The notes beneath the pieces are model-generated. The model was not told the DNA's origin, did not search any database, and saw only the letters and a program-made list of their open reading frames with translations. From Anaerolineales bacterium UBA7227 (GTDB taxonomy: Bacteria > Chloroflexota > Anaerolineae > Anaerolineales > Villigracilaceae): 54,639 nt of DNA. Below are positions 1 through 54,639 of the stretch, in pieces; position 1 is the first letter of the stretch; each line of letters starts with the position of its first letter. Where the stretch lies: the NCBI GenBank assembly GCA_002473085.1, contig DKTP01000090.1, positions 6,040 through 60,678 on the forward strand, in the 5' to 3' direction. The position numbers and the translations under genes are program-made.

Positions 1-630
1 TTCCCGCCCCTGCGCCGCCTGATGAGCCGCGGCTACCGCGCCATGGTCGCGCTCCTTTTCGGCCTCTCCATCACCGACACGCAGACGGGCATCAAACTCT
101 TCCGCCGCGAGGTCCTCGCCGACGCCATCCCGCGCGTATCCGCCCGCCGCTTCGCCTTCGACATCGAACTGCTCGTCGCCGCCTCGCGCTTCGGCTATCG
201 CATCGTCGAACAGCCCGTCGAAATCTCCTACCATCGAAGCGGCGGTCTCGGACGCGTAAACCTCGCCCAGATCTTCAACATGACCGCCGACACGCTCGCC
301 ATTTTTTACCGCGCCTCGTTCTGGCGCTGGCTCAACCCCGGCCTGCGCGCCCAAACCTGGATGGTCATGTTCGTGGCCGGCATCTTCCTCGCGGGCGTCG
401 GCTTCGCCAAACTCCTCACGCCCGCCATCCCGCAGGGCTTCGCCAAACAATTCTTTTACGTCGTCCTGTTGCAATTCATCCCCTCCCCGCTGCGCGACTG
501 GCTGATCCTCCTTATCGGGATCGTCTTCGTCGCCGTCGCCCTCATCCAACTCAACAAGATCGTGATGACCGCCTTCGGCCGCCTCGACCGCGACGGACTT
601 TCGGGCATCACGCGCAAAAAGGACAAATGA
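1..630 (+). CDS. Glycosyltransferase family 2, C-terminal part (partial)
   Basis: The open frame runs from base 1, so the N-terminal catalytic half lies outside the window; the first internal ATG is at 22. The visible part starts at the end of a GT-A fold: a DTQTGIKLFRRE motif and a FDIELL segment are typical of dolichyl-phosphate-mannose-synthase-like family 2 transferases, which load a sugar onto a polyprenyl phosphate at the membrane. Two hydrophobic segments follow (about residues 113-137 and 160-182 counted from base 22), so the protein is probably membrane anchored. The stop overlaps the start of the methyltransferase gene by four bases (ATGA), suggesting cotranscription. Substrate cannot be read from the sequence. 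Confidence 0.8.
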   Translation, partial: FPPLRRLMSRGYRAMVALLFGLSITDTQTGIKLFRREVLADAIPRVSARRFAFDIELLVAASRFGYRIVEQPVEISYHRSGGLGRVNLAQIFNMTADTLAIFYRASFWRWLNPGLRAQTWMVMFVAGIFLAGVGFAKLLTPAIPQGFAKQFFYVVLLQFIPSPLRDWLILLIGIVFVAVALIQLNKIVMTAFGRLDRDGLSGITRKKDK

Positions 631-1532
631 CCAACCCGACTCCGTCCCCCGACACCCGCCTCCCCTCCGACCTCGAAACTGTCTCCTGCCCGATGTGCGG
701 ACTCTCCCCCGCGCCGACTCTCCGCTACGACTTCGACCCGTACCGCGTCGTCGCCTGCCCCAACTGCGGACTGGTCTTCCTCTCCCCGCGCCTGACCGAA
801 TCCGCCATCCTCGAACTCTACTCGGACGAGGACTACTACGTCTCCGAGGTGGCGGGACGGGGCTATGACGAATACCTCGAAGTCCGCCACAACTGGGTGA
901 AGACGTTCACGCGCCGGCTCGACCAGATCCTCAAATACCAGAAACCCGGCAAAGTCCTCGACATCGGCTGCGGGCCCGGTTTCTTCCTCGAAGCGGCGCA
1001 GGCGAAAGGATACGACGCCTACGGCCTCGACCCGTCCGATTACATCGTCAAAGTGGCGCGCGAGAAATTCGGCGACCGCATCCGACAAGGCCTGATCGAA
1101 ACGGCAAACTACCCCGCGGACGAGTTCGACCTCGTCGTCGCTTTCGACACCTTCGAGCATGTCTACCGTCCCCTCGAATGGCTGGAAGCGACTCGCCGCG
1201 TCCTCAAGCCGGGCGGACTGCTCGCCATCACCACGCCCGATCCCTCCAGCCTGCTGGCAAAAATCTCTGGCAAAGGCTGGGTCTCGTTCAAGTTGCCCGA
1301 ACACGTCTTCTACTGGTCGCCGCCCGCCATCCGCCGCGCCCTCGCGGACGGCTGGGAGGTCCTCGAGATCAACCGCGCCGGTCAGTACGCCACGCTGGGA
1401 TTCCTCTTCCGCCGCCTGCTGCGCCTCCCGTCCAACCCGCGCGGCATCCTCAAATGGAAACTCGACCTGCTCAACAAAATCAGCGTCTACAGCGACAACG
1501 GCTCGATGACAGTAATCGCCCGCAAACGGTAG
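627..1532 (+). CDS. Class I SAM-dependent methyltransferase with N-terminal zinc ribbon
   Basis: 301 residues. Two CxxC pairs (CPMCG near residue 21 and CPNCG near 45) form a probable zinc ribbon. It is followed by a Rossmann methyltransferase domain with SAM motif I VLDIGCGPG near residue 110, a conserved FDTFEHV segment and a post-motif LKPGGLLAITTP strand. This layout matches the Methyltransf_23 type often found in cell-surface sugar or lipid loci. The start codon overlaps the stop of the upstream glycosyltransferase, so the two are probably translationally coupled. The methyl acceptor is unknown; a saccharide or lipid-linked intermediate is an inference from the neighbour. Confidence 0.82.
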   Translation: MTNPTPSPDTRLPSDLETVSCPMCGLSPAPTLRYDFDPYRVVACPNCGLVFLSPRLTESAILELYSDEDYYVSEVAGRGYDEYLEVRHNWVKTFTRRLDQILKYQKPGKVLDIGCGPGFFLEAAQAKGYDAYGLDPSDYIVKVAREKFGDRIRQGLIETANYPADEFDLVVAFDTFEHVYRPLEWLEATRRVLKPGGLLAITTPDPSSLLAKISGKGWVSFKLPEHVFYWSPPAIRRALADGWEVLEINRAGQYATLGFLFRRLLRLPSNPRGILKWKLDLLNKISVYSDNGSMTVIARKR

Positions 1533-1640
1533 GGGCGGAACTGTGTGTCCGCCCCTGGGCTGTGTGTCCGCCCCAACTGTGTGTCCGCCCCTGGGCTGGG
1601 CAGACACACAGGTCTGCCTCTACTGTGTGTCTGTCCCAAC
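1531..1640. repeat. GC-rich imperfect repeat block with hairpins
   Basis: Three copies of a unit beginning CTGTGTGTCCGCCCC occur at spacings of 19 and 17 bases. They are followed by an inverted pair, GGGCAGACACACAG against CTGTGTGTCTGTCCC, that can form a long hairpin. The block begins inside the last codons of the methyltransferase and ends about 13 bases before the dehydrogenase start, so it fills the whole intergenic space. An open frame crosses it and would add 37 low-complexity residues to the dehydrogenase; I treat that as fortuitous. Confidence 0.75.
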
Positions 1641-1653
1641 CAATGAGGTTCAG

Positions 1654-2697
1654 ATGAAAGCCACCCTCTTCCGTCAGCATGGCGGACCCGAAGTCCTCGA
1701 ATATACCGACTTCCCCGCGCCGGAGCCAAAGCCCGGCGAAGCCCTCGTCCGCATCCGCGCCGCGGCCCTCAACCGCATGGACGTGATGGTCCGCAACGGC
1801 TGGCCCGGTCTCAAACTCGAACTCCCCCACATCAACGGCGCGGACGGCGCGGGCGAGATCGTCTCCATCTCCCCTCCCCAAATCGGTACATTGGGGGAGG
1901 GGCCGGGGGTGGGGTCCCGCGTCGTCGTCAACGCCAACCTCGGCTGCGGACAGTGCGACTACTGCCTCAGCGGTCGGGACAACATGTGCCGCAACTGGCA
2001 TCTCCTCGGCGAGACCGTGCGCGGGACCTACGCGGAGTACGTCTGCCTGCCGACGCGTCAACTTTACAAACTGCCCGACGACTTCGACTTCCACAAAGCC
2101 GCGGCCGCCGCGCTGGTCTATCAGACCGCCTGGCATTCGCTCATCACGCGCGGACAGTTGAAGGCGGGCGAGACCGTCCTCATCGTCGGCGCGGGAGGCG
2201 GAGTTAACACCGCCAGCGTGCAGATCGCCAAATTCGCGGGCGCGCGGGTTGTCGTCGTCGGCTCGGACGCGAAGAAACTCGAGGCGGCGGCCTCTCTCGG
2301 CGCGGACGTCCTCATTGACCGCTCGAAAAACGAAGACTGGTCGAAAGCCGTCTTCCTTGCTACCGAAAAACGCGGCGTGGACGCGGTCGTGGACAACGTC
2401 GGCACGACCTTCATGCAATCGCTCCGCTGTCTCAAAAAAGGCGGACGCCTGCTCACCGTCGGCAACAGCGGCGGCCCGCGCTTCGAAATTGACAACCGCT
2501 TCATCTTTGCCAAACATCTCTCCATCATCGGCTCGACGATGAGTCCGCTGAAAGATTTTTCCACCGTCATGGACCTGATCGTGGCGGGCAAACTTCAACC
2601 CGTCCTCGACAAAACCTTCCCGCTCAAAGACGCGGCAGCCGCGCAGGAACGACTATGGAAGGGCGAAAACTTTGGAAAGATCACTCTGGCGTGTTGA
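1654..2697 (+). CDS. Zinc-type medium-chain dehydrogenase/quinone oxidoreductase
   Basis: 347 residues from the ATG at 1654, where homology to the MDR family begins (MKATLFRQHGGPEVLE). The N-terminal GroES-like domain has the four-cysteine structural zinc loop (CGQCDYCLSGRDNMC, about residues 98-112) but no cysteine at the usual catalytic-zinc position, where LNRMDVM is found. This suggests a quinone-reductase-like or enoyl-reductase-like activity rather than a classical alcohol dehydrogenase. The Rossmann motif GAGGGVNTASVQ binds NAD(P)H. About ten residues (SPPQIGTLGE) between GEIVSI and the GSRVVVN strand are encoded by a palindromic insert (see the repeat at 1871-1902). Physiological substrate unknown. 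Confidence 0.85.
   Translation: MKATLFRQHGGPEVLEYTDFPAPEPKPGEALVRIRAAALNRMDVMVRNGWPGLKLELPHINGADGAGEIVSISPPQIGTLGEGPGVGSRVVVNANLGCGQCDYCLSGRDNMCRNWHLLGETVRGTYAEYVCLPTRQLYKLPDDFDFHKAAAAALVYQTAWHSLITRGQLKAGETVLIVGAGGGVNTASVQIAKFAGARVVVVGSDAKKLEAAASLGADVLIDRSKNEDWSKAVFLATEKRGVDAVVDNVGTTFMQSLRCLKKGGRLLTVGNSGGPRFEIDNRFIFAKHLSIIGSTMSPLKDFSTVMDLIVAGKLQPVLDKTFPLKDAAAAQERLWKGENFGKITLAC
1871..1902. repeat. Palindromic element inserted in frame in the dehydrogenase gene
   Basis: An imperfect inverted repeat (CCCCTCCCCA and TGGGGGAGGGG around AATCGGTACAT) followed by a G-rich tail lies inside the coding sequence. It encodes a PPQIGTLGEG tract in a surface turn of the GroES-like domain that is not typical of the family. 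The same type of palindrome-plus-G-run is usually intergenic, so this looks like an in-frame insertion of a mobile or expanding repeat. Confidence 0.6.
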
Positions 2698-2733
2698 GAG
2701 CGCGCAAGCACAACCTCGCGCCCTCACAACTGC

Positions 2734-2775
2734 CATCCCACTACTCACCGCTCACTGCTCACTGAACACTGATGA
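2734..2775. repeat. Heptanucleotide tandem repeat upstream of the GT-C gene
   Basis: About five to six degenerate 7-base units (CTACTCA, CCGCTCA, CTGCTCA, CTGAACA, CTGATGA) run directly into the start codon of the next gene at 2772. They occupy the place where a ribosome binding site would be expected, and no purine-rich Shine-Dalgarno is visible. Confidence 0.7.
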
Positions 2776-4877
2776 CCCGCTTCTCCCGCTACTTTGAAAT
2801 CTCCCTCGTCGTCATTGTCATGGCGATCCATCTCTACGCGGCGCTGTCCGAGGCGCACAACTTCGCCACCTCCTGGTTCATCCGCGACGACGCGTATTAC
2901 TATTTCAAGGTCGCGCAAAACATCAGCGAGGGACTCGGCTCGACCTTCGACGGCATCAATCCCACCAACGGCTACCATCCGCTGTGGATGCTGGTCTGCA
3001 TCCCCATCTTCGCGCTCGCCCGCTTCGACCTCATCCTGCCTCTGCGCGTCCTCCTGCTCGTCTCCGCCGCCGTCAGCGCGTGGACGGGCGTCCTGCTCTT
3101 CCGCCTCGTCAAGCGGACTCTCGCCGCGTCCGCCGCCGTCCTCGCGGCCGCGTACTGGGTCTTCGACCGTTCCATCCATTACAACGTCACGCAGTTTGGA
3201 CTGGAAACTGGCCTGACCGCGCTGACGCTTACCGCCTTCCTGCTGGCGATCTCGAACCTCAAACCCGACTCTCCTCTCTCGCCGCGTCAGTCCCTGACCC
3301 TCGGCCTGCTCGCGGTTGCGATGACCTTCTCCCGCCTCGACACGGTCTTCCTCGCCCTTCTGGCTGGCGCGTGGATCCTCCTGCGCGGGACTCCCCTCCG
3401 CGCGCGGCTGATGGGCGACGCCGCGGTCATCGTCTGCGCGGCGTTCGTCAGCGTGGCCGCGCGGACGGGGCTGCCCGCCTACTTCACCTACGCGCGTTCC
3501 GCCGTCGTCCTCGCCGCGCTGGGACTGGCGATTCAAATCCCCATCTTCTACTTCGCTGGACTCTACGCCTCCCGTCCTCCAACCTCCAATCTCCAATTAC
3601 CAGTTACCAATCTCCAACTACGCTTCGTCGCCGCCTCCCTCCTCGGCTCCGCCCTCGCCGCGTCCCTGATGATCGGCTTGTTGTCCAGCGACGCGCTGTC
3701 GGGTCTGCCGCGAAGCGCATTGCCCGTCTACGCGGGGATCGTCCTCGTCGGCGCGGGACTCGTCCGCGCGCTGGCGCGGAGTCATCCAGAAAAAGTCGGG
3801 GTGGACTGGCGTCGGATTTTCCGCGAAGGGCTGGTCTATTACGGAATCCTCGGCGGCGCGCTGGCGGCGTACATGCTCTTCAGCAAATGGATGTTCGGGA
3901 CGTTCACGCCCGTGAGCGGACAGATCAAAGCCTGGTGGGGTTCCCTGCAAGGCTCGACGTACGGCAACCCGATCTCCACGTGGACGGAGTTCCTCGGCCT
4001 CGGCCGCGAGGAGGGGACGAACGCCTGGGGGCCAGTGATGGTTTCCATCCACAATCTCAGCGACCGGCTGGGAGGGCGTCTCTGGCTCACGCTTGGCCTG
4101 CTGTCAATTGCGGTTTTGCTGATCTTCCTCCTGAACCGCAAACGCGCCGCCCGCGCCGCCGTCTCGCTGGGACTGCCGCTTCTGCTGACAGGCTCGCTGG
4201 CGCAGATGTTTTACTACAACGGACAGGGCTACGCTGGCTCGAAGGATTGGTACTGGGTCAGCCAGATGCTGATGTTCGCGCTCCTCGGCGCGCTGCTGTT
4301 CGACCTGCTCACGCGTCCGCTGCGCGGATCGAAGAAGCAGGAAAATTTCAACGCGAATAACACGAATGAGCAAATAGCGCAAATAGAAAAAAGCAAATTC
4401 GCGCCATTCGCCCATTCGCGAAATTCGCGATTAAAAATCTCCATGTCAGGCAAATCGCTCGCCTGGGCGCTCGCGTCCATCCTCGTTCTCGCCTGCCTCG
4501 TCCCGTTCGCGACGACCGTCATCAAGCGGATGCCCTGGGGCGCCGCGCGCGCGGGACAGCCCTACATGGACGTCCTGCCCTTTCTCGAATCCAACACCGA
4601 GGCGGGCGCGCTTATCGGCATGACCGGCGGCGGCAACACAGCCTACTTCATCGAAGGCCGCGCCATCGTCAACATGGACGGCCTCATCAACAGTTACGAT
4701 TACCACCTCGCCCTGCGCGCGGGCCGCGGCGGAGACTACATGTCCGGCGTCGGCCTCGACTACATCTTCTCCAACCCCAACATCCTGCAAAACGCGCCTT
4801 ATAATGGACAATTCGATAAGTGGTCGCTGAGAGTGTCTGAGTTTGGGAAGAAAGACCTATTAAAATACCAGCCATGA
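2772..4877 (+). CDS. GT-C-like multi-spanning membrane protein
   Basis: 701 residues with a dozen or so hydrophobic segments. After the first membrane span an outside loop carries IRDDAYYYFKVAQNI and NPTNGYHPLWM. An acidic pair in this first loop is the hallmark of GT-C glycosyltransferases that use polyprenyl-phosphate sugars, so a role in transferring sugars to surface polymers is likely but not proven. A C-terminal soluble part (after about residue 570) contains GMTGGGNTAYF and NMDGLINSYDY, as in uncharacterised members of this group. Two repeat-encoded tracts interrupt it: SNLQLPVTNLQ near residue 275 and NFNANNTNEQIAQIEKS near residue 530. Start is set by the hydrophobic N-terminus; the stop overlaps the next gene. 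Confidence 0.7.
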   Translation: MTRFSRYFEISLVVIVMAIHLYAALSEAHNFATSWFIRDDAYYYFKVAQNISEGLGSTFDGINPTNGYHPLWMLVCIPIFALARFDLILPLRVLLLVSAAVSAWTGVLLFRLVKRTLAASAAVLAAAYWVFDRSIHYNVTQFGLETGLTALTLTAFLLAISNLKPDSPLSPRQSLTLGLLAVAMTFSRLDTVFLALLAGAWILLRGTPLRARLMGDAAVIVCAAFVSVAARTGLPAYFTYARSAVVLAALGLAIQIPIFYFAGLYASRPPTSNLQLPVTNLQLRFVAASLLGSALAASLMIGLLSSDALSGLPRSALPVYAGIVLVGAGLVRALARSHPEKVGVDWRRIFREGLVYYGILGGALAAYMLFSKWMFGTFTPVSGQIKAWWGSLQGSTYGNPISTWTEFLGLGREEGTNAWGPVMVSIHNLSDRLGGRLWLTLGLLSIAVLLIFLLNRKRAARAAVSLGLPLLLTGSLAQMFYYNGQGYAGSKDWYWVSQMLMFALLGALLFDLLTRPLRGSKKQENFNANNTNEQIAQIEKSKFAPFAHSRNSRLKISMSGKSLAWALASILVLACLVPFATTVIKRMPWGAARAGQPYMDVLPFLESNTEAGALIGMTGGGNTAYFIEGRAIVNMDGLINSYDYHLALRAGRGGDYMSGVGLDYIFSNPNILQNAPYNGQFDKWSLRVSEFGKKDLLKYQP
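3576..3617. repeat. In-frame heptanucleotide repeat (6 units) inside the GT-C gene
   Basis: Six consecutive 7-base units (CCTCCAA twice, TCTCCAA, TTACCAG, TTACCAA, TCTCCAA) total 42 bases, which keeps the reading frame and adds 14 residues (PPTSNLQLPVTNLQ) to a loop between membrane spans. Confidence 0.85.
4353..4432. repeat. In-frame nonanucleotide repeat element inside the GT-C gene
   Basis: Four 9-base units (GCGAATAAC, ACGAATGAG, CAAATAGCG, CAAATAGAA) are followed, after a short spacer, by units of the opposite sense (TTCGCGCCA, TTCGCCCA, TTCGCGAAA, TTCGCGATT). The whole is an imperfect palindrome about 80-90 bases long. It encodes a polar tract of about 30 residues rich in N, Q and K, unlike the rest of this hydrophobic protein. 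The same unit family occurs between genes at 9181-9216. Confidence 0.75.
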
Positions 4878-5269
4878 AACGTCCCGGCGCTGTAACCACT
4901 TTGCTGTTCATGGTGTTATGCCTTACAGCATGGAACGCCGTCCGCCTTTACGCCTCCATTGCGGATTGGGACACGCTGGCGGACTTCGCGCCGCGGCCCG
5001 GCCCGATATACATCGCCGTCACCGCCGCCATCTGGACCCTGGGCGGACTCGTCCTCTTCGACCTTTTCCGCCGCCGGAGCGTCCGCGCCCGTCTCTTCGC
5101 CCTGGCCTACTTCCTCGGCTACGCGGCGTGGTGGTGGCTCGACCGGCTCCTCCTGCAACAACCGCAGCCCAACGGACCGTTCGCCCTCGCCGCGACGCTG
5201 ACGCTCCTGGCAATTCTCTGCATGGCATTGCTCAACAAGAAAGCGCGAAAGTGGTTCGGCAATCCGTAG
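4874..5269 (+). CDS. Small four-helix membrane protein, unknown function
   Basis: 131 residues, not recognised. Four hydrophobic segments can be seen at about residues 8-28, 44-64, 72-92 and 102-121, with an arginine-rich loop (RRRSVRAR) between the second and third and a KKARKW basic tail, so the C-terminus is probably cytoplasmic. It starts four bases inside the upstream GT-C gene (ATGA overlap), which implies cotranslation and perhaps a partner role for that membrane protein. Confidence 0.65.
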   Translation: MKRPGAVTTLLFMVLCLTAWNAVRLYASIADWDTLADFAPRPGPIYIAVTAAIWTLGGLVLFDLFRRRSVRARLFALAYFLGYAAWWWLDRLLLQQPQPNGPFALAATLTLLAILCMALLNKKARKWFGNP

Positions 5270-5391
5270 AGTAATTCGTCCCACAGCCTCCATGCGTAAG
5301 AGAACGCCGACTATGCAGATGGATTTCCAAACGCTTACGATCAACCACTTAAAATCCGCGCTCCGAAAAAATCGAACTCAAAGAGAGACCC

Positions 5392-6942
5392 ATGACCAGA
5401 CAGACCCAGATACAAGATCTGCGTGAACGCAAGACCCAGTCCCACCTCGGCGGCGGGACGGAACGCATCGAAGCCCAGCACAAAAAGGGACGTCTCACCG
5501 CGCGCGAACGCATTGACCTGCTGCTCGACAAAGGCTCCTTCCGCGAAGTGGACGCCTTCATCGTCCACCGCACCGACGACTTCGGCCTCGACCAGCAGGT
5601 CTTCCCCGGCGATTCGGTCGTGACGGGCTGGGGCACCATCGAGGGCCGCCTCGTCTACGTCTTCTCGCAGGATTTCACCGTCCTCGGCGGCAGCCTGGGC
5701 GAGGTCCACGCGGAGAAGATTTGCAAGATCATGGACATGGCGATGAAGAACGGCGCGCCCGTGATCGGGTTGAACGACTCAGGCGGGGCGCGCATCCAGG
5801 AGGGCGTCGTCTCTCTCGCGGGCTACGCGGACATCTTCCTTAAGAACACGCTGGCTTCGGGCGTCATCCCGCAGATTTCCGCCATCATGGGACCCTGCGC
5901 GGGCGGCGCGGTCTACTCCCCCGCGCTGACCGACTTCATCTTCATGGTGCGCGGCTCCTCGTACATGTTCGTGACCGGGCCCGACGTGGTCAAATCCGTC
6001 ACGCACGAGGAAGTCTCCTTCGAAGACCTGGGCGGCGCGAGCGTCCACTCGGAAAAATCGGGCGTGTGCCACGTCGCGGCGGATTCCGAAGCGGATACGC
6101 TCTATCTCATCCGCAAACTGCTGGGCTACCTTCCGCAAAACAACATGGAAGACCCGCCCTTCATGGACCTCGGCGACAATCCCCTGCGCATGGACGACGC
6201 GCTCGACAACCTCATCCCCGAAGACCCGGGCAAACCCTACGACATCAAGGAAGTGATCCGCGCGGTGGTGGATGGCGGACAGTTCTTCGAGATCCACGAA
6301 AACTTCGCGCAGAACATCGTCGTCGGGTTCGCGCGCCTGGGCGGGCACTCGGTCGGGATCGTGGCGAACCAGCCCGCCGTCCTCGCGGGCGTGCTGGACA
6401 TCGACGCGTCGGAGAAGGGGGCGCGCTTCGTCCGCGTCTGCGATTCGTTCAACATCCCGATCGTCACGTTCGAGGACGTCCCGGGCTTCCTCCCCGGCAC
6501 GGTGCAGGAGCACGGCGGAATCATCCGCTCGGGCGCGAAACTGCTCTACGCCTACTGCGAAGCGACCGTCCCAAAGTTGACCGTGGTGACGCGCAAGGCG
6601 TACGGCGGCGCGTACTGCGTCATGTCGAGCAAACACATCCGCGGCGACGTGAACCTGGCCTGGCCGACCGCCGAACTGGCGGTGATGGGACCCGACGGCG
6701 CGGTGAGCATCATCTTCCGCAAGGAACTGGACAAAGCCAAAGACCCCGTGAAGCGCAAAGCGGAACTGGTGGCGGAGTATCGCGAGAAATTCGCCAACCC
6801 ATACATCGCGGCGGAGCGAGGCTATCTCGACGACGTGATCGAACCGAAGGAGACCCGTCCACGCCTCATCAACGCGCTGGAAATGCTGAGCAACAAGCGC
6901 GACGGCAACCCGGCCAAGAAGCATGGGAATATCCCCCTTTAG
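5392..6942 (+). CDS. pccB: Acyl-CoA carboxylase carboxyltransferase subunit (propionyl-CoA type)
   Basis: 516 residues, the normal length for PccB-type carboxyltransferases, which move CO2 from carboxybiotin to propionyl- or acetyl-CoA. The N-terminal crotonase-fold half has [12 protein letters not shown] and [13 protein letters not shown] near residues 100-140. The C-terminal half has [16 protein letters not shown] and [23 protein letters not shown], which build the biotin and CoA sites. It begins at an ATG preceded by AAGAGAGACCC. With the next two genes it makes a complete three-subunit biotin-dependent carboxylase. Acyl preference between acetyl- and propionyl-CoA cannot be settled from the sequence alone; propionyl type is favoured by overall similarity. 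Confidence 0.93.
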
Positions 6943-6964
6943 GCGTCACGTATTCCACGGCGTC

Positions 6965-7020
6965 TGACACCTGACGCCTGACACCTGACACCTGACACCT
7001 GATACCTAACACCTGATACC
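6965..7020. repeat. Heptanucleotide tandem repeat, 8 units
   Basis: Eight perfect-length 7-base units, consensus TGACACC (variants TGACGCC, TGATACC, TAACACC), fill the gap between the carboxyltransferase and biotin carboxylase genes. This is the longest and cleanest example of the heptad repeats seen throughout the window. Confidence 0.92.
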
Positions 7021-7038
7021 CGACCCACACGGAGCAAC

Positions 7039-8547
7039 ATGGTCAACAAAGTTTTAGTCGCAAACCGAGGCGAGATCGCCGTCCGCATCATCCGCGCCTG
7101 CCGCGAGCTGGGCGTGGACACGGTGGCCGTCTACTCCGAAGCGGACCGCCAGGCGCTGCACGTCCGTTACGCGGACGAGGCCTACCTGCTCGGTCCCGCG
7201 CCTTCGCGCGAGTCCTATCTGCGCCTCGATAAAATCATGGACATCGTCCGCAAGTCGGGCGCGGACGCGGTGCATCCCGGCTACGGATTCCTCGCGGAGC
7301 GCGAAGATTTCGCCCAGGCCTGCGCCGACGAGGGGATCGCCTTCATCGGCCCGAAACCGTCCGCGATCGCGGCCATGGGCGATAAGGGCGTGGCGCGCTC
7401 AACGGTCGTCAAAGCGGGGGTGCAGGTTGTCCCTGGGACGGAGGATGTCGGGAATTTGTCGAACGAAGACCTGCTGGCGCTCGCGCCCAAGATCGGCTTT
7501 CCGCTGCTGATCAAAGCCACGGCGGGCGGCGGCGGAAAAGGCATGCGGGAGGTACGCTCTCTCGAGGAGATGCCCGCCCTCCTGATGTCGGCGCGGCGCG
7601 AGGCCGAGTCCGCGTTCGGGGACGGGAACGTCTACCTCGAGAAGCTGGTCAAGGGCGCGCGGCACATCGAATTCCAGATCCTGGCCGACGGGCAGGGGAA
7701 CGTCATCCACCTCGGCGAGCGCGATTGCTCGCTGCAGCGGCGTCATCAAAAACTGGTGGAGGAAACGCCCTCCCCCGCGATGGACGACGAACTGCGGGCG
7801 CGCATGGGCGCGGTGGCCGTGAAGGCCGCGCAATCGGTGGACTATCTCAACGCCGGAACCATCGAATTTCTGCTCGACAAGGACGAGAATTTTTATTTCC
7901 TCGAAATGAACACGCGCCTGCAGGTGGAGCATCCCATCACCGAGATGGTGACGGGCATTGACATCGTGAAGGAGCAGATCCGCATCGCGCGCGGGCGCGC
8001 GCTGAGTTACAAGCAGGAAGACGTCAACATGTCGGGCGCATCCATCGAGTGCCGCATCAACGCAGAGGACCCGTACAACGGCTTCCTGCCATCCACAGGA
8101 CGCGTCTCGCAGGTGATCCTGCCCACCGGCCCAGGCATCCGCGTGGACACGGGCGTCTTTCCCGGCTTCGAGATCACGCCCTATTACGACCCGATGATCG
8201 CGAAACTCGTCGTGTGGGGCGAGACGCGGGGACAGGCTATCCTGCGAATGCGCCGCGCGCTGGAGGAATATCGCATCGTCGGCGTGCGGACGAACATCCC
8301 CTTCCACCAGAGTTTGATGGACTCGACGCGCTTCCTGGCGGGGCAATACGACACCCGCTTTGTCGAGGAGCGTTTCTCGATGGACAGCCTGGCGGAGAAC
8401 AAGGATTACTTCCCTGAGATCGCGGCCATTTTAGGGACGCTCGTGGCGCACCAGCAGGCGGAACGTTCCGCGCAGATCGTGCGCCGCGGGGCGCGCGACG
8501 CCAGCAACTGGAAATGGGTGGGACGCTGGGAAAGGATGAACCGATGA
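7039..8547 (+). CDS. accC: Biotin carboxylase subunit of acyl-CoA carboxylase
   Basis: 502 residues. It carboxylates the biotin of the carrier protein using ATP and bicarbonate. It shows the AccC N-terminal domain (KVLVANRGEIAVRIIRACRELG), the ATP-grasp glycine loop KATAGGGGKGM near residue 160, and the catalytic FLEMNTRLQVEHPITEMVTG segment near residue 290. The C-terminal domain has IECRINAEDP. A spaced purine-rich GGAG lies just before the ATG. It ends at the biotin carboxylase domain, so the alpha subunit is split: the biotin carrier is the next gene, 22 bases downstream. Confidence 0.94.
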   Translation: MVNKVLVANRGEIAVRIIRACRELGVDTVAVYSEADRQALHVRYADEAYLLGPAPSRESYLRLDKIMDIVRKSGADAVHPGYGFLAEREDFAQACADEGIAFIGPKPSAIAAMGDKGVARSTVVKAGVQVVPGTEDVGNLSNEDLLALAPKIGFPLLIKATAGGGGKGMREVRSLEEMPALLMSARREAESAFGDGNVYLEKLVKGARHIEFQILADGQGNVIHLGERDCSLQRRHQKLVEETPSPAMDDELRARMGAVAVKAAQSVDYLNAGTIEFLLDKDENFYFLEMNTRLQVEHPITEMVTGIDIVKEQIRIARGRALSYKQEDVNMSGASIECRINAEDPYNGFLPSTGRVSQVILPTGPGIRVDTGVFPGFEITPYYDPMIAKLVVWGETRGQAILRMRRALEEYRIVGVRTNIPFHQSLMDSTRFLAGQYDTRFVEERFSMDSLAENKDYFPEIAAILGTLVAHQQAERSAQIVRRGARDASNWKWVGRWERMNR

Positions 8548-8569
8548 GGTCCCAGGCTTTAGGTGAACG

Positions 8570-9067
8570 ATGAAATACATTACCACGCTGGACGGAAAAG
8601 AATACCTGATCGAGATCACGGACGAGCATCACGTCTCGGTGAACGGACGCCTGCTGGAAGTGGACTTCGTTTCCGTCAACGGGCAGCCGGTCTACTCGAT
8701 GATCATTGACGGGAAGTCGTACGAATCCTACGTCTACGAGACGGAGGAAGGCTGGCAGGTGTTGACGCGCGGACGGCAGTACAATCTCACCGTCGAGGAC
8801 GAACGCGAGAAGCGCCTGCGCGCCGCGGCGGGAGGCCGAGTCGCCGAATCAGGCGAGTACCATCTCAAAGCGCCGATGCCCGGGCTGATCGTCGCGATCC
8901 CCGTCAACGAGGGCGACCCGGTAAAAAAGGGACAGACGCTGGTCATCCTCGAGTCCATGAAGATGCAGAACGAATTGAAATCGCCCAAAGACGGGACGGT
9001 GGGGAGAATCCGCGTGAAGCAGGGCGAGACGGTGGAACAGAGACAGGCCCTGCTCAGCGTTCAGTGA
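8570..9067 (+). CDS. Biotin carboxyl carrier protein with N-terminal BT-like domain
   Basis: 165 residues. The C-terminal 70 residues are a biotinyl domain with the lysine acceptor motif ESMKMQNE (lysine near residue 127) and the preceding APMPGLIVAI strand. The N-terminal 95 residues (for example YLIEITDEHHVSVNGRLLEVDF) resemble the beta-barrel BT domain that joins the carboxylase to the carrier in propionyl-CoA carboxylase alpha chains. The gene therefore equals the C-terminal third of a PccA chain encoded separately. It completes the carboxylase operon with the two genes upstream. Confidence 0.9.
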   Translation: MKYITTLDGKEYLIEITDEHHVSVNGRLLEVDFVSVNGQPVYSMIIDGKSYESYVYETEEGWQVLTRGRQYNLTVEDEREKRLRAAAGGRVAESGEYHLKAPMPGLIVAIPVNEGDPVKKGQTLVILESMKMQNELKSPKDGTVGRIRVKQGETVEQRQALLSVQ

Positions 9068-9180
9068 GGGATCACGAGACAAAAATTTTTAACGCGAATG
9101 CGCGAATAGGTTCTTCTTAAGTACACGGATTTTTCTTTGGGTTTTTCCGTGAAATCCGCGTCCAAAAAAGGATTTAACAA

Positions 9181-9216
9181 TTCGCCTCATTCACGTTATT
9201 CGCGACATTCGCGCTG
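9181..9216. repeat. Nonanucleotide repeat in convergent intergenic region
   Basis: Four 9-base units (TTCGCCTCA, TTCACGTTA, TTCGCGACA, TTCGCGCTG) lie in the 195-base gap between two convergent genes. Related units in the other sense (GCGAATGC, GCGAATAG) lie about 75 bases earlier, so the gap as a whole is an imperfect palindrome of the family also found inside the GT-C gene. It may act as a hairpin for both transcripts; no classical terminator is clear. Confidence 0.7.
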
Positions 9217-9262
9217 AAGATCGTTTCAACAAATGTAACGGCTTTCCAATCGAAAAGGCAAA

Positions 9263-10099
9263 TTAAAAGTTCGGCCTTCGCAAAACGCCCGGCGACTCCC
9301 CCGTCCAAACCAACCGCTCGACCGTCCCCGACTCCCCCAACAACTTCGGCAAAAGCGACTCGACCGCCGCCGCGTCGCCCGACGTGTAGAACTGGACGCG
9401 GCCGCGCCGCGCGGACGGGTTCCGCGTCCCGCCCGCCTCCAGCAGACGTTCGGCCTGCCGCGCTGCCGCCGGGGCCGGGTCAATCACCCGAACCGATTTC
9501 CCGCAAATCCGCTCGATGAGCGGGATCACGAACGGATAGTGCGTACATCCCAGCACCACCGTGTCAATGTTATTCTCCAGCATCGGCCCCAGCGCGGACT
9601 CCAAAATGCGGCGCGTCTCCTCGCCGTCCAAATTCCCCTTCTCGATCTCCTGCACCAAGCCGGGACAGGTATCCTGCAGCAGCGTGACGCCGTTCGCGAA
9701 TCTCTCCACCACCGAGGCGTACAGCGCGCCCTGAAATGTCGCGGGCGTGGCGAGGACGCCCACCCTGCCCGTGCGCGTCGTCTCCGCCGCGGGTTTGACG
9801 GCTGGCTCCATCCCCACGAATTTCACGTCAGGAAAGGTCTCTCGCAGATATTTCAGCGCCGCCGCGGACGCGGTGTTGCACGCCACCACGATCAACTTCG
9901 CGCCCTCGTCCAACAACCAGCGCGTGATGGCGACCGAGAAGGCGCGCACCTCCTCCAGCGGACGCGGCCCGTACGGCACGTGTCCCTGATCGCCGAAGAA
10001 GATCACGTCCTCGTTGGGCATCAACGCCCGCATCGCGCGCAGCACGGACAGTCCGCCCACGCCCGAGTCGAATACGCCGATGGGATTGGTGGATGACAT
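9263..10099 (-). CDS. murI: Glutamate racemase
   Basis: 278 residues, standard length. It converts L- to D-glutamate for peptidoglycan. The N-terminal GVFDSGVGGLSVLRAM and VVACNTASAAAL contain the first catalytic cysteine (ACNT), and VVLGCTHYPFV holds the second (GCTHYP). FGDQGHVPYG is also conserved. It is transcribed towards the carboxylase operon and diverges from the metallophosphoesterase gene. Presence of murI, an mreB remnant and a Ddl-like ligase in the window fits an organism with a peptidoglycan wall. Confidence 0.95.
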   Translation of the reverse strand: MSSTNPIGVFDSGVGGLSVLRAMRALMPNEDVIFFGDQGHVPYGPRPLEEVRAFSVAITRWLLDEGAKLIVVACNTASAAALKYLRETFPDVKFVGMEPAVKPAAETTRTGRVGVLATPATFQGALYASVVERFANGVTLLQDTCPGLVQEIEKGNLDGEETRRILESALGPMLENNIDTVVLGCTHYPFVIPLIERICGKSVRVIDPAPAAARQAERLLEAGGTRNPSARRGRVQFYTSGDAAAVESLLPKLLGESGTVERLVWTGESPGVLRRPNF

Positions 10100-10208
10100 G
10101 AAACCAATGATACTACGGTTGAAAATGAATCACTCCATTGGCATTCATTATCCTGGCTACGCGCAGAGCCGCAAGTTGGACTGTCAGCCCGACCTGCGTC
10201 TGATGCGT

Positions 10209-10237
10209 TTCATGGCGGCCATCCGCCCGTGTATAAT
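10209..10237 (+). promoter_or_regulatory. Possible promoter for the metallophosphoesterase operon
   Basis: TATAAT at 10232-10237 lies 17 bases after TTCATG (10209-10214). It would give a leader of about 95 bases ahead of the start at 10339. The -35 match is weak; this is the only clear -10 box in the divergent region. Confidence 0.4.
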
Positions 10238-10338
10238 TGTCCCAAACAGGCTTCTTGCAAATGCGCGCTGAGGGACGCGTAATCCGCCTCGCGTAAGAGA
10301 CGTTCTCCAACGTCGAAATAATTGCTGCAAGAGGTTAG

Positions 10339-11232
10339 ATGAAAGACAGAAAGAAAATTTCGCGGAGGGATTTTCTCAGATTGCTCGAAGTCATATCGCT
10401 TCAAGTCGCCGCGCTTGAGGTACTGGGCTACACATACAGCACGGAAGTGGAAATGGATTGGATCGAAATCACGGACTTACCCGTAAAATTACCCCGTCTC
10501 GACCCCGCCTTCAAGGGATTCAGGCTGGCACAAGTCAGCGATTTCCATCTGGGACAGTGGATCAACAAAGAGCGGTTGGACCAGATCGTCGCATTGACGC
10601 TGGAACAGTCCCCAGACCTGATTGCCCTGACTGGCGATTATCTCGAATATCACCCATACGGACGCCCCAATGTATGGGAAACCTATGCGGAAAATCTGGA
10701 CGTCATCCGTACTTCCTTCGCGTCCCTGCCGCCCGTCTGCCCGACCGTGGCGATCCTCGGTAACCACGATCACCGCGTCAACCCCGAATGGATAGAGCAA
10801 GCGCTGACCGACGCTGGCGTGACCGTCCTGCGGAACACGGTCTACACCGTCCAGCGCGGCGACGCCAAACTTCACATCGCGGCCGTGGACGACGTCCTCG
10901 AAAAAGCTGGCCGCTTCGACGAGGTTCTGAACGCCCTGCCGAGGGACGGCGCGCCCGCCATCCTCCTGGCGCACGAACCCGACTTCGCCGACGTCAGCGC
11001 GGCGACCGGGCGTTTCGGCCTGCAAATTTCGGGTCACACGCACGGCGGGCAGGTTGACATCCCGCTCATCGGGCCGCCGATCCTCCCCGAAATGGGAAAG
11101 AAATATCCCAGCGGACTTTACAACGTCAACGGCATGTTACTCTACACCAACCGCGGCGTCGGCGTGACGACCGTCAACGCGCGTTTCAACTGTCGTCCCG
11201 AAATTACCATCTACATCCTCGAACCCGCATGA
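10339..11232 (+). CDS. Metallophosphoesterase (YkuE-like) with Tat-type N-terminus
   Basis: 297 residues. The calcineurin-like dinuclear metal motifs are complete: DFHLG near residue 67, GDYLE near 98, GNHDH near 140, AHEPDF near 213 and SGHTHGGQ near 233. The N-terminus KKISRRDFLRLLEV matches the twin-arginine consensus (SRRxFLx), followed by only a moderately hydrophobic stretch, so export by Tat and membrane anchoring is plausible, as for Bacillus YkuE. Family members act on phospho-lipids or surface phosphoesters; the exact substrate is unknown. It overlaps the HAD gene by four bases. Confidence 0.85.
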   Translation: MKDRKKISRRDFLRLLEVISLQVAALEVLGYTYSTEVEMDWIEITDLPVKLPRLDPAFKGFRLAQVSDFHLGQWINKERLDQIVALTLEQSPDLIALTGDYLEYHPYGRPNVWETYAENLDVIRTSFASLPPVCPTVAILGNHDHRVNPEWIEQALTDAGVTVLRNTVYTVQRGDAKLHIAAVDDVLEKAGRFDEVLNALPRDGAPAILLAHEPDFADVSAATGRFGLQISGHTHGGQVDIPLIGPPILPEMGKKYPSGLYNVNGMLLYTNRGVGVTTVNARFNCRPEITIYILEPA

Positions 11233-11837
11233 AAAAGAATTTTGCCTTCCTCTTCGACTTCGGCAATGTCCTCGTCAGGTGGGACATGCACAACATCTTC
11301 GACGCGCACTTCCCCTCCCCCGCGGCGGTGGACGCGTTTCTCAAGGAGATCCGTTTCTTCGAATGGAACGCGCTCATGGACGGCGGACTCCCGTTCTCCG
11401 AAGGCGTGGCGCGCGCCTCCGCGCAATACCCGCAGTACGCGCATCTCTTCCGTCTCTGGGACGAGCGCTGGCTGGAGACCGTCCGCGAACCCATCGAGGG
11501 AAGCGTCGCCATCGTCCGCAGGTTGAAGCGGGCGGGACACCCGCTTTACATCTTAAGCAACGTCTCGCACGAAAAATTCCCGCAGGCTCAACAAGCCCAT
11601 TCCTTCCTCGCCCTGTTCGACGAAATTTTCATGTCCAGCCGACTCGGGGTCAACAAGCCAGCCCCGCAAGCCTATCGGCTGGCGCTGCAAGGCATGGAAC
11701 GTCCCGCCGACGAAGTCGTCTTCATAGACGACGCGCTGCCGAACGTCGAGGCCGCGCGCGGGCTGGGGATCGCGTCCGTCCACTTTCAGTCGCCGCGCCA
11801 ACTGGAGGGCGAACTGAAACAGATGGGCGTCCTCTAA
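11229..11837 (+). CDS. HAD-superfamily hydrolase (YihX-like)
   Basis: 202 residues. Motif I is DFGNVLVRWD (nucleophilic Asp near residue 10, with G in place of the usual second Asp, as in the YihX/epoxide-hydrolase-N-like group), motif II is LSNVS near residue 110, motif III the lysine in NKPAP, motif IV FIDDALPN near 160. A four-helix cap lies between motifs I and II. It probably removes phosphate from a small metabolite. Start overlaps the metallophosphoesterase stop (ATGA). Substrate not predictable. Confidence 0.82.
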   Translation: MKKNFAFLFDFGNVLVRWDMHNIFDAHFPSPAAVDAFLKEIRFFEWNALMDGGLPFSEGVARASAQYPQYAHLFRLWDERWLETVREPIEGSVAIVRRLKRAGHPLYILSNVSHEKFPQAQQAHSFLALFDEIFMSSRLGVNKPAPQAYRLALQGMERPADEVVFIDDALPNVEAARGLGIASVHFQSPRQLEGELKQMGVL

Positions 11838-11887
11838 CAAACTTCCCCGCGCGGGCTTTTCATAATAAAATCACCCCAACCAATCCC

Positions 11888-12886
11888 ATGCTCCCCAACC
11901 TCCTCTCCGCCATCGAGACCGAACTTCAAAGGCAGGTCGCCCGCCTCGACGAGCCGCGCACCCGTCCCTTCCACGAAATGCTCGCCTACCACATGGGCTG
12001 GACGGGCGAAGGCGCGGGCCCCGAAGCCACAGGCAAGCGCGTCCGCCCGCTGCTGGTCCTGCTCGCCGCCGCCTCCTGCGGCGCGGACTGGCGCCCGGCG
12101 CTTCCCGCCGCGGCCGCGGTGGAACTCGTCCATAACTTCTCCCTCCTCCACGACGACATCGAAGACAACAGCGACAAACGCCGCGGGCGGACGACCGTCT
12201 GGAAGAAGTGGGGACTCGCCCAGGGGATCAACGCGGGCGACGGGATGTTCATCCTCGCGAACCTCGCTCTCGCCGACCTCGAAGCGGACTACCCCGCCCC
12301 GATCGTTATCCGCGCCGCGACCATTCTTCAACACGCCTGCCTCGACCTGACGCGCGGCCAGTTCCTCGACATCTCCTACGAAGACCGCGCCGATCTCGCC
12401 GTGGACGATTACTGGCCGATGGTCGGCGGGAAGACCGCCGCGCTGATCGCGGCCTGCTGTCAGCTCGGCGCGTTGCTCGGCGGCGCGGACGCGGCGCGCC
12501 AGGAAGCCTACCGCGCCTTCGGGCATTACCTCGGCCTCGCCTTTCAGGTCCAGGATGACATCCTCGGCATCTGGGGCGACGAGGCGCTGACGGGGAAATC
12601 CGCCGCGGGCGATCTGGTGGAAGGCAAGAAGTCCCTGCCCGTGCTGTTCGGGTTGGAGAAGAACGGCGAGTTCGCTCGGCGCTGGCAGCGCGGGCCGATC
12701 CGGGCGGAGGAGGTGCGGGCGGCGGCAGCGCTCCTCGAAGCGGAGTCCGCTCGAAGGTCCGCGCAGGAGGCGGCGCGGCAGATGACCGATCTCGCGTTGG
12801 AGAGTCTGCGAGTCGCAAATCCGCAGGGCGAAGCGGGCGAGGCGTTAAAGTCGCTGGCAGATAAACTGCTCCAGCGCGGCGCTTAA
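11888..12886 (+). CDS. Polyprenyl (trans-isoprenyl) diphosphate synthase
   Basis: 332 residues from the ATG at 11888. It elongates allylic diphosphates with isopentenyl diphosphate. First aspartate-rich motif LLHDDIEDNSDKRRGR near residue 85 and second motif QVQDDILGIWGDE near residue 222 are intact; GKKSLPVLFG near 258 is also typical. KRVRPLL near residue 50 is the conserved IPP-binding basic segment. The chain length of the product (geranylgeranyl or longer) depends on residues before the first motif and was not resolved. An upstream in-frame extension of the open frame runs antisense-like through the HAD gene and is not used. Confidence 0.92.
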   Translation: MLPNLLSAIETELQRQVARLDEPRTRPFHEMLAYHMGWTGEGAGPEATGKRVRPLLVLLAAASCGADWRPALPAAAAVELVHNFSLLHDDIEDNSDKRRGRTTVWKKWGLAQGINAGDGMFILANLALADLEADYPAPIVIRAATILQHACLDLTRGQFLDISYEDRADLAVDDYWPMVGGKTAALIAACCQLGALLGGADAARQEAYRAFGHYLGLAFQVQDDILGIWGDEALTGKSAAGDLVEGKKSLPVLFGLEKNGEFARRWQRGPIRAEEVRAAAALLEAESARRSAQEAARQMTDLALESLRVANPQGEAGEALKSLADKLLQRGA

Positions 12887-12916
12887 AAAAAACTGCCAGA
12901 AACCCGGTTTCTCTGC

Positions 12917-12922
12917 TATAAT
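12917..12922 (+). promoter_or_regulatory. -10 box of the tRNA promoter
   Basis: A perfect TATAAT ends 11 bases before the tRNA 5' end. The -35 candidate (CTGCCA at 12893-12898, spacing 18) is poor, so the promoter rests mainly on the -10 box. Confidence 0.5.
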
Positions 12923-12933
12923 TTTGCCCACAA

Positions 12934-13005
12934 GCGGGTGTAGTTCAGTGGTAGAACGCTTGCTTCCCAAGCAAGATATCGTGGGTTCGAGTCCCATCAC
13001 CCGCT
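12934..13005 (+). tRNA. tRNA-Gly (anticodon CCC)
   Basis: A full cloverleaf folds: acceptor GCGGGTG with CACCCGC, D arm GTTC/GAAC, anticodon stem CTTGC/GCAAG with loop TTCCCAA (anticodon CCC), and T arm GTGGG/CCCAT around TTCGAGT. The discriminator base is T and the 3' CCA is not encoded. It reads GGG codons. It stands alone between the prenyl synthase and the sensor operon. Confidence 0.95.
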
Positions 13006-13007
13006 CA

Positions 13008-13034
13008 AACGCCGAGAGTTCTCGGCGTTTTTGT
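13008..13034 (+). terminator. Rho-independent terminator after tRNA-Gly
   Basis: A perfect 10-bp stem (AACGCCGAGA with TCTCGGCGTT) is followed by a T-rich tract. It starts three bases after the tRNA and separates it from the receiver/sensor operon. Confidence 0.88.
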
Positions 13035-13095
13035 TTTGCAAGGGTGCTGTTATGAAAAAATTTTATCCGACAGTTACAATCGCATCGGAGTTGCC

Positions 13096-13482
13096 ATGCC
13101 CAATCAACGCGTCATATTGTATGTGGAAGACAATCTCGAAAACCGCATCCTGATCCGCCGCGTGCTGGAGGCCGAAGGGTACGCCATGGCCGAAGCCAGC
13201 AACGCCGAGGATGCCATGAAGAAGATCCATTTGGTGAAACCCGACTTGATCCTGATGGACATCAACATGCCGGACGTGGACGGTTATTCGCTGACCAGTC
13301 AGATCAAATCCACGCCGGGTTTTGCTTCGGTGCCGATTGTGGCCGTCACCGCCAACGTGATGCGCGGCGACCGCGAGAGGTCGCTGGAGGCGGGCTGCGA
13401 CGGCTACATCCAAAAGCCGATTGACATTGACGTTCTATCCCAGCAGATCGAACGATTCCTGGCGAGGCGTTCCCATGACTGA
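13096..13482 (+). CDS. Single-domain response regulator (CheY/DivK-like receiver)
   Basis: 128 residues from the ATG at 13096; a longer frame from a TTG at 13036 would add 20 residues that overlap the tRNA terminator and is unlikely. It is a receiver domain only: acidic pocket EDN (11-13), phospho-acceptor Asp55 in LILMDINMPD, Thr near 85 (VTAN) and Lys107 in QKPID. With no output domain it must signal by protein contact or act as a phosphate relay. It overlaps the second receiver gene by eight bases and opens the sensor operon. Confidence 0.9.
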   Translation: MPNQRVILYVEDNLENRILIRRVLEAEGYAMAEASNAEDAMKKIHLVKPDLILMDINMPDVDGYSLTSQIKSTPGFASVPIVAVTANVMRGDRERSLEAGCDGYIQKPIDIDVLSQQIERFLARRSHD

Positions 13483-13921
13483 TCCATCCGTTCTCGAATC
13501 TCATCCCCTCCGCAAGCCGAACCCATCCGGCGATACCACCGTGCTGGTGGTGGAGGACAACGTCTCCAACTTCGTGCTGATCGCGCGCATGTTGGGATAC
13601 CTGGGCATCCATTGCGAATGGAAGACTTCGGGCTACGAGGTGGTGGAGTACGCCGATACGCTTCCGCGTCTCGACCTGATCCTGATGGACATCCGCCTGC
13701 CGTACGAAGACGGTTACGGCGCGCTGAGAAAGATCCGGTCCGCCGAGCATTTGCGGGCCATCCCGATTGTGGCGGTCACCGCCGAGGCCAGCGAAGAACA
13801 GATGAAGAAGGCCCGCCAGGCCGGCTTTGACGGCTTCCTCGGCAAACCGCTCGACCCCGACCGATTCCCGGAGCAGATTCGCCGGATCTTGAACGGCGAA
13901 CCGGTCTGGGAATATTCCTGA
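13475..13921 (+). CDS. Single-domain response regulator (receiver)
   Basis: 148 residues from the ATG at 13475. After a 20-residue unstructured N-terminus comes a receiver domain: VVEDN, Asp72 in LILMDIRLPYEDG, VTAEA, Lys124 in GKPLD. No output domain. Six bases separate it from the large sensor gene. Two adjacent stand-alone receivers ahead of a row of kinase-less sensors suggest that they are phosphorylated by a kinase encoded elsewhere, possibly in the missing part beyond 25600. Confidence 0.9.
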   Translation: MTDPSVLESHPLRKPNPSGDTTVLVVEDNVSNFVLIARMLGYLGIHCEWKTSGYEVVEYADTLPRLDLILMDIRLPYEDGYGALRKIRSAEHLRAIPIVAVTAEASEEQMKKARQAGFDGFLGKPLDPDRFPEQIRRILNGEPVWEYS

Positions 13922-13927
13922 TCCGCG

Positions 13928-16900
13928 ATGAGCCTCCCCGTCCCTGCCGCCCAAGTCGCAACGAAGAGACCCGCCTGGTCTGGCCGCTTGGCGCGCAGAT
14001 TCATCCTGACGCTGGTGATTTTCACATTCTTCCCGCTGGGATTAATGGCCGGGAGCGTCTATTATTGGACAAGACAGCTTCTGCAAGACCAGACGGTGCG
14101 GCAAACTCAAAACCTGCTCGATACCCAAATGAGCGCGGCGCGGAATACGATGAAGGTCAAGCAAGTCCGCCTGGACCGCCTGACCCGCCAGCCGGAGTTC
14201 GCCGCCGCCCTGCAAGGGCTGCTGGAACAGAAGCCGGGCAGCCCGCCCTTCCTCGAAGCGCGCGACAAGTTGATCGCCGCCTTCAACGCGATCAACCGCG
14301 AAGGAGACGCGCCCCTCTTCAACGCCATGTTCGCGGCAGACCAAAACGGGACGATCCTGGCCGCCAGCCAAAGCAAATGGGAGAGCCAGCGGCCGGCCAA
14401 TTCCGCCATCTTCAAAGACCTGAGCAAAGCCGACCATCAATCCTTCGGCGTCTACGATTTCTCTCCATTCTATTCCGGGCAATTCAGCCTGGTCACGGTC
14501 ATCCAGGTTAAAGACGCCGGCGGAAAAACAAGCGCCGTCCTCTTTGGCTTTTCGGACGAACAATACGCCCTGTCCATTCTGAAATCCATCGTAGACCTGA
14601 CGCCGTTTTCGCGGGCCTATTTCGTCTCCAATTACGGCGGTTACGTGGGGCTGGATCCTTACACGGGCGGAATGCAAAAATTCAATTCCGCCGCAAAACA
14701 ACGCGAAACGCTCACCCAGGCGTTCGCGCCGATGATGCAGCCGGGCCAACCGTCCGCGCCGGTCACGGTCGCATATACCAACGAAAGCGGCGTGCCGGCT
14801 CTGGCGCAAGCCGTCTGGCTGGAAGAATTGCACAGCGGGGTGGTCCTTGAAGTCCCCACCGAAGCCATCTTCGGCAACATCAACGTACTGATCCCCTTCA
14901 CCGTCATCCTATTCCTGGCCGCGGTGATCGCCATGGCGCTGGTCATCGGCGCGGCAACGAACCGGGTGGTAAAACCCATCCGTTCTCTTGCGGAAATCAC
15001 GGACCAGTTCGCGCAGGGCAACCTCGACGAACGGGCAGCCGTTCGCGGCGACGACGAACTGGGCCTGCTGGCATCCTCCTTCAACCGCATGGCAGACCAG
15101 TTGAACGCCATGTATCGCTCGCTACAGGAACAAGTGGAGGAACGCACGCGCCAGATCCGCACCGCGGCCGAAGTGGCGCAGGGACTCACCACCGCCTTCG
15201 ACCTCGACGAACTCCTCAACACCACCGTCCGCCTGATCGTGGAACGCTTCGGCTTCTACCACGCGGGCATCTTCCTGATCGACTCGACCGGCAAGAACGC
15301 CTCCCTGCGCGCCGCGCATGGGCCTTCGGCCGCGGAAATGCTGCGACGCGGCCACCAGCTCGAAGTCGGCTCCGATTCGATCGTCGGGTGGGCCTCCGCC
15401 CATCTGAAGCCGCGCGTCGCCGCGGAAGTGGACAAGGACCCCGTCCACAAAGTCAACCCCCTGCTCCCGCGCACGCGCGCCGAGGCGGGCTTCCCCATCG
15501 CGCTGGGCGAAGCCGCGCTGGGCGTGCTGGACGTGCAGAGCGTCGAGCCGCACGTATTCGACGATGAAATGGTCATCGTGTTACAGACTCTCGCCAACCA
15601 GATCGCGTCCGCCATCCAAAATGCCACCCTGAGCGAAAGCGCGCGGCTGGACACCTCCGAAGCCGAGCGCCTGCAACAACTGAGTCATGAGGTGGCGCAG
15701 GCCGAGACCGAACGCCAGGCGCTGGCCGCGGCCGGGCGCATGTTAAAAGAGGCGCCGTATCCCTCCATCGTTCTTAAGATCGCCAAAGAGGGGACGGAAG
15801 TCGTCGCGGTCAACAACCCCCTGAGCGAGGCCCGCGCGGAAGCGGAAGTCGGGACGGAAGTTGATTACGAGGCTGCGGCGAGGGCCATCCGCACGCCCAT
15901 CCTGGCGCACGACCTTAACCGGGCCGAGAACCTGCCCGCCGGGTTGGCGCGCTTCCTGCGCGACATCGGCTGCAAGAGCGGCGCGTTCCTGCCCGTCTTC
16001 GCGCAGGGGCAGCTCGCCGCCATCCTGATGCTCGGCGAACAGCCGGGACAGCCGATCGCCAGTCAGACGGCGCGGCCCTACGCCAGCGTCGCCAACCTGC
16101 TCGGCGCCGCGTTGGACAAGATCAGGGCGTTGCGCGAATCCGAATCGCGGCTGAACGAACTGGAAGCGCTGTCGTCGTTCAACCGGGCCGCCCTTTCCAC
16201 CTCGGACGTAAACGTCTTCTACCCCATCCTGCAAGCGCAGGTGCAACGCGTCATCGGAAATTATAGTTTCGTGGTGGCGTTATACGACGACAAAACCAAC
16301 TCCATCAGCATCCCCTACCTCTACGAGGACGGCAACGTCCAGTCCATCGAACCCTTCCCGCTGGGCGAGGGACTCACGTCCATCCTGATCCATACCCGCC
16401 GCCCGCTGCTGCTGGCGGAGGACACGGAAAAGAAAGCGCTGGCGCTCGGCGCCAAGATCCACGGCAGGCCGGCCAAATCGTGGATGGGCGTCCCGCTGCT
16501 GGTGAACGACCAGCCGATCGGCGCGCTCATCCTCCAGGACCTCGAACGGGAACGCTGCTTCGACGAGCGCGACCTGCACTTCCTGAACGAACTGGGGAGG
16601 CAGATGGCCGGGGCGCTCCAGAACATCCGCCTGCTGGATGAAAGCCGCCGCGCGGCCCTCCAACTGCAAACCGCGGCCGAGATCGCGCGCGACATCAGCG
16701 GCTCGCTCAACCTGGACGAACTGCTCCTGCGCGGCGTCAACCTGATCCGCGACCGCTTCGAGTTCTACCATGCCAGCGTCTTCCTCGTCGACCCGCACGG
16801 CGGATTCGCCGTCATCCGCGAGGCCACGGGCGAGGCCGGCGCGCAGCTCAAACGCCAGGGACACAAACTGGGCGTCGGTTCGAAGTCTATCGTGGGATAC

Positions 16901-17827
16901 GTCACCGGGCAGGGCGAACCGCTGATCGTGAACGACACCTTGAAAGACGCCACCTACTTCGCCAACCCGGTCCTGCCCGACACGCGCTCCGAGGCCGCCA
17001 TCCCCATGAAGGTCGGCGAACGCATCCTCGGCGCGCTGGACGTGCAAAGCGTCCAGCCGTACGCCTTCAACGAGGAAAACCTGCGCACCCTTCAGATCCT
17101 GGCAGACCAGCTGGCGGTGGCGGTGGTGAACACGGAACTGTTCGCCGAAACGCAGGAACACCTGTCGCAGCACCGCCTGCTCCACCACATCACCACCTCC
17201 GCGGCTTCCGGCGCCACGCTGGAAGACGCGCTCGACGCCGCCGTCAAGGGGCTGCAAGTGACCCTGGGCGGCGACCGCGTCCTCATCCTGCTGCTGGACC
17301 AGGAACGCAAAAACCTGGAAGTGAGCGCGGCGGTGGGCTATTCGGAAGAGATCACGAACATGCGCGTATCGGTCGGGGACGGCGTCGTCGGATGGGCGGC
17401 CGCGCACCGCCGCCCCCTGCGCGTGGACGACGTGACCGCCGACCCGCGCTACATCCGCGTCAGCGCAAACACGCGTTCCGAGCTCGCCATCCCCCTGCTC
17501 TACCGTAACGAACTGCTGGGCGTGCTAAATGTCGAAAGCGAACGGACGGCGGCATATACCGAAAACGACGAGGAAATGCTCGGCACGCTGGCTGGAAGCC
17601 TGGCGGCCGTCATCGCCAACGCCCGCCTGCTGGCGCAGATCCGCCGCCAGGCCGAACGTGAACGGCTGCTCTACGAGGTGACCAGCAAGATTCGACGCTC
17701 CACCGACATGGAGACCATCCTCGCCACCACCGTCAGCGAGTTGACGAAAGCCGTCGGCGCGCGCCGCGCCCAGATCAAGATTGACCCGCTTCTGCACAAG
17801 CGTGAAAATCCAGACAACGCGAATTAG
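13928..17827 (+). CDS. Membrane sensor with Cache-like, HAMP and five GAF domains, no kinase
   Basis: 1299 residues. Membrane helix at about 25-45, extracytoplasmic Cache-like sensor about 50-315, second helix about 318-343, HAMP about 343-395, coiled coil, then GAF domains at about 411-565, a divergent one 600-735, and others at 745-905, 915-1075 and 1080-1240. The tail (about 1241-1290) repeats only the first helix and strand of a GAF domain (RRSTDMETILATTVSELTKAVGA). There is no HisKA, HATPase, GGDEF, EAL, HD-GYP or methyl-accepting domain. Several GAFs carry FGFYHxxIF and NPxLPxTRSE signatures. It is probably a receptor that signals to a separate kinase or through the membrane-proximal coiled coil; this is inference. 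Confidence 0.82.
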   Translation: MSLPVPAAQVATKRPAWSGRLARRFILTLVIFTFFPLGLMAGSVYYWTRQLLQDQTVRQTQNLLDTQMSAARNTMKVKQVRLDRLTRQPEFAAALQGLLEQKPGSPPFLEARDKLIAAFNAINREGDAPLFNAMFAADQNGTILAASQSKWESQRPANSAIFKDLSKADHQSFGVYDFSPFYSGQFSLVTVIQVKDAGGKTSAVLFGFSDEQYALSILKSIVDLTPFSRAYFVSNYGGYVGLDPYTGGMQKFNSAAKQRETLTQAFAPMMQPGQPSAPVTVAYTNESGVPALAQAVWLEELHSGVVLEVPTEAIFGNINVLIPFTVILFLAAVIAMALVIGAATNRVVKPIRSLAEITDQFAQGNLDERAAVRGDDELGLLASSFNRMADQLNAMYRSLQEQVEERTRQIRTAAEVAQGLTTAFDLDELLNTTVRLIVERFGFYHAGIFLIDSTGKNASLRAAHGPSAAEMLRRGHQLEVGSDSIVGWASAHLKPRVAAEVDKDPVHKVNPLLPRTRAEAGFPIALGEAALGVLDVQSVEPHVFDDEMVIVLQTLANQIASAIQNATLSESARLDTSEAERLQQLSHEVAQAETERQALAAAGRMLKEAPYPSIVLKIAKEGTEVVAVNNPLSEARAEAEVGTEVDYEAAARAIRTPILAHDLNRAENLPAGLARFLRDIGCKSGAFLPVFAQGQLAAILMLGEQPGQPIASQTARPYASVANLLGAALDKIRALRESESRLNELEALSSFNRAALSTSDVNVFYPILQAQVQRVIGNYSFVVALYDDKTNSISIPYLYEDGNVQSIEPFPLGEGLTSILIHTRRPLLLAEDTEKKALALGAKIHGRPAKSWMGVPLLVNDQPIGALILQDLERERCFDERDLHFLNELGRQMAGALQNIRLLDESRRAALQLQTAAEIARDISGSLNLDELLLRGVNLIRDRFEFYHASVFLVDPHGGFAVIREATGEAGAQLKRQGHKLGVGSKSIVGYVTGQGEPLIVNDTLKDATYFANPVLPDTRSEAAIPMKVGERILGALDVQSVQPYAFNEENLRTLQILADQLAVAVVNTELFAETQEHLSQHRLLHHITTSAASGATLEDALDAAVKGLQVTLGGDRVLILLLDQERKNLEVSAAVGYSEEITNMRVSVGDGVVGWAAAHRRPLRVDDVTADPRYIRVSANTRSELAIPLLYRNELLGVLNVESERTAAYTENDEEMLGTLAGSLAAVIANARLLAQIRRQAERERLLYEVTSKIRRSTDMETILATTVSELTKAVGARRAQIKIDPLLHKRENPDNAN

Positions 17828-17839
17828 GAGAGCGGCAAA

Positions 17840-19777
17840 ATGGATTCCACGATATTGACATCCTGGTCCAAAGGCTTGTTGAAGCGGAGCGGCGGATATT
17901 TCATCCTGATTGCCGCCGCGCTGGCGCAAGCGGCCGCCTACCTCGTCACCATCCCCGTTTCCCTGTTCGTCTGGACGAACGCGGAATTCAACATGGGACA
18001 ATTCCGTCAGCTATGGAGCGTGACGGCAGCCGGCATGGTCCTGTCCCTGCCCATTCTGTCGGCCTATCTATTCCTGACCAGCCGGCAGGCGTTTTCCCGG
18101 CTCCAGGATCACGCGAAAGACCGGGCCAACTCAGGCGGCGAGCAGGACGAGGCCGCGGCCTGGAAGCAAATCTCATCCCTGCCCTGGCGGTTTGCCAAAG
18201 CCGCCGCCCTCCTTGCCCTGCTGGTCGCCTTCCTGCCGACGCTGGCCTATGAGATCGCGGTTTTGAAATTGGACGCCGACCGCGTGATCTACACCGCCAT
18301 CGGCGTCTGCATCTCCTCTCTCATCCTGGTTCCCTTTGGCGTGGCCGCGCTGGAAGGCATGCTCGCGCCCGCCCGGCAGGCGCTGCTCCCGGGGAATTTC
18401 CAAACCCAACTCACAAACGCCGCCAGCCTGAGACTGCTGCCCAAACTCAGCCTGCTCATCCTTACGCTGATCGCCATAGGCATCCTGCTGGTGGCGCCAA
18501 TCGGATACCGCTTTACCTCCCTCGCCTTGCAGGAATCGTCCCGCCCCAACCTGCTGTTCAATTATCAAATCCAATCCGTCGGCTTCAGCCTGTTCGCCCT
18601 GCTGCTCGGAGCCGGGCTGGCCTGGATGCTCTCCCGTTCGGTAGCCGTCCCGCTCAACAACCTGGTGGAAATCTTCCTCAAAGTAGAACAGGGCGACCTC
18701 CATCAGCAGGCCCCCGTTATTTCCTCGGACGAGACCGGGGAACTGACCATCCTCTTCAACCGCATGATCCATCGCGTAGGGTCTTTGCAAAGCGGCCTCG
18801 AAGAACAAGTGGCAAACCGCACCGCGCAACTCGAGGCGGTGATCGAAGTGGGACGCGCCGCCAGCGCCATCCTGGACCCGGACAAACTGATCGAAAGAAC
18901 GGTCAACCTGATCACCGACCGCTTCGGCCATTACTACGCCGCCATCTTCCTCCTCGACGCCAGCGGCCGCTGGGCGGAATTGAAAAACGCCACCGGCGAG
19001 GCCGGACGCGTCCTGCGCGAATCGCATCACCGCCTCGCGGCCGACAACCGAAGCATGGTGGGCGCCGCCGTCAGCCAGAAACAGGCCCGCATCGCCCTGG
19101 ACGCGGGACTGGAACCGGTGCGCTTCAACAACCCCCTGCTCCCATACACCCGCTCCGAGATCGCCCTGCCCCTCATCGTCGGCGACCGCGTCCTCGGCGC
19201 GCTGGACATCCAATCCACGTACGAATCCGCCTTCGGCGACGAGGCCATCGAGACCTTCCAAAGCATGGCTAACCAGGTAGCGATCGCGCTGGAGAACGCG
19301 CGTCTCTTCCAGGAGACGCGCCAGCGGCTGCAAGAGTTGCAGATCGCCCAGCGCCAGTACATCCACGAAGCCTGGCAAGCCACGTCCAGCCGGGAACCGT
19401 TGGAATACGGCGTGGGAGACGAAGCGCCGCACGACGACGGTTCGTCCATCGAGGTCCCGTTAACGCTGCGCAGCGAAGTCATCGGGCAGATCAGCATGAC
19501 GGGCGAGGGAGAATGGTCTGCGGAGGAACGCGCCTGGATCGAATCGGTCGCGACGCAGGCCTCCATCGCGCTCGAAAACGCCCGCCTGATGGATGAAAAC
19601 CGCCGGCAGGCCGGCATGGAGCGCGCCGTCGCCGAAATCACCACACACATCTGGTCGGTCGGAGACATTGACGGCATCTTGCAGACCGCCGTCCGCGAGA
19701 TCGGGCGCGCCTTCAACCTCGCGGAAGCGACCATCTCGCTCCAGATGGACGGGCAGGGAGCGAACGACCATGAATAG
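17840..19777 (+). CDS. Multi-spanning HAMP-GAF sensor without kinase domain
   Basis: 645 residues. About six hydrophobic segments in the first 275 residues replace the Cache domain of its upstream neighbour. A HAMP domain follows (about 257-330; AVPLNNLVEIFLKVEQGDL), a complete GAF domain (about 335-490) with NNPLLPYTRSEIALPL, a QYIHEAW linker, a half-length GAF (about 530-580), and a truncated GAF-like tail ending ISLQMDG. No catalytic output domain is present. The stop overlaps the next sensor by eight bases. The shared back half and different front half suggest duplication followed by swapping of the input part. Confidence 0.8.
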   Translation: MDSTILTSWSKGLLKRSGGYFILIAAALAQAAAYLVTIPVSLFVWTNAEFNMGQFRQLWSVTAAGMVLSLPILSAYLFLTSRQAFSRLQDHAKDRANSGGEQDEAAAWKQISSLPWRFAKAAALLALLVAFLPTLAYEIAVLKLDADRVIYTAIGVCISSLILVPFGVAALEGMLAPARQALLPGNFQTQLTNAASLRLLPKLSLLILTLIAIGILLVAPIGYRFTSLALQESSRPNLLFNYQIQSVGFSLFALLLGAGLAWMLSRSVAVPLNNLVEIFLKVEQGDLHQQAPVISSDETGELTILFNRMIHRVGSLQSGLEEQVANRTAQLEAVIEVGRAASAILDPDKLIERTVNLITDRFGHYYAAIFLLDASGRWAELKNATGEAGRVLRESHHRLAADNRSMVGAAVSQKQARIALDAGLEPVRFNNPLLPYTRSEIALPLIVGDRVLGALDIQSTYESAFGDEAIETFQSMANQVAIALENARLFQETRQRLQELQIAQRQYIHEAWQATSSREPLEYGVGDEAPHDDGSSIEVPLTLRSEVIGQISMTGEGEWSAEERAWIESVATQASIALENARLMDENRRQAGMERAVAEITTHIWSVGDIDGILQTAVREIGRAFNLAEATISLQMDGQGANDHE

Positions 19778-21599
19778 ACCGCGACGCATTCTGCCGCTGC
19801 ACGCAAAACTGGCGATGGGATTTTCCCTGCTGACCGTGGCGGCCATCGGCATCACAGCCCATCTATATTACCAAAGCACAAAGGCCATGCTGCGTCAGGA
19901 CATCCGCAACCGCCTGCACGACGCCGTCGCCATCGGCGCGCTGCAAGTGGACGCGGCGGCCCACGCGAAACTGACCGCGCCCGACCAGGAAGGCTCGCCC
20001 GACTACCTGCGCCTGAAGAAAACCCTGCAGAGGATTCGCGACGCCGGGACCGATATCCGCTTCGTCTACACCATGCGGCAGGACGCGCAGGGGAACATCG
20101 TCTTTATCGTGGACGCCGAGGAAAGCGAACAGGACATCTCGCACCTGGGCGACATATACGACGACGCCGGCGATTTTCTCGAAGCGAACTTCGCCGCCTT
20201 CCAATCGGCTACAGCCGCGGAAAATTTTTACACCGACAAATGGGGGACCTGGCTGAGCGGCTACGCGCCCATCTACGCGCCGGACGGGCGGCGCGAGGCC
20301 GTCCTCGGCATGGACATTTCAGCGGACAACGTCCTGGCGCAGGAACGCGACGCGTTCCGGCGCGTTCTGGTCATCTTCTTCGGCTCCATCCCGGTGAGCG
20401 GCTTCATCGGCTGGTTATTCGGCCTGGCGCTGACCGCGCCCATTTCCAAATTGATCAAAGGCGCCGAACAACTCTCCAACGGCAATTTCAACTACCGCAT
20501 CAAGATCCGCTCGAACGACGAAACCGCCATCCTGGCCGCCACCTTCAACCAGGCAGCCGAAAGACTCGGCGGGCTGGTCGCCCGGCTGGAAGAACGCGTA
20601 GAGGAACGCACCGCGCAACTCTCGCGGCGCACCTCCCAACTCCAGGCCGCCACCCGCGTGGCGCGCCAGGCCACCGCCATCCGTGAACTGCCCCAGCTGC
20701 TGGACGACACCGTCCGCACCATCTCAGACCAGTTCGGTTTCTACCACACAGGCATCTTCCTGACGGAAGCCGAGGGCGGATTCGTCAGCCTGCAAGCCGC
20801 CTCCTCTGAAGGCGGGCAAAAGATGCTGACGCGCGGTCACCGCCTGCAAATCGGCGAACAGGGCATCGTGGGCTACGCGGCCGCGCAAAAACGCCCCCGC
20901 GTCGCGCTGGACGTCGGCGAGGACGCCTACTTCTTCAACAACCCAGACCTCCCCGAAACCCGCTCCGAAGCCGCCCTGCCCCTCGTCGTCCGCAACCGCG
21001 TGATCGGCGTGCTGGACATCCAGTCCAAACAGGCGCGCGCCTTCAGCCCCGAAGATATCGAAACCTTCCAGACCCTCGCCGACCAGATCGCCCTGATCAT
21101 CGAAAACGCCCGCCTCTTCGAAGAGATGAACCTCGCCGTGAGCCAGCTGGAACGTCTCGCGACCGACCGCATCCAGCAGGCATGGATGGACGGCGGGCGC
21201 GCCGGCAGCCACGCCTATCAATACACGCCGGCCGGGATCCAGCCCGCCTTCCGCGCCGGGGATCGCGACGATCAACTGATCGTCCCCATCCTGCTCCACA
21301 ATCAAAAAATCGGCGAGATCGCCGCCAAACGCAGCGAAGGAGACTGGGAGGCCCGCGAACAGGCCATGCTGGCCGAGATCGCCGCGCAAGTCGCCCTGGC
21401 GCTCGAAAACGCCCGCCTGCTCGACGAAGCCCGGCAGCGCGCCATCCACGAACGCACCGTCGGCGAAGTCGTGTCTCACATTGGCGCGGCGCACGACATG
21501 GACGCCGTCCTGCGCGTCGCCGCCCAGGAGATCGGAAAAGCCCTCGGCGATTCCGAGGTCGTCGTCCAGATCCGGGCCGAGGAGCTGGAGGCCAAATGA
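19770..21599 (+). CDS. Cache-HAMP-GAF sensor without kinase domain
   Basis: 609 residues from the ATG at 19770, inside the end of the previous gene. Membrane helix about 15-35, extracytoplasmic sensor about 40-195 (DIRFVYTMRQDAQGNIVFIVD is Cache-like), helix about 200-222, HAMP about 222-275, coiled coil, full GAF about 290-450 with GGQKMLTRGHRLQIGEQGIV and FNNPDLPETRSE, linker, half GAF about 500-550, truncated GAF tail 555-605. No output domain. It shares the whole GAF-to-tail module with its neighbours on both sides. Confidence 0.8.
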   Translation: MNRPRRILPLHAKLAMGFSLLTVAAIGITAHLYYQSTKAMLRQDIRNRLHDAVAIGALQVDAAAHAKLTAPDQEGSPDYLRLKKTLQRIRDAGTDIRFVYTMRQDAQGNIVFIVDAEESEQDISHLGDIYDDAGDFLEANFAAFQSATAAENFYTDKWGTWLSGYAPIYAPDGRREAVLGMDISADNVLAQERDAFRRVLVIFFGSIPVSGFIGWLFGLALTAPISKLIKGAEQLSNGNFNYRIKIRSNDETAILAATFNQAAERLGGLVARLEERVEERTAQLSRRTSQLQAATRVARQATAIRELPQLLDDTVRTISDQFGFYHTGIFLTEAEGGFVSLQAASSEGGQKMLTRGHRLQIGEQGIVGYAAAQKRPRVALDVGEDAYFFNNPDLPETRSEAALPLVVRNRVIGVLDIQSKQARAFSPEDIETFQTLADQIALIIENARLFEEMNLAVSQLERLATDRIQQAWMDGGRAGSHAYQYTPAGIQPAFRAGDRDDQLIVPILLHNQKIGEIAAKRSEGDWEAREQAMLAEIAAQVALALENARLLDEARQRAIHERTVGEVVSHIGAAHDMDAVLRVAAQEIGKALGDSEVVVQIRAEELEAK

Positions 21600-23212
21600 A
21601 ACGGTCCTTCGAACAATTCTTCAATCCGCACAAGGAAGATCCCCGTTCCTTCGGCAGGTTAATCCTAACGGTCCAGATCATCGTGTTCTTTGCCGCGCTC
21701 GGCATCACCTTATCCATTAAAGTAAACAAAGCGCCCTCGCTGGCATTGGCGGTCATTCTGGCCGGGACCATCATCCTCTCCCTGCGCCGAATTCACTGGC
21801 CGGCGCAGATCGTTACGCCTCTATCCATCATCCTGATCAGCGCCCTGTTCATGTACCGGGGATACGGATCGTATGATGTCGCCATAGTTGGGCTGGTTAG
21901 CGGGATTGTCATCGGGGGGCTCCTGCTTGGCAGGCAAGGCTTGCTATTAGCCGGCATCCCTGCGATCCTGGTTTATACAGGGTTCGCGATAGCCGAAAGA
22001 TCAGGAACCATTCACCCCAAAGTTCCCGATTACGCAAACTTGATAGACCTGTTCGTCTTCATCTTCATAACGCTCGCCATCAGCCTGGGTTTGTGGACGT
22101 TAATCGGTCGCCTGGGCCAGATCGCCGACCAGGCGCGACAAAGCGAAAAAGCCCAGATCGAAACCAACCGCGAACTGAACGAACTCAAGAGCGTCCTCGA
22201 AACGCGCGTCGGCGAGCGCACCGCCGAACTGGAGCGGCGCGTCTCCCAACTGGAGGCCGTCTCCACCGTAGCGCGCGCCATCTCCACCGTCCAGGACCTG
22301 GAGCGCCTGCTCCCCACCGTGACGCGCGTCGTCAGCGAACATTTTGGCTACTATCACACCGGCATCTTCCTCATTGACGAGCGCGGCGAATACGCCATCC
22401 TGCAAGCCTCCAACAGCGCGGGCGGCCAACGCATGTTGGAACGCGGCCACCGCCTGCGGGTGGGACTGGCCGGCATCGTGGGCGCGGCGGCCGCGCACGG
22501 GCAGCCTCGCGTCGCCCTCGACGTAGGAGCGGACGCGGTCTACTTCAACAACCCAGACCTCCCCGACACCCGCTCCGAGATCGCCCTGCCCCTCAAAATC
22601 GGCGGACAGATCATCGGCGTCCTCGACGTGCAAAGCGTGGAGACCGACGCCTTCCAGCAGGAGGATATTGCCGCGCTGAGCGTCCTGGCCAGCCAGGTAG
22701 CCATCGCCATCGAAAACGCCCGTCTCTTCAGCCAGACCAGGCAGGCGCTGGCCGATTCGCAGGCCATCTACCAGCAATACGTCCGCCAGGACTGGGCGCG
22801 TTTTGCCCGCACGTTCAAAAACAAAGGCTATTCCTACAACGGCATCCGCGTCGCGCCCCTGGAAACCGCGGCTTCCCCGTCCTCCAGCCAGGCTTTGACG
22901 ATCCCCATCCAAATGCGCGGAATCATCGTAGGAAATATCGTCATTCAACCGAACAATCCCCTGCGCGCCTGGTCCCAGGACGAGATCAGCCTGGCCAGGG
23001 CCGCGGCCGAACGGGCCGGGCTGGCGCTCGAAAACTTCCGCCTGCTCAACGAAGCCCAGCGACGCGCCGCCAAGGAACACGCCATCGGCGAGATCTCCGC
23101 GCGCATCGGCGCCTCGGCAAACATCCGGGAGATCATGCTGGCTGCGGTGGAGGGATTGGGGCAGACCCTGCCCGGCGCGGAAATTGTCCTCCAATTCGAG
23201 GAAAAGGATTAG
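21596..23212 (+). CDS. Six-helix membrane GAF sensor without kinase domain
   Basis: 538 residues; the ATG at 21596 overlaps the previous stop by four bases, and the membrane-rich N-terminus begins there. About six hydrophobic segments (residues 25-165), a coiled coil (170-215) with TRVGERTAELERRVSQLE, a full GAF (215-375) with GGQRMLERGHRLRVGLAGIV and FNNPDLPDTRSE, a YQQYVRQDW linker, a half GAF (about 428-490) and the GAF-like tail (IGASANIREIMLAAVEGLG). No HAMP and no catalytic domain. The membrane domain is of the MASE/7TMR type in size but was not assigned to a named family. Confidence 0.8.
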   Translation: MKRSFEQFFNPHKEDPRSFGRLILTVQIIVFFAALGITLSIKVNKAPSLALAVILAGTIILSLRRIHWPAQIVTPLSIILISALFMYRGYGSYDVAIVGLVSGIVIGGLLLGRQGLLLAGIPAILVYTGFAIAERSGTIHPKVPDYANLIDLFVFIFITLAISLGLWTLIGRLGQIADQARQSEKAQIETNRELNELKSVLETRVGERTAELERRVSQLEAVSTVARAISTVQDLERLLPTVTRVVSEHFGYYHTGIFLIDERGEYAILQASNSAGGQRMLERGHRLRVGLAGIVGAAAAHGQPRVALDVGADAVYFNNPDLPDTRSEIALPLKIGGQIIGVLDVQSVETDAFQQEDIAALSVLASQVAIAIENARLFSQTRQALADSQAIYQQYVRQDWARFARTFKNKGYSYNGIRVAPLETAASPSSSQALTIPIQMRGIIVGNIVIQPNNPLRAWSQDEISLARAAAERAGLALENFRLLNEAQRRAAKEHAIGEISARIGASANIREIMLAAVEGLGQTLPGAEIVLQFEEKD

Positions 23213-23218
23213 CGCGCC

Positions 23219-24973
23219 ATGTTCAACCGAATTCGCACCTTCCTCAGCCCGCCGTCCTTCGAGGACGAAGAAAAACAGCGCGTCGCGGGCGTCCTGCACC
23301 CGATCCTCCTGATCCTGATCGTGGGAATGACGCTGGGATTACCGGCGCTCCTCGTCTCCACCACTGCGGAAAACAACCTTCCGGTCATCCTTTTAATCGT
23401 CCCTCTGATAGCCGTGAACTTTGGGGCGTACATCCTGTTGAGAAAAGGCCGCGTCCGCCTGGCGGCCATCATAGCGGTTCTGGTCATCGGTCTCGCAATT
23501 TTTGGAGCCTACGCGGGCAGCAGTTTCGAAAGCGTGGGAGCGGGCATCAGTTTTATCCTCTTGATCGCCCTCGTCGTTCTACTGCTGGACGCCCGCGCGG
23601 TAGCCTGGCTGACCGGGGCCATCGTCCTCTTCACGCTCGTCATGGCGATCGCGCAAGCCAATAACTGGGTCCAACCGGTATTCACGACCTACACCGACCC
23701 GATCGGGCAATGGATCTCCACCGCGTTCGTATACCTGCTCAGCGGGGTGATGTTCGTCCTCGCGACCCGCAGCCTGCATCGGGCCGTGCAAAACGTCCGC
23801 ACGTCCGAGCGGGAATTGAAGACCGTCAACCGGGACCTGGTGGAGTTGAGCGCCACGCTCGAAGAACGCGTCAACCTCCGCACCGCCGAATTGGAAAGCG
23901 CGAACGCCCTCAGCCAAAAACGCGCCAGCCAGTTCGAAACCATCGCCCGAATCTCCGCCGAGATCACGGCCACGCGCGACCTCCAGGAATTGCTCCCGCG
24001 CGTTGCCGAAGCGATCAGCCGGCAATTCGGCTTTTATCATGTGGGCATCTTCTTCAACGACGAGGCCGGTCAATTTACAATCCTGCGCGCCGCCAACAGC
24101 GCGGGCGGACAAAAAATGCTCGCCCGCAATCACCAGCTCAGGATCGGCCAACAGGGCATCGTCGGTTACGTGACCGGAGCCGGCCTGCCGCGCGTTGTCC
24201 AAAATGTAGGCGAGGATTCGATCTACTTTAACAATCCCGACCTCCCCGAAACCCGTTCAGAGATAGCCCTGCCGCTGAAAATCGGCGGAAAGACCATCGG
24301 CGCGCTGGATGTGCAAAGCGTGGAAATTTCCGCCATTACGAACGAGGACATCGCCAGCCTGTCCATATTGGCAGACCAGGTCAGCATCGCCATCGAGAAC
24401 GCGCGTCTGTACGAGTCCGTGCAGAAGTCGCTCGAACAAACAAGGGCCGCGTACAGTCAATACGTGCAGGCCGAGTGGACGCAGTTCGCGCGCGACGAAA
24501 AAATCACCGGCTACGAATTCAAAAGCGGAAGCAGCCGTCCCCTGACCGCGCCCGCGCAACTGGGAGATGAATTCCAGGAAGCGCGTGAAGGCAGGATCGC
24601 GCAGACAGGACCGGAAAAAAACGGCGTCCCGGCCCGGTTGGCCGCGCCGGTCAAATTGCGCGACAAGGTGATCGGCGTCCTCCATATCAGCCAGCCCGAA
24701 CGCGCCCAGTGGACGGAAGACGACATCGATATCGCCGAAGCGGCCATGGAGCGCCTGGCGGTATCGCTCGAAAACGCGCGCCTCTTCGACATCGCCGCCA
24801 GCCGCGCGGCGCGCGAGCGCATCATCTCGGAAATCTCCTCGCGCATCAGCGGCAACATCCGCGTGGGAAATATTTTGCAAATGGCCGCGCAGGAACTCAG
24901 CCAGGCCTTCAACGGCTCCGAGGTCCTCATCCAATTGCAGACGCCCAAACGCTCCGCGGAGGACGAAGAATAA
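23219..24973 (+). CDS. Multi-spanning membrane GAF sensor without kinase domain
   Basis: 584 residues. Five to six hydrophobic segments (about 25-190), a coiled coil (190-235), a full GAF (235-400) with GGQKMLARNHQLRIGQQGIV and FNNPDLPETRSE, a YSQYVQAEW linker, a half GAF (about 474-525), and the truncated tail (ISGNIRVGNILQMAAQELS). No output domain. It sits six bases after the preceding sensor. Its membrane part has a similar layout to that of the previous gene but low visible identity, while the GAF module is close, again pointing to modular duplication. Confidence 0.8.
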   Translation: MFNRIRTFLSPPSFEDEEKQRVAGVLHPILLILIVGMTLGLPALLVSTTAENNLPVILLIVPLIAVNFGAYILLRKGRVRLAAIIAVLVIGLAIFGAYAGSSFESVGAGISFILLIALVVLLLDARAVAWLTGAIVLFTLVMAIAQANNWVQPVFTTYTDPIGQWISTAFVYLLSGVMFVLATRSLHRAVQNVRTSERELKTVNRDLVELSATLEERVNLRTAELESANALSQKRASQFETIARISAEITATRDLQELLPRVAEAISRQFGFYHVGIFFNDEAGQFTILRAANSAGGQKMLARNHQLRIGQQGIVGYVTGAGLPRVVQNVGEDSIYFNNPDLPETRSEIALPLKIGGKTIGALDVQSVEISAITNEDIASLSILADQVSIAIENARLYESVQKSLEQTRAAYSQYVQAEWTQFARDEKITGYEFKSGSSRPLTAPAQLGDEFQEAREGRIAQTGPEKNGVPARLAAPVKLRDKVIGVLHISQPERAQWTEDDIDIAEAAMERLAVSLENARLFDIAASRAARERIISEISSRISGNIRVGNILQMAAQELSQAFNGSEVLIQLQTPKRSAEDEE

Positions 24974-25000
24974 TGCAAACCCCAGGTCAGGAGCAGGTCC

Positions 25001-25600
25001 ATGCGTAACGAATCCCCCAGCCCGAAACCGTCCCCGCGCGGCGGGATCGCCGGCCGGTCGTTCCGCTCGCGCCTGAGATGGAGCGCCGTGGCCCTCGTCG
25101 GATTCACAATGATCGCCACCGCCGCCTACACCGCCTACCGCGCCTTTCAAACCAACGCCTTCCTCACCGGCCAGATCGACGCGAGCGTGACTTCCCTGGC
25201 CGAGAAGGAAATCACTTCCATAGCGACCCGCCGCGCCCTCGAACTGGACGGCTACTTCGCCCCGGTGAACGACGGCATGAAGACGCTCGGAAAAAGCATT
25301 CAGAGGCTGCTCGACCAGCAGACTCCCGTCGTCACTTCGTGGAACGCCAAAGACCGGCTGACCCAACTTACGCCAGGCGTTTGGGACAATTCGAACGAAG
25401 ACCCCGGCTCGATCTTTGTGCCGAAACAAGTCGCCCTCTCCGACGCGCTGATCGGGGAGATCAACGCCCTCAAACAGATAGACTTCCTCGCTCCCACGCT
25501 CCTCGAAAATCATCCCGACATGATCGCCCTCTATTTTGGAGGCGCGCAGGGCGAGACGCTCTACTACCCCAACATAGACCTGGCGAACATCCTGCCGCCA
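25001..25600 (+). pseudogene. Sixth sensor gene, truncated after the Cache-like region
   Basis: About 200 genuine residues: a membrane helix (about 28-48) and an extracytoplasmic Cache-like segment ending ETLYYPNIDLANILPP. The open frame continues to 25825, but from about 25600 it reads the complement of mreB (low-complexity SSLSTPRSNAPPP and so on), so residues after 200 are not part of the gene. The missing part should hold the rest of the Cache domain, a second helix, HAMP and GAF domains, and possibly the kinase that this operon lacks. The break coincides with the end of mreB on the other strand. Confidence 0.8.
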
Positions 25601-25606
25601 GCCGGA
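25590..25606. other. Rearrangement or assembly junction
   Basis: Two unrelated genes on opposite strands both lose homology at the same point: the sensor after ILPP (base 25600) and MreB after LGVP (codon ending near 25603). Few shared bases (GCCAGCC area) are present at the join. A single inversion, a deletion with inversion, or a chimeric assembly would all give this picture. Confidence 0.75.
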
Positions 25607-26523
25607 ACGCCGAGCGATTTGGTCAGCAGTTTATCCACGCCGCGCAGCAACGCGCCGCCGCCGCAAATGGCGACGCCGCGGTCGATGATATCCGAGACGA
25701 GTTCGGGCGGGGTCTTCTCGAGGACGCGGCGGCAGGATTCCATGATCTGCTTGAGCGGGTCCTGCAACGCCTCGGCGATCTCGTCCGTGGACAACGTCAC
25801 CGGGCGCGGCAGCCCCGTGACCTGATCCTGCCCCTGCACTTCCATGCTTTGTTCCTCGTCCCGGGGAACGGCCGCGCCGATCCTGACTTTGAGCAGTTCC
25901 GCCGTCACCTGGCCGATGATGACCCCGTATTTGCGGCGCACGTACGTGACGATGGCCTCGTCCAGTTCGAGGCCGCCCACGCGCAGCGTATCCGCAGAGA
26001 CAATCCCGTACATCGCCAGCACCGCGGCTTCGGTGCAGCCCCCGCCGAGGCAGATGACCATGTTTCCCGACGGAGAGCCGATGGGCAGGTCAATGCCGAG
26101 CGCGGCGGCCAGCGGCTGCGGAATCAGGTTGGCTTCGTGCGCGCCGGCTTCCATGACGGCTTCGTAGACGGCGCGGCGCTCCACGCTGGTGACCCCATAC
26201 GGGATGGAGATCATCACACGCGGGCGGACAAAACGCAGCGACCCGCTGGCGCGGCGGATGAGATGGGCCAGCAGGGTCTGCGTGACTTCGTAATCGGCAA
26301 TGACGCCGTTCTTGAGCGGCCGCGCTACCTCGATGGACTCCGGCACGCGTCCCACCATGTCGCGCGCCTCCTGTCCATAAGCCACCATCTTTTCCGCCAT
26401 GCGGTTGGGATCCAACTCAATAGCGACGATGGTCGGCTCTTCGAGCATCACCTGGTTTGTGTCCGCGAGACGCGTGAACATGGTCCCCAGGTCGATGCCG
26501 AGCTCTTTCGAGAACATTGCCAC
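25600..26523 (-). pseudogene. mreB: mreB-like actin homologue, truncated at the C-terminus
   Basis: About 307 genuine residues of the usual 330-345. The actin-fold ATPase that organises wall synthesis is recognisable: phosphate-1 ELGIDLGTMFTRL, VARPLKNGVIADYEVT, IPYGVTSVERRAV, phosphate-2 region VICLGGGCTEAAVLAMYGI, and the adenosine motif AICGGGALLRGVDKLLTKSLG. The usual GTDLGTAN is altered to GIDLGTMFT, so it is a divergent MreB. After GVP the frame runs 12 residues into the complement of the sensor gene to a stop at 25564. Start is a GTG at 26523 with GGGGAG nine bases before it; an ATG at 26517 is the alternative. It follows atpC directly. Confidence 0.82.
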
Positions 26524-26526
26524 GGA

Positions 26527-26970
26527 TTAATTCTCCCCGGGGAAATTCGGGCGAGAACGACCTTTTCGATAGCGGCGCGCCGCGTCCAGCCGCAGGTTCG
26601 AGCGCCGCAGGGCGGCTTCGACGGCGAGATAAGCGTCGGTGTTGGGCGGCGGTCCTTTGGCGAGCATTTCCTGGGCGCGTTGACGGGCTTGTTCGGCGCG
26701 GGTCACGTCAATCTCCTCAACGCTTTCGGCCGCGTCGGCCAGCACGGTGACGATATCGGGCTGGACTTCGGCGATGCCGCCGGCCACGGTGAAGATCTCC
26801 TCGGTGCCTTTTTGACGGATTTTGATCACGCCGAATTTGATCGTGGTGAGCAGAGGGGCGTGGCGCGAAAGGATTCCCATCTCGCCCGCCGCGCCGGGCA
26901 GGACGACGATGTCCACGTCGCCTTCAAACACCATGCGATCTTGCGAAACGATTTCACAACGGATAGTCAT
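26527..26970 (-). CDS. atpC: ATP synthase F1 epsilon subunit
   Basis: 147 residues. N-terminal beta-sandwich (CEIVSQDRMVFEGDVDIVVLPGAAGEMGILSRHAPLL) is characteristic of the epsilon chain that links the central stalk to the c-ring; the C-terminal part forms the regulatory helical hairpin and carries a slightly longer basic tail (RRYRKGRSR). It lies 68 bases after atpD and is followed within a few bases by mreB, so the truncated mreB is the last gene of this operon. Confidence 0.93.
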   Translation of the reverse strand: MTIRCEIVSQDRMVFEGDVDIVVLPGAAGEMGILSRHAPLLTTIKFGVIKIRQKGTEEIFTVAGGIAEVQPDIVTVLADAAESVEEIDVTRAEQARQRAQEMLAKGPPPNTDAYLAVEAALRRSNLRLDAARRYRKGRSRPNFPGEN

Positions 26971-27038
26971 ATCAGTTCTCCCGTGTCATGTGATTCGGCG
27001 TCACGGGCTGACGCGCGCGACGCTTGACACTGGGACAC

Positions 27039-28445
<1,407 letters not shown>

Positions 28446-28457
28446 TCAGCCTCCGAG

Positions 28458-29342
28458 TTATTGGGTCAGCGCGTTCGCGCCGCCCACAATGTCCAAAATG
28501 TCGTTGGTGATCGTCTGTTGACGCACCTTGTTATAAGCCAGTTTAAGTTGCTCTGCCAGGTCGAGCGCGGAGTCGGTCGCGTTGCGCATGGCGACCATGC
28601 GCGCGGCATGTTCGCTGGCCTGCGACTCCAGCACGGCCTGGTACACCTGCAGGGCAGTGAAGCGCGGGATGATTTCGTCAAGGATCTCGGTCTCGCCCGG
28701 TTCGTAGACGTACGCGGCCGGGACCCCGTTGTGATGCTCGAACGTTTCCACGCGTTCGCCGCCGTCCACTTCCAGCGGAAGCAGGCGTTTCGCCACCGTC
28801 TCCTGCCGAACCATGGAGACGTAGTCTGTGTAGACGAGATAGACTTCATCGGCGCGGCCGCCGAGGAATTCTTCGACGACGATGCGCCCAATGGAGGAGA
28901 CGTCCGCGAAGGCCGGCGCGGCGGGCAGGTTGCTGAACTCGGCCACCACGGTCTTGCCGCGGCGGAACATCAGGTCGCGGCCTTTGCGACCGACCGCCAC
29001 ATAATGGACGGGATGTTCATAACGGTCGAACTTGCGCGCCACATAGCGGATCACGTTTGTGTTGTACGCGCCCGCCAGCCCGCGGTCGCCGGTGATGACG
29101 ACGACCAGCGTGTTCCTGATCTCCGCCCGTTTCGTCAACAGCGGGTGCAGGGAATCGCGGCCCGGCTGCCCGGCCACGTGAGTCAACACCTGCCAGGCTT
29201 TGCGGGCATAGGCGCGGGTGGCCGTCACAGCCGCGACAGCCTTGCGCACCTTGCTGGCGCTCACGGCCTCCAGGGCGCGCGTCACCTGCGAGATACTTTT
29301 TACGCTCCGAATGCGGAGCCGCATTTCCCGGGCAGACGACAT
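28458..29342 (-). CDS. atpG: ATP synthase F1 gamma subunit
   Basis: 294 residues. Central shaft of F1. The N-terminal helix (REMRLRIRSVKSISQVTRALEAVSASKVRKA) and the C-terminal helix (ARMVAMRNATDSALDLAEQLKLAYNKVRQQTITNDILDIVGGA) are the conserved coiled-coil parts. ITGDRGLAGAYNTNVIR is the conserved central-domain motif. It is separated from atpA by three bases. Confidence 0.95.
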   Translation of the reverse strand: MSSAREMRLRIRSVKSISQVTRALEAVSASKVRKAVAAVTATRAYARKAWQVLTHVAGQPGRDSLHPLLTKRAEIRNTLVVVITGDRGLAGAYNTNVIRYVARKFDRYEHPVHYVAVGRKGRDLMFRRGKTVVAEFSNLPAAPAFADVSSIGRIVVEEFLGGRADEVYLVYTDYVSMVRQETVAKRLLPLEVDGGERVETFEHHNGVPAAYVYEPGETEILDEIIPRFTALQVYQAVLESQASEHAARMVAMRNATDSALDLAEQLKLAYNKVRQQTITNDILDIVGGANALTQ

Positions 29343-29345
29343 GGC

Positions 29346-31001
29346 TTATCCTTGCCAGGAAATTTTGAACGTTTCGAGCGCCCTGGCGAGCGCGGCGCGG
29401 TTATCGTCGGTGATGCGTTTCTCGGCGTCTATGTTTCTGCCGATCTCCGGGTGCGAGGTCTCCATATAGCGCGCCAGGTCGGTTTCCCATTGGCGCATCT
29501 TTTCCACCGGGACCGCGTCGGCGTAGCCGTTGGTGCCGGCGAACAGGACGATGATCTGATTCTCCAGCGACATCGGCGCGTACTGCGGCTGCTTGAGGAT
29601 CTCCTGCATGCGCTGGCCGCGTCCGAGTTGGGCTTGCGTCGCCTTGTCCAGGTCCGAACCGAATTGGGCGAAGGCCGCCAACTCGCGGAACTGCGCCATG
29701 TCGAGGCGGAGGCGGGCCGCCACCTGCTTCATGGCTTTCGTCTGGGCGTCGCCGCCCACGCGCGAGACCGAGATGCCCACGTTCACCGCGGGACGGATGC
29801 CGGCGTTGAACAGGTTGCCCTCGAGGAAGATCTGTCCGTCTGTAATTGAAATCACGTTGGTGGGGATGTATGCGGATATGTCGCCGAGCAGGGTTTCGAT
29901 GATTGGGAGCGCTGTGAGCGAACCGCCCGTGCCTTTGACTTTGACGACCTTGCAGCCGTCCATCTGCTTGCAGGCTTCGTCCGCTTCATGTTTGGACAAT
30001 GGGCCGGCGTACACCTTCCCGTCGACTCCGTCCTTCGGGCCGGCTTCGGCCTCCGCGAAATCCTTCCCGACGATGACGTACTGATTCGCGAGACGGGCGG
30101 CGCGTTCGAGCAGGCGGGAGTGGAGGTAGAACACGTCGCCGGGATAGGCTTCGCGTCCAGGCGGGCGGCGGAGCAGCAGGGAAACCTGTCGGTAGGCCCA
30201 GGCGTGTTTCGAGAGATCGTCATAGATCACCAGCGCGTCGCGCCCGGTCTCCATGAATTCCTCGCCGATGGCGCAGCCCGCGTAGGGAGCAATATACTGA
30301 AGGGCGGCGGCTTCGTCCGCCGAGGCGACCACGATGATGGTGTGTTCCATCGCGCCGTGCCGTTCCAGAATACCGAGCGTGCGCGCCACCGCGGCTTTTT
30401 TCTGCCCGATGGCAACGTAAATGCAGACGAGGTCCTTGCCCTTCTGGTTGATGATGGTATCAATGGCGAGGGCGGTCTTGCCGGTCTGACGGTCGCCGAT
30501 GATGAGTTCGCGCTGGCCGCGTCCGACGGGAATCATCGAGTCGATGGACTTGATGCCGGTCTGCACCGGAGTGTCCACGTCCTGGCGATAGACCACGCCC
30601 GGGGCGACGCGCTCGATGGGACGGTAGCCGCTGGTCGGAATGGGACCTCTGCCGTCAATCGGCTCGCCCAGCGCGTTGACCACGCGTCCAATCAGCCCGT
30701 CTCCCACCGGCACCGAGGCAATACGGCCGGTGGCGCGCACCTGCATACCTTCGGTCACTTCGGCATAATCGCCCATGATGATCACGCCCACGCTGTCTTT
30801 TTCCAGGTTGAACGCGATGCCGATGACGCCGTTCGCGAACTGAACCAGCTCCTGCGATCTGACCTGGGTCAGGCCGGAGACGCGCGCGATGCCGTCGCCC
30901 GCCTCCGACACCGTCCCGATGTCGGAAACGCCGATCTCTGGCTGGTACGCCTCGATCTGTTTTTGCAGGTCGCTGGTTATTTGTTTGATCAGATCCGTCA
31001 T
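29346..31001 (-). CDS. atpA: ATP synthase F1 alpha subunit with enlarged loop
   Basis: 551 residues from the ATG at 31001, which has GGAGG five bases upstream; the open frame extends further but without homology. Walker A is GDRQTGKT (169-176). The sequence is 40-50 residues longer than usual because of an enlarged segment at about 305-358, between LLERAARL and [12 protein letters not shown], where other bacteria have about 20 residues; it is charged and contains [21 protein letters not shown]. First gene of the cluster; the F0 genes and atpH that usually precede it are absent here. Confidence 0.96.
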
Positions 31002-31066
31002 TATGCCTCCACACCGCACTGGGTTGCAGGCCTTTATCCGCCTGCCGGATTGGATTACGTACAATT

Positions 31067-31089
31067 GCCCGGATAGAGACTATCCGGGC
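31067..31089 (-). promoter_or_regulatory. Hairpin in the atpA leader
   Basis: Perfect 9-bp arms GCCCGGATA and TATCCGGGC around a five-base loop, 66 bases upstream of the atpA start. There is no U-run, so it is not a standard terminator. It could be a leader structure that affects transcript stability or translation, or an operator. Confidence 0.5.
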
Positions 31090-31200
31090 GAACCAGGAAC
31101 TTCCAGGAGACAAAGTCCCCGGCGATATTCTGTTGTTACAAGCCGCTTTTTTTACACAGCCCATTGGTACCAGAACGCACTAATGATAACTGAAACAGGG

Positions 31201-31222
31201 ATGATTGTCTAGTTACAATCAT
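31201..31222. promoter_or_regulatory. Perfect inverted repeat between divergent operons
   Basis: Arms ATGATTGT and ACAATCAT with a six-base spacer form a dyad typical in size of a dimeric regulator site. It lies in AT-rich sequence about 200 bases from the atpA start and 180 from the ligase start. Regulator unknown. Confidence 0.4.
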
Positions 31223-31344
31223 CGCAAATAGCAATTCTTTATATAGAAAACGCTCTCCCCTTGAAGCCGGGAGAATATGGCAAGCGCGCACGGCGAATTG
31301 CAAAACGCGCCGGGAAATTTTAACATTGACATCCTCTCCAACCC

Positions 31345-31372
31345 TTGCCATATCTCCGCGATGTTTTATACT
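31345..31372 (+). promoter_or_regulatory. Promoter of the ATP-grasp ligase operon
   Basis: TTGCCA (31345-31350), 16-base spacer, TATACT (31367-31372). Transcription would start near 31379, leaving a short leader with GAGGAG at 31386 before the ATG at 31399. Confidence 0.55.
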
Positions 31373-31398
31373 CGCTCTTATTCATTGAGGAGCAACCC

Positions 31399-32514
31399 AT
31401 GGAGAACCCTCTCTCACGAAGGCTCAAGCGTTACTGGCGCGTGGCCGTCATCGCCAACATCAAAGACGACAACCAGCCAAAACCCGAGGGCGTCCCCGCC
31501 GACGCGTTCGCCGACTTCGACCACATCGAGACCATCCACCACATCCAGCGCGCCATCGAAAGCGACGGACACGAGACCAAATTCCTCATGGCCGACCGCA
31601 GCCTGCCGCAGACCGTCCAGGAATATAAACCCGACATCTGCCTCAACATCGCCGAGGGACTCGGCGGGGACGCGCGCGAAGCCCACGTCCCCGCCCTGCT
31701 CGAGATGCTGAACATCCCCTATACGGGATCGCGCGTCCTGACCAACGCCATCTCACTGGACAAGACCCTGACGAAGCGCATCTGGCGCGACCGACGCCTG
31801 CCCGTCGCGCCGTTCCAGGAATTTCTCACCGGCGACGAACCCCTGCGCCCCGAACTGAAGTTCCCGCTCTTCGTCAAGCCCGCCCGCGAAGGCACCGGCA
31901 TGGGCGTGGACTCCAAAGCCATCGTCAAGAACGAGCACGAACTGCGCGAGCGCATCCAGTGGGTCGTCAACATGTACCAGCAACCCGCTCTCGTGGAAAA
32001 TTTCCTCTCCGGGCGCGAGTTCACCGTGGGCGTGATGGGACGCGCCGACGCGAAGCTCTACTCCCGCCATCCCGAATGGTACGACGACAAGGACGGTTTC
32101 CACCGCTTCCCCATCCTGGAACTGGACGCCAGCCGCTCCGTCACGCCGCAGATCTATAGTCAGGCCGCGAAAGCCAAGGAAGTCGGCGAAAAAGGCGCGC
32201 CCGATTACATCTGTCCCGCCGTCATTGACGCCGACCTCGAAAAGAAACTCAAACACTTCGCCTACCGCGCCCACATCCTGCTCGGCGCGCTGGACGTCTC
32301 CCGCACCGACATCCGCCTCGACGACGAGGGCAATCCGCGCTTGATCGAGATCAACACTCTGCCCGGCCTCACCCCCGATTACAGCGATCTCTGCCTGCAA
32401 GCCAACGCCGAAGGGATCGCCTACAACGACCTGATCCTCGAGATCCTCTATCTCGCCGCGGGACGCTGGGGACTGCTCGAACCGCGCGAAGCGCCCCTCC
32501 GCCATCGCAAATGA
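31399..32514 (+). CDS. ATP-grasp ligase of the D-Ala-D-Ala ligase type
   Basis: 371 residues from the ATG at 31399, preceded by GAGGAG. The N-terminal domain has PDICLNIAEGLGGDAREAH, the central ATP-grasp part FPLFVKPAREGTGMGVD, and the metal-binding C-terminus LIEINTLPGLTPDYSDL, as in Ddl. The first domain lacks the usual Ddl start (VLFGG), so it may join another amino acid or act on another small substrate; D-Ala-D-Ala ligase itself is possible. Its stop overlaps the DUF2085 gene by four bases. Confidence 0.78.
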   Translation: MENPLSRRLKRYWRVAVIANIKDDNQPKPEGVPADAFADFDHIETIHHIQRAIESDGHETKFLMADRSLPQTVQEYKPDICLNIAEGLGGDAREAHVPALLEMLNIPYTGSRVLTNAISLDKTLTKRIWRDRRLPVAPFQEFLTGDEPLRPELKFPLFVKPAREGTGMGVDSKAIVKNEHELRERIQWVVNMYQQPALVENFLSGREFTVGVMGRADAKLYSRHPEWYDDKDGFHRFPILELDASRSVTPQIYSQAAKAKEVGEKGAPDYICPAVIDADLEKKLKHFAYRAHILLGALDVSRTDIRLDDEGNPRLIEINTLPGLTPDYSDLCLQANAEGIAYNDLILEILYLAAGRWGLLEPREAPLRHRK

Positions 32515-33365
32515 CCCGCCGGGATTCCAGTCACAGCCTCATGCAAAAACCGACGCCCCGAAAAGTCATCCGCTGGATCGTCCCCTTCGCCGCGCTGCTC
32601 GCCTTCGCGGCCTGGATGTCCATCGCGCCGCCCGGCCTGCTCGGCAAAGCCGACGCGGTGGGCTACGCGGTCTGTCACCGCATCGGCGAGCGCTCCTTCC
32701 ACATTGGCGGCCGCCAGTTGCCTCTCTGCGTGCGCTGCTCGGGGACTTTCTCCGCCGCGGCCATTTCGCTGGTTTACCTGGCAGTCACTGCGCGCCGTCA
32801 AAGCGGGATGCCAGGCAAAAAATTCGCCCCGTTCTTCGCGCTCTTCTTCCTCGCCTTCGCCGTGGACGGAAGCAACTCCTACCTCTACCTCGTCAAAGAG
32901 ACGACCGGCGCGTTCCGGCAAATTCCCAATCTCTACGTCCCCAACAGCGTCATGCGACTGTTCACCGGCTCCGGCATGGGGATGACGATGGCCGCCTTCC
33001 TCTTCCCGTCCTTCAACCAATCGGTCTGGCGGGACCTCGATCCGGCTCCGGTTTTCGAAAAGTGGTCCCGCTTCTTCGCGCTGATCGGGATCCTCGTCGT
33101 CGTTGACCTGCTCGTCCTGACGGAATCCCCCCTCGCGCTGTACCCCATCGCCCTCATCGGCCCGCTCGGCGCCCTCTCGCTGTTGACGATCATCTTCGCC
33201 ATCGTCTGGCTGATGATCATGAAACAGGACAACACCTTCACGCGCTTTCGCGACCTGTGGCTCACCCTGCTGGCGGGCTTTACCCTCGCCATGCTCATGA
33301 TCCTCACGATTGACCTGTTTCGATTACAATTGACTGGCACGTGGGGAGGCTTTCCCCTCGGGTAG
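32511..33365 (+). CDS. DUF2085 membrane protein
   Basis: 284 residues. The DUF2085 signature is clear: VCHRIGERSFHIGGRQLPLCVRCSGTF is split over residues 54-80 (cysteines and histidines that could bind a metal), preceded by a membrane helix at about 21-42. About five more hydrophobic segments follow. Function of the family is unknown. It overlaps the ligase gene by four bases, so it is probably made with it. Confidence 0.8.
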   Translation: MTRRDSSHSLMQKPTPRKVIRWIVPFAALLAFAAWMSIAPPGLLGKADAVGYAVCHRIGERSFHIGGRQLPLCVRCSGTFSAAAISLVYLAVTARRQSGMPGKKFAPFFALFFLAFAVDGSNSYLYLVKETTGAFRQIPNLYVPNSVMRLFTGSGMGMTMAAFLFPSFNQSVWRDLDPAPVFEKWSRFFALIGILVVVDLLVLTESPLALYPIALIGPLGALSLLTIIFAIVWLMIMKQDNTFTRFRDLWLTLLAGFTLAMLMILTIDLFRLQLTGTWGGFPLG

Positions 33366-33398
33366 AGCAAATTTTATTTTGCGGCACAAGGAAAACAA

Positions 33399-33971
33399 AT
33401 GGACCTGCTCACCGGTATCTTTTCCGCCTTCGGACTCTCCGCCAGCGCGGGGCTGAACGCCTACATCCCCCTGCTGGTCATCGGCGTCATAGACCATTAC
33501 ACCGACCTGCTCACCCTCCAAAAGCCCTGGGACACGCTCTCCAATCCGTGGATCCTGATCCTGCTCGGCATCCTGCTCATCATCGAAATGCTTGCCGATA
33601 AAGTCCCCGCCGTCAACCACATCAACGACGTCATCCAGACCGTCGTCCGGCCGGCGGCGGGCGCGGTGGCGTTCGCGGCCAGCGCCAACGTCATCACGAA
33701 CGTCCATCCCGTCCTGGCCCTGGGACTGGGACTATTCGTCTCCGGGACGGTCCACGCGGCCAAGTCGGGCGTGGTGCGTCCCGCCGTCACCGCCGCGACG
33801 GGCGGCGTAGCCAACGCCCCCGTCAGCATGGCCGAAGACGTGACCGCGACCGGCGTCTCCATCCTCGCCATCTTCGTCCCGATGCTGGTCGGCGCTTTGC
33901 TCATCGTCGCCGCGGCTTTCCTCGCCTGGTGGCTGTGGCGCAGGGCCACGCGCGAACCGTCCAACTCATAG
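33399..33971 (+). CDS. DUF4126 membrane protein
   Basis: 190 residues. Matches the DUF4126 pattern: FGLSASAGLNAYIPLLVIG at the N-terminus, EMLADKVPAVNHINDVIQT near residue 65, and glycine/alanine-rich helices after that. Four to five membrane segments with small residues suggest a channel-like or transporter-like fold; function unknown. It is 33 bases downstream of the DUF2085 gene. Confidence 0.8.
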   Translation: MDLLTGIFSAFGLSASAGLNAYIPLLVIGVIDHYTDLLTLQKPWDTLSNPWILILLGILLIIEMLADKVPAVNHINDVIQTVVRPAAGAVAFAASANVITNVHPVLALGLGLFVSGTVHAAKSGVVRPAVTAATGGVANAPVSMAEDVTATGVSILAIFVPMLVGALLIVAAAFLAWWLWRRATREPSNS

Positions 33972-34029
33972 CGCGCGCGGATACGCTTCCGCAATTTTGC
34001 AATTCATCTATCACAAAGGAGAAAAGATC

Positions 34030-34206
34030 ATGAACGAACCCGTTGGAACCCCCGCCGAATACCCGTCGCTCGAAACCCCAAAGAAGAAAAGCAACGTTTG
34101 GGTCATCGTCGCCGTCGTCCTTGTGCTGTTGTGCTGCTGCTGTGCAATTCTGGGTTTCCTCGGCTGGCAATACGGCGACCAGGTCCTGCAACAAATTAGC
34201 TACTAA
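34030..34206 (+). CDS. 58-residue single-helix membrane peptide with four-cysteine run
   Basis: Starts at an ATG preceded by AAAGGAGAAAAGATC, a strong ribosome site. A proline-rich charged N-terminus is followed by one hydrophobic segment (about 23-45: VWVIVAVVLVLL then CCCC) and a short polar tail. The basic KKK before the helix suggests a cytoplasmic N-terminus. A terminator follows at once, so the gene ends the operon. It is not recognised, but the ribosome site and the terminator make it a convincing small gene. Confidence 0.7.
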   Translation: MNEPVGTPAEYPSLETPKKKSNVWVIVAVVLVLLCCCCAILGFLGWQYGDQVLQQISY

Positions 34207-34214
34207 CCCAGACA

Positions 34215-34242
34215 AACAACCTTCGTCAAACCGAAGGTTGTT
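34215..34242. terminator. Bidirectional terminator
   Basis: Perfect stem AACAACCTTCG with CGAAGGTTGTT around a short loop, T-rich on the + side and A-rich (TTTGTC on minus) on the other, between two convergent operons. The stop codon of the DUF402 gene (34226-34228) lies inside the loop. Confidence 0.8.
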
Positions 34243-34687
34243 TTGATTTAAACATCCCCTGCAATTCCGCCAACGCGGCGCGCGCCGCGCGGCGCGTCGC
34301 CTCGTCCAAATCCGCGGCGAGGAACTCGTCCTCGTCCAGCACGGTCTGCCTGCCGTCCACGCTGACCCATAGGTCGAGAAATAGATCCACGTATTCCACG
34401 CGTCCGTCCGTAAATTTGGACGGGCGCGTGATGTTGCAATACCAGCCCTTCAACGCGCCACTGTCGCGGTCGTAAATTTCAAAGATGTTGTACCAGCGGT
34501 CGGCATAATAGGTCTCCACAAAACGGTCGCCGCGTTTGAGAACCGCGTCCGCGAGGGGCGTATCGTCGCGGTCGAAGAACGCCTCCAGCGTCAGCCGGTC
34601 GGTGCGGCGCTCGAGCGTCTCGCCTTCGTAGCGCCATTTCAACTCGCCCTGCGGACTCAACTTATCCACGATAATTTTTTCACGCAT
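34226..34687 (-). CDS. DUF402 family protein (Ntdp/FomD-like nucleotide phosphatase)
   Basis: 153 residues. The DUF402 core is visible: YYADRWYNIFEIYD, GWYCNITRP and VDLFLDLWVSVDGRQTVLDEDEF, where acidic residues bind divalent metal. Characterised members hydrolyse nucleoside tri- and diphosphates or related phosphoanhydrides. It starts eight bases inside the thiQ gene and is the last gene of the TPP-controlled operon, so an action on thiamine phosphates or on by-products of their synthesis is possible but only inferred. Its stop codon lies in the loop of the shared terminator. Confidence 0.8.
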   Translation of the reverse strand: MREKIIVDKLSPQGELKWRYEGETLERRTDRLTLEAFFDRDDTPLADAVLKRGDRFVETYYADRWYNIFEIYDRDSGALKGWYCNITRPSKFTDGRVEYVDLFLDLWVSVDGRQTVLDEDEFLAADLDEATRRAARAALAELQGMFKSKQPSV

Positions 34688-35684
34688 GACCCAGACACTC
34701 CGCGCGGAACGCGACCTCGATCTCCTCCCCGACTTTGGGCGCGCTCGTCAACTGGACAACCAACCCGCCTCGCAACGTGACCTTGAACCGCTCGCGGCTA
34801 AAGACGACATCCTCCACCCGCGCGCGGACTCGCGTCCCGCCCGCGTCCGCCTGTCTCAACAACAGAGCGACGGTTTCTCCATTTTCATGCTCATGCGGAC
34901 AACGCGTCTTAAACACGCCAAACGCGGTTTCAATTCTGAATTCAGAATTCTGAATTTTGAATTTCCCCTCCACCACATTCCCGACTCCCAAAAACCGCGC
35001 CGCCCACGCCGACTGCGGATCATTCCAGACTTCGGCGGGAGTCCCGTCGCGCAGGATCTTTCCCTCGTGGAGCAGCAGGATCCGGTCCGCGATGGCGAAG
35101 GCTTCCTCCTGGTCGTGCGTGACGTAAATGGCGGGGATTTTCGTCCGATGCAGAATGGCGCGCAGTTCGTGGAGCAGGTCTTCTTTCAGGGACCTGTCCA
35201 ATGCGCCGAGAGGCTCGTCGAACATCAGCAAGCGCGGACGCGGCGCGAGGGCGCGCGCCAACGCCACGCGCTGTTGTTCTCCGCCGGAGAGGTCGGTGAC
35301 GCGGCGGGAGGCGAAGCCCGTCAGGTTGACGATCTCCAAAACTTCGGTCACGCGGGAGGCGATGGCGTCCTTTGGCTGGTTCCTCATCCGCAAGCCGAAG
35401 GCAACGTTCTCGAAAACCGTCAGATGCGGAAAAAGCGCGTAGTCCTGGAAGACCAGCCCGAAGTCACGCGCGTGAGGCGGGGTCGAGGCGAGGTCCGCGC
35501 CGTCCCAGAGGACGCGTCCCGCCTCGGGAAGTTCGAGGCCCGCGACGATCCGCAGCAGGGTGGACTTCCCGCTCCCCGACGCGCCCAGCAGGCAGGCCGT
35601 CTCGCCCGATCCAATGGAGAAGGAAACGCCGTCGAGGAGGGGCTGGTCTTCGTAGTGTTTGGAGATGGATTCCAGCGTGAGCAT
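34680..35684 (-). CDS. thiQ: Thiamine ABC transporter ATP-binding protein
   Basis: 334 residues from the ATG at 35684, which overlaps the last base of the permease stop. Walker A LLGASGSGKST near residue 35, Q-loop VFQDYALFP, signature LSGGEQQRVALARALA, Walker B RLLMFDEPLGALD, H-loop VTHDQEEAFA, and a C-terminal TOBE-like domain. A repeat-encoded tract KFKIQNSEFRI near residue 245 sits between the ATPase and TOBE-like parts. Placement under a TPP riboswitch with ThiB and ThiP relatives assigns it to thiamine uptake. By sequence alone it could also serve spermidine or iron. Confidence 0.88.
   Translation of the reverse strand: MLTLESISKHYEDQPLLDGVSFSIGSGETACLLGASGSGKSTLLRIVAGLELPEAGRVLWDGADLASTPPHARDFGLVFQDYALFPHLTVFENVAFGLRMRNQPKDAIASRVTEVLEIVNLTGFASRRVTDLSGGEQQRVALARALAPRPRLLMFDEPLGALDRSLKEDLLHELRAILHRTKIPAIYVTHDQEEAFAIADRILLLHEGKILRDGTPAEVWNDPQSAWAARFLGVGNVVEGKFKIQNSEFRIETAFGVFKTRCPHEHENGETVALLLRQADAGGTRVRARVEDVVFSRERFKVTLRGGLVVQLTSAPKVGEEIEVAFRAECLGHA
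34933..34960. repeat. Heptanucleotide repeat inside thiQ
   Basis: Four 7-base units (ATTCTGA, ATTCAGA, ATTCTGA, ATTTTGA), with a partial ATTT after them, encode the KIQNSEFRI tract on the minus strand between the ATPase and TOBE-like domains. 28 bases alone would shift the frame, so flanking partial units must compensate. Confidence 0.8.
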
Positions 35685-37468
35685 TAAAACTCTCCCGCGC
35701 CGGGCAGGCGCGCTTTTTCGATCAGCAGGATGCCCAGCAGCGTGACGGACATCAACAGCGTGGACATCGCCATGGCTTGTCCGTAGTTGAGGCCGCCGGG
35801 CTGGGAGAGGAAACGGGCAATGGCGACGGGCAGGGTTGGGAAGTCGGGACGGGCGAGCAAGGAGGCCGCGCCGAATTCGCCGAGCGAGACGGTGAACGCG
35901 AACGTCGCGGCGGCGAGGACGGCGCGCGAGAGGATGGGCCAATCCACGGCCTGCCAGACGCGGAGGGGAGAAGCGCCGAGAGTCGCGGCCGCCTGGCGGA
36001 GTCGTTCGGGGACGGAGGCGAGGGCGGGTTGGAGAGTCCGAATCACGAAGGGCAGGGCGATGACGGTGTGGGCGAGGGGGATGATGAGGGGGGAGGCAAT
36101 CAGTGATTGGTAATTGGTAATTGGTAATTGTTTATTGAAGGTGATGATGTAACCGAGGCCGAGGGTGACGGCGGATGCGCCGAGAGGCAGGAGCAGGAAA
36201 GAGTCGAGCAGTTTCGCGGCGCGGTTAGGGCGGACGAGCGCGGAGGCGGCGGGGAGTCCCAGCGCGAGGGAGAGAGCCACGGTGGCGGCCGCGTAGCCGA
36301 GCGAGTTGCGCGCCGCTTCGATGGGCGGGATGTAGAAAACAGAGTCGCTTCGGTTGACGAAAAGTTCGCGGTAATAATCGCCGGTAAAGCCGTAGCGGAC
36401 CTCGCCGCGCTGACCGAGGTCGGCTTCGAGGCGGGTGAGGGAACGGAGAGGGAGGGAGAGGATGGGAAAAATGAAGAAGGCAGAAAGAAGAAGGCAGAAA
36501 GCGGAGACAAAGATTTTTTCGCGCAAAGTTTTGGGGCGGCGCGCGACAGAGGGCCGGGGCGCGGTGGGGACGATGGAACGCGTCACGATGCGGGTGTAGA
36601 GGATAGAGAACGCCAGCGTGCAGAGCAGTTGGATGATGGAAAGCAGGGCAGCCATCGGCAGGTTGAGAAACTGCATGGACTGGATGTAGATCTCCACTTC
36701 GAGGGTGGAGAACTGCGGCCCGCCGAGCAGGAGGACGACTCCGAAACTGGAGAAATCAAAGAGGAAGACGAGCAGTCCCGCGGCCAGCAGGGGGACGCGC
36801 AACACCGGCAGCAGGACGCGCGTCCAGACGCGGAGGCCGTCCGCGCCGAGAGTCCGCGCGGCCTGCTCGAGGCGCGGGTCGAGATTCGTCAACGCGTTGC
36901 CGAAGATGCGGATGACGATGGTGGTGTTGTAGAAGACATGGGCGACCAAAATGGCGGCAAGCGTCCCCACAAACGGGATCGAAATCGGCGCCGCCTGATC
37001 CGCCGCGCGCAGCGAGGACAGGGCGAGGTTGAACCAGCCGCGCGGACCGAGCAAAGCGTTGAATCCCGCCGCGACGACGACGGTGGGAAGCATGAACGGA
37101 ATCGCCGTCAACGCGCGCAGGAGGGGTTTGCCGCGGAAGTCGAAGCGGGCGAAGAGGACGGCGGACGGGAGTCCGAGGAGGAAAGTCAGAAGCGTGGAGA
37201 GAGTCGCCTGGTAAAAGGTGAAACGCAAAACAGAAAACGCGCGCCGAAAATTGGCGGCGGTCAGGACGGAGGCGTCGAGGCTGAAAGCGAGGATGCGCGT
37301 TAGCGGGAGCAGAAAGAAGACGGCGAGGAAGAGGATGGCAGGGAGAAGAAGGAAAGCGGAAGGCGGGAGGCGGGAGGCGGAAGTCCGAGAGCGCTGGCGC
37401 TTAAGCAAAGAGAAGCCGCCCCCTTCGGCTTTTTGGTTGACGTCCTTTGTAGCGGCAAGGCGTGACAT
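35684..37468 (-). CDS. thiP: Thiamine ABC transporter permease (fused, two BPD domains)
   Basis: 594 residues from the ATG at 37468. Two homologous permease halves in one chain, about 12 membrane helices, each with its EAA loop (EQAARTLGADGLRVWTRVLLP and RQAAATLGASPLRVWQAVDWP), as in ThiP and FbpB. Three repeat-encoded tracts interrupt it: near the N-terminus (SRLPPSAFLLLP), near the middle (SAFCLLLSAFFIFP) and in the second half (NKQLPITNYQSLIA). In each case the tract still reads as a plausible hydrophobic or loop segment. Cotranslated with thiQ. Confidence 0.88.
   Translation of the reverse strand: MSRLAATKDVNQKAEGGGFSLLKRQRSRTSASRLPPSAFLLLPAILFLAVFFLLPLTRILAFSLDASVLTAANFRRAFSVLRFTFYQATLSTLLTFLLGLPSAVLFARFDFRGKPLLRALTAIPFMLPTVVVAAGFNALLGPRGWFNLALSSLRAADQAAPISIPFVGTLAAILVAHVFYNTTIVIRIFGNALTNLDPRLEQAARTLGADGLRVWTRVLLPVLRVPLLAAGLLVFLFDFSSFGVVLLLGGPQFSTLEVEIYIQSMQFLNLPMAALLSIIQLLCTLAFSILYTRIVTRSIVPTAPRPSVARRPKTLREKIFVSAFCLLLSAFFIFPILSLPLRSLTRLEADLGQRGEVRYGFTGDYYRELFVNRSDSVFYIPPIEAARNSLGYAAATVALSLALGLPAASALVRPNRAAKLLDSFLLLPLGASAVTLGLGYIITFNKQLPITNYQSLIASPLIIPLAHTVIALPFVIRTLQPALASVPERLRQAAATLGASPLRVWQAVDWPILSRAVLAAATFAFTVSLGEFGAASLLARPDFPTLPVAIARFLSQPGGLNYGQAMAMSTLLMSVTLLGILLIEKARLPGAGEF
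36098..36139. repeat. Heptanucleotide repeat inside thiP, second half
   Basis: Six 7-base units (AATCAGT, GATTGGT, AATTGGT twice, AATTGTT, TATTGAA) make 42 bases, or 14 residues on the minus strand, keeping the frame. The same unit type occurs in the GT-C gene in the other sense (TTACCAA). Confidence 0.85.
36471..36505. repeat. Heptanucleotide repeat inside thiP, middle
   Basis: Five 7-base units (ATGAAGA, AGGCAGA, AAGAAGA, AGGCAGA, AAGCGGA) encode the AFCLLLSAFFIF tract in a membrane helix. Confidence 0.82.
37351..37385. repeat. Heptanucleotide repeat near the thiP N-terminus
   Basis: Five 7-base units (GGAAAGC, GGAAGGC, GGGAGGC twice, GGAAGTC) encode the SASRLPPSAFLLLP tract just before or within the first membrane helix. 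Confidence 0.82.
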
Positions 37469-37503
37469 GACGTGACTGAATAGTCCCTTTTGCAGATTTG
37501 ATT

Positions 37504-37522
37504 CCGAAAGTAGAACTTTCGG
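37504..37522. repeat. Palindrome downstream of thiB
   Basis: CCGAAAGT-AGA-ACTTTCGG, a perfect 8-bp dyad, lies in the thiB-thiP gap. The same arms occur upstream of thiB at 38693-38711. No U-run follows, so it is not an obvious terminator. Confidence 0.75.
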
Positions 37523-37544
37523 ATTCCAAGACGCCGCCTGAACT

Positions 37545-38666
37545 TTAACGCAAGACCGCGTCGGTCCATTCCTGGATCCAGCGTTCGCGGTTGGCGGCGA
37601 TGACGTCGGGCGCGAGCGTGGCGGGCTGGTCGGGATACTCGTTGAACTGGTGGAACGAATCGGGCAGGATCGCCATTGGGTCCACGGGCAGGACGAACAT
37701 TTGCAGCGGCAGGTCTTCCTGGAATTGCAGGCTGAGCATGAAGTCCACGAAGCGCTCGGCGGCCGCGCGCTGACGCGTCCCAGCCAGGATGCCGACAAAC
37801 TCGATCTGGCGGAAGCAGGTATCGGGTCCGACGATGGAGGCGGTGGGCGATTGCTCCAGCGCCGCGTCCGAATAGATCACCTCCGCGGCGGGGCTGGTCG
37901 CGTAGGAGACGACCATCGGCTGGGGGCCGCGTCCGCTCGAGGCGCTGAAGTTGGTGTAGTAGGCGGCGTTCCAATCGTTGACGACGACGAGTCCGTTGGC
38001 GCGCAGGGAACGCCAGAAATCGAGGTAGCCCGGCTCGCCGAAGTGCGCGATGGTGGCGAGCAGGAAGGCGAGTCCCGGCGAGGAGGTGGCGGGATTCTCC
38101 ACCACCAACATGCCGTTGTATTCGGGACGGATCAAGTCGTCGAGGGTTTGCGGGACGGCGAGTTCGTTCTTGGCGAAGAAGGCGCGGTCGTAGTTGATGC
38201 ACACGTCGCCGTAATCAACGGGCGTGGCGCGGTTTTCGGGATCGAGGCGGAACTCGGCCGGCGCGTTGACCAGCGCGGGCGACTCGTACGGCTCGAAGAT
38301 CCCCGCGTCGAGGGCGCGCGCCAGGAAGGCGTTGTCCACGCCGTACAACACGTCGGCGAGCGGCGCGTCTTTGGAGAGGATCGCCTTGTTGAGGGTCGAA
38401 CCGGCGTCGCCGCTTTTGACGAAGGTCACTTTGACGTTGTTGGCCTGCTCGAACGCGGCCAGCGCCGCTTCGCTGATGGAAAACGAATCGTGCGTCATCA
38501 CGGTCAACGGGACCGGCTCGCCCGAAGTCAGCGGCGCGGACGGCGTCGGCGCTTCGGTGACGATGCTCGCTTCCACGGCGGACGGCTGGGATGGCGCGGC
38601 TTGCGGCGCGCAGGCGGCGAGCAGAATGCAGAAGGCAGCAAGCGGGAGAAAGAGTTTGTGTTTCAT
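37545..38666 (-). CDS. thiB: Thiamine ABC transporter substrate-binding lipoprotein
   Basis: 373 residues. Signal peptide with a lipobox ILLAAC (Cys19), then a low-complexity linker and a periplasmic-binding fold like TbpA/ThiB: VMTHDSFSISEAALAAFEQANNVKVTF, ADVLYGVDNAFLARAL, YGDVCINYD, NDWNAAYYTNFSASSG, VGPDTCFRQIEFVGIL. The lipoprotein would be anchored in the membrane and deliver thiamine or its phosphates to the permease. Position in a TPP-riboswitch operon supports thiamine. The gene is flanked by matching palindromes on both sides. Confidence 0.9.
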   Translation of the reverse strand: MKHKLFLPLAAFCILLAACAPQAAPSQPSAVEASIVTEAPTPSAPLTSGEPVPLTVMTHDSFSISEAALAAFEQANNVKVTFVKSGDAGSTLNKAILSKDAPLADVLYGVDNAFLARALDAGIFEPYESPALVNAPAEFRLDPENRATPVDYGDVCINYDRAFFAKNELAVPQTLDDLIRPEYNGMLVVENPATSSPGLAFLLATIAHFGEPGYLDFWRSLRANGLVVVNDWNAAYYTNFSASSGRGPQPMVVSYATSPAAEVIYSDAALEQSPTASIVGPDTCFRQIEFVGILAGTRQRAAAERFVDFMLSLQFQEDLPLQMFVLPVDPMAILPDSFHQFNEYPDQPATLAPDVIAANRERWIQEWTDAVLR

Positions 38667-38692
38667 GGGAACTCCATAATTTGAAAAGGATT

Positions 38693-38739
38693 CCGAAAGT
38701 TCTACTTTCGGATGTCATCCTGAAGTAGAACTTCAGGAT
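38693..38739. repeat. Double palindrome upstream of thiB
   Basis: Two adjacent dyads: CCGAAAGT-TCT-ACTTTCGG (38693-38711) and ATCCTGAAGT-AGA-ACTTCAGGAT (38717-38739). They are variants of one unit, also present at 37504-37522. They occupy the thiN-thiB gap and overlap the last codons of thiN. Confidence 0.78.
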
Positions 38740-39377
38740 TCCAAATTCCTTCTTCGATGGACGACGAGCAGCAGGCCGGATTCGACCTCGACGCGCGCGG
38801 CCGCGCCGGTCATCTCGTTGCTGACGCCGCGCGTCTCGTGCGGGAGCAACGTCTCGTTGGACAGCGGCCAGCGCAGCCCTTCGGTGCGGACGCCGCGGAC
38901 CTCCCCGCCCCAGGGGATCAACGAGACGAGGTCGCCGCTTCGCCCCTCGACCTGGACCGCGTCGCGGCAAAACCGGGCGGATTCCACCCCGTCGTCAATT
39001 CGGGTGACGAGCGACGGGCAGCGCGCGGCGGAGACGAGGGCGAGGTTGGCGAGGGTCTGGTCGAGGCGTCCGCCCAGCGCGGCGACGATGACGATCTCGT
39101 CGAAGCCGCGTTCGATGGCGTAGTTTAGCGCGAGTTCGAGGTCGGTCTCGTCCTTGTCGCGCGGGAATTGCATCAACTGGACTCCGTCAAGTCGGCTTCT
39201 TTCTTCCTCGGAGATCGAATCGAGGTCGCCGATGACGATGGACGGGACCAGCCCCAGGTCGAGGGCGTGACGCGTCCCGCCGTCGGCGCAGAGGATGAAG
39301 TCGTCGGGGCGGAGAATCCGACGGGCCGCGTCGAGGCTGGGAAGAATCCCGTTGGCGAAGATGAGACAGCGAGACAT
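38733..39377 (-). CDS. thiN: Thiamine diphosphokinase
   Basis: 214 residues from the ATG at 39377. It makes thiamine diphosphate from thiamine and ATP. Conserved motifs are CADGGTRHALDLGLVPSIVIGDLDS near residue 30-55 (split by the nucleotide site), FPRDKDETDLELAL near 75 and ALGGRLDQTLANL near 105. An in-frame ATG at 39389 lies in the terminator stem and is not used; the chosen start is two bases after the terminator T-run. It is the first gene under the TPP riboswitch, so imported thiamine is converted to the ligand that shuts the operon off. Confidence 0.93.
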   Translation of the reverse strand: MSRCLIFANGILPSLDAARRILRPDDFILCADGGTRHALDLGLVPSIVIGDLDSISEEERSRLDGVQLMQFPRDKDETDLELALNYAIERGFDEIVIVAALGGRLDQTLANLALVSAARCPSLVTRIDDGVESARFCRDAVQVEGRSGDLVSLIPWGGEVRGVRTEGLRWPLSNETLLPHETRGVSNEMTGAAARVEVESGLLLVVHRRRNLES

Positions 39378-39378
39378 C

Positions 39379-39407
39379 AAAAAAACCATCCCCAGCGGAG
39401 GATGGTT
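39379..39407 (-). terminator. Riboswitch-controlled attenuator terminator
   Basis: On the minus strand AACCATCC and GGATGGTT pair (8 bp) around TCCGCTGG and are followed by seven T residues. The 5' arm and loop (39392-39401, CCTCCGCTGG) are exactly complementary to 39424-39433 (CCAGCGGAGG) in the aptamer, giving an alternative antiterminator. Confidence 0.88.
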
Positions 39408-39413
39408 GACGAG

Positions 39414-39500
39414 ACGAGGTTCCCTCCGCTGGCATTAACCAGATCAGGTGCTGCGGGTCGAGCGATACGCTCCTCTCAGCCTGTGAGACAGGCTCCCCGT
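39414..39500 (-). ncRNA. TPP riboswitch aptamer (thi-box)
   Basis: On the minus strand the conserved thi-box elements appear in order: P1 5' arm ACGGGG, CTGAGAGG pyrimidine-binding loop, CGACCCGCAGCACCTGATCTG, GGTTAATGCCAGCGGAGGGA and P1 3' arm CCTCGT. It starts about eight bases after the predicted transcription start. When TPP binds, CCAGCGGAGG is held in the aptamer, leaving the terminator to form, so the operon is switched off at transcription level. Confidence 0.95.
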
Positions 39501-39514
39501 TCGGTTGTGAGGCG

Positions 39515-39543
39515 AGTATATGTCCTGCGGAAGGGACTGTCAA
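39515..39543 (-). promoter_or_regulatory. Promoter of the thiamine operon
   Basis: On the minus strand TTGACA (39538-39543), a 17-base spacer and TATACT (39515-39520): a near-consensus sigma-70-type promoter that would start transcripts near 39508, just before the riboswitch. Confidence 0.85.
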
Positions 39544-39552
39544 GTCAAAAAA

Positions 39553-39584
39553 TAAAAAACCCGTTTCCTGGACGAAAACGGGTC
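39553..39584 (-). terminator. Terminator of the ten-gene signalling operon
   Basis: On the minus strand GACCCGTTT and AAACGGGTTTTTT form a stem with a T-run directly at the stop of the alpha/beta hydrolase gene (39584). It lies ten bases from the divergent-side thiamine promoter, insulating the two operons. Confidence 0.87.
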
Positions 39585-40372
39585 TAGCGCACGCGTCGCT
39601 TCCATTCTTCTTTGAGCTGCAACTCCTGCGGACTGACGCCCGAATCGAGGGCCAGGAAGTCCACCAGCAGGCGGTGGAATTTTTGGGCTTCGTCCATCAT
39701 GGGGAAGTGGCCCGAGACGTCAAAGGTGACGTTGTGCATCATGTGCGAGAGGGCAGAGAGTTTTTCGGCGGACGGGGGCGGGACGACCGGGTCATTCTGT
39801 CCGTAGACGAAGAGACAGGGCAGGTTGGTCTGGCGCGCCGCGCCGAAGAGGTTGTTGGATTGCAGGCCGGCCATCGAGGCGGCGATGGCTTTGGGGTCGG
39901 TCCTGGCGAAGTCGGACAGGGCGGCTGCCGACTCGGGCGAACGGTTGGAGAGCCAGTCGGTCAGTTCGGCGGGCGAGGCGCTCCACAGCCGGGGCTGGAC
40001 CGCGTCGAATTCCATCGGGCAGGCGACGGTCATCATGCGGTCCACGCTTTGGGACCAGCGGCGCGCGAAGTGGAAGGCCACCAGCGCCCCCAGTCCATGC
40101 CCGACGACGGCGATCTTGCCGATGCCCATTTTGTCCATGAAGGCGCGGAGCATCTCCGCCTGCTGATCGAGGCTGTAGGCCTGGTCGTTGTGAGCGGTTT
40201 CGCCGAAACCCCACAGGTCGAGCGCGTAGGCGCGGTAGGAGGTGGAAGTCACCTGCATGGAGGGAATCCAGTACTTCCACGAGCCCACCCAGCCGTGCAG
40301 GAAGAAGACGGGACGTCCCTTGCCCAGGGCTTCATAGTGGACGATGGCGTTATCGAGGAATACGACGCTCAT
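39584..40372 (-). CDS. Alpha/beta hydrolase-fold protein lacking the nucleophile serine
   Basis: 262 residues. Fold markers are clear: oxyanion HGWVGSW near residue 26, LDLWGFGET near 51, and C-terminal Asp194 (GQNDPVV) and His222 (SGHFPMMDE). The nucleophile elbow reads GHGLGA (91-96), with Gly93 encoded by GGA in place of Ser. Classical ester hydrolysis by this residue is thus impossible, suggesting a binding or regulatory role, or a different chemistry. A paralogue with intact Ser93 is encoded in the same operon at 52160-52993. Last gene before the terminator. Confidence 0.85.
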   Translation of the reverse strand: MSVVFLDNAIVHYEALGKGRPVFFLHGWVGSWKYWIPSMQVTSTSYRAYALDLWGFGETAHNDQAYSLDQQAEMLRAFMDKMGIGKIAVVGHGLGALVAFHFARRWSQSVDRMMTVACPMEFDAVQPRLWSASPAELTDWLSNRSPESAAALSDFARTDPKAIAASMAGLQSNNLFGAARQTNLPCLFVYGQNDPVVPPPSAEKLSALSHMMHNVTFDVSGHFPMMDEAQKFHRLLVDFLALDSGVSPQELQLKEEWKRRVR

Positions 40373-40404
40373 TCGAGGTTAGATGACTTTCTGGTTTACA
40401 AATC

Positions 40405-40453
40405 TCGTTCGTATTGCGTAGTGCGTGTTACGTAATACACAATACGTAATAGT
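40405..40453. repeat. Heptanucleotide repeat between receiver and hydrolase genes
   Basis: Seven 7-base units (TCGTTCG, TATTGCG, TAGTGCG, TGTTACG, TAATACA, CAATACG, TAATAGT) fill most of the 80-base gap up to the stop of the receiver gene. The third to seventh units also make an imperfect dyad (TTACGTAATA / AATACGTAA). Confidence 0.8.
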
Positions 40454-40827
40454 CATTTTCCAAATTTCGCCAGGATCGCCTTGACGCGGTCGGTGAGTTG
40501 GTCGGGGGCGAAGGGTTTGAGGAGATACTCCTCCGCGCCCACATCCAGCCCGGTCTGGATTTCGCTCTCCTGCCCTTTGGCGGAGAGGAAGACGACGGGA
40601 GTGTCCTTCAGTTTTGAATCCTGCTTGATGAGGCGGCAGGCGTCATAACCGGTCATGCGCGGCATCCGCACGTCCATGAGGATGAGGTCGGGGTTTTCGC
40701 GCGAGGCCATCTGCACCGCCTCCTCCCCATTGGAGGCCGCGCTCACCTCGTACCCGGCAAAGCGCAGGGTGAAAGCCACCAGTTCACGGATATCCGGTTC
40801 GTCTTCAGCGATCAAAATTTTAGCCAT
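40453..40827 (-). CDS. Single-domain response regulator (receiver)
   Basis: 124 residues from the ATG at 40827, which overlaps the kinase gene by eight bases; an ATG five codons earlier is possible. Complete receiver site: AEDEPD, Asp52 in LILMDVRMPRM, Ser82 (LSAKG), Lys104 in LLKPF. No output domain. Overlap with the giant kinase makes it the most likely direct phosphorylation target of that kinase. Confidence 0.92.
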   Translation of the reverse strand: MAKILIAEDEPDIRELVAFTLRFAGYEVSAASNGEEAVQMASRENPDLILMDVRMPRMTGYDACRLIKQDSKLKDTPVVFLSAKGQESEIQTGLDVGAEEYLLKPFAPDQLTDRVKAILAKFGK

Positions 40828-43800
40828 TCTTGCCTCGTCCAACGGATTTTTGATGTCTGGGAATCGTGAAGGAGAAGGTGCTTCCTTCGCCGGGAATCCC
40901 CTTGCTGGTCATCCAGATGCGCCCGCGGTGCATCTCGACCAGTTGTTTGACGATCGGCAGGCCGAGGCCTGTGCCGGGGGTCGCCAGCACGAGCGGATGC
41001 TCGCCGCGATAGAAGCGCTCGAAGACGCGTTCCTGGTCTTCGGGCGCGATGCCCACGCCGGTATCGCTCACGTCCACCTGCACCTCCTCCCCGGAGTTGG
41101 CGTGGATGCGCACCTGGATCTGTCCATCCACCGGGGTGTAGTGGTAGGCGTTGTCCACCAGGTTGTCGAGGATCTGGCGGACGCGCTCCGAATCGCCGTG
41201 GACGCGCGGCAGTTCGCGCGGGGCCTCGAGCGAGATCGCCAGGGGTTTGTTCTCTTCCTGCGAGCGGCGCAGCACGTCGGCCAGCACGTCTTCGGCCACT
41301 TCGCGCAGGTCGAGGGCCTGGGGCGCAAGCGTCACGCGCCCGGCTTCGATGCGCGAGATGTCGAGCAGGTCGTTGACCAGGATGTTGAGGCGCTCGGTGT
41401 TGTTCTTGATGATCGAGAGGAAGTGCGACTGGTTCTCGTTCAACGCGCCGGCCGCGCCCATGAGCAGGATGTCGGCGTAGCCGCGGATGGAGGTCATCGG
41501 GGTGCGGAGTTCGTGGCTGACGGTGGCGACAAACTCGGACTTCAAGCGGTCCACTTCGACTTCGTGAGTGACGTCTCGGAAGATGGACACTGTGCCGAGG
41601 AAATCGTTTTGCAGCATGACGGGCGCAAGATGCACCAGCACGATGCGGTTATCTTCCAGTTCGATCTGTTCGGCGTAGGTATCGCCCGGCTGGTAAGAGG
41701 CCGGGTCTTCGGACCAGCCCTGGATGGTCTGCATCCACGCGCCGGCCGCCTTGCCGAACAATCCGCCGAAGGTGTCCAGCGATTGTCCGAGAATCCGATC
41801 GGAGAACAGGTTGAGGATGCGTTCCAAAGACGGATTGACGAACGTGACTTTGTTGTTCGCGCCGGTGACCAGGACGCCGTCGGCCACGGCTTCGAGGATG
41901 GCTTGCGAGCGGCTGGCCTCCTCCTGTTGTTTGCGGAGCATCGAGCCGAGACGTTCCGCCTGGTCGCGGATGAGTTCGTAGAGATGGGCGTTGTTGATGG
42001 AGACGGCCACCTGTCCGCCGATGGCCTGCACCAGGTTCAGCAATTCGGGGTTGAAGTGCGCCACCTTGCGGTGGAAGACCAGCAGCACGCCGATCATGTC
42101 TTCGCCAACCATCATGGGCGCCACGATGCAGGAACGGTGTTCGCGCGAGCCGGTGGCCGAGCGCACCCAGCGCGGGTCCTGGTGCAGGTCTTCGATGAGG
42201 ATGGCCTGGCGGTTTTCCGCCACCCAGCCCGCCAGTCCCTCGCCGACGCGCAGGGTGACGGCGCGGCTCTCGTCCACCGCCTGGCGGGACAGGTACCCGT
42301 AGCCGGCGCGGTAGTGGAGCATGTTGTCGTCGGATTGCAGGAGCATGATGGTGCCTTGCTCCGCGCCGATGGCGTCGTTGAGCAGCGCCAGTGTGCGGTT
42401 GAGGGCGCGGTCCAAATCGAGGCTGGAGGAGACTTCGGTGAGGATGCGCAGAAGCGTTTCGGTGTTCTGCTGCTCGTGTTGTAGTTGAGCGGTGCGTTCC
42501 ACCACGCGCTGTTCGAGTTCCTCGGCGAGGCGCTGGGTCTCGGCAAAAAGCCGTCCGTTCTGGATGGCGACGATGGCCTGGTTCGCCAGCGTGCTGAGCA
42601 GCTGCACGTCCTCCTGGGTATAGATGTTCGGCTGGTAACTCTGCGTGGAAAGCATGCCGATCGTTTCGCCGCCGATCTTCATCGGGACGGCGATGATGGA
42701 TTGGGGCGAGGCTGTTTTGCTGATGGTAATGCCGCCCATTTCGTTCATCTGTTGGGTGGTGTGGATGAGCAGCGGCTCGCCGCTTTCGATCACGCGGCCG
42801 CTCAATCCCTGCCCCAGCGACAGGCGCATGTTGGGCGAACGCTGGTCGCCGTCCATCAGGTAGACGCCTTCAATGTCCTGCGCTTCCTTATCCAAAAGCG
42901 CGATGACGAACGCCTCCGTCGGCATCAGCCGCTGGACGGCTTTATGGATGAAGAGATAGATCTCCTCCGGGTCGAGGCTGGAGTTGATCTCGCTGCTGGC
43001 CTGGTTGAGGACGACAAAACGCTCGGCGGTCTGCACTGTGGACTGGTAGAGGCGGGCGTTCTCAAGGGCGATGGAGGCCTGGTTGCCGATGGTGCGCGCC
43101 AGTTCGATCTCGGTCAGGCCGAAGCGGGCGGTTTCGCCTCCGTGGAGGACGATCAGGGCCCGCACTTCCGCCGCGCCCAGCGGCAAGATCATCAGGCTGC
43201 GCGTGTCGGGGCCGAGGAATTCGAGGAGGGGTTGGGTATCCTGCTCGGAAGACACGTTTTCGGTGAGGTAGACGCCGCGCGACTCGCGCAGGCGCTGAAA
43301 GAGCGGCGCGTCGGGCAGCGGCCTGGACAAGGCGCGGCGCGCCCGCGGCAGGACGCTTTTCAGCGTCGCCTTGTCTCGCTCGAAGCCCACCACCGAAACG
43401 CGCAAAGCGCCAAAGGCGTTCAACAGTTCCTGCGCGGAGAGTTCGAGGATCTGGTCGGCGTCGAGCAGGCCGCTCAGCCCGGAGGAGAAGCGGTTGAGGG
43501 CGGCGAGACGCTGGGAGCGTTCGTCCAGTTCCACAGCGCGGTTCAGGCTGTCTTCGAACAGGCGGGCGTTTTCCAGCGCCACCGCCGCCTGCCCCGCGAA
43601 TGTGGTGACGATCTGGATGTGTTCGCTGGAATAGAAATTGGCCTGCGTTTTTTCGAGGGCGATCAGGCCGATCACCTGTCCCTTGGCGATGAGCGGGACG
43701 CCCATCCACGAGAGACGCGGCGCTTCAACGGCCGGGAAGCGCGGGTCTTCGCGGGAATCGCCCACGGCGATCGGGCGGCCGGCGCGGATCATGTCTTTGA

Positions 43801-46800
43801 AGAGGGCGCTGTCGGCCACTCGGACGTTCAGCCCGAGCAGCTCGCCCGAATTGGGAAAACCGCGCGCCGCGTTGACGGTCAACTGGTCTTTTTCCCGCAT
43901 CCAGAGCGTGGCGGTGTCGTACGGCAGGACCGCGGCCAGCTGGTCGAGCAGGGACGCGATCAGTTCGCGGCTTTGCAGGCTGGAGGTGATCGTCGCGGCC
44001 ACGTTGGTGAGCGCCTGCAATTGGCCGGCGCGCTCCTGCATGGCTTGCATCAGGCGGACGTTCTCAAGCGAAAGGGCCACCTGCTGGGCCAGCGAGCCGA
44101 GCAGGACTTCGTCGTCTTCTTTGAACGCCGCGACGGTATTGAAATTGTCCAGCGCAAGCGTCCCGAGTACCTGTCCGCCGGCCATGATGGGGATGACCAG
44201 GCTGGAGACGGGCAGGCGTCCGCCGGTCGCCTGGCGGTAACGCAGGAGGTTTTCGGGATTCAAGGGGTAATCGCGCGACAGGTTCAGTTCGTCCACGCGG
44301 AGGGGCCTCCCGCTGGCAAAACTGACGCCCGGCAGGGCCTCGCCGGCCGCGAAGGAGATCTGCGCCATGACGTCGTTGTCGGCGTAGCCCATGACGACGC
44401 GCGGCGTCAGGCGGAGCGTCTGCGGGTCCCATAGCAGGACCGAGCCGGCGTGCGCGGTCGAAAGGACGCGCCCGGCGCTTTCGAGCAGGGCGCGCACGAT
44501 GTTGTGCGGGTCCATGCCGCTTAACTGGCGGCTGAAGTCGAGCAGCAGGTTCACTTCCTGCAGGCGGCGGCGCGTCTCGCCCAACAAGGAGATGTTTTGC
44601 AAAACCACGCCGGTCTGGCGGGCGATCTGGTCGTAGACCTGGCGGTCTTCGTCGGTGAGGCCCGCCAGCGGTTCAGGCGAGACGGCCAGCACGCCCGCTA
44701 CCACGCGCTGTCCGATCCGCACCGGCAGGCAGACTACGCTGCGGGCGCGCAATCCCGAAAGGAGGGCGGCGTCGCGCCACTCCTCGTTTTCGTCCAGGTT
44801 GGGAATGACGATGGGTTCGCCCGTCTGCATGACGACGCGCAGCGGGTTGCGCTGACCGAAGAGCGCTTCGGGGTTGGCGGACTTCGGCGCGCTGCCCAGC
44901 GTCTGCGTGAGACGCGGCCCCTCGGAAGACTCCTCGGCGATCAGCGCCACCGACATGCCCAGCCGCGTGATCAGTTCGCGTCCCAGCGCCAGCAGGACCG
45001 AGGCCGCGTCGAATTGACCGCTGACCGATTCGGTGATGGCCAGTCCCGCGCGGATGCGCTGGACGCGGCGGTCGAGGTCGTGGATGGAAACGGTTTGGTC
45101 GAGGTCCTTGCGGAGCAGAATGGGCAGGTCGTTTTGGGTGACCGTCAGGAGACGCTGCTGTCGCTGCAGGCCGGCCGTCAACGACTCGATGCGGCTTTTC
45201 ATCTCTTGTATTCGGAGGTGATTGAAGATGAAAAGTTCGGCCTGCGCCGCGAAAATCTCCAGCGCGTCCAACGTAGCCCGGTCGGGACGGAGGTTGTCGC
45301 GCGGCGCGTCGAGGCTTAAAAGTCCGAGCGGCGCGCCCTGCGGGTCTTCCAGCAGGAAGAGGAGCAGGTCTTCCGGGTCCCAGGCGTCGGGGACTTGGGG
45401 ACGCTGGGCGGAATGGAGCGAGACGACGATGTGCACATCCGCGGGGATGATGGGGGTGTGTTCGACGGGAATGAAATAGGCGCGGCCGATCTTGAACTCG
45501 GGGCGGAGCAGGCGCCGGAGGCCTGGCAGAGGTTGTTTGTGCGCGAACAATTCCTCCAGCGTGCTGGCGGGCATGCCCACGCCGGCCATGCGCTGGAACG
45601 ATTCGCTCTCCGGCTCGTAGACGCTGAGCAGGGCGATCTGGAAGGGGGTGGCCTGCTGGATGCTGACCGCGATCGCCCGCAACGATTCTTCGAGCGGACG
45701 CTCGTAATGCGCCACCGAGGAGAATTCGGAGAGATGGATGAGAGCGTCGGCGCGGCTTTTCATTTTTTCCACGACCGAGGTCTGCTCCTGGAAGCGGCGG
45801 GCGTTTCCAAGCGCGGTAGCGGCTTGCAACGCCAGGATCTGGAGCAGGTCGAGGGCGGCGGCGTCGAAGAAATTCGGCTGGTGGGCGTGCAGGTTGACGA
45901 CGCCCAGCGTCTGTCCCTGATGGACGATGGGCGCGGCCAGCCCGGAGCGGATGTCGGTATGCGGGGGCGCGAACAGTTCGGCCTCGAAATCGGAGACGAA
46001 GAGCGCTTCGCCCGAGGCGAGCGCCTGCTGCGTCAGCGAGGTGAGCGGCTCCTCCACGTCGCAGCCCAGCCGGAAGGTCACGCGCGGGTCGGAGGTGGAG
46101 GCGGTTTCGGGGTCGAACAGCAGGATGGTGCCGCAGTCGGCGCCGGTGGTGCGCAGGCTTTGCTCGTGGATCGTTTCCAACAGGCGAGAGATGTCCATCG
46201 ATGAATTGAGTTCGCGGGCCACATGGGTGATGGAGGTCAATTGATCCACGCGGCGGCGGAGGCTCTCGTCCGTCTGATTGAGGAGGGCCGCGCCTTCCAC
46301 AGCCGCGGCCAGCAGTCCCGCCGCGGAAACGAGCGTCTGGAGATCGTCGGCGTGAAAGAAATCGGCGACGCGGCTCCCAAACTGAAGTTCGCCCAGTCCC
46401 TTATCGCGCGCCAGAAGCGGGACGACGATCACCGATTCGACGCGCAGCGCTTCGATGATGACGCGGTATACCGACTTGACGCGCTCGTCCAGGCTCACCC
46501 GCCCAGACAGGAAGGGACGGAGCGTGCCTGAAACGACGTTGGTCCGCAGGGATTGTTCGTCCAGTTCGATACGCGCCAGCGCGCGGGCCACATTTTCCGA
46601 TACGCCCCAGGCCGAGGGGAGATGGGCGCGCAGGTGATGGGTCTGTTCGTCCAGCAGATAGATGGCGGCCGAGTCGGCGCGCAACAGCTGCGCCAGTTCC
46701 TGCACGGAGAAGCGCAGGATCTCGTCCAGCGAGGCGGAGGAGGCCGCCAGGCTGGCGATTCGACGGAGCGCCTCGGAGCGCTGACCGTGCTGGCGCGCCT

Positions 46801-48226
46801 CCTGGACGAGCAGGATATTGTCAATGATGCCGGCCGCCTGGTTCGCCACCGTGTTCGCCAGGCGTAGTTCCTCGGCGGAAAACGCCGCCGCGCCCTTGCG
46901 GTGGTTTGCCAATTGCAGGTAGCCCACGAACCGTCCGCCGGAAATCAGCGGAAGCATGGCCGTGTCGCGCAGGCTGGCGAGACGGGCGATCTCCTGCAAG
47001 CCCAATTCCTGGAGCGCCGGGTCGTTCGACGCGTCCATGCTGAGGAGGGGCTGGGTTTGCTCCAGAATCCGAAACCCCGCGCTGTCGCGGCGGATCACCG
47101 AGCGGTAGACGGCCACCACGTTTTCGGGCAGCCCGCGAAACGGCGCCTGCGCTTCGAGCAACAGGTCGGTCTCGCGGAAGAGCAGGAAGCCCGCCACATC
47201 CACGTCGAAGAGCGAAGCGACGGTCTCCACCAGCCTGGCGAACATCTCGCCCATTTCATGGCTGGAAGCCGCCTGGGATAACCGGGCAAGGCCTCTCAGC
47301 TCCGTCATCCGTTCCTGTTCGGTCTCGAATCGGAGCGCGTTTCGGATGGCGTACGCGGCCTGCCCGCCGATCAACTGCAAAATTTCCGCGTCCTGGCGCG
47401 TCAACGCGTTGGCCGAAGTCTGGCCCGCCTCCAGGACGCCGACCAGCTCTCCCGCCGCGAGCAGCGGGACGCCGATGTAGGATTTGAAGAGCCCGGCCGA
47501 TTCGCTCGCGTCAGGCGGACGGCCGTCCGGCAGGAAGACCAGCCCGCGCGAGGCGCGCGTGAATTCTGAATACGCGCCGAACTGGGGACGCATGGACTGG
47601 ACGACCCGCGCGGCGCCTCCGCTTTCGTCATAGTGATACGCGGCCGGGACGGAGGCCGGCCGCTCGACGCTGATCTCGACCGCGTCCGCGGAGACCAGCC
47701 TGCGCGCGCCCTGGAAGACGGCGCGCAGGGTCGGCTCCAGAGACAGGTCCGCGGAGACGGACTGCCCGAACTCGGCAATCATCTTCAGCGCCGAGCTGGA
47801 AAAGGCGCCGCCAGCCTCCATGCCGCGGAAGGTGAGCAGCATGAAAGGCGCGAGGCCCGGCGCGCGGTAAGAGACGGCGTCCACCAGCCGCCCGTTCACC
47901 GAGAAACGTTTCTGTCCCTCTGCGGCGCACAGTTCGAGGAATTCCTCCGCCGGGCGGACGCTGCGCGCCAGCCGCTCGAGGTCGGGGGAATCGTGTTCCT
48001 GCAAGCCGAACCATTCGCGCGCCAGGCGGCTGATATATTCCACGCGGCCGCCGGACTGGACGTAGAGAACCGCCTCGTTGGGATGGGTTTCAAAAGAGGC
48101 GGAAGAGGTCGAAGACTCTGAAATTTGCTGGGGGCGCGGCAACAGACGCAAAAAGACCCATACCAGAATGACGATGATCAAACTGGCAAAGATCAGATTC
48201 AGCCCGAAGCCTGCCTCGCCGAACAT
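40820..48226 (-). CDS. Giant hybrid-free histidine kinase with 11 GAF domains
   Basis: 2468 residues. One membrane helix at about 9-31, then a PAS-like domain (about 48-135), eleven consecutive GAF domains of about 165 residues each (about 140 to 2090), a second PAS domain (about 2105-2225), HisKA with phospho-acceptor His2238 in VSHELRTPMTSIRG, and HATPase with DNLVDNAYHYTP, DTGVGI and GTGLGLPIVKQL. The kinase core is intact. No extracytoplasmic domain, so inputs are cytoplasmic: small ligands, redox or partner proteins on the GAF array. The GAFs differ strongly from each other, unlike the near-copies in the other cluster. It is followed by a receiver gene overlapping by eight bases. GGGAGGG precedes the start. 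Confidence 0.92.
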   Translation of the reverse strand: MFGEAGFGLNLIFASLIIVILVWVFLRLLPRPQQISESSTSSASFETHPNEAVLYVQSGGRVEYISRLAREWFGLQEHDSPDLERLARSVRPAEEFLELCAAEGQKRFSVNGRLVDAVSYRAPGLAPFMLLTFRGMEAGGAFSSSALKMIAEFGQSVSADLSLEPTLRAVFQGARRLVSADAVEISVERPASVPAAYHYDESGGAARVVQSMRPQFGAYSEFTRASRGLVFLPDGRPPDASESAGLFKSYIGVPLLAAGELVGVLEAGQTSANALTRQDAEILQLIGGQAAYAIRNALRFETEQERMTELRGLARLSQAASSHEMGEMFARLVETVASLFDVDVAGFLLFRETDLLLEAQAPFRGLPENVVAVYRSVIRRDSAGFRILEQTQPLLSMDASNDPALQELGLQEIARLASLRDTAMLPLISGGRFVGYLQLANHRKGAAAFSAEELRLANTVANQAAGIIDNILLVQEARQHGQRSEALRRIASLAASSASLDEILRFSVQELAQLLRADSAAIYLLDEQTHHLRAHLPSAWGVSENVARALARIELDEQSLRTNVVSGTLRPFLSGRVSLDERVKSVYRVIIEALRVESVIVVPLLARDKGLGELQFGSRVADFFHADDLQTLVSAAGLLAAAVEGAALLNQTDESLRRRVDQLTSITHVARELNSSMDISRLLETIHEQSLRTTGADCGTILLFDPETASTSDPRVTFRLGCDVEEPLTSLTQQALASGEALFVSDFEAELFAPPHTDIRSGLAAPIVHQGQTLGVVNLHAHQPNFFDAAALDLLQILALQAATALGNARRFQEQTSVVEKMKSRADALIHLSEFSSVAHYERPLEESLRAIAVSIQQATPFQIALLSVYEPESESFQRMAGVGMPASTLEELFAHKQPLPGLRRLLRPEFKIGRAYFIPVEHTPIIPADVHIVVSLHSAQRPQVPDAWDPEDLLLFLLEDPQGAPLGLLSLDAPRDNLRPDRATLDALEIFAAQAELFIFNHLRIQEMKSRIESLTAGLQRQQRLLTVTQNDLPILLRKDLDQTVSIHDLDRRVQRIRAGLAITESVSGQFDAASVLLALGRELITRLGMSVALIAEESSEGPRLTQTLGSAPKSANPEALFGQRNPLRVVMQTGEPIVIPNLDENEEWRDAALLSGLRARSVVCLPVRIGQRVVAGVLAVSPEPLAGLTDEDRQVYDQIARQTGVVLQNISLLGETRRRLQEVNLLLDFSRQLSGMDPHNIVRALLESAGRVLSTAHAGSVLLWDPQTLRLTPRVVMGYADNDVMAQISFAAGEALPGVSFASGRPLRVDELNLSRDYPLNPENLLRYRQATGGRLPVSSLVIPIMAGGQVLGTLALDNFNTVAAFKEDDEVLLGSLAQQVALSLENVRLMQAMQERAGQLQALTNVAATITSSLQSRELIASLLDQLAAVLPYDTATLWMREKDQLTVNAARGFPNSGELLGLNVRVADSALFKDMIRAGRPIAVGDSREDPRFPAVEAPRLSWMGVPLIAKGQVIGLIALEKTQANFYSSEHIQIVTTFAGQAAVALENARLFEDSLNRAVELDERSQRLAALNRFSSGLSGLLDADQILELSAQELLNAFGALRVSVVGFERDKATLKSVLPRARRALSRPLPDAPLFQRLRESRGVYLTENVSSEQDTQPLLEFLGPDTRSLMILPLGAAEVRALIVLHGGETARFGLTEIELARTIGNQASIALENARLYQSTVQTAERFVVLNQASSEINSSLDPEEIYLFIHKAVQRLMPTEAFVIALLDKEAQDIEGVYLMDGDQRSPNMRLSLGQGLSGRVIESGEPLLIHTTQQMNEMGGITISKTASPQSIIAVPMKIGGETIGMLSTQSYQPNIYTQEDVQLLSTLANQAIVAIQNGRLFAETQRLAEELEQRVVERTAQLQHEQQNTETLLRILTEVSSSLDLDRALNRTLALLNDAIGAEQGTIMLLQSDDNMLHYRAGYGYLSRQAVDESRAVTLRVGEGLAGWVAENRQAILIEDLHQDPRWVRSATGSREHRSCIVAPMMVGEDMIGVLLVFHRKVAHFNPELLNLVQAIGGQVAVSINNAHLYELIRDQAERLGSMLRKQQEEASRSQAILEAVADGVLVTGANNKVTFVNPSLERILNLFSDRILGQSLDTFGGLFGKAAGAWMQTIQGWSEDPASYQPGDTYAEQIELEDNRIVLVHLAPVMLQNDFLGTVSIFRDVTHEVEVDRLKSEFVATVSHELRTPMTSIRGYADILLMGAAGALNENQSHFLSIIKNNTERLNILVNDLLDISRIEAGRVTLAPQALDLREVAEDVLADVLRRSQEENKPLAISLEAPRELPRVHGDSERVRQILDNLVDNAYHYTPVDGQIQVRIHANSGEEVQVDVSDTGVGIAPEDQERVFERFYRGEHPLVLATPGTGLGLPIVKQLVEMHRGRIWMTSKGIPGEGSTFSFTIPRHQKSVGRGKNG

Positions 48227-48244
48227 GACGCTTGTCCCTCCCGC

Positions 48245-49138
48245 TTATTTGGCGGCATCCAGGCGGCGCGCTTCGGCCGCCAATTCGGTGATCTCGCGAA
48301 TATCGGAGAAGGATTGCAGGACCGGCGAGACCATCCCCACCGCCAGCGTCATAAACGGCGACTGGACGGTTCCTCCCTCCGGCTTCGGCGCCTGGGTAAA
48401 CCCCTGCTGGCGGTCCATGAAGTTGTAGTGCGTCTGCACTTCCTCAGCAAAGCGGGCCTTCACGCGGTCGCGGATGGCCGCCGCCGATTCGTATTTCGTG
48501 ATGATGATGAAGTTGTCGCCGCCCGCGTGGCCGATGAAATCGGCGGAGGAGCCAAGCTCGTCCACCACCTCGCTGAGCAGCATGGCGGTGAAACGCAGCA
48601 CGTCGTCGCCCGCCACAAAACCGTACACGTCGCGGAACGGGTCGAAGTGATTGATCCGCAGGTCGAGCAGCGCCCAATTGTCCTGGCGGATGATGCGCCG
48701 CAGCTGCTCCTCGATCAGCCGTCCGGCCGGGAGTCCGGAGCGCGGGTCGGTGAGGCTCTCGCGTTCGGAGCGTCGAATGGCGCCCTGCACGCGCAGTTTC
48801 AATTCCTCGATATCGAAGGGCTTGGTGATGTAGTCGTCCGCGCCCAGTTCCAGCCCTTGCAGTTTGTCGCTGCGCTCGTCCTTCTGGGTCAGGAAGATGA
48901 CCGGGATGTGGCTGGTGCGCGTGTTCGTCCGCAGCGTGCGACAGACCTCGTACCCGTCAATATCGGGCAGCATGATGTCCAGCACGATCAAATGCGGCAG
49001 GGCGGTGCGCGTCTTTTCCAGCGCCAGTCCGCCGCGCGGGGCGATATCCACCTCATAGTCCATGCCGCCGAAATAGATCTTCAGCATGTTGGCGATATCG
49101 GCGTCGTCTTCGACGACCAAGAGTCGAGGTTTTCCCAT
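48245..49138 (-). CDS. Response regulator with degenerate GGDEF domain
   Basis: 297 residues. Receiver domain (1-120) with EDD, Asp54 in IVLDIMLPDIDG and Lys106 in ITKPFD is intact. The second half (about 125-290) has a GGDEF fold (DPRSGLPAGRLIEEQL, DVYGFVAGDDVLRFTA), but the active-site loop reads GHAGGDNF (203-210), so the catalytic glutamate is Asn and the phenylalanine is kept. c-di-GMP synthesis is doubtful; a role as a nucleotide sensor or scaffold is more likely. Located between the reductase and the kinase, 18 bases before the latter. Confidence 0.88.
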   Translation of the reverse strand: MGKPRLLVVEDDADIANMLKIYFGGMDYEVDIAPRGGLALEKTRTALPHLIVLDIMLPDIDGYEVCRTLRTNTRTSHIPVIFLTQKDERSDKLQGLELGADDYITKPFDIEELKLRVQGAIRRSERESLTDPRSGLPAGRLIEEQLRRIIRQDNWALLDLRINHFDPFRDVYGFVAGDDVLRFTAMLLSEVVDELGSSADFIGHAGGDNFIIITKYESAAAIRDRVKARFAEEVQTHYNFMDRQQGFTQAPKPEGGTVQSPFMTLAVGMVSPVLQSFSDIREITELAAEARRLDAAK

Positions 49139-49153
49139 ACGAGCCTCCCGGAA

Positions 49154-50239
49154 TTAGTTGCGCCCCGCCCGTCTGGCGTTGCGGCGCACGGCTTCGATTT
49201 GTTCCAGAGTCACTTCTTTTTCAAACGAACGGAATCCGCTCAGGCGGAACCCGTGCTTTTTTGCGATGGCAGAGATCTCGTCCACGCGTTGGCGCGTGAT
49301 CTGCTTGCCCAAAGTATAATCCTCGAAGCGGCCTTCCAGCGCCAGCGCCATCGTCTCGGCCATGCAGGCGTAGGCCTTGCCGGGCGGAAAACCGAAGTTA
49401 AAATGGAAATCAACGGGGCCTGGAACGTCCACCATTCCGCCGTCAATCACAAATATATCATCTCTTGCCGCCGCGACCATTGCAGAAACGTCGCGAGGGC
49501 GCGCCACGTCGCAGACCACGCTGCCGGGACGCAGGTGCTCCGGCTGGATGACCGCGTGGACCGCGCTCGTCACCGTCAGAATCAAGTCGGACTCGGCCAG
49601 CGGACTCATGTCTGTGGCGACGGCGATCTCGGCTCTCCCCCCGACCTGGAGGCGGGCGCGCAGTTCTTCGAGCGCGTCCACCCTTCGGCCGATCAACGTC
49701 AGATGAGCCGTCTGCTCCGAGAGCAGTTCCGCGCAGACCTGCCCGATGGCCCCCGTCGCGCCGACCACGGCCACGCTCGCGCCGCCGACGGAAATGCCCA
49801 TCAACTCCGCGGCGCGCTGGATGGACTCGACCGCGATGGCGATGGTGTAGGAATCGCCCGTCGTCACGGGGACCGCCAGACGGTCCGCGATGGAAACGCC
49901 GGCGTCGCCCACGACGGAGGTGAAGGCGCCCAGTCCCAAAATCTGCGCGCCGAGTTTCTCGGCCATGCGTCCCGTCTGCACGATCTTGTCGTAGACGCGC
50001 GCTTCGGGCAGTTCCAGCATCTGGCGCGGCGTGAAGGGACAGGCGATGAACCAGCCTTTGACTTGCCGGCCGGTGGCAGCCGAAGCGATGCCTTCGATTT
50101 CGGAGAGGTAGACCGGGGGGAAATATTGGGAGAAAAATTCGATCTGGCGCTCGGTCAGGATGCGCCCGAGGAAGGGATACTTCCGCTGCACGTCCCGCTT
50201 GACGCTGATGGGATGGATGATGAAGGCGAAGGAGTCCAT
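49154..50239 (-). CDS. Acyl-ACP reductase-like (AAR-type) NAD(P)-dependent enzyme
   Basis: 361 residues. Similar in pattern to cyanobacterial long-chain acyl-ACP reductases that make fatty aldehydes: GLGAFTSVVGDAG near 102, VTTGDSYTIAIAVESI near 125, nucleotide-binding VVGATGAIGQVCAELL near 158, VCDVARPRDVS near 242, and the thioester-forming cysteine position at Cys292 (AYACMAETMALALEG). The older alternative, a shikimate/quinate dehydrogenase-like Rossmann protein, fits less well because the flanking motifs match AAR. It would reduce an acyl-ACP or acyl-CoA. Neighbouring hydrolases and a beta-helix protein fit a lipid role. Confidence 0.72.
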   Translation of the reverse strand: MDSFAFIIHPISVKRDVQRKYPFLGRILTERQIEFFSQYFPPVYLSEIEGIASAATGRQVKGWFIACPFTPRQMLELPEARVYDKIVQTGRMAEKLGAQILGLGAFTSVVGDAGVSIADRLAVPVTTGDSYTIAIAVESIQRAAELMGISVGGASVAVVGATGAIGQVCAELLSEQTAHLTLIGRRVDALEELRARLQVGGRAEIAVATDMSPLAESDLILTVTSAVHAVIQPEHLRPGSVVCDVARPRDVSAMVAAARDDIFVIDGGMVDVPGPVDFHFNFGFPPGKAYACMAETMALALEGRFEDYTLGKQITRQRVDEISAIAKKHGFRLSGFRSFEKEVTLEQIEAVRRNARRAGRN

Positions 50240-50243
50240 GGGC

Positions 50244-51530
50244 TTACCAGGATTCCACCTCCGCGTCGCGGTCTTCGTCGCCGCGCGGGTAGAGACGGCG
50301 GTGCAGGTCCGCGTTCTTCAGTTTGTGATGGTCGCTGTCTTCGTAGCGGATGTCGCGGTCAACGACGCGTCGCTCTTTGGAGGCGAACAGCACCACGTCC
50401 GATTCGATGGTGCGCGCCGGGAAGACGATCAGTCCCGAGCCGAGGCGGCAGTTGTGTCCCACGCAACCGCCCATCACCGGGCGGTTGGAGAAACTCAATT
50501 CATTGCGTCCATCGCGCGCCAGGATGGGCGCGGGGATCAGGTTGTAGTCGGTGAAGGTGCTGCCCGCGCCGATGAAGGTGTTGCGTCCCACCACACACAT
50601 TTGCAGGCAGGTGTTCTGCGCGATCATGGAGTTTTCCATGACGGTCGTCATGAACAGCGAGGCCCGGAAGGGCAGGAAGGTCCCGTCGCCGACGACGGAG
50701 AGCATCAACTGAACGTCCTGCGAAACGTTGACGTTGTTGCCGATGGTGCAATTCTCGATGACGGCGCCCGCGTTGATGGTGACGTTATCGCCGATGGTGG
50801 TGGGGCCGTGGATGATGGCGTGCGGGTCGATCACGCAATTCTTTCCGACCTTGACGAGTTCCGAACACTCCAGCACCTGACGGCCTTCGTAGAGCGCCTT
50901 GCCGAGAATTTTGAGTTTGAAGGCCAGGTCGTCGTTGAGACGGTCTTCAAAGCGCAGGCCGCGCCCAAAGAGGCCGAAGACGATATCGGCGATGTAGACA
51001 TGCACCCAGGAGTCGATGGCGATGAGCGAGCGGCGCGGCACCTGGTAGGTGAGGTCGCCGCTCTGGTCGGCCATGTAGGTGGGGACGTGGTAATAGCCGA
51101 CTTCCTTGGCGCCCAGATTAATGACGAGCGGCTCCACATCCGCGACGGGGCCGTGCGGGTAGTACCACAGGTCGGCGAGGTAAAGTCCGCCCGCGAGGGT
51201 GTACGAAGTGGAGAGCGGCAGGGCGTGTTCGCGGAAGGCGGGATCTTCGGCGGCGAAGGCGGCGCGGCAGGCGCGTCCGCGTTTGCGGGCGGCGGCGATG
51301 AAAGCCTTGATGTACTCCTGGTCGAAGAACAGGTTGTTGCGATGGACGATCATGGGTTCGCGCGAACGCGGCAAAGGTTCGCGCGGCGCCAGTTCCATTT
51401 CATTCGTGACGTAGGGGGCCAGCACATTCCTCTGCCACAGCCAGAGCGGCGCGTTCTGGATGCGCAGGTCGCGCGCCGGTTCGTTGAACGGCGGGATGCG
51501 TTTGAGGGCGGGGAGGATGACTTTCAACAT
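50244..51530 (-). CDS. Left-handed beta-helix (hexapeptide) protein
   Basis: 428 residues. The central and C-terminal part (about 225-380) has hexapeptide repeats with I/V at every sixth position (VGKNCVIDPHAIIHGPTTIG, DNVTINAGAVIENCTIGNN and so on), as in acyltransferases and nucleotidyltransferases of the LbH fold. The N-terminal 200 residues (LRIQNAPLWLWQRNVLAPYV, EYIKAFIAAARKRGRA) have no fold I recognise. It may be an acyl- or nucleotidyltransferase, or a non-enzymatic scaffold. It is four bases upstream of the reductase gene. Confidence 0.72.
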   Translation of the reverse strand: MLKVILPALKRIPPFNEPARDLRIQNAPLWLWQRNVLAPYVTNEMELAPREPLPRSREPMIVHRNNLFFDQEYIKAFIAAARKRGRACRAAFAAEDPAFREHALPLSTSYTLAGGLYLADLWYYPHGPVADVEPLVINLGAKEVGYYHVPTYMADQSGDLTYQVPRRSLIAIDSWVHVYIADIVFGLFGRGLRFEDRLNDDLAFKLKILGKALYEGRQVLECSELVKVGKNCVIDPHAIIHGPTTIGDNVTINAGAVIENCTIGNNVNVSQDVQLMLSVVGDGTFLPFRASLFMTTVMENSMIAQNTCLQMCVVGRNTFIGAGSTFTDYNLIPAPILARDGRNELSFSNRPVMGGCVGHNCRLGSGLIVFPARTIESDVVLFASKERRVVDRDIRYEDSDHHKLKNADLHRRLYPRGDEDRDAEVESW

Positions 51531-51536
51531 GGCAAC

Positions 51537-52163
51537 TTAAGCGAGCGGCGTCCGGTTGATCTCGATGATGCAGGCGGGATCGCCTTTGGCGACGCAGAGG
51601 GTTTCTTCTACGTCGAATATCTTACCACTGCTCACCCAGTAGAGCGCTTCCTGCAATAATCCCACCGCGAGATGGCAGGCGGGCGCGCCGGTCTGACGTT
51701 CCCAGCACAAGGGGCAGCGCTCGATGACCCAGAGCAGTTTGCCGTCGCGCTCCTCGATGCGGACGCGCTGGTCGGTATCGCGGTTGAAGAGGCCGGCCAG
51801 GGCCTGTCCGCCGGAGCGGATCTTGAGGCCGAGCGGGAGGAGGCGGAAGGCGTTCTCGGTCACGCCGAGTTGGGGGCCGAATTCGCGCAGTCCGTATTTG
51901 AAGGCGGCGCGCCCGGCGCGCAGCGCCAGTCCGCGCCCGGCGCGGGGTCCGTAGGCGCTTTCGAGCTGGGACATCAATCCGCTGATGTCTCGGAAGGGGA
52001 ATTCGAGTTTGGAATCGTCCGGGGGAGGCTGAGCGATCAGGTCGGCGCGCCCCGCGAGGTTAAGAATGGCGCGCAGGCCGTTCTGTCCGAGCGCTTCTTC
52101 CATTGAATCCAGGATGATCCGCCCCATGCGGTTTGGGTAGTGGAACGCGTCGGCCTGATTCAT
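51537..52163 (-). CDS. V4R (4-vinyl reductase-type) small-molecule-binding protein
   Basis: 208 residues from the ATG at 52163. The C-terminal half is a V4R domain: FRLLPLGLKIRSGGQALAGL, a CPLCWERQTGAPACHLAVG cluster of cysteines (which may bind metal) and VEETLCVAKGDPACIIEI. V4R domains bind hydrocarbons or hydrophobic ligands and often sense them. A long frame extending to 53324 crosses the hydrolase and GTPase genes and is spurious. The start overlaps the stop of the hydrolase gene by four bases. Confidence 0.82.
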   Translation of the reverse strand: MNQADAFHYPNRMGRIILDSMEEALGQNGLRAILNLAGRADLIAQPPPDDSKLEFPFRDISGLMSQLESAYGPRAGRGLALRAGRAAFKYGLREFGPQLGVTENAFRLLPLGLKIRSGGQALAGLFNRDTDQRVRIEERDGKLLWVIERCPLCWERQTGAPACHLAVGLLQEALYWVSSGKIFDVEETLCVAKGDPACIIEINRTPLA

Positions 52164-52993
52164 AATGTGATGTTCTCGGGGGTGAATTTTCTCAGGGGGA
52201 CGGTGCGGTGTTCGTCCAGAAAGGTTTGCAGGTAGTGGACAAAATTTTGCGGCTCTTCGAGCATGGGGAAGTGTCCCGCGTTGGGAAAGCGGATGATCTG
52301 CGCCTGCGGGATGCCTTCTTTCATCGGCTGCCACTGCATAGGGTGGACGACTTTGTCCCGATCGCCATAGATGCCGAGCGCGGGGACTTTGATCTGCCCG
52401 AGCAGGGGGCGCAGGTCTGTGCGGCGGAGGGAGGCGATAGAGAGCAGGAAGGATTCGAGGGTGGTGCGCGAGAGGTCGCGGTCCATCATTGCGGGGAAGC
52501 GCGGGTCGGCGCAGATGACCCTGGAGTAGTAATATTTCATAAAGGCGCGGAACGGGCCCATCATGTGGAAGAGGAGGAAGGCGTTGAAGCGATAACCAGC
52601 CAGTTTGAGGAGGGGCGCCAGCGAGGAGCCGACGATGGGCGAGCCGACCACGATCACTTTGCTGACCCGCTCCGGATAACGGATGGCGACGGAGAGGCTC
52701 ACCGTCCCGCCCATGCTGTGACCGACGAGCGGGGCGCGCGCGATGCCGAGTTGCTCCATGAACTGACCGACGAGGCCGACGAAGTCCTGCACGGCGTAGG
52801 TGTCGCGTTTTTTTCCCGATTCGCCGAAGCCCCAGAAGTCCAGCGCGTAGGTGCGATAGGATTGACCCAGGTGGGCCATGGTTTCCTGCCAAAGCCCCCA
52901 GGAGCCAAGCCAGCCGTGTAACAGGATAACAGGGCGGCCGCGTCCGTAAACTTCGTAGTGGACGATGCCTTGATCGGTGGTAATCGAAGACAC
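52160..52993 (-). CDS. Alpha/beta hydrolase, complete catalytic triad
   Basis: 277 residues. HGWLGSWG (26-33), LDFWGFGES (51-59), nucleophile Ser93 in GHSMGG, Asp213 in YGDRDKVV and His241 in NAGHFPM give a full triad. A lid of about 60 residues (about 125-185: FNAFLLFHMMGPFRAFMKYYY) is hydrophobic, suiting a lipid or acyl substrate. It is closely related to the protein at 39584-40372, which has Gly instead of Ser, so the pair looks like an enzyme and a pseudoenzyme in one operon. Confidence 0.88.
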   Translation of the reverse strand: MSSITTDQGIVHYEVYGRGRPVILLHGWLGSWGLWQETMAHLGQSYRTYALDFWGFGESGKKRDTYAVQDFVGLVGQFMEQLGIARAPLVGHSMGGTVSLSVAIRYPERVSKVIVVGSPIVGSSLAPLLKLAGYRFNAFLLFHMMGPFRAFMKYYYSRVICADPRFPAMMDRDLSRTTLESFLLSIASLRRTDLRPLLGQIKVPALGIYGDRDKVVHPMQWQPMKEGIPQAQIIRFPNAGHFPMLEEPQNFVHYLQTFLDEHRTVPLRKFTPENITL

Positions 52994-53017
52994 GAAAAGT
53001 TTCCGTCGGCGCGAAGG

Positions 53018-53557
53018 TTACTCGCCAGACTCCATGTCGGCGAGAATGCTGTACAACAATGCCAGGAGGATCTCCTTGACGGATTTGCGGTCGGTGGCGG
53101 TGCAGGGCAGGAGTTTGGTTTTGGCGTCGAGGCGCAGGGCGTGACGCATGTCTTCCACCTCCCAGGCGTCTTTCTTGTCCTGTTTGTTGGCGGCCACCAC
53201 ATAGGGCGTGGGGGCGTAGGCGCGAAAAGTCTCGAGGATGCTGCGGGCTTCGCGGAAGGTTTCGGGGCGGGTACTGTCCACCATGACGATGAATCCGAGC
53301 ATGCCTTCGGAGAGGATCTCCCACATGAAGTCGAAGCGTTTTTGTCCGGGCGTGCCGAAGAGATAGAGGACGAGGTCTTCGTCCACGGTGATACGGCCAA
53401 AGTCCATCGCGACCGTGGTGGCTTCCTTGACGGCGCGTTCTTCGCGGTTGCTGATCTTGCGTTCCGTCGAGACCACGTCGATCTCGCTGACGGATTGGAT
53501 GAACTCCGTCTTACCGGCGCTAAAGGGGCCTGTCACCACCATTTTGACTGTCTGCAT
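53018..53557 (-). CDS. Small Ras/Mgl-like GTPase
   Basis: 179 residues. G1 GPFSAGKT (10-17), G3 FGTPGQKRF (Gly in place of the usual Asp, as often in bacterial GTPases of this group), G4 NKQD near residue 124. No lipid-attachment site is obvious. Such GTPases work with a roadblock or DUF4388 partner and control polarity, gliding or signalling. It follows the DUF4388 gene by 31 bases, so the two are probably a switch pair; regulation of the downstream kinase or enzymes is inferred. Confidence 0.87.
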   Translation of the reverse strand: MQTVKMVVTGPFSAGKTEFIQSVSEIDVVSTERKISNREERAVKEATTVAMDFGRITVDEDLVLYLFGTPGQKRFDFMWEILSEGMLGFIVMVDSTRPETFREARSILETFRAYAPTPYVVAANKQDKKDAWEVEDMRHALRLDAKTKLLPCTATDRKSVKEILLALLYSILADMESGE

Positions 53558-53588
53558 TTTCGAATCCTTCCGTCCTTGTTTGCGGCGG

Positions 53589-54395
53589 CTACAACGAACG
53601 TATGCGCCCGATGAGTTTGTTGACCAGCGATTTCTGCTCTTCGCGATTTTCGGTGGGATAGGTGCGCGCCGGCACAGGCACTTTGGCGCCCTCCGGGCGG
53701 ACGATCTCCACCAACCCGGCCTGCAAAAGTCCGTAGACGATGCGGCGCACTTCCATGTCGTTCATCTTGTTCGCGGCCGCGATCTGGCGCATAGTGTTCT
53801 TGGGATTAATGTACGAGACCACGCGCCACTCTTCCACGCTCAAATTGACGTTCTTGAGCGGGCGTTCGGTGAATTTCAACGCCATGTCGAGGCTGGGAAT
53901 TTCGTCCTGTAATTGCTCCCACTCGCTCAACTGCCGCGAACCCTCGATGATGAGGTTCTCCAGGTCGAGGCGCACGTTGATGCGGTCGTCGGGGGCCAGC
54001 AGTTCAGGCTCGAAGCGGAAGAAGCCCTCCACCCACGTGAACAGGCGGCGGATGATTCCCGTGTAATGTCCCTGCAGGTTCAACAGGATCTCGTCCTGCT
54101 GGATATACCCGGCATTGATCAACATCAGGCCGAGTTCCTTGTCGCTCACCCGGCCGGCGCGTTCGATGATGGCGCGATACTGGTTCGCCGTCAGGCGGTT
54201 GGCCTGATGCAAGACCGCGGCCAGCCGGTTATCTTCCTGTCCAATGCGGGCAAACGCGAGTTTCCCCTCGCGAAACGCCGCCTGGGCCTGCTCGTTCGGA
54301 CCGTCCACGATCAACGTGCCGGTCTTTTGCGCCAGGTTGATCAAGTTGAGCAGTTGGGTGACTGTGAAATCTCTTAGGTTACCGCGTAACGCCAT
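53589..54395 (-). CDS. DUF4388 protein (PatA-like N-terminal domain)
   Basis: 268 residues. The N-terminal 100 residues match DUF4388: LRDFTVTQLLNLINLAQKTGTLIVDG and AAFREGKLAFARIG. The C-terminal part (about 180-250) has a winged-helix look (WRVVSYINPKNTMRQIAAANKMNDMEVRRIVYGLLQAGLVE). Proteins of this kind pair with small GTPases in gliding and signalling operons. First gene of the operon, directly after its promoter. Confidence 0.83.
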   Translation of the reverse strand: MALRGNLRDFTVTQLLNLINLAQKTGTLIVDGPNEQAQAAFREGKLAFARIGQEDNRLAAVLHQANRLTANQYRAIIERAGRVSDKELGLMLINAGYIQQDEILLNLQGHYTGIIRRLFTWVEGFFRFEPELLAPDDRINVRLDLENLIIEGSRQLSEWEQLQDEIPSLDMALKFTERPLKNVNLSVEEWRVVSYINPKNTMRQIAAANKMNDMEVRRIVYGLLQAGLVEIVRPEGAKVPVPARTYPTENREEQKSLVNKLIGRIRSL

Positions 54396-54433
54396 GAAGC
54401 CTCGAAAAAATCCCTGGAACGGGGTGTGCGAAA

Positions 54434-54462
54434 ATTATACTTGCAAGGGAGGGACGCGTCAA
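54434..54462 (-). promoter_or_regulatory. Promoter of the ten-gene signalling operon
   Basis: On the minus strand TTGACG (54457-54462), a 17-base spacer and TATAAT (54434-54439). It would start transcription near 54427, about 30 bases before the DUF4388 start. Confidence 0.85.
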
Positions 54463-54556
54463 TTAAGCGGGCTATCACAATTGTAGACTCGTCCGCGCCC
54501 GCGGGCATGGCTTCCTGTATAATTCGTCCAATGTTTACCGCAAACCAGGAGACGAT

Positions 54557-54639
54557 ATGTCAGCGCTGAAAAAATTATTCATCCTCATCCTGCTCCTTTC
54601 CTTCGCGCCGCTGGGACAGGCTCGCGCCGCCGCCCTGCC
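54557..54639 (+). CDS. Secreted or membrane protein, N-terminus only (partial)
   Basis: An ATG preceded by CCAGGAGACGAT opens a frame to the window edge: MSALKKLFILILLLSF followed by APLGQARAAALP. It has the basic n-region, hydrophobic core and AxA-type cleavage site of a signal peptide. TATAAT at 54518-54523 may be its -10 box but no -35 is visible. The mature protein lies outside the window. Confidence 0.6.
   Translation, partial: MSALKKLFILILLLSFAPLGQARAAAL

Follow-up and report, generated by a model that had tools for sequence, protein, structure and literature searches.

A ten-gene Anaerolineales operon, probably a new variant of MglA-type GTPase modules, encodes a V4R protein

Introduction

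The TRAPP core combines Bet3/TRAPPC3 with longin-fold proteins and acts on Rab. A 2008 study put V4R forward as the ancestor of Bet3 and left open whether a ligand sensor had been co-opted later (PMC2253512). In Asgard archaea, domain fusions hint at a tie between V4R and small GTPases, and in MK-D1 the GTPase genes are described as generally sharing no operon with Roadblock, longin or TRAPPC3 genes, an absence that makes partners hard to guess (sections of PMC10933270). Among bacterial small GTPases, MglA groups 2–5 are described as marked by GTPGQ in the G3 region (main text of PMC4316618), and in the RsbQ-PAS module, as outlined in PMC3183031, a hydrolase gene lies directly upstream of a gene with an N-terminal RsbP-type PAS.

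The open-licence PMC literature, which could miss other accounts, yielded no account tying bacterial V4R to a small GTPase; V4R, roadblock and GTPase appeared together there just in the Asgard study and an Ignicoccus proteome. The same literature gave no account of any two of protoglobin, roadblock and DUF4388 together and, judged by listing, nothing on topic for acyl-ACP reductase in Chloroflexi or for Anaerolineae GTPases and gliding. The neighbourhood of Anaerolinea thermolimosa already stands in an appendix table of published work on DUF4388 and GTPases.

Results

The window, a stretch of 54,639 nucleotides from Anaerolineales bacterium UBA7227 (contig DKTP01000090.1), contains ten minus-strand open reading frames in the order g1 to g10, with domains confirmed by Pfam profile search (Table 1). 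Intergenic gaps from g1 to g10 are 31, 24, −4, 6, 4, 15, 18, −8 and 80 nt, the gap of −8 nt assuming the ATG at 40827 as the start of g9.

Table 1 Features of the operon, with positions in the window
Feature	Position	Strand	Evidence
Promoter, sigma-70-type TTGACG-17-TATAAT	54434..54462	-	11/12 consensus match; counterpart before g1 in 75/77 loci
g1, DUF4388 (PATAN) protein, 268 aa	53589..54395	-	PF14332 86.7 bits
g2, small Ras-like GTPase, MglA family (GTPGQ, NKQD), 179 aa	53018..53557	-	profile match and G motifs
g3, alpha/beta hydrolase, triad S93, D213, H241	52160..52993	-	profile match and residues
g4, V4R protein, 208 aa, Bet3/TRAPPC3/H-NOX fold, five conserved cysteines	51537..52163	-	profile and structural model
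g5, nucleotidyltransferase-fold N-domain and left-handed beta-helix (LbH), 428 aa	50244..51530	-	profile and model; H359 in 101/101
g6, thioester/acyl-ACP reductase-like (PigE N-domain/AAR type)	49154..50239	-	C292 in 84/84
g7, receiver and degenerate GGDEF (GGDNF), RecGGDEF', 297 aa	48245..49138	-	D54 in 88/88, N209 in 82/88
g8, histidine kinase, 11 GAF, PAS, HisKA and HATPase, 2468 aa	40820..48226	-	His 2238 in 74/74
g9, single-domain receiver	40453..40827	-	ATG at 40827, upstream TTG 40842 possible; D57 in 68/68
g10, alpha/beta pseudo-hydrolase, nucleophile Ser lost	39584..40372	-	Gly 18/22, Asp 4/22 at nucleophile position
Intrinsic terminator, 12-pair stem and T tail	39557..39585	-	terminator there in 9/17 loci

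Neither motif is more numerous than chance, with 4 promoter-like motifs in the window against 2.4 ± 1.8 in shuffles and 11 terminator-like motifs against 17.5; the window promoter is credible because it is conserved across loci. Within 150 nt upstream of g1, a TTGAC-17-TATAAT promoter reaches at least 10 of 12 matches in all but two of 77 loci (3% of simple shuffles) and at least 11 in 71 (0% of simple shuffles), seven of the 77 being contigs fetched twice. Terminators 3′ of g10 compare with 0% of shuffles. Promoters of at least 10 matches precede the inner genes at few loci (g2, 4/79; g3, 0/82; g5, 4/93; g6, 0/81; g7, 0/86), and none was found in eight of eight loci where g5–g10 lack neighbouring g1–g4. 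No gene is conserved upstream of g1, where the commonest family is present in just 23 of 61 loci and its distance from g1 varies. Loci L054 to L153 include nine contigs fetched twice (L054=L076, L055=L079, L056=L080, L057=L081, L058=L109, L059=L117, L060=L118, L063=L140 and L064=L148), and the residue, promoter and terminator counts contain these duplicates.

Open reading frames, motifs and conservation agree on the ten genes, promoter and terminator of the original prediction. It had named two outcomes that would speak against it, a neighbourhood confined to the source genome and several internal promoters and terminators splitting the signalling from the enzyme genes, and it passed on both because the gene order recurs across Anaerolineae, so beyond the source genome, and promoters are nearly absent before the five inner genes covered (g2, g3, g5, g6 and g7). 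The comparison supports a single conserved transcription unit in which DUF4388 and the GTPase are joined to V4R, to the multi-GAF kinase and to enzymes of acyl type. This part of the original interpretation is supported, while a lipid-derived molecule, made or sensed, is a possibility; several relatives have no reductase.

The G1, G3 and G4 motifs of the g2 GTPase are kept in 85 of 85 sequences and the G2 threonine in 84. All 85 carry the GTPGQ of MglA groups 2–5 instead of the group 1 combination of TVPGQ with an arginine beside the G2 threonine; positions 47 and 48 are each Thr in 84/85, with Arg at 47 in one. Their G4 motif is uniformly NKQD, not the NxFD that the published text gives for group 2 (CvnD). 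The C-terminal part of g1 is weakly winged-helix-like (MarR_2, 17.8 bits, below the cut-off of 27). Roadblock/LC7 (PF03259) was matched in L192, L198, L200, L212 and L255: in the relative L255 it is encoded inside the operon, and in the window genome it lies outside, on contig C34 beside a second V4R. The Roadblock sequences inspected contain the Asp-Gly pair of the MglB type and are encoded with the GTPase, immediately downstream of it in at least seven genomes (among 115 V4R matches and the strongest 101 Roadblock matches). Of 150 genomes, 69 have GTPase and Roadblock together and 4 have them apart, as raw counts uncorrected for shared descent. Judged by sequence, an intact-motif MglA-family GTPase is grouped here with PATAN and V4R proteins, with Roadblock in the operon or beside a V4R paralogue.

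Taken as a 595-residue open reading frame, the window V4R protein scores 30.7 bits against PF02830 (cut-off 31), and five of five relatives lie above the cut-off. Its structural model resembles both H-NOX and Bet3/TRAPPC3, the H-NOX score equalling that for TRAPPC3. We take a haem-binding His and a YxSxR motif to be the hallmarks of H-NOX; inspection by eye found no YxSxR in the window V4R, and of its just two His, H7 is kept in 6/83 and H163, which adjoins a Cys, in 58/83. In the model, V4R has the Bet3 fold. At 51 of the 71 GTPase places the V4R gene follows close behind, a count uncorrected for shared descent that covers the 71 orthologue-level GTPase matches and V4R matches down to about 1e-27, with weaker or unlisted ones excluded. 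At the other 20 places, some at contig ends, no V4R was found near the GTPase; it is locally missing in L094, L132, L134, L137, L150 and L151, and in Chloroflexia-like families V4R and the DUF4388-GTPase pair occupy separate loci. V4R paralogues in L213, L217, L218, L221 and L222 have no linked GTPase or Roadblock. A search for V4R on plasmids gave no match at 1e-3, and two Thermus plasmids (L256, L259) encode DUF4388, GTPase and Roadblock with a protoglobin where V4R would be. Because a protoglobin takes its place there, V4R most probably provides the GTPase with its ligand-sensing input.

In the g8 kinase, ten of the eleven GAF domains originally predicted stand above the Pfam cut-off, while the eleventh segment falls below it (18.9 against 22.4 bits); residues 40–145 have no Pfam match at 0.01. 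The active diguanylate cyclase signature GG[DE]EF is absent from g7, where position 209 is Glu in 1/88.

Among the enzymes, g6, which had been predicted to be acyl-ACP-reductase-like, fits the N-terminal domain of PigE (NF053554, 223.5 bits, cut-off 850) better than cyanobacterial AAR (long-chain acyl-ACP reductase TIGR04058, 118.1 bits, equivalog cut-off 449.7), both below cut-off; the PigE match covers just the reductase part and no aminotransferase domain. C292 aligns to a Cys of 6jzq that is presumably catalytic in acyl-ACP reductase. The triad of g3 is conserved (S 86/88, D 88/88, H 88/88). By residue comparison, the putative catalytic residues persist in the g6 reductase and hydrolase g3 and are lost in the g7 GGDEF and g10. 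Kinship with RsbQ was rejected for both g3 and g10, with no RsbQ-named entry among the best 60 of 399 and the best 60 of 266 matches, respectively, and a different gene order. Confidence in the g5 model is low (mean pLDDT 64, C-terminal end <50), and therefore the match found for its better N-domain is all that was used. That domain has the nucleotidyltransferase fold, and the usual nucleotidyltransferase signature is absent from the sequence by eye, so that an active enzyme was rejected. H359 was compared with what we take to be the catalytic His motif of LpxA-type acyltransferases; this assignment gained no support, as a search with that part alone did not align it to such an enzyme.

Across genomes, the ten-gene block stays together in many Anaerolineae. 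Its oldest layer is DUF4388 (PATAN), the MglA-family GTPase, Roadblock/LC7 and V4R. The GTPase is found in 71 genomes and LbH in 51, every one of which has the GTPase (raw co-occurrence, uncorrected for descent), and LbH is present in all 46 genomes with the operon-type reductase. The reductase is optional, being absent in 5 of the 51; its set excludes relatives of about 730 residues and fragment G049, and the LbH set excludes G058 (27% identity). Genes g1–g4 are not beside g5–g10 in L080, L081, L086, L090 and L091, and in genome G130 they form a separate locus, L203. Eleven loci were read in genomes without LbH (11 of the 20 that lack it); in nine of these loci V4R follows the DUF4388-GTPase pair, and the eleven gave no RecGGDEF' or kinase match.

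Discussion

From its sequences, the operon is best read as a new variant of MglA-type modules. That the locus is one transcription unit of a ligand-gated small-GTPase signalling system is a proposal for which we find the balance even. In such a system, a Bet3-like pocket of V4R would take up a hydrophobic molecule; V4R and a Roadblock dimer would jointly determine whether the GTPase carries GDP or GTP, and the PATAN protein would act as partner or effector. The histidine kinase may phosphorylate the receivers g7 and g9 to provide a second input, with the g7 GGDEF kept as a non-catalytic domain. The g6 reductase is predicted to convert acyl-ACP or another acyl thioester to an aldehyde; reductase, hydrolase g3 and beta-helix protein may together make or remove an acyl-derived ligand, and the pseudo-hydrolase g10 would bind without cutting. 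Our guess for the cell output is transcription or envelope control, ranked ahead of type IV pili.

V4R might instead serve the kinase/receiver branch only, as a two-component ligand receptor with RecGGDEF' and the GAF kinase, its adjacency to the GTPase being historical. Loci L070–L072, which keep V4R with LbH, RecGGDEF' and kinase matches and no GTPase, are consistent with this, as is the paralogous RecGGDEF' that follows a second V4R in L212, L214, L215, L216, L219 and L220. The prevailing position of V4R downstream of the GTPase and its persistence behind the pair in LbH-less loci, where neither RecGGDEF' nor kinase was matched, argue against it, and we consider it somewhat unlikely. It is unlikely that one promoter serves two independent modules, a GTPase switch (g1–g4) and a pathway for lipids or surface glycolipids that has a sensor of its own (g5–g10): the blocks do lie apart in several genomes and the GTPase is the more widespread, but all 51 genomes with LbH have the GTPase, all 46 with the operon-type reductase have LbH, and 89 of 93 loci have no promoter of at least 10 matches before g5.

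We think it quite improbable that the operon is one for lipid biosynthesis, making a fatty aldehyde, alcohol or ester under signalling genes that merely regulate it. The invariant reductase Cys, the retained hydrolase triad and an LbH fold of the sort common in acyl- and acetyltransferases would suit that role, whereas L064, L100, L119, L137, L148 and L153 retain GTPase and RecGGDEF' without the reductase, and degeneration, or the absence of a usual signature, marks three of the proteins. PATAN proteins steer cyanobacterial pili. A polarity system of the MglA kind, serving gliding or type IV pili in filamentous Chloroflexota, would also accord with the control of polarity and motility by MglA and MglB in Myxococcus and with the position of some PATAN genes close to those for MglA and MglB (main text of PMC4316618). 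Among 150 genomes, however, PilM occurs in 33, and the GTPase in 19 of these (hand count) against 15.6 expected; with no clear association and no PilM match in the window genome, the pilus link was rejected, and the polarity system is highly improbable.

If the ligand-gated reading is true, an MglA-type GTPase gains a lipid-type input. The operon pairs a Ras-like switch with a relative of Bet3, the lipid-binding part of a Rab-activating complex in human cells, and also encodes a very large sensor kinase and enzymes of acyl type; the GTPase-V4R link is specific and testable. Genome layout names candidate V4R/GTPase partners across a bacterial class, and therefore opens the question to purified proteins, for example from the cultured A. 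thermolimosa and Bellilinea caldifistulae. More broadly, bacterial V4R proteins could be ligand-gated GTPase regulators, as exchange factors or Roadblock co-factors, in which case a TRAPP-like trio of Bet3-fold protein, Roadblock/longin-fold protein and small GTPase would already act as a unit in Chloroflexota, under the control of an acyl-derived ligand made by the operon itself, a generalization that we hold to be doubtful.

The eukaryotic and Asgard TRAPP core appears from the model to share the Bet3 fold with V4R, and Roadblock and a Ras-like GTPase are linked here as well; unlike in TRAPP, the GTPase here is of the MglA type. RsbQ-PAS modules, as outlined in PMC3183031, likewise encode an alpha/beta hydrolase with a sensory signalling protein, whereas here the g10 hydrolase gene comes after g8 and g9 and immediately precedes no gene for an N-terminal PAS protein. 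The Thermus loci L256 and L259 have the same first two genes, with Roadblock third as in L255; in T. oshimai an EAL protein follows the protoglobin, and no kinase or acyl enzymes stand in line within the stretches examined. Actinobacterial conservons (AGPS, CvnABCD) resemble the locus, as described in PMC13343842, by an operon of histidine kinase and small GTPase, and Roadblock is present in L255. Unlike them, the window operon has separate receivers, V4R and enzymes, and CvnC (DUF742), annotated in the Streptomyces locus L258, was absent from the ten window proteins by profile search. The MglA/MglB modules with PATAN, groups 2–5, share the GTPGQ G3 motif, the Asp-Gly Roadblock, the nearby PATAN gene and the link to two-component proteins. 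V4R has no occurrence in the main text describing those modules (PMC4316618), and unlike them the locus presented here includes V4R, LbH, reductase, hydrolases and the 11-GAF kinase as its own members.

Operon layout and conservation in relatives

The original prediction of a ten-gene operon tying signalling to a lipid-derived molecule proved right in its genes and motifs, and its lipid link is plausible but unproven. Open reading frame calls and domain assignments place ten minus-strand genes in the window in the predicted order: DUF4388 (g1), MglA-family GTPase (g2), α/β hydrolase (g3), V4R protein (g4), β-helix protein (g5), reductase (g6), receiver with degenerate GGDEF (g7), multi-GAF kinase (g8), receiver (g9) and α/β pseudo-hydrolase (g10). 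Intergenic gaps are at most 31 nt or overlapping, except for 80 nt ahead of g10. The promoter and terminator motifs proposed to bracket the genes were both located, and the numbers of such motifs in a single sequence are not above chance. Among relatives, a promoter with at least 10 of 12 matches lies upstream of g1 in 75 of 77 loci (seven of the 77 being duplicate contigs), and a terminator lies downstream of g10 in 9 of 17. Internal promoters of the same quality, which would count against a single operon, are rare: 4/79 before g2, 0/82 before g3, 4/93 before g5, 0/81 before g6 and 0/86 before g7.

The neighbourhood is conserved beyond this genome, with the ten-gene order intact in 9 of 13 loci from the window's own family and order; the exceptions are L056 and L057, which lack g1–g4 locally, Bellilinea (L064), without the reductase, and L066, without V4R. 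Across 80 named loci located through the β-helix protein, each other operon gene is present in 52 to 73; many of the absences arise because a contig ends or because the flanks stop at 10 kb, a limit that falls within g10. Beyond contig-end effects, the reductase is lost in the Bellilinea group (L148, L153), L100, L119 and L137, fragments of it remain in L125 and L142, and V4R is lost in L094, L132, L134, L137, L150 and L151. The two halves can also separate: g1–g4 do not adjoin g5–g10 in L080, L081, L086, L090 and L091 (in G130, the genome of L080, g1–g4 lie on a different contig, L203), and Anaerolinea thermolimosa (L147) has the first half without the second.

Genes for a thiamin pyrophosphokinase, a solute-binding protein and a permease follow the operon in the window. 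A pyrophosphokinase relative occurs shortly after g10 in 8 of the 12 same-family or same-order loci whose flank is long enough, as well as in L134; in L192, L194, L200 and, 3 kb off, L197, it follows V4R. This may reflect an old association or point to thiamin.

Locations of features within and outside the window
Feature	Location	Content
Genes downstream of the operon	window 35684-39389 (minus)	thiamin pyrophosphokinase, solute-binding protein, permease
Promoter-like site of these genes	window 39543-39515	
Second locus, same genome	L212:2660-4532 (G000, contig C34)	Roadblock, V4R paralogue directly behind, receiver with degenerate GGDEF
Tandem V4R genes	L222:7159-8424	two V4R genes
Reductase relatives, Anaerolineae	L261:2603-4789, L263:2523-4802	about 730 residues; AAR/PigE-like reductase domain in C-terminal half
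Thermus plasmids	L256:4369-6498, L259:2369-6125	DUF4388-GTPase-Roadblock-protoglobin; then EAL protein in T. oshimai

Active sites of the encoded proteins

The GTPase G1, G3 and G4 motifs are kept in 85/85 sequences, the reductase C292 in 84/84, the kinase histidine in 74/74, and the receiver aspartate in 88/88 (g7) and 68/68 (g9). In the hydrolase g3, the catalytic serine is present in 86/88 and the aspartate and histidine in 88/88. The g7 GGDEF signature reads GGDNF, with Asn in 82/88, and the g10 nucleophile serine is replaced in 22/22 (Gly in 18, Asp in 4). Judged from these residues, g2, g3, g6, g8 and both receivers appear to be active, and g10 and the output domain of g7 resemble binding domains. 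The four g10 sequences with Asp (L061, L062, L063, L065) all fall in one genus, whose fifth genome (L066) has Gly. The kinase spans 2460-2489 residues in 68 of 87 sequences.

The N-domain of g5 is nucleotidyltransferase-like, with GDP-mannose pyrophosphorylase and CobY among its best matches, and the second part is a β-helix. The best 120 of 4936 matches share at least 78% identity with it and His 359 is kept in 101/101, so g5 is strongly constrained. The reductase groups with the PigE reductase domain and acyl-ACP reductase (AAR); some species lack it but retain the other genes, so the ligand does not have to come from this enzyme in every case. Its longer relatives, with about 300 N-terminal residues giving no Pfam match, are also encoded in genomes that lack the operon, such as G067 and G035.

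Co-occurrence of GTPase, Roadblock and V4R

A V4R-Roadblock-GTPase module is the stronger result. Among 150 Anaerolineae genomes, the GTPase occurs in 71, the MglB-type Roadblock/LC7 protein in 71, V4R in 74, the β-helix protein in 51 (52 matches, one of 27% identity excluded) and the operon-type reductase in 46; the reductase genomes are a subset of the β-helix genomes, and these of the GTPase genomes. GTPase and Roadblock occur together in 69 genomes, alone in 2 each and neither in 77, and GTPase and V4R together in 68, alone in 3 and 6 and neither in 73, counts that, like the adjacency and tree data, are linked by common ancestry and do not stand for independent observations. V4R is encoded within 2.5 kb downstream, on the same strand, at 51 of 71 GTPase places, some of the other 20 lying at contig ends. 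For 11 of the 20 GTPase genomes without the β-helix protein, the loci examined (L192-L202) each carry DUF4388-GTPase, followed by V4R in nine (not in L193 and L198). Roadblock followed by V4R was found in 31 genomes and Roadblock immediately behind the GTPase in seven; Roadblock sits inside the operon in L255 and follows DUF4388-GTPase in L254, which belongs to a different class of the phylum. DUF4388-GTPase-Roadblock-V4R is the oldest layer of the locus, to which the β-helix protein and the reductase were added.

The arrangement at the second locus of the window's genome recurs in L214, L215, L216 and L219, with a family 2 glycosyltransferase after it in L215. The tandem V4R genes of L222 stand among genes resembling, by eye, NADH dehydrogenase subunits. 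A V4R tree (46 rows) places operon, Roadblock-linked, Chloroflexia-like and triad types (V4R at DUF4388-GTPase loci without the β-helix protein) in separate groups, with the forks between groups open; Roadblock-linked L223 falls among GTPase-linked triad types.

Across 201 genomes of the phylum, the β-helix protein was matched in 33, the GTPase in 36 and V4R in 40, mostly in Anaerolineae or in families f61, f62, f72, f98 and f101, which are, at a guess, Chloroflexia. Family f53 accounts for two of the GTPase genomes, and f68 for five V4R matches, each of them weak. In all four f62, f72 and f98-type loci examined and in the f101 locus examined (L247, L249, L250, L251, L253), the DUF4388-GTPase pair has no V4R beside it, and L073 (f61) has both.

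Comparison with MglA-type modules

Among solved structures, the GTPase best matches those of an Asgard Arf GTPase and of Thermus MglA (E about 1e-6). Its G3 and G4 motifs, GTPGQ and NKQD, and the Asp-Gly pair of Roadblock agree with MglA groups 2-5, not with groups 1 or 2, as the groups are set out in PMC4316618, whose main text has no occurrence of V4R. The module is a variant of MglA-type modules.

Among the matches listed in a plasmid search, the closest to the GTPase were in Deinococcus, Thermus and Streptomyces. The Streptomyces relative lies in the conservon, and two Deinococcus plasmids carry, in this order, an unnamed protein (no Pfam match in L257), GTPase and Roadblock. On two Thermus plasmids (gene order Pfam-checked for one), protoglobin, a small ligand sensor, occupies the position that V4R has in Chloroflexota. 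This shared position is the best reason for taking V4R as the putative input of the GTPase switch; the Thermus locus is a possible gas-sensing counterpart. If V4R acts on the GTPase, the module would be a living bacterial parallel to TRAPP, the eukaryotic Rab exchange complex whose Bet3 subunit has a V4R-like fold.
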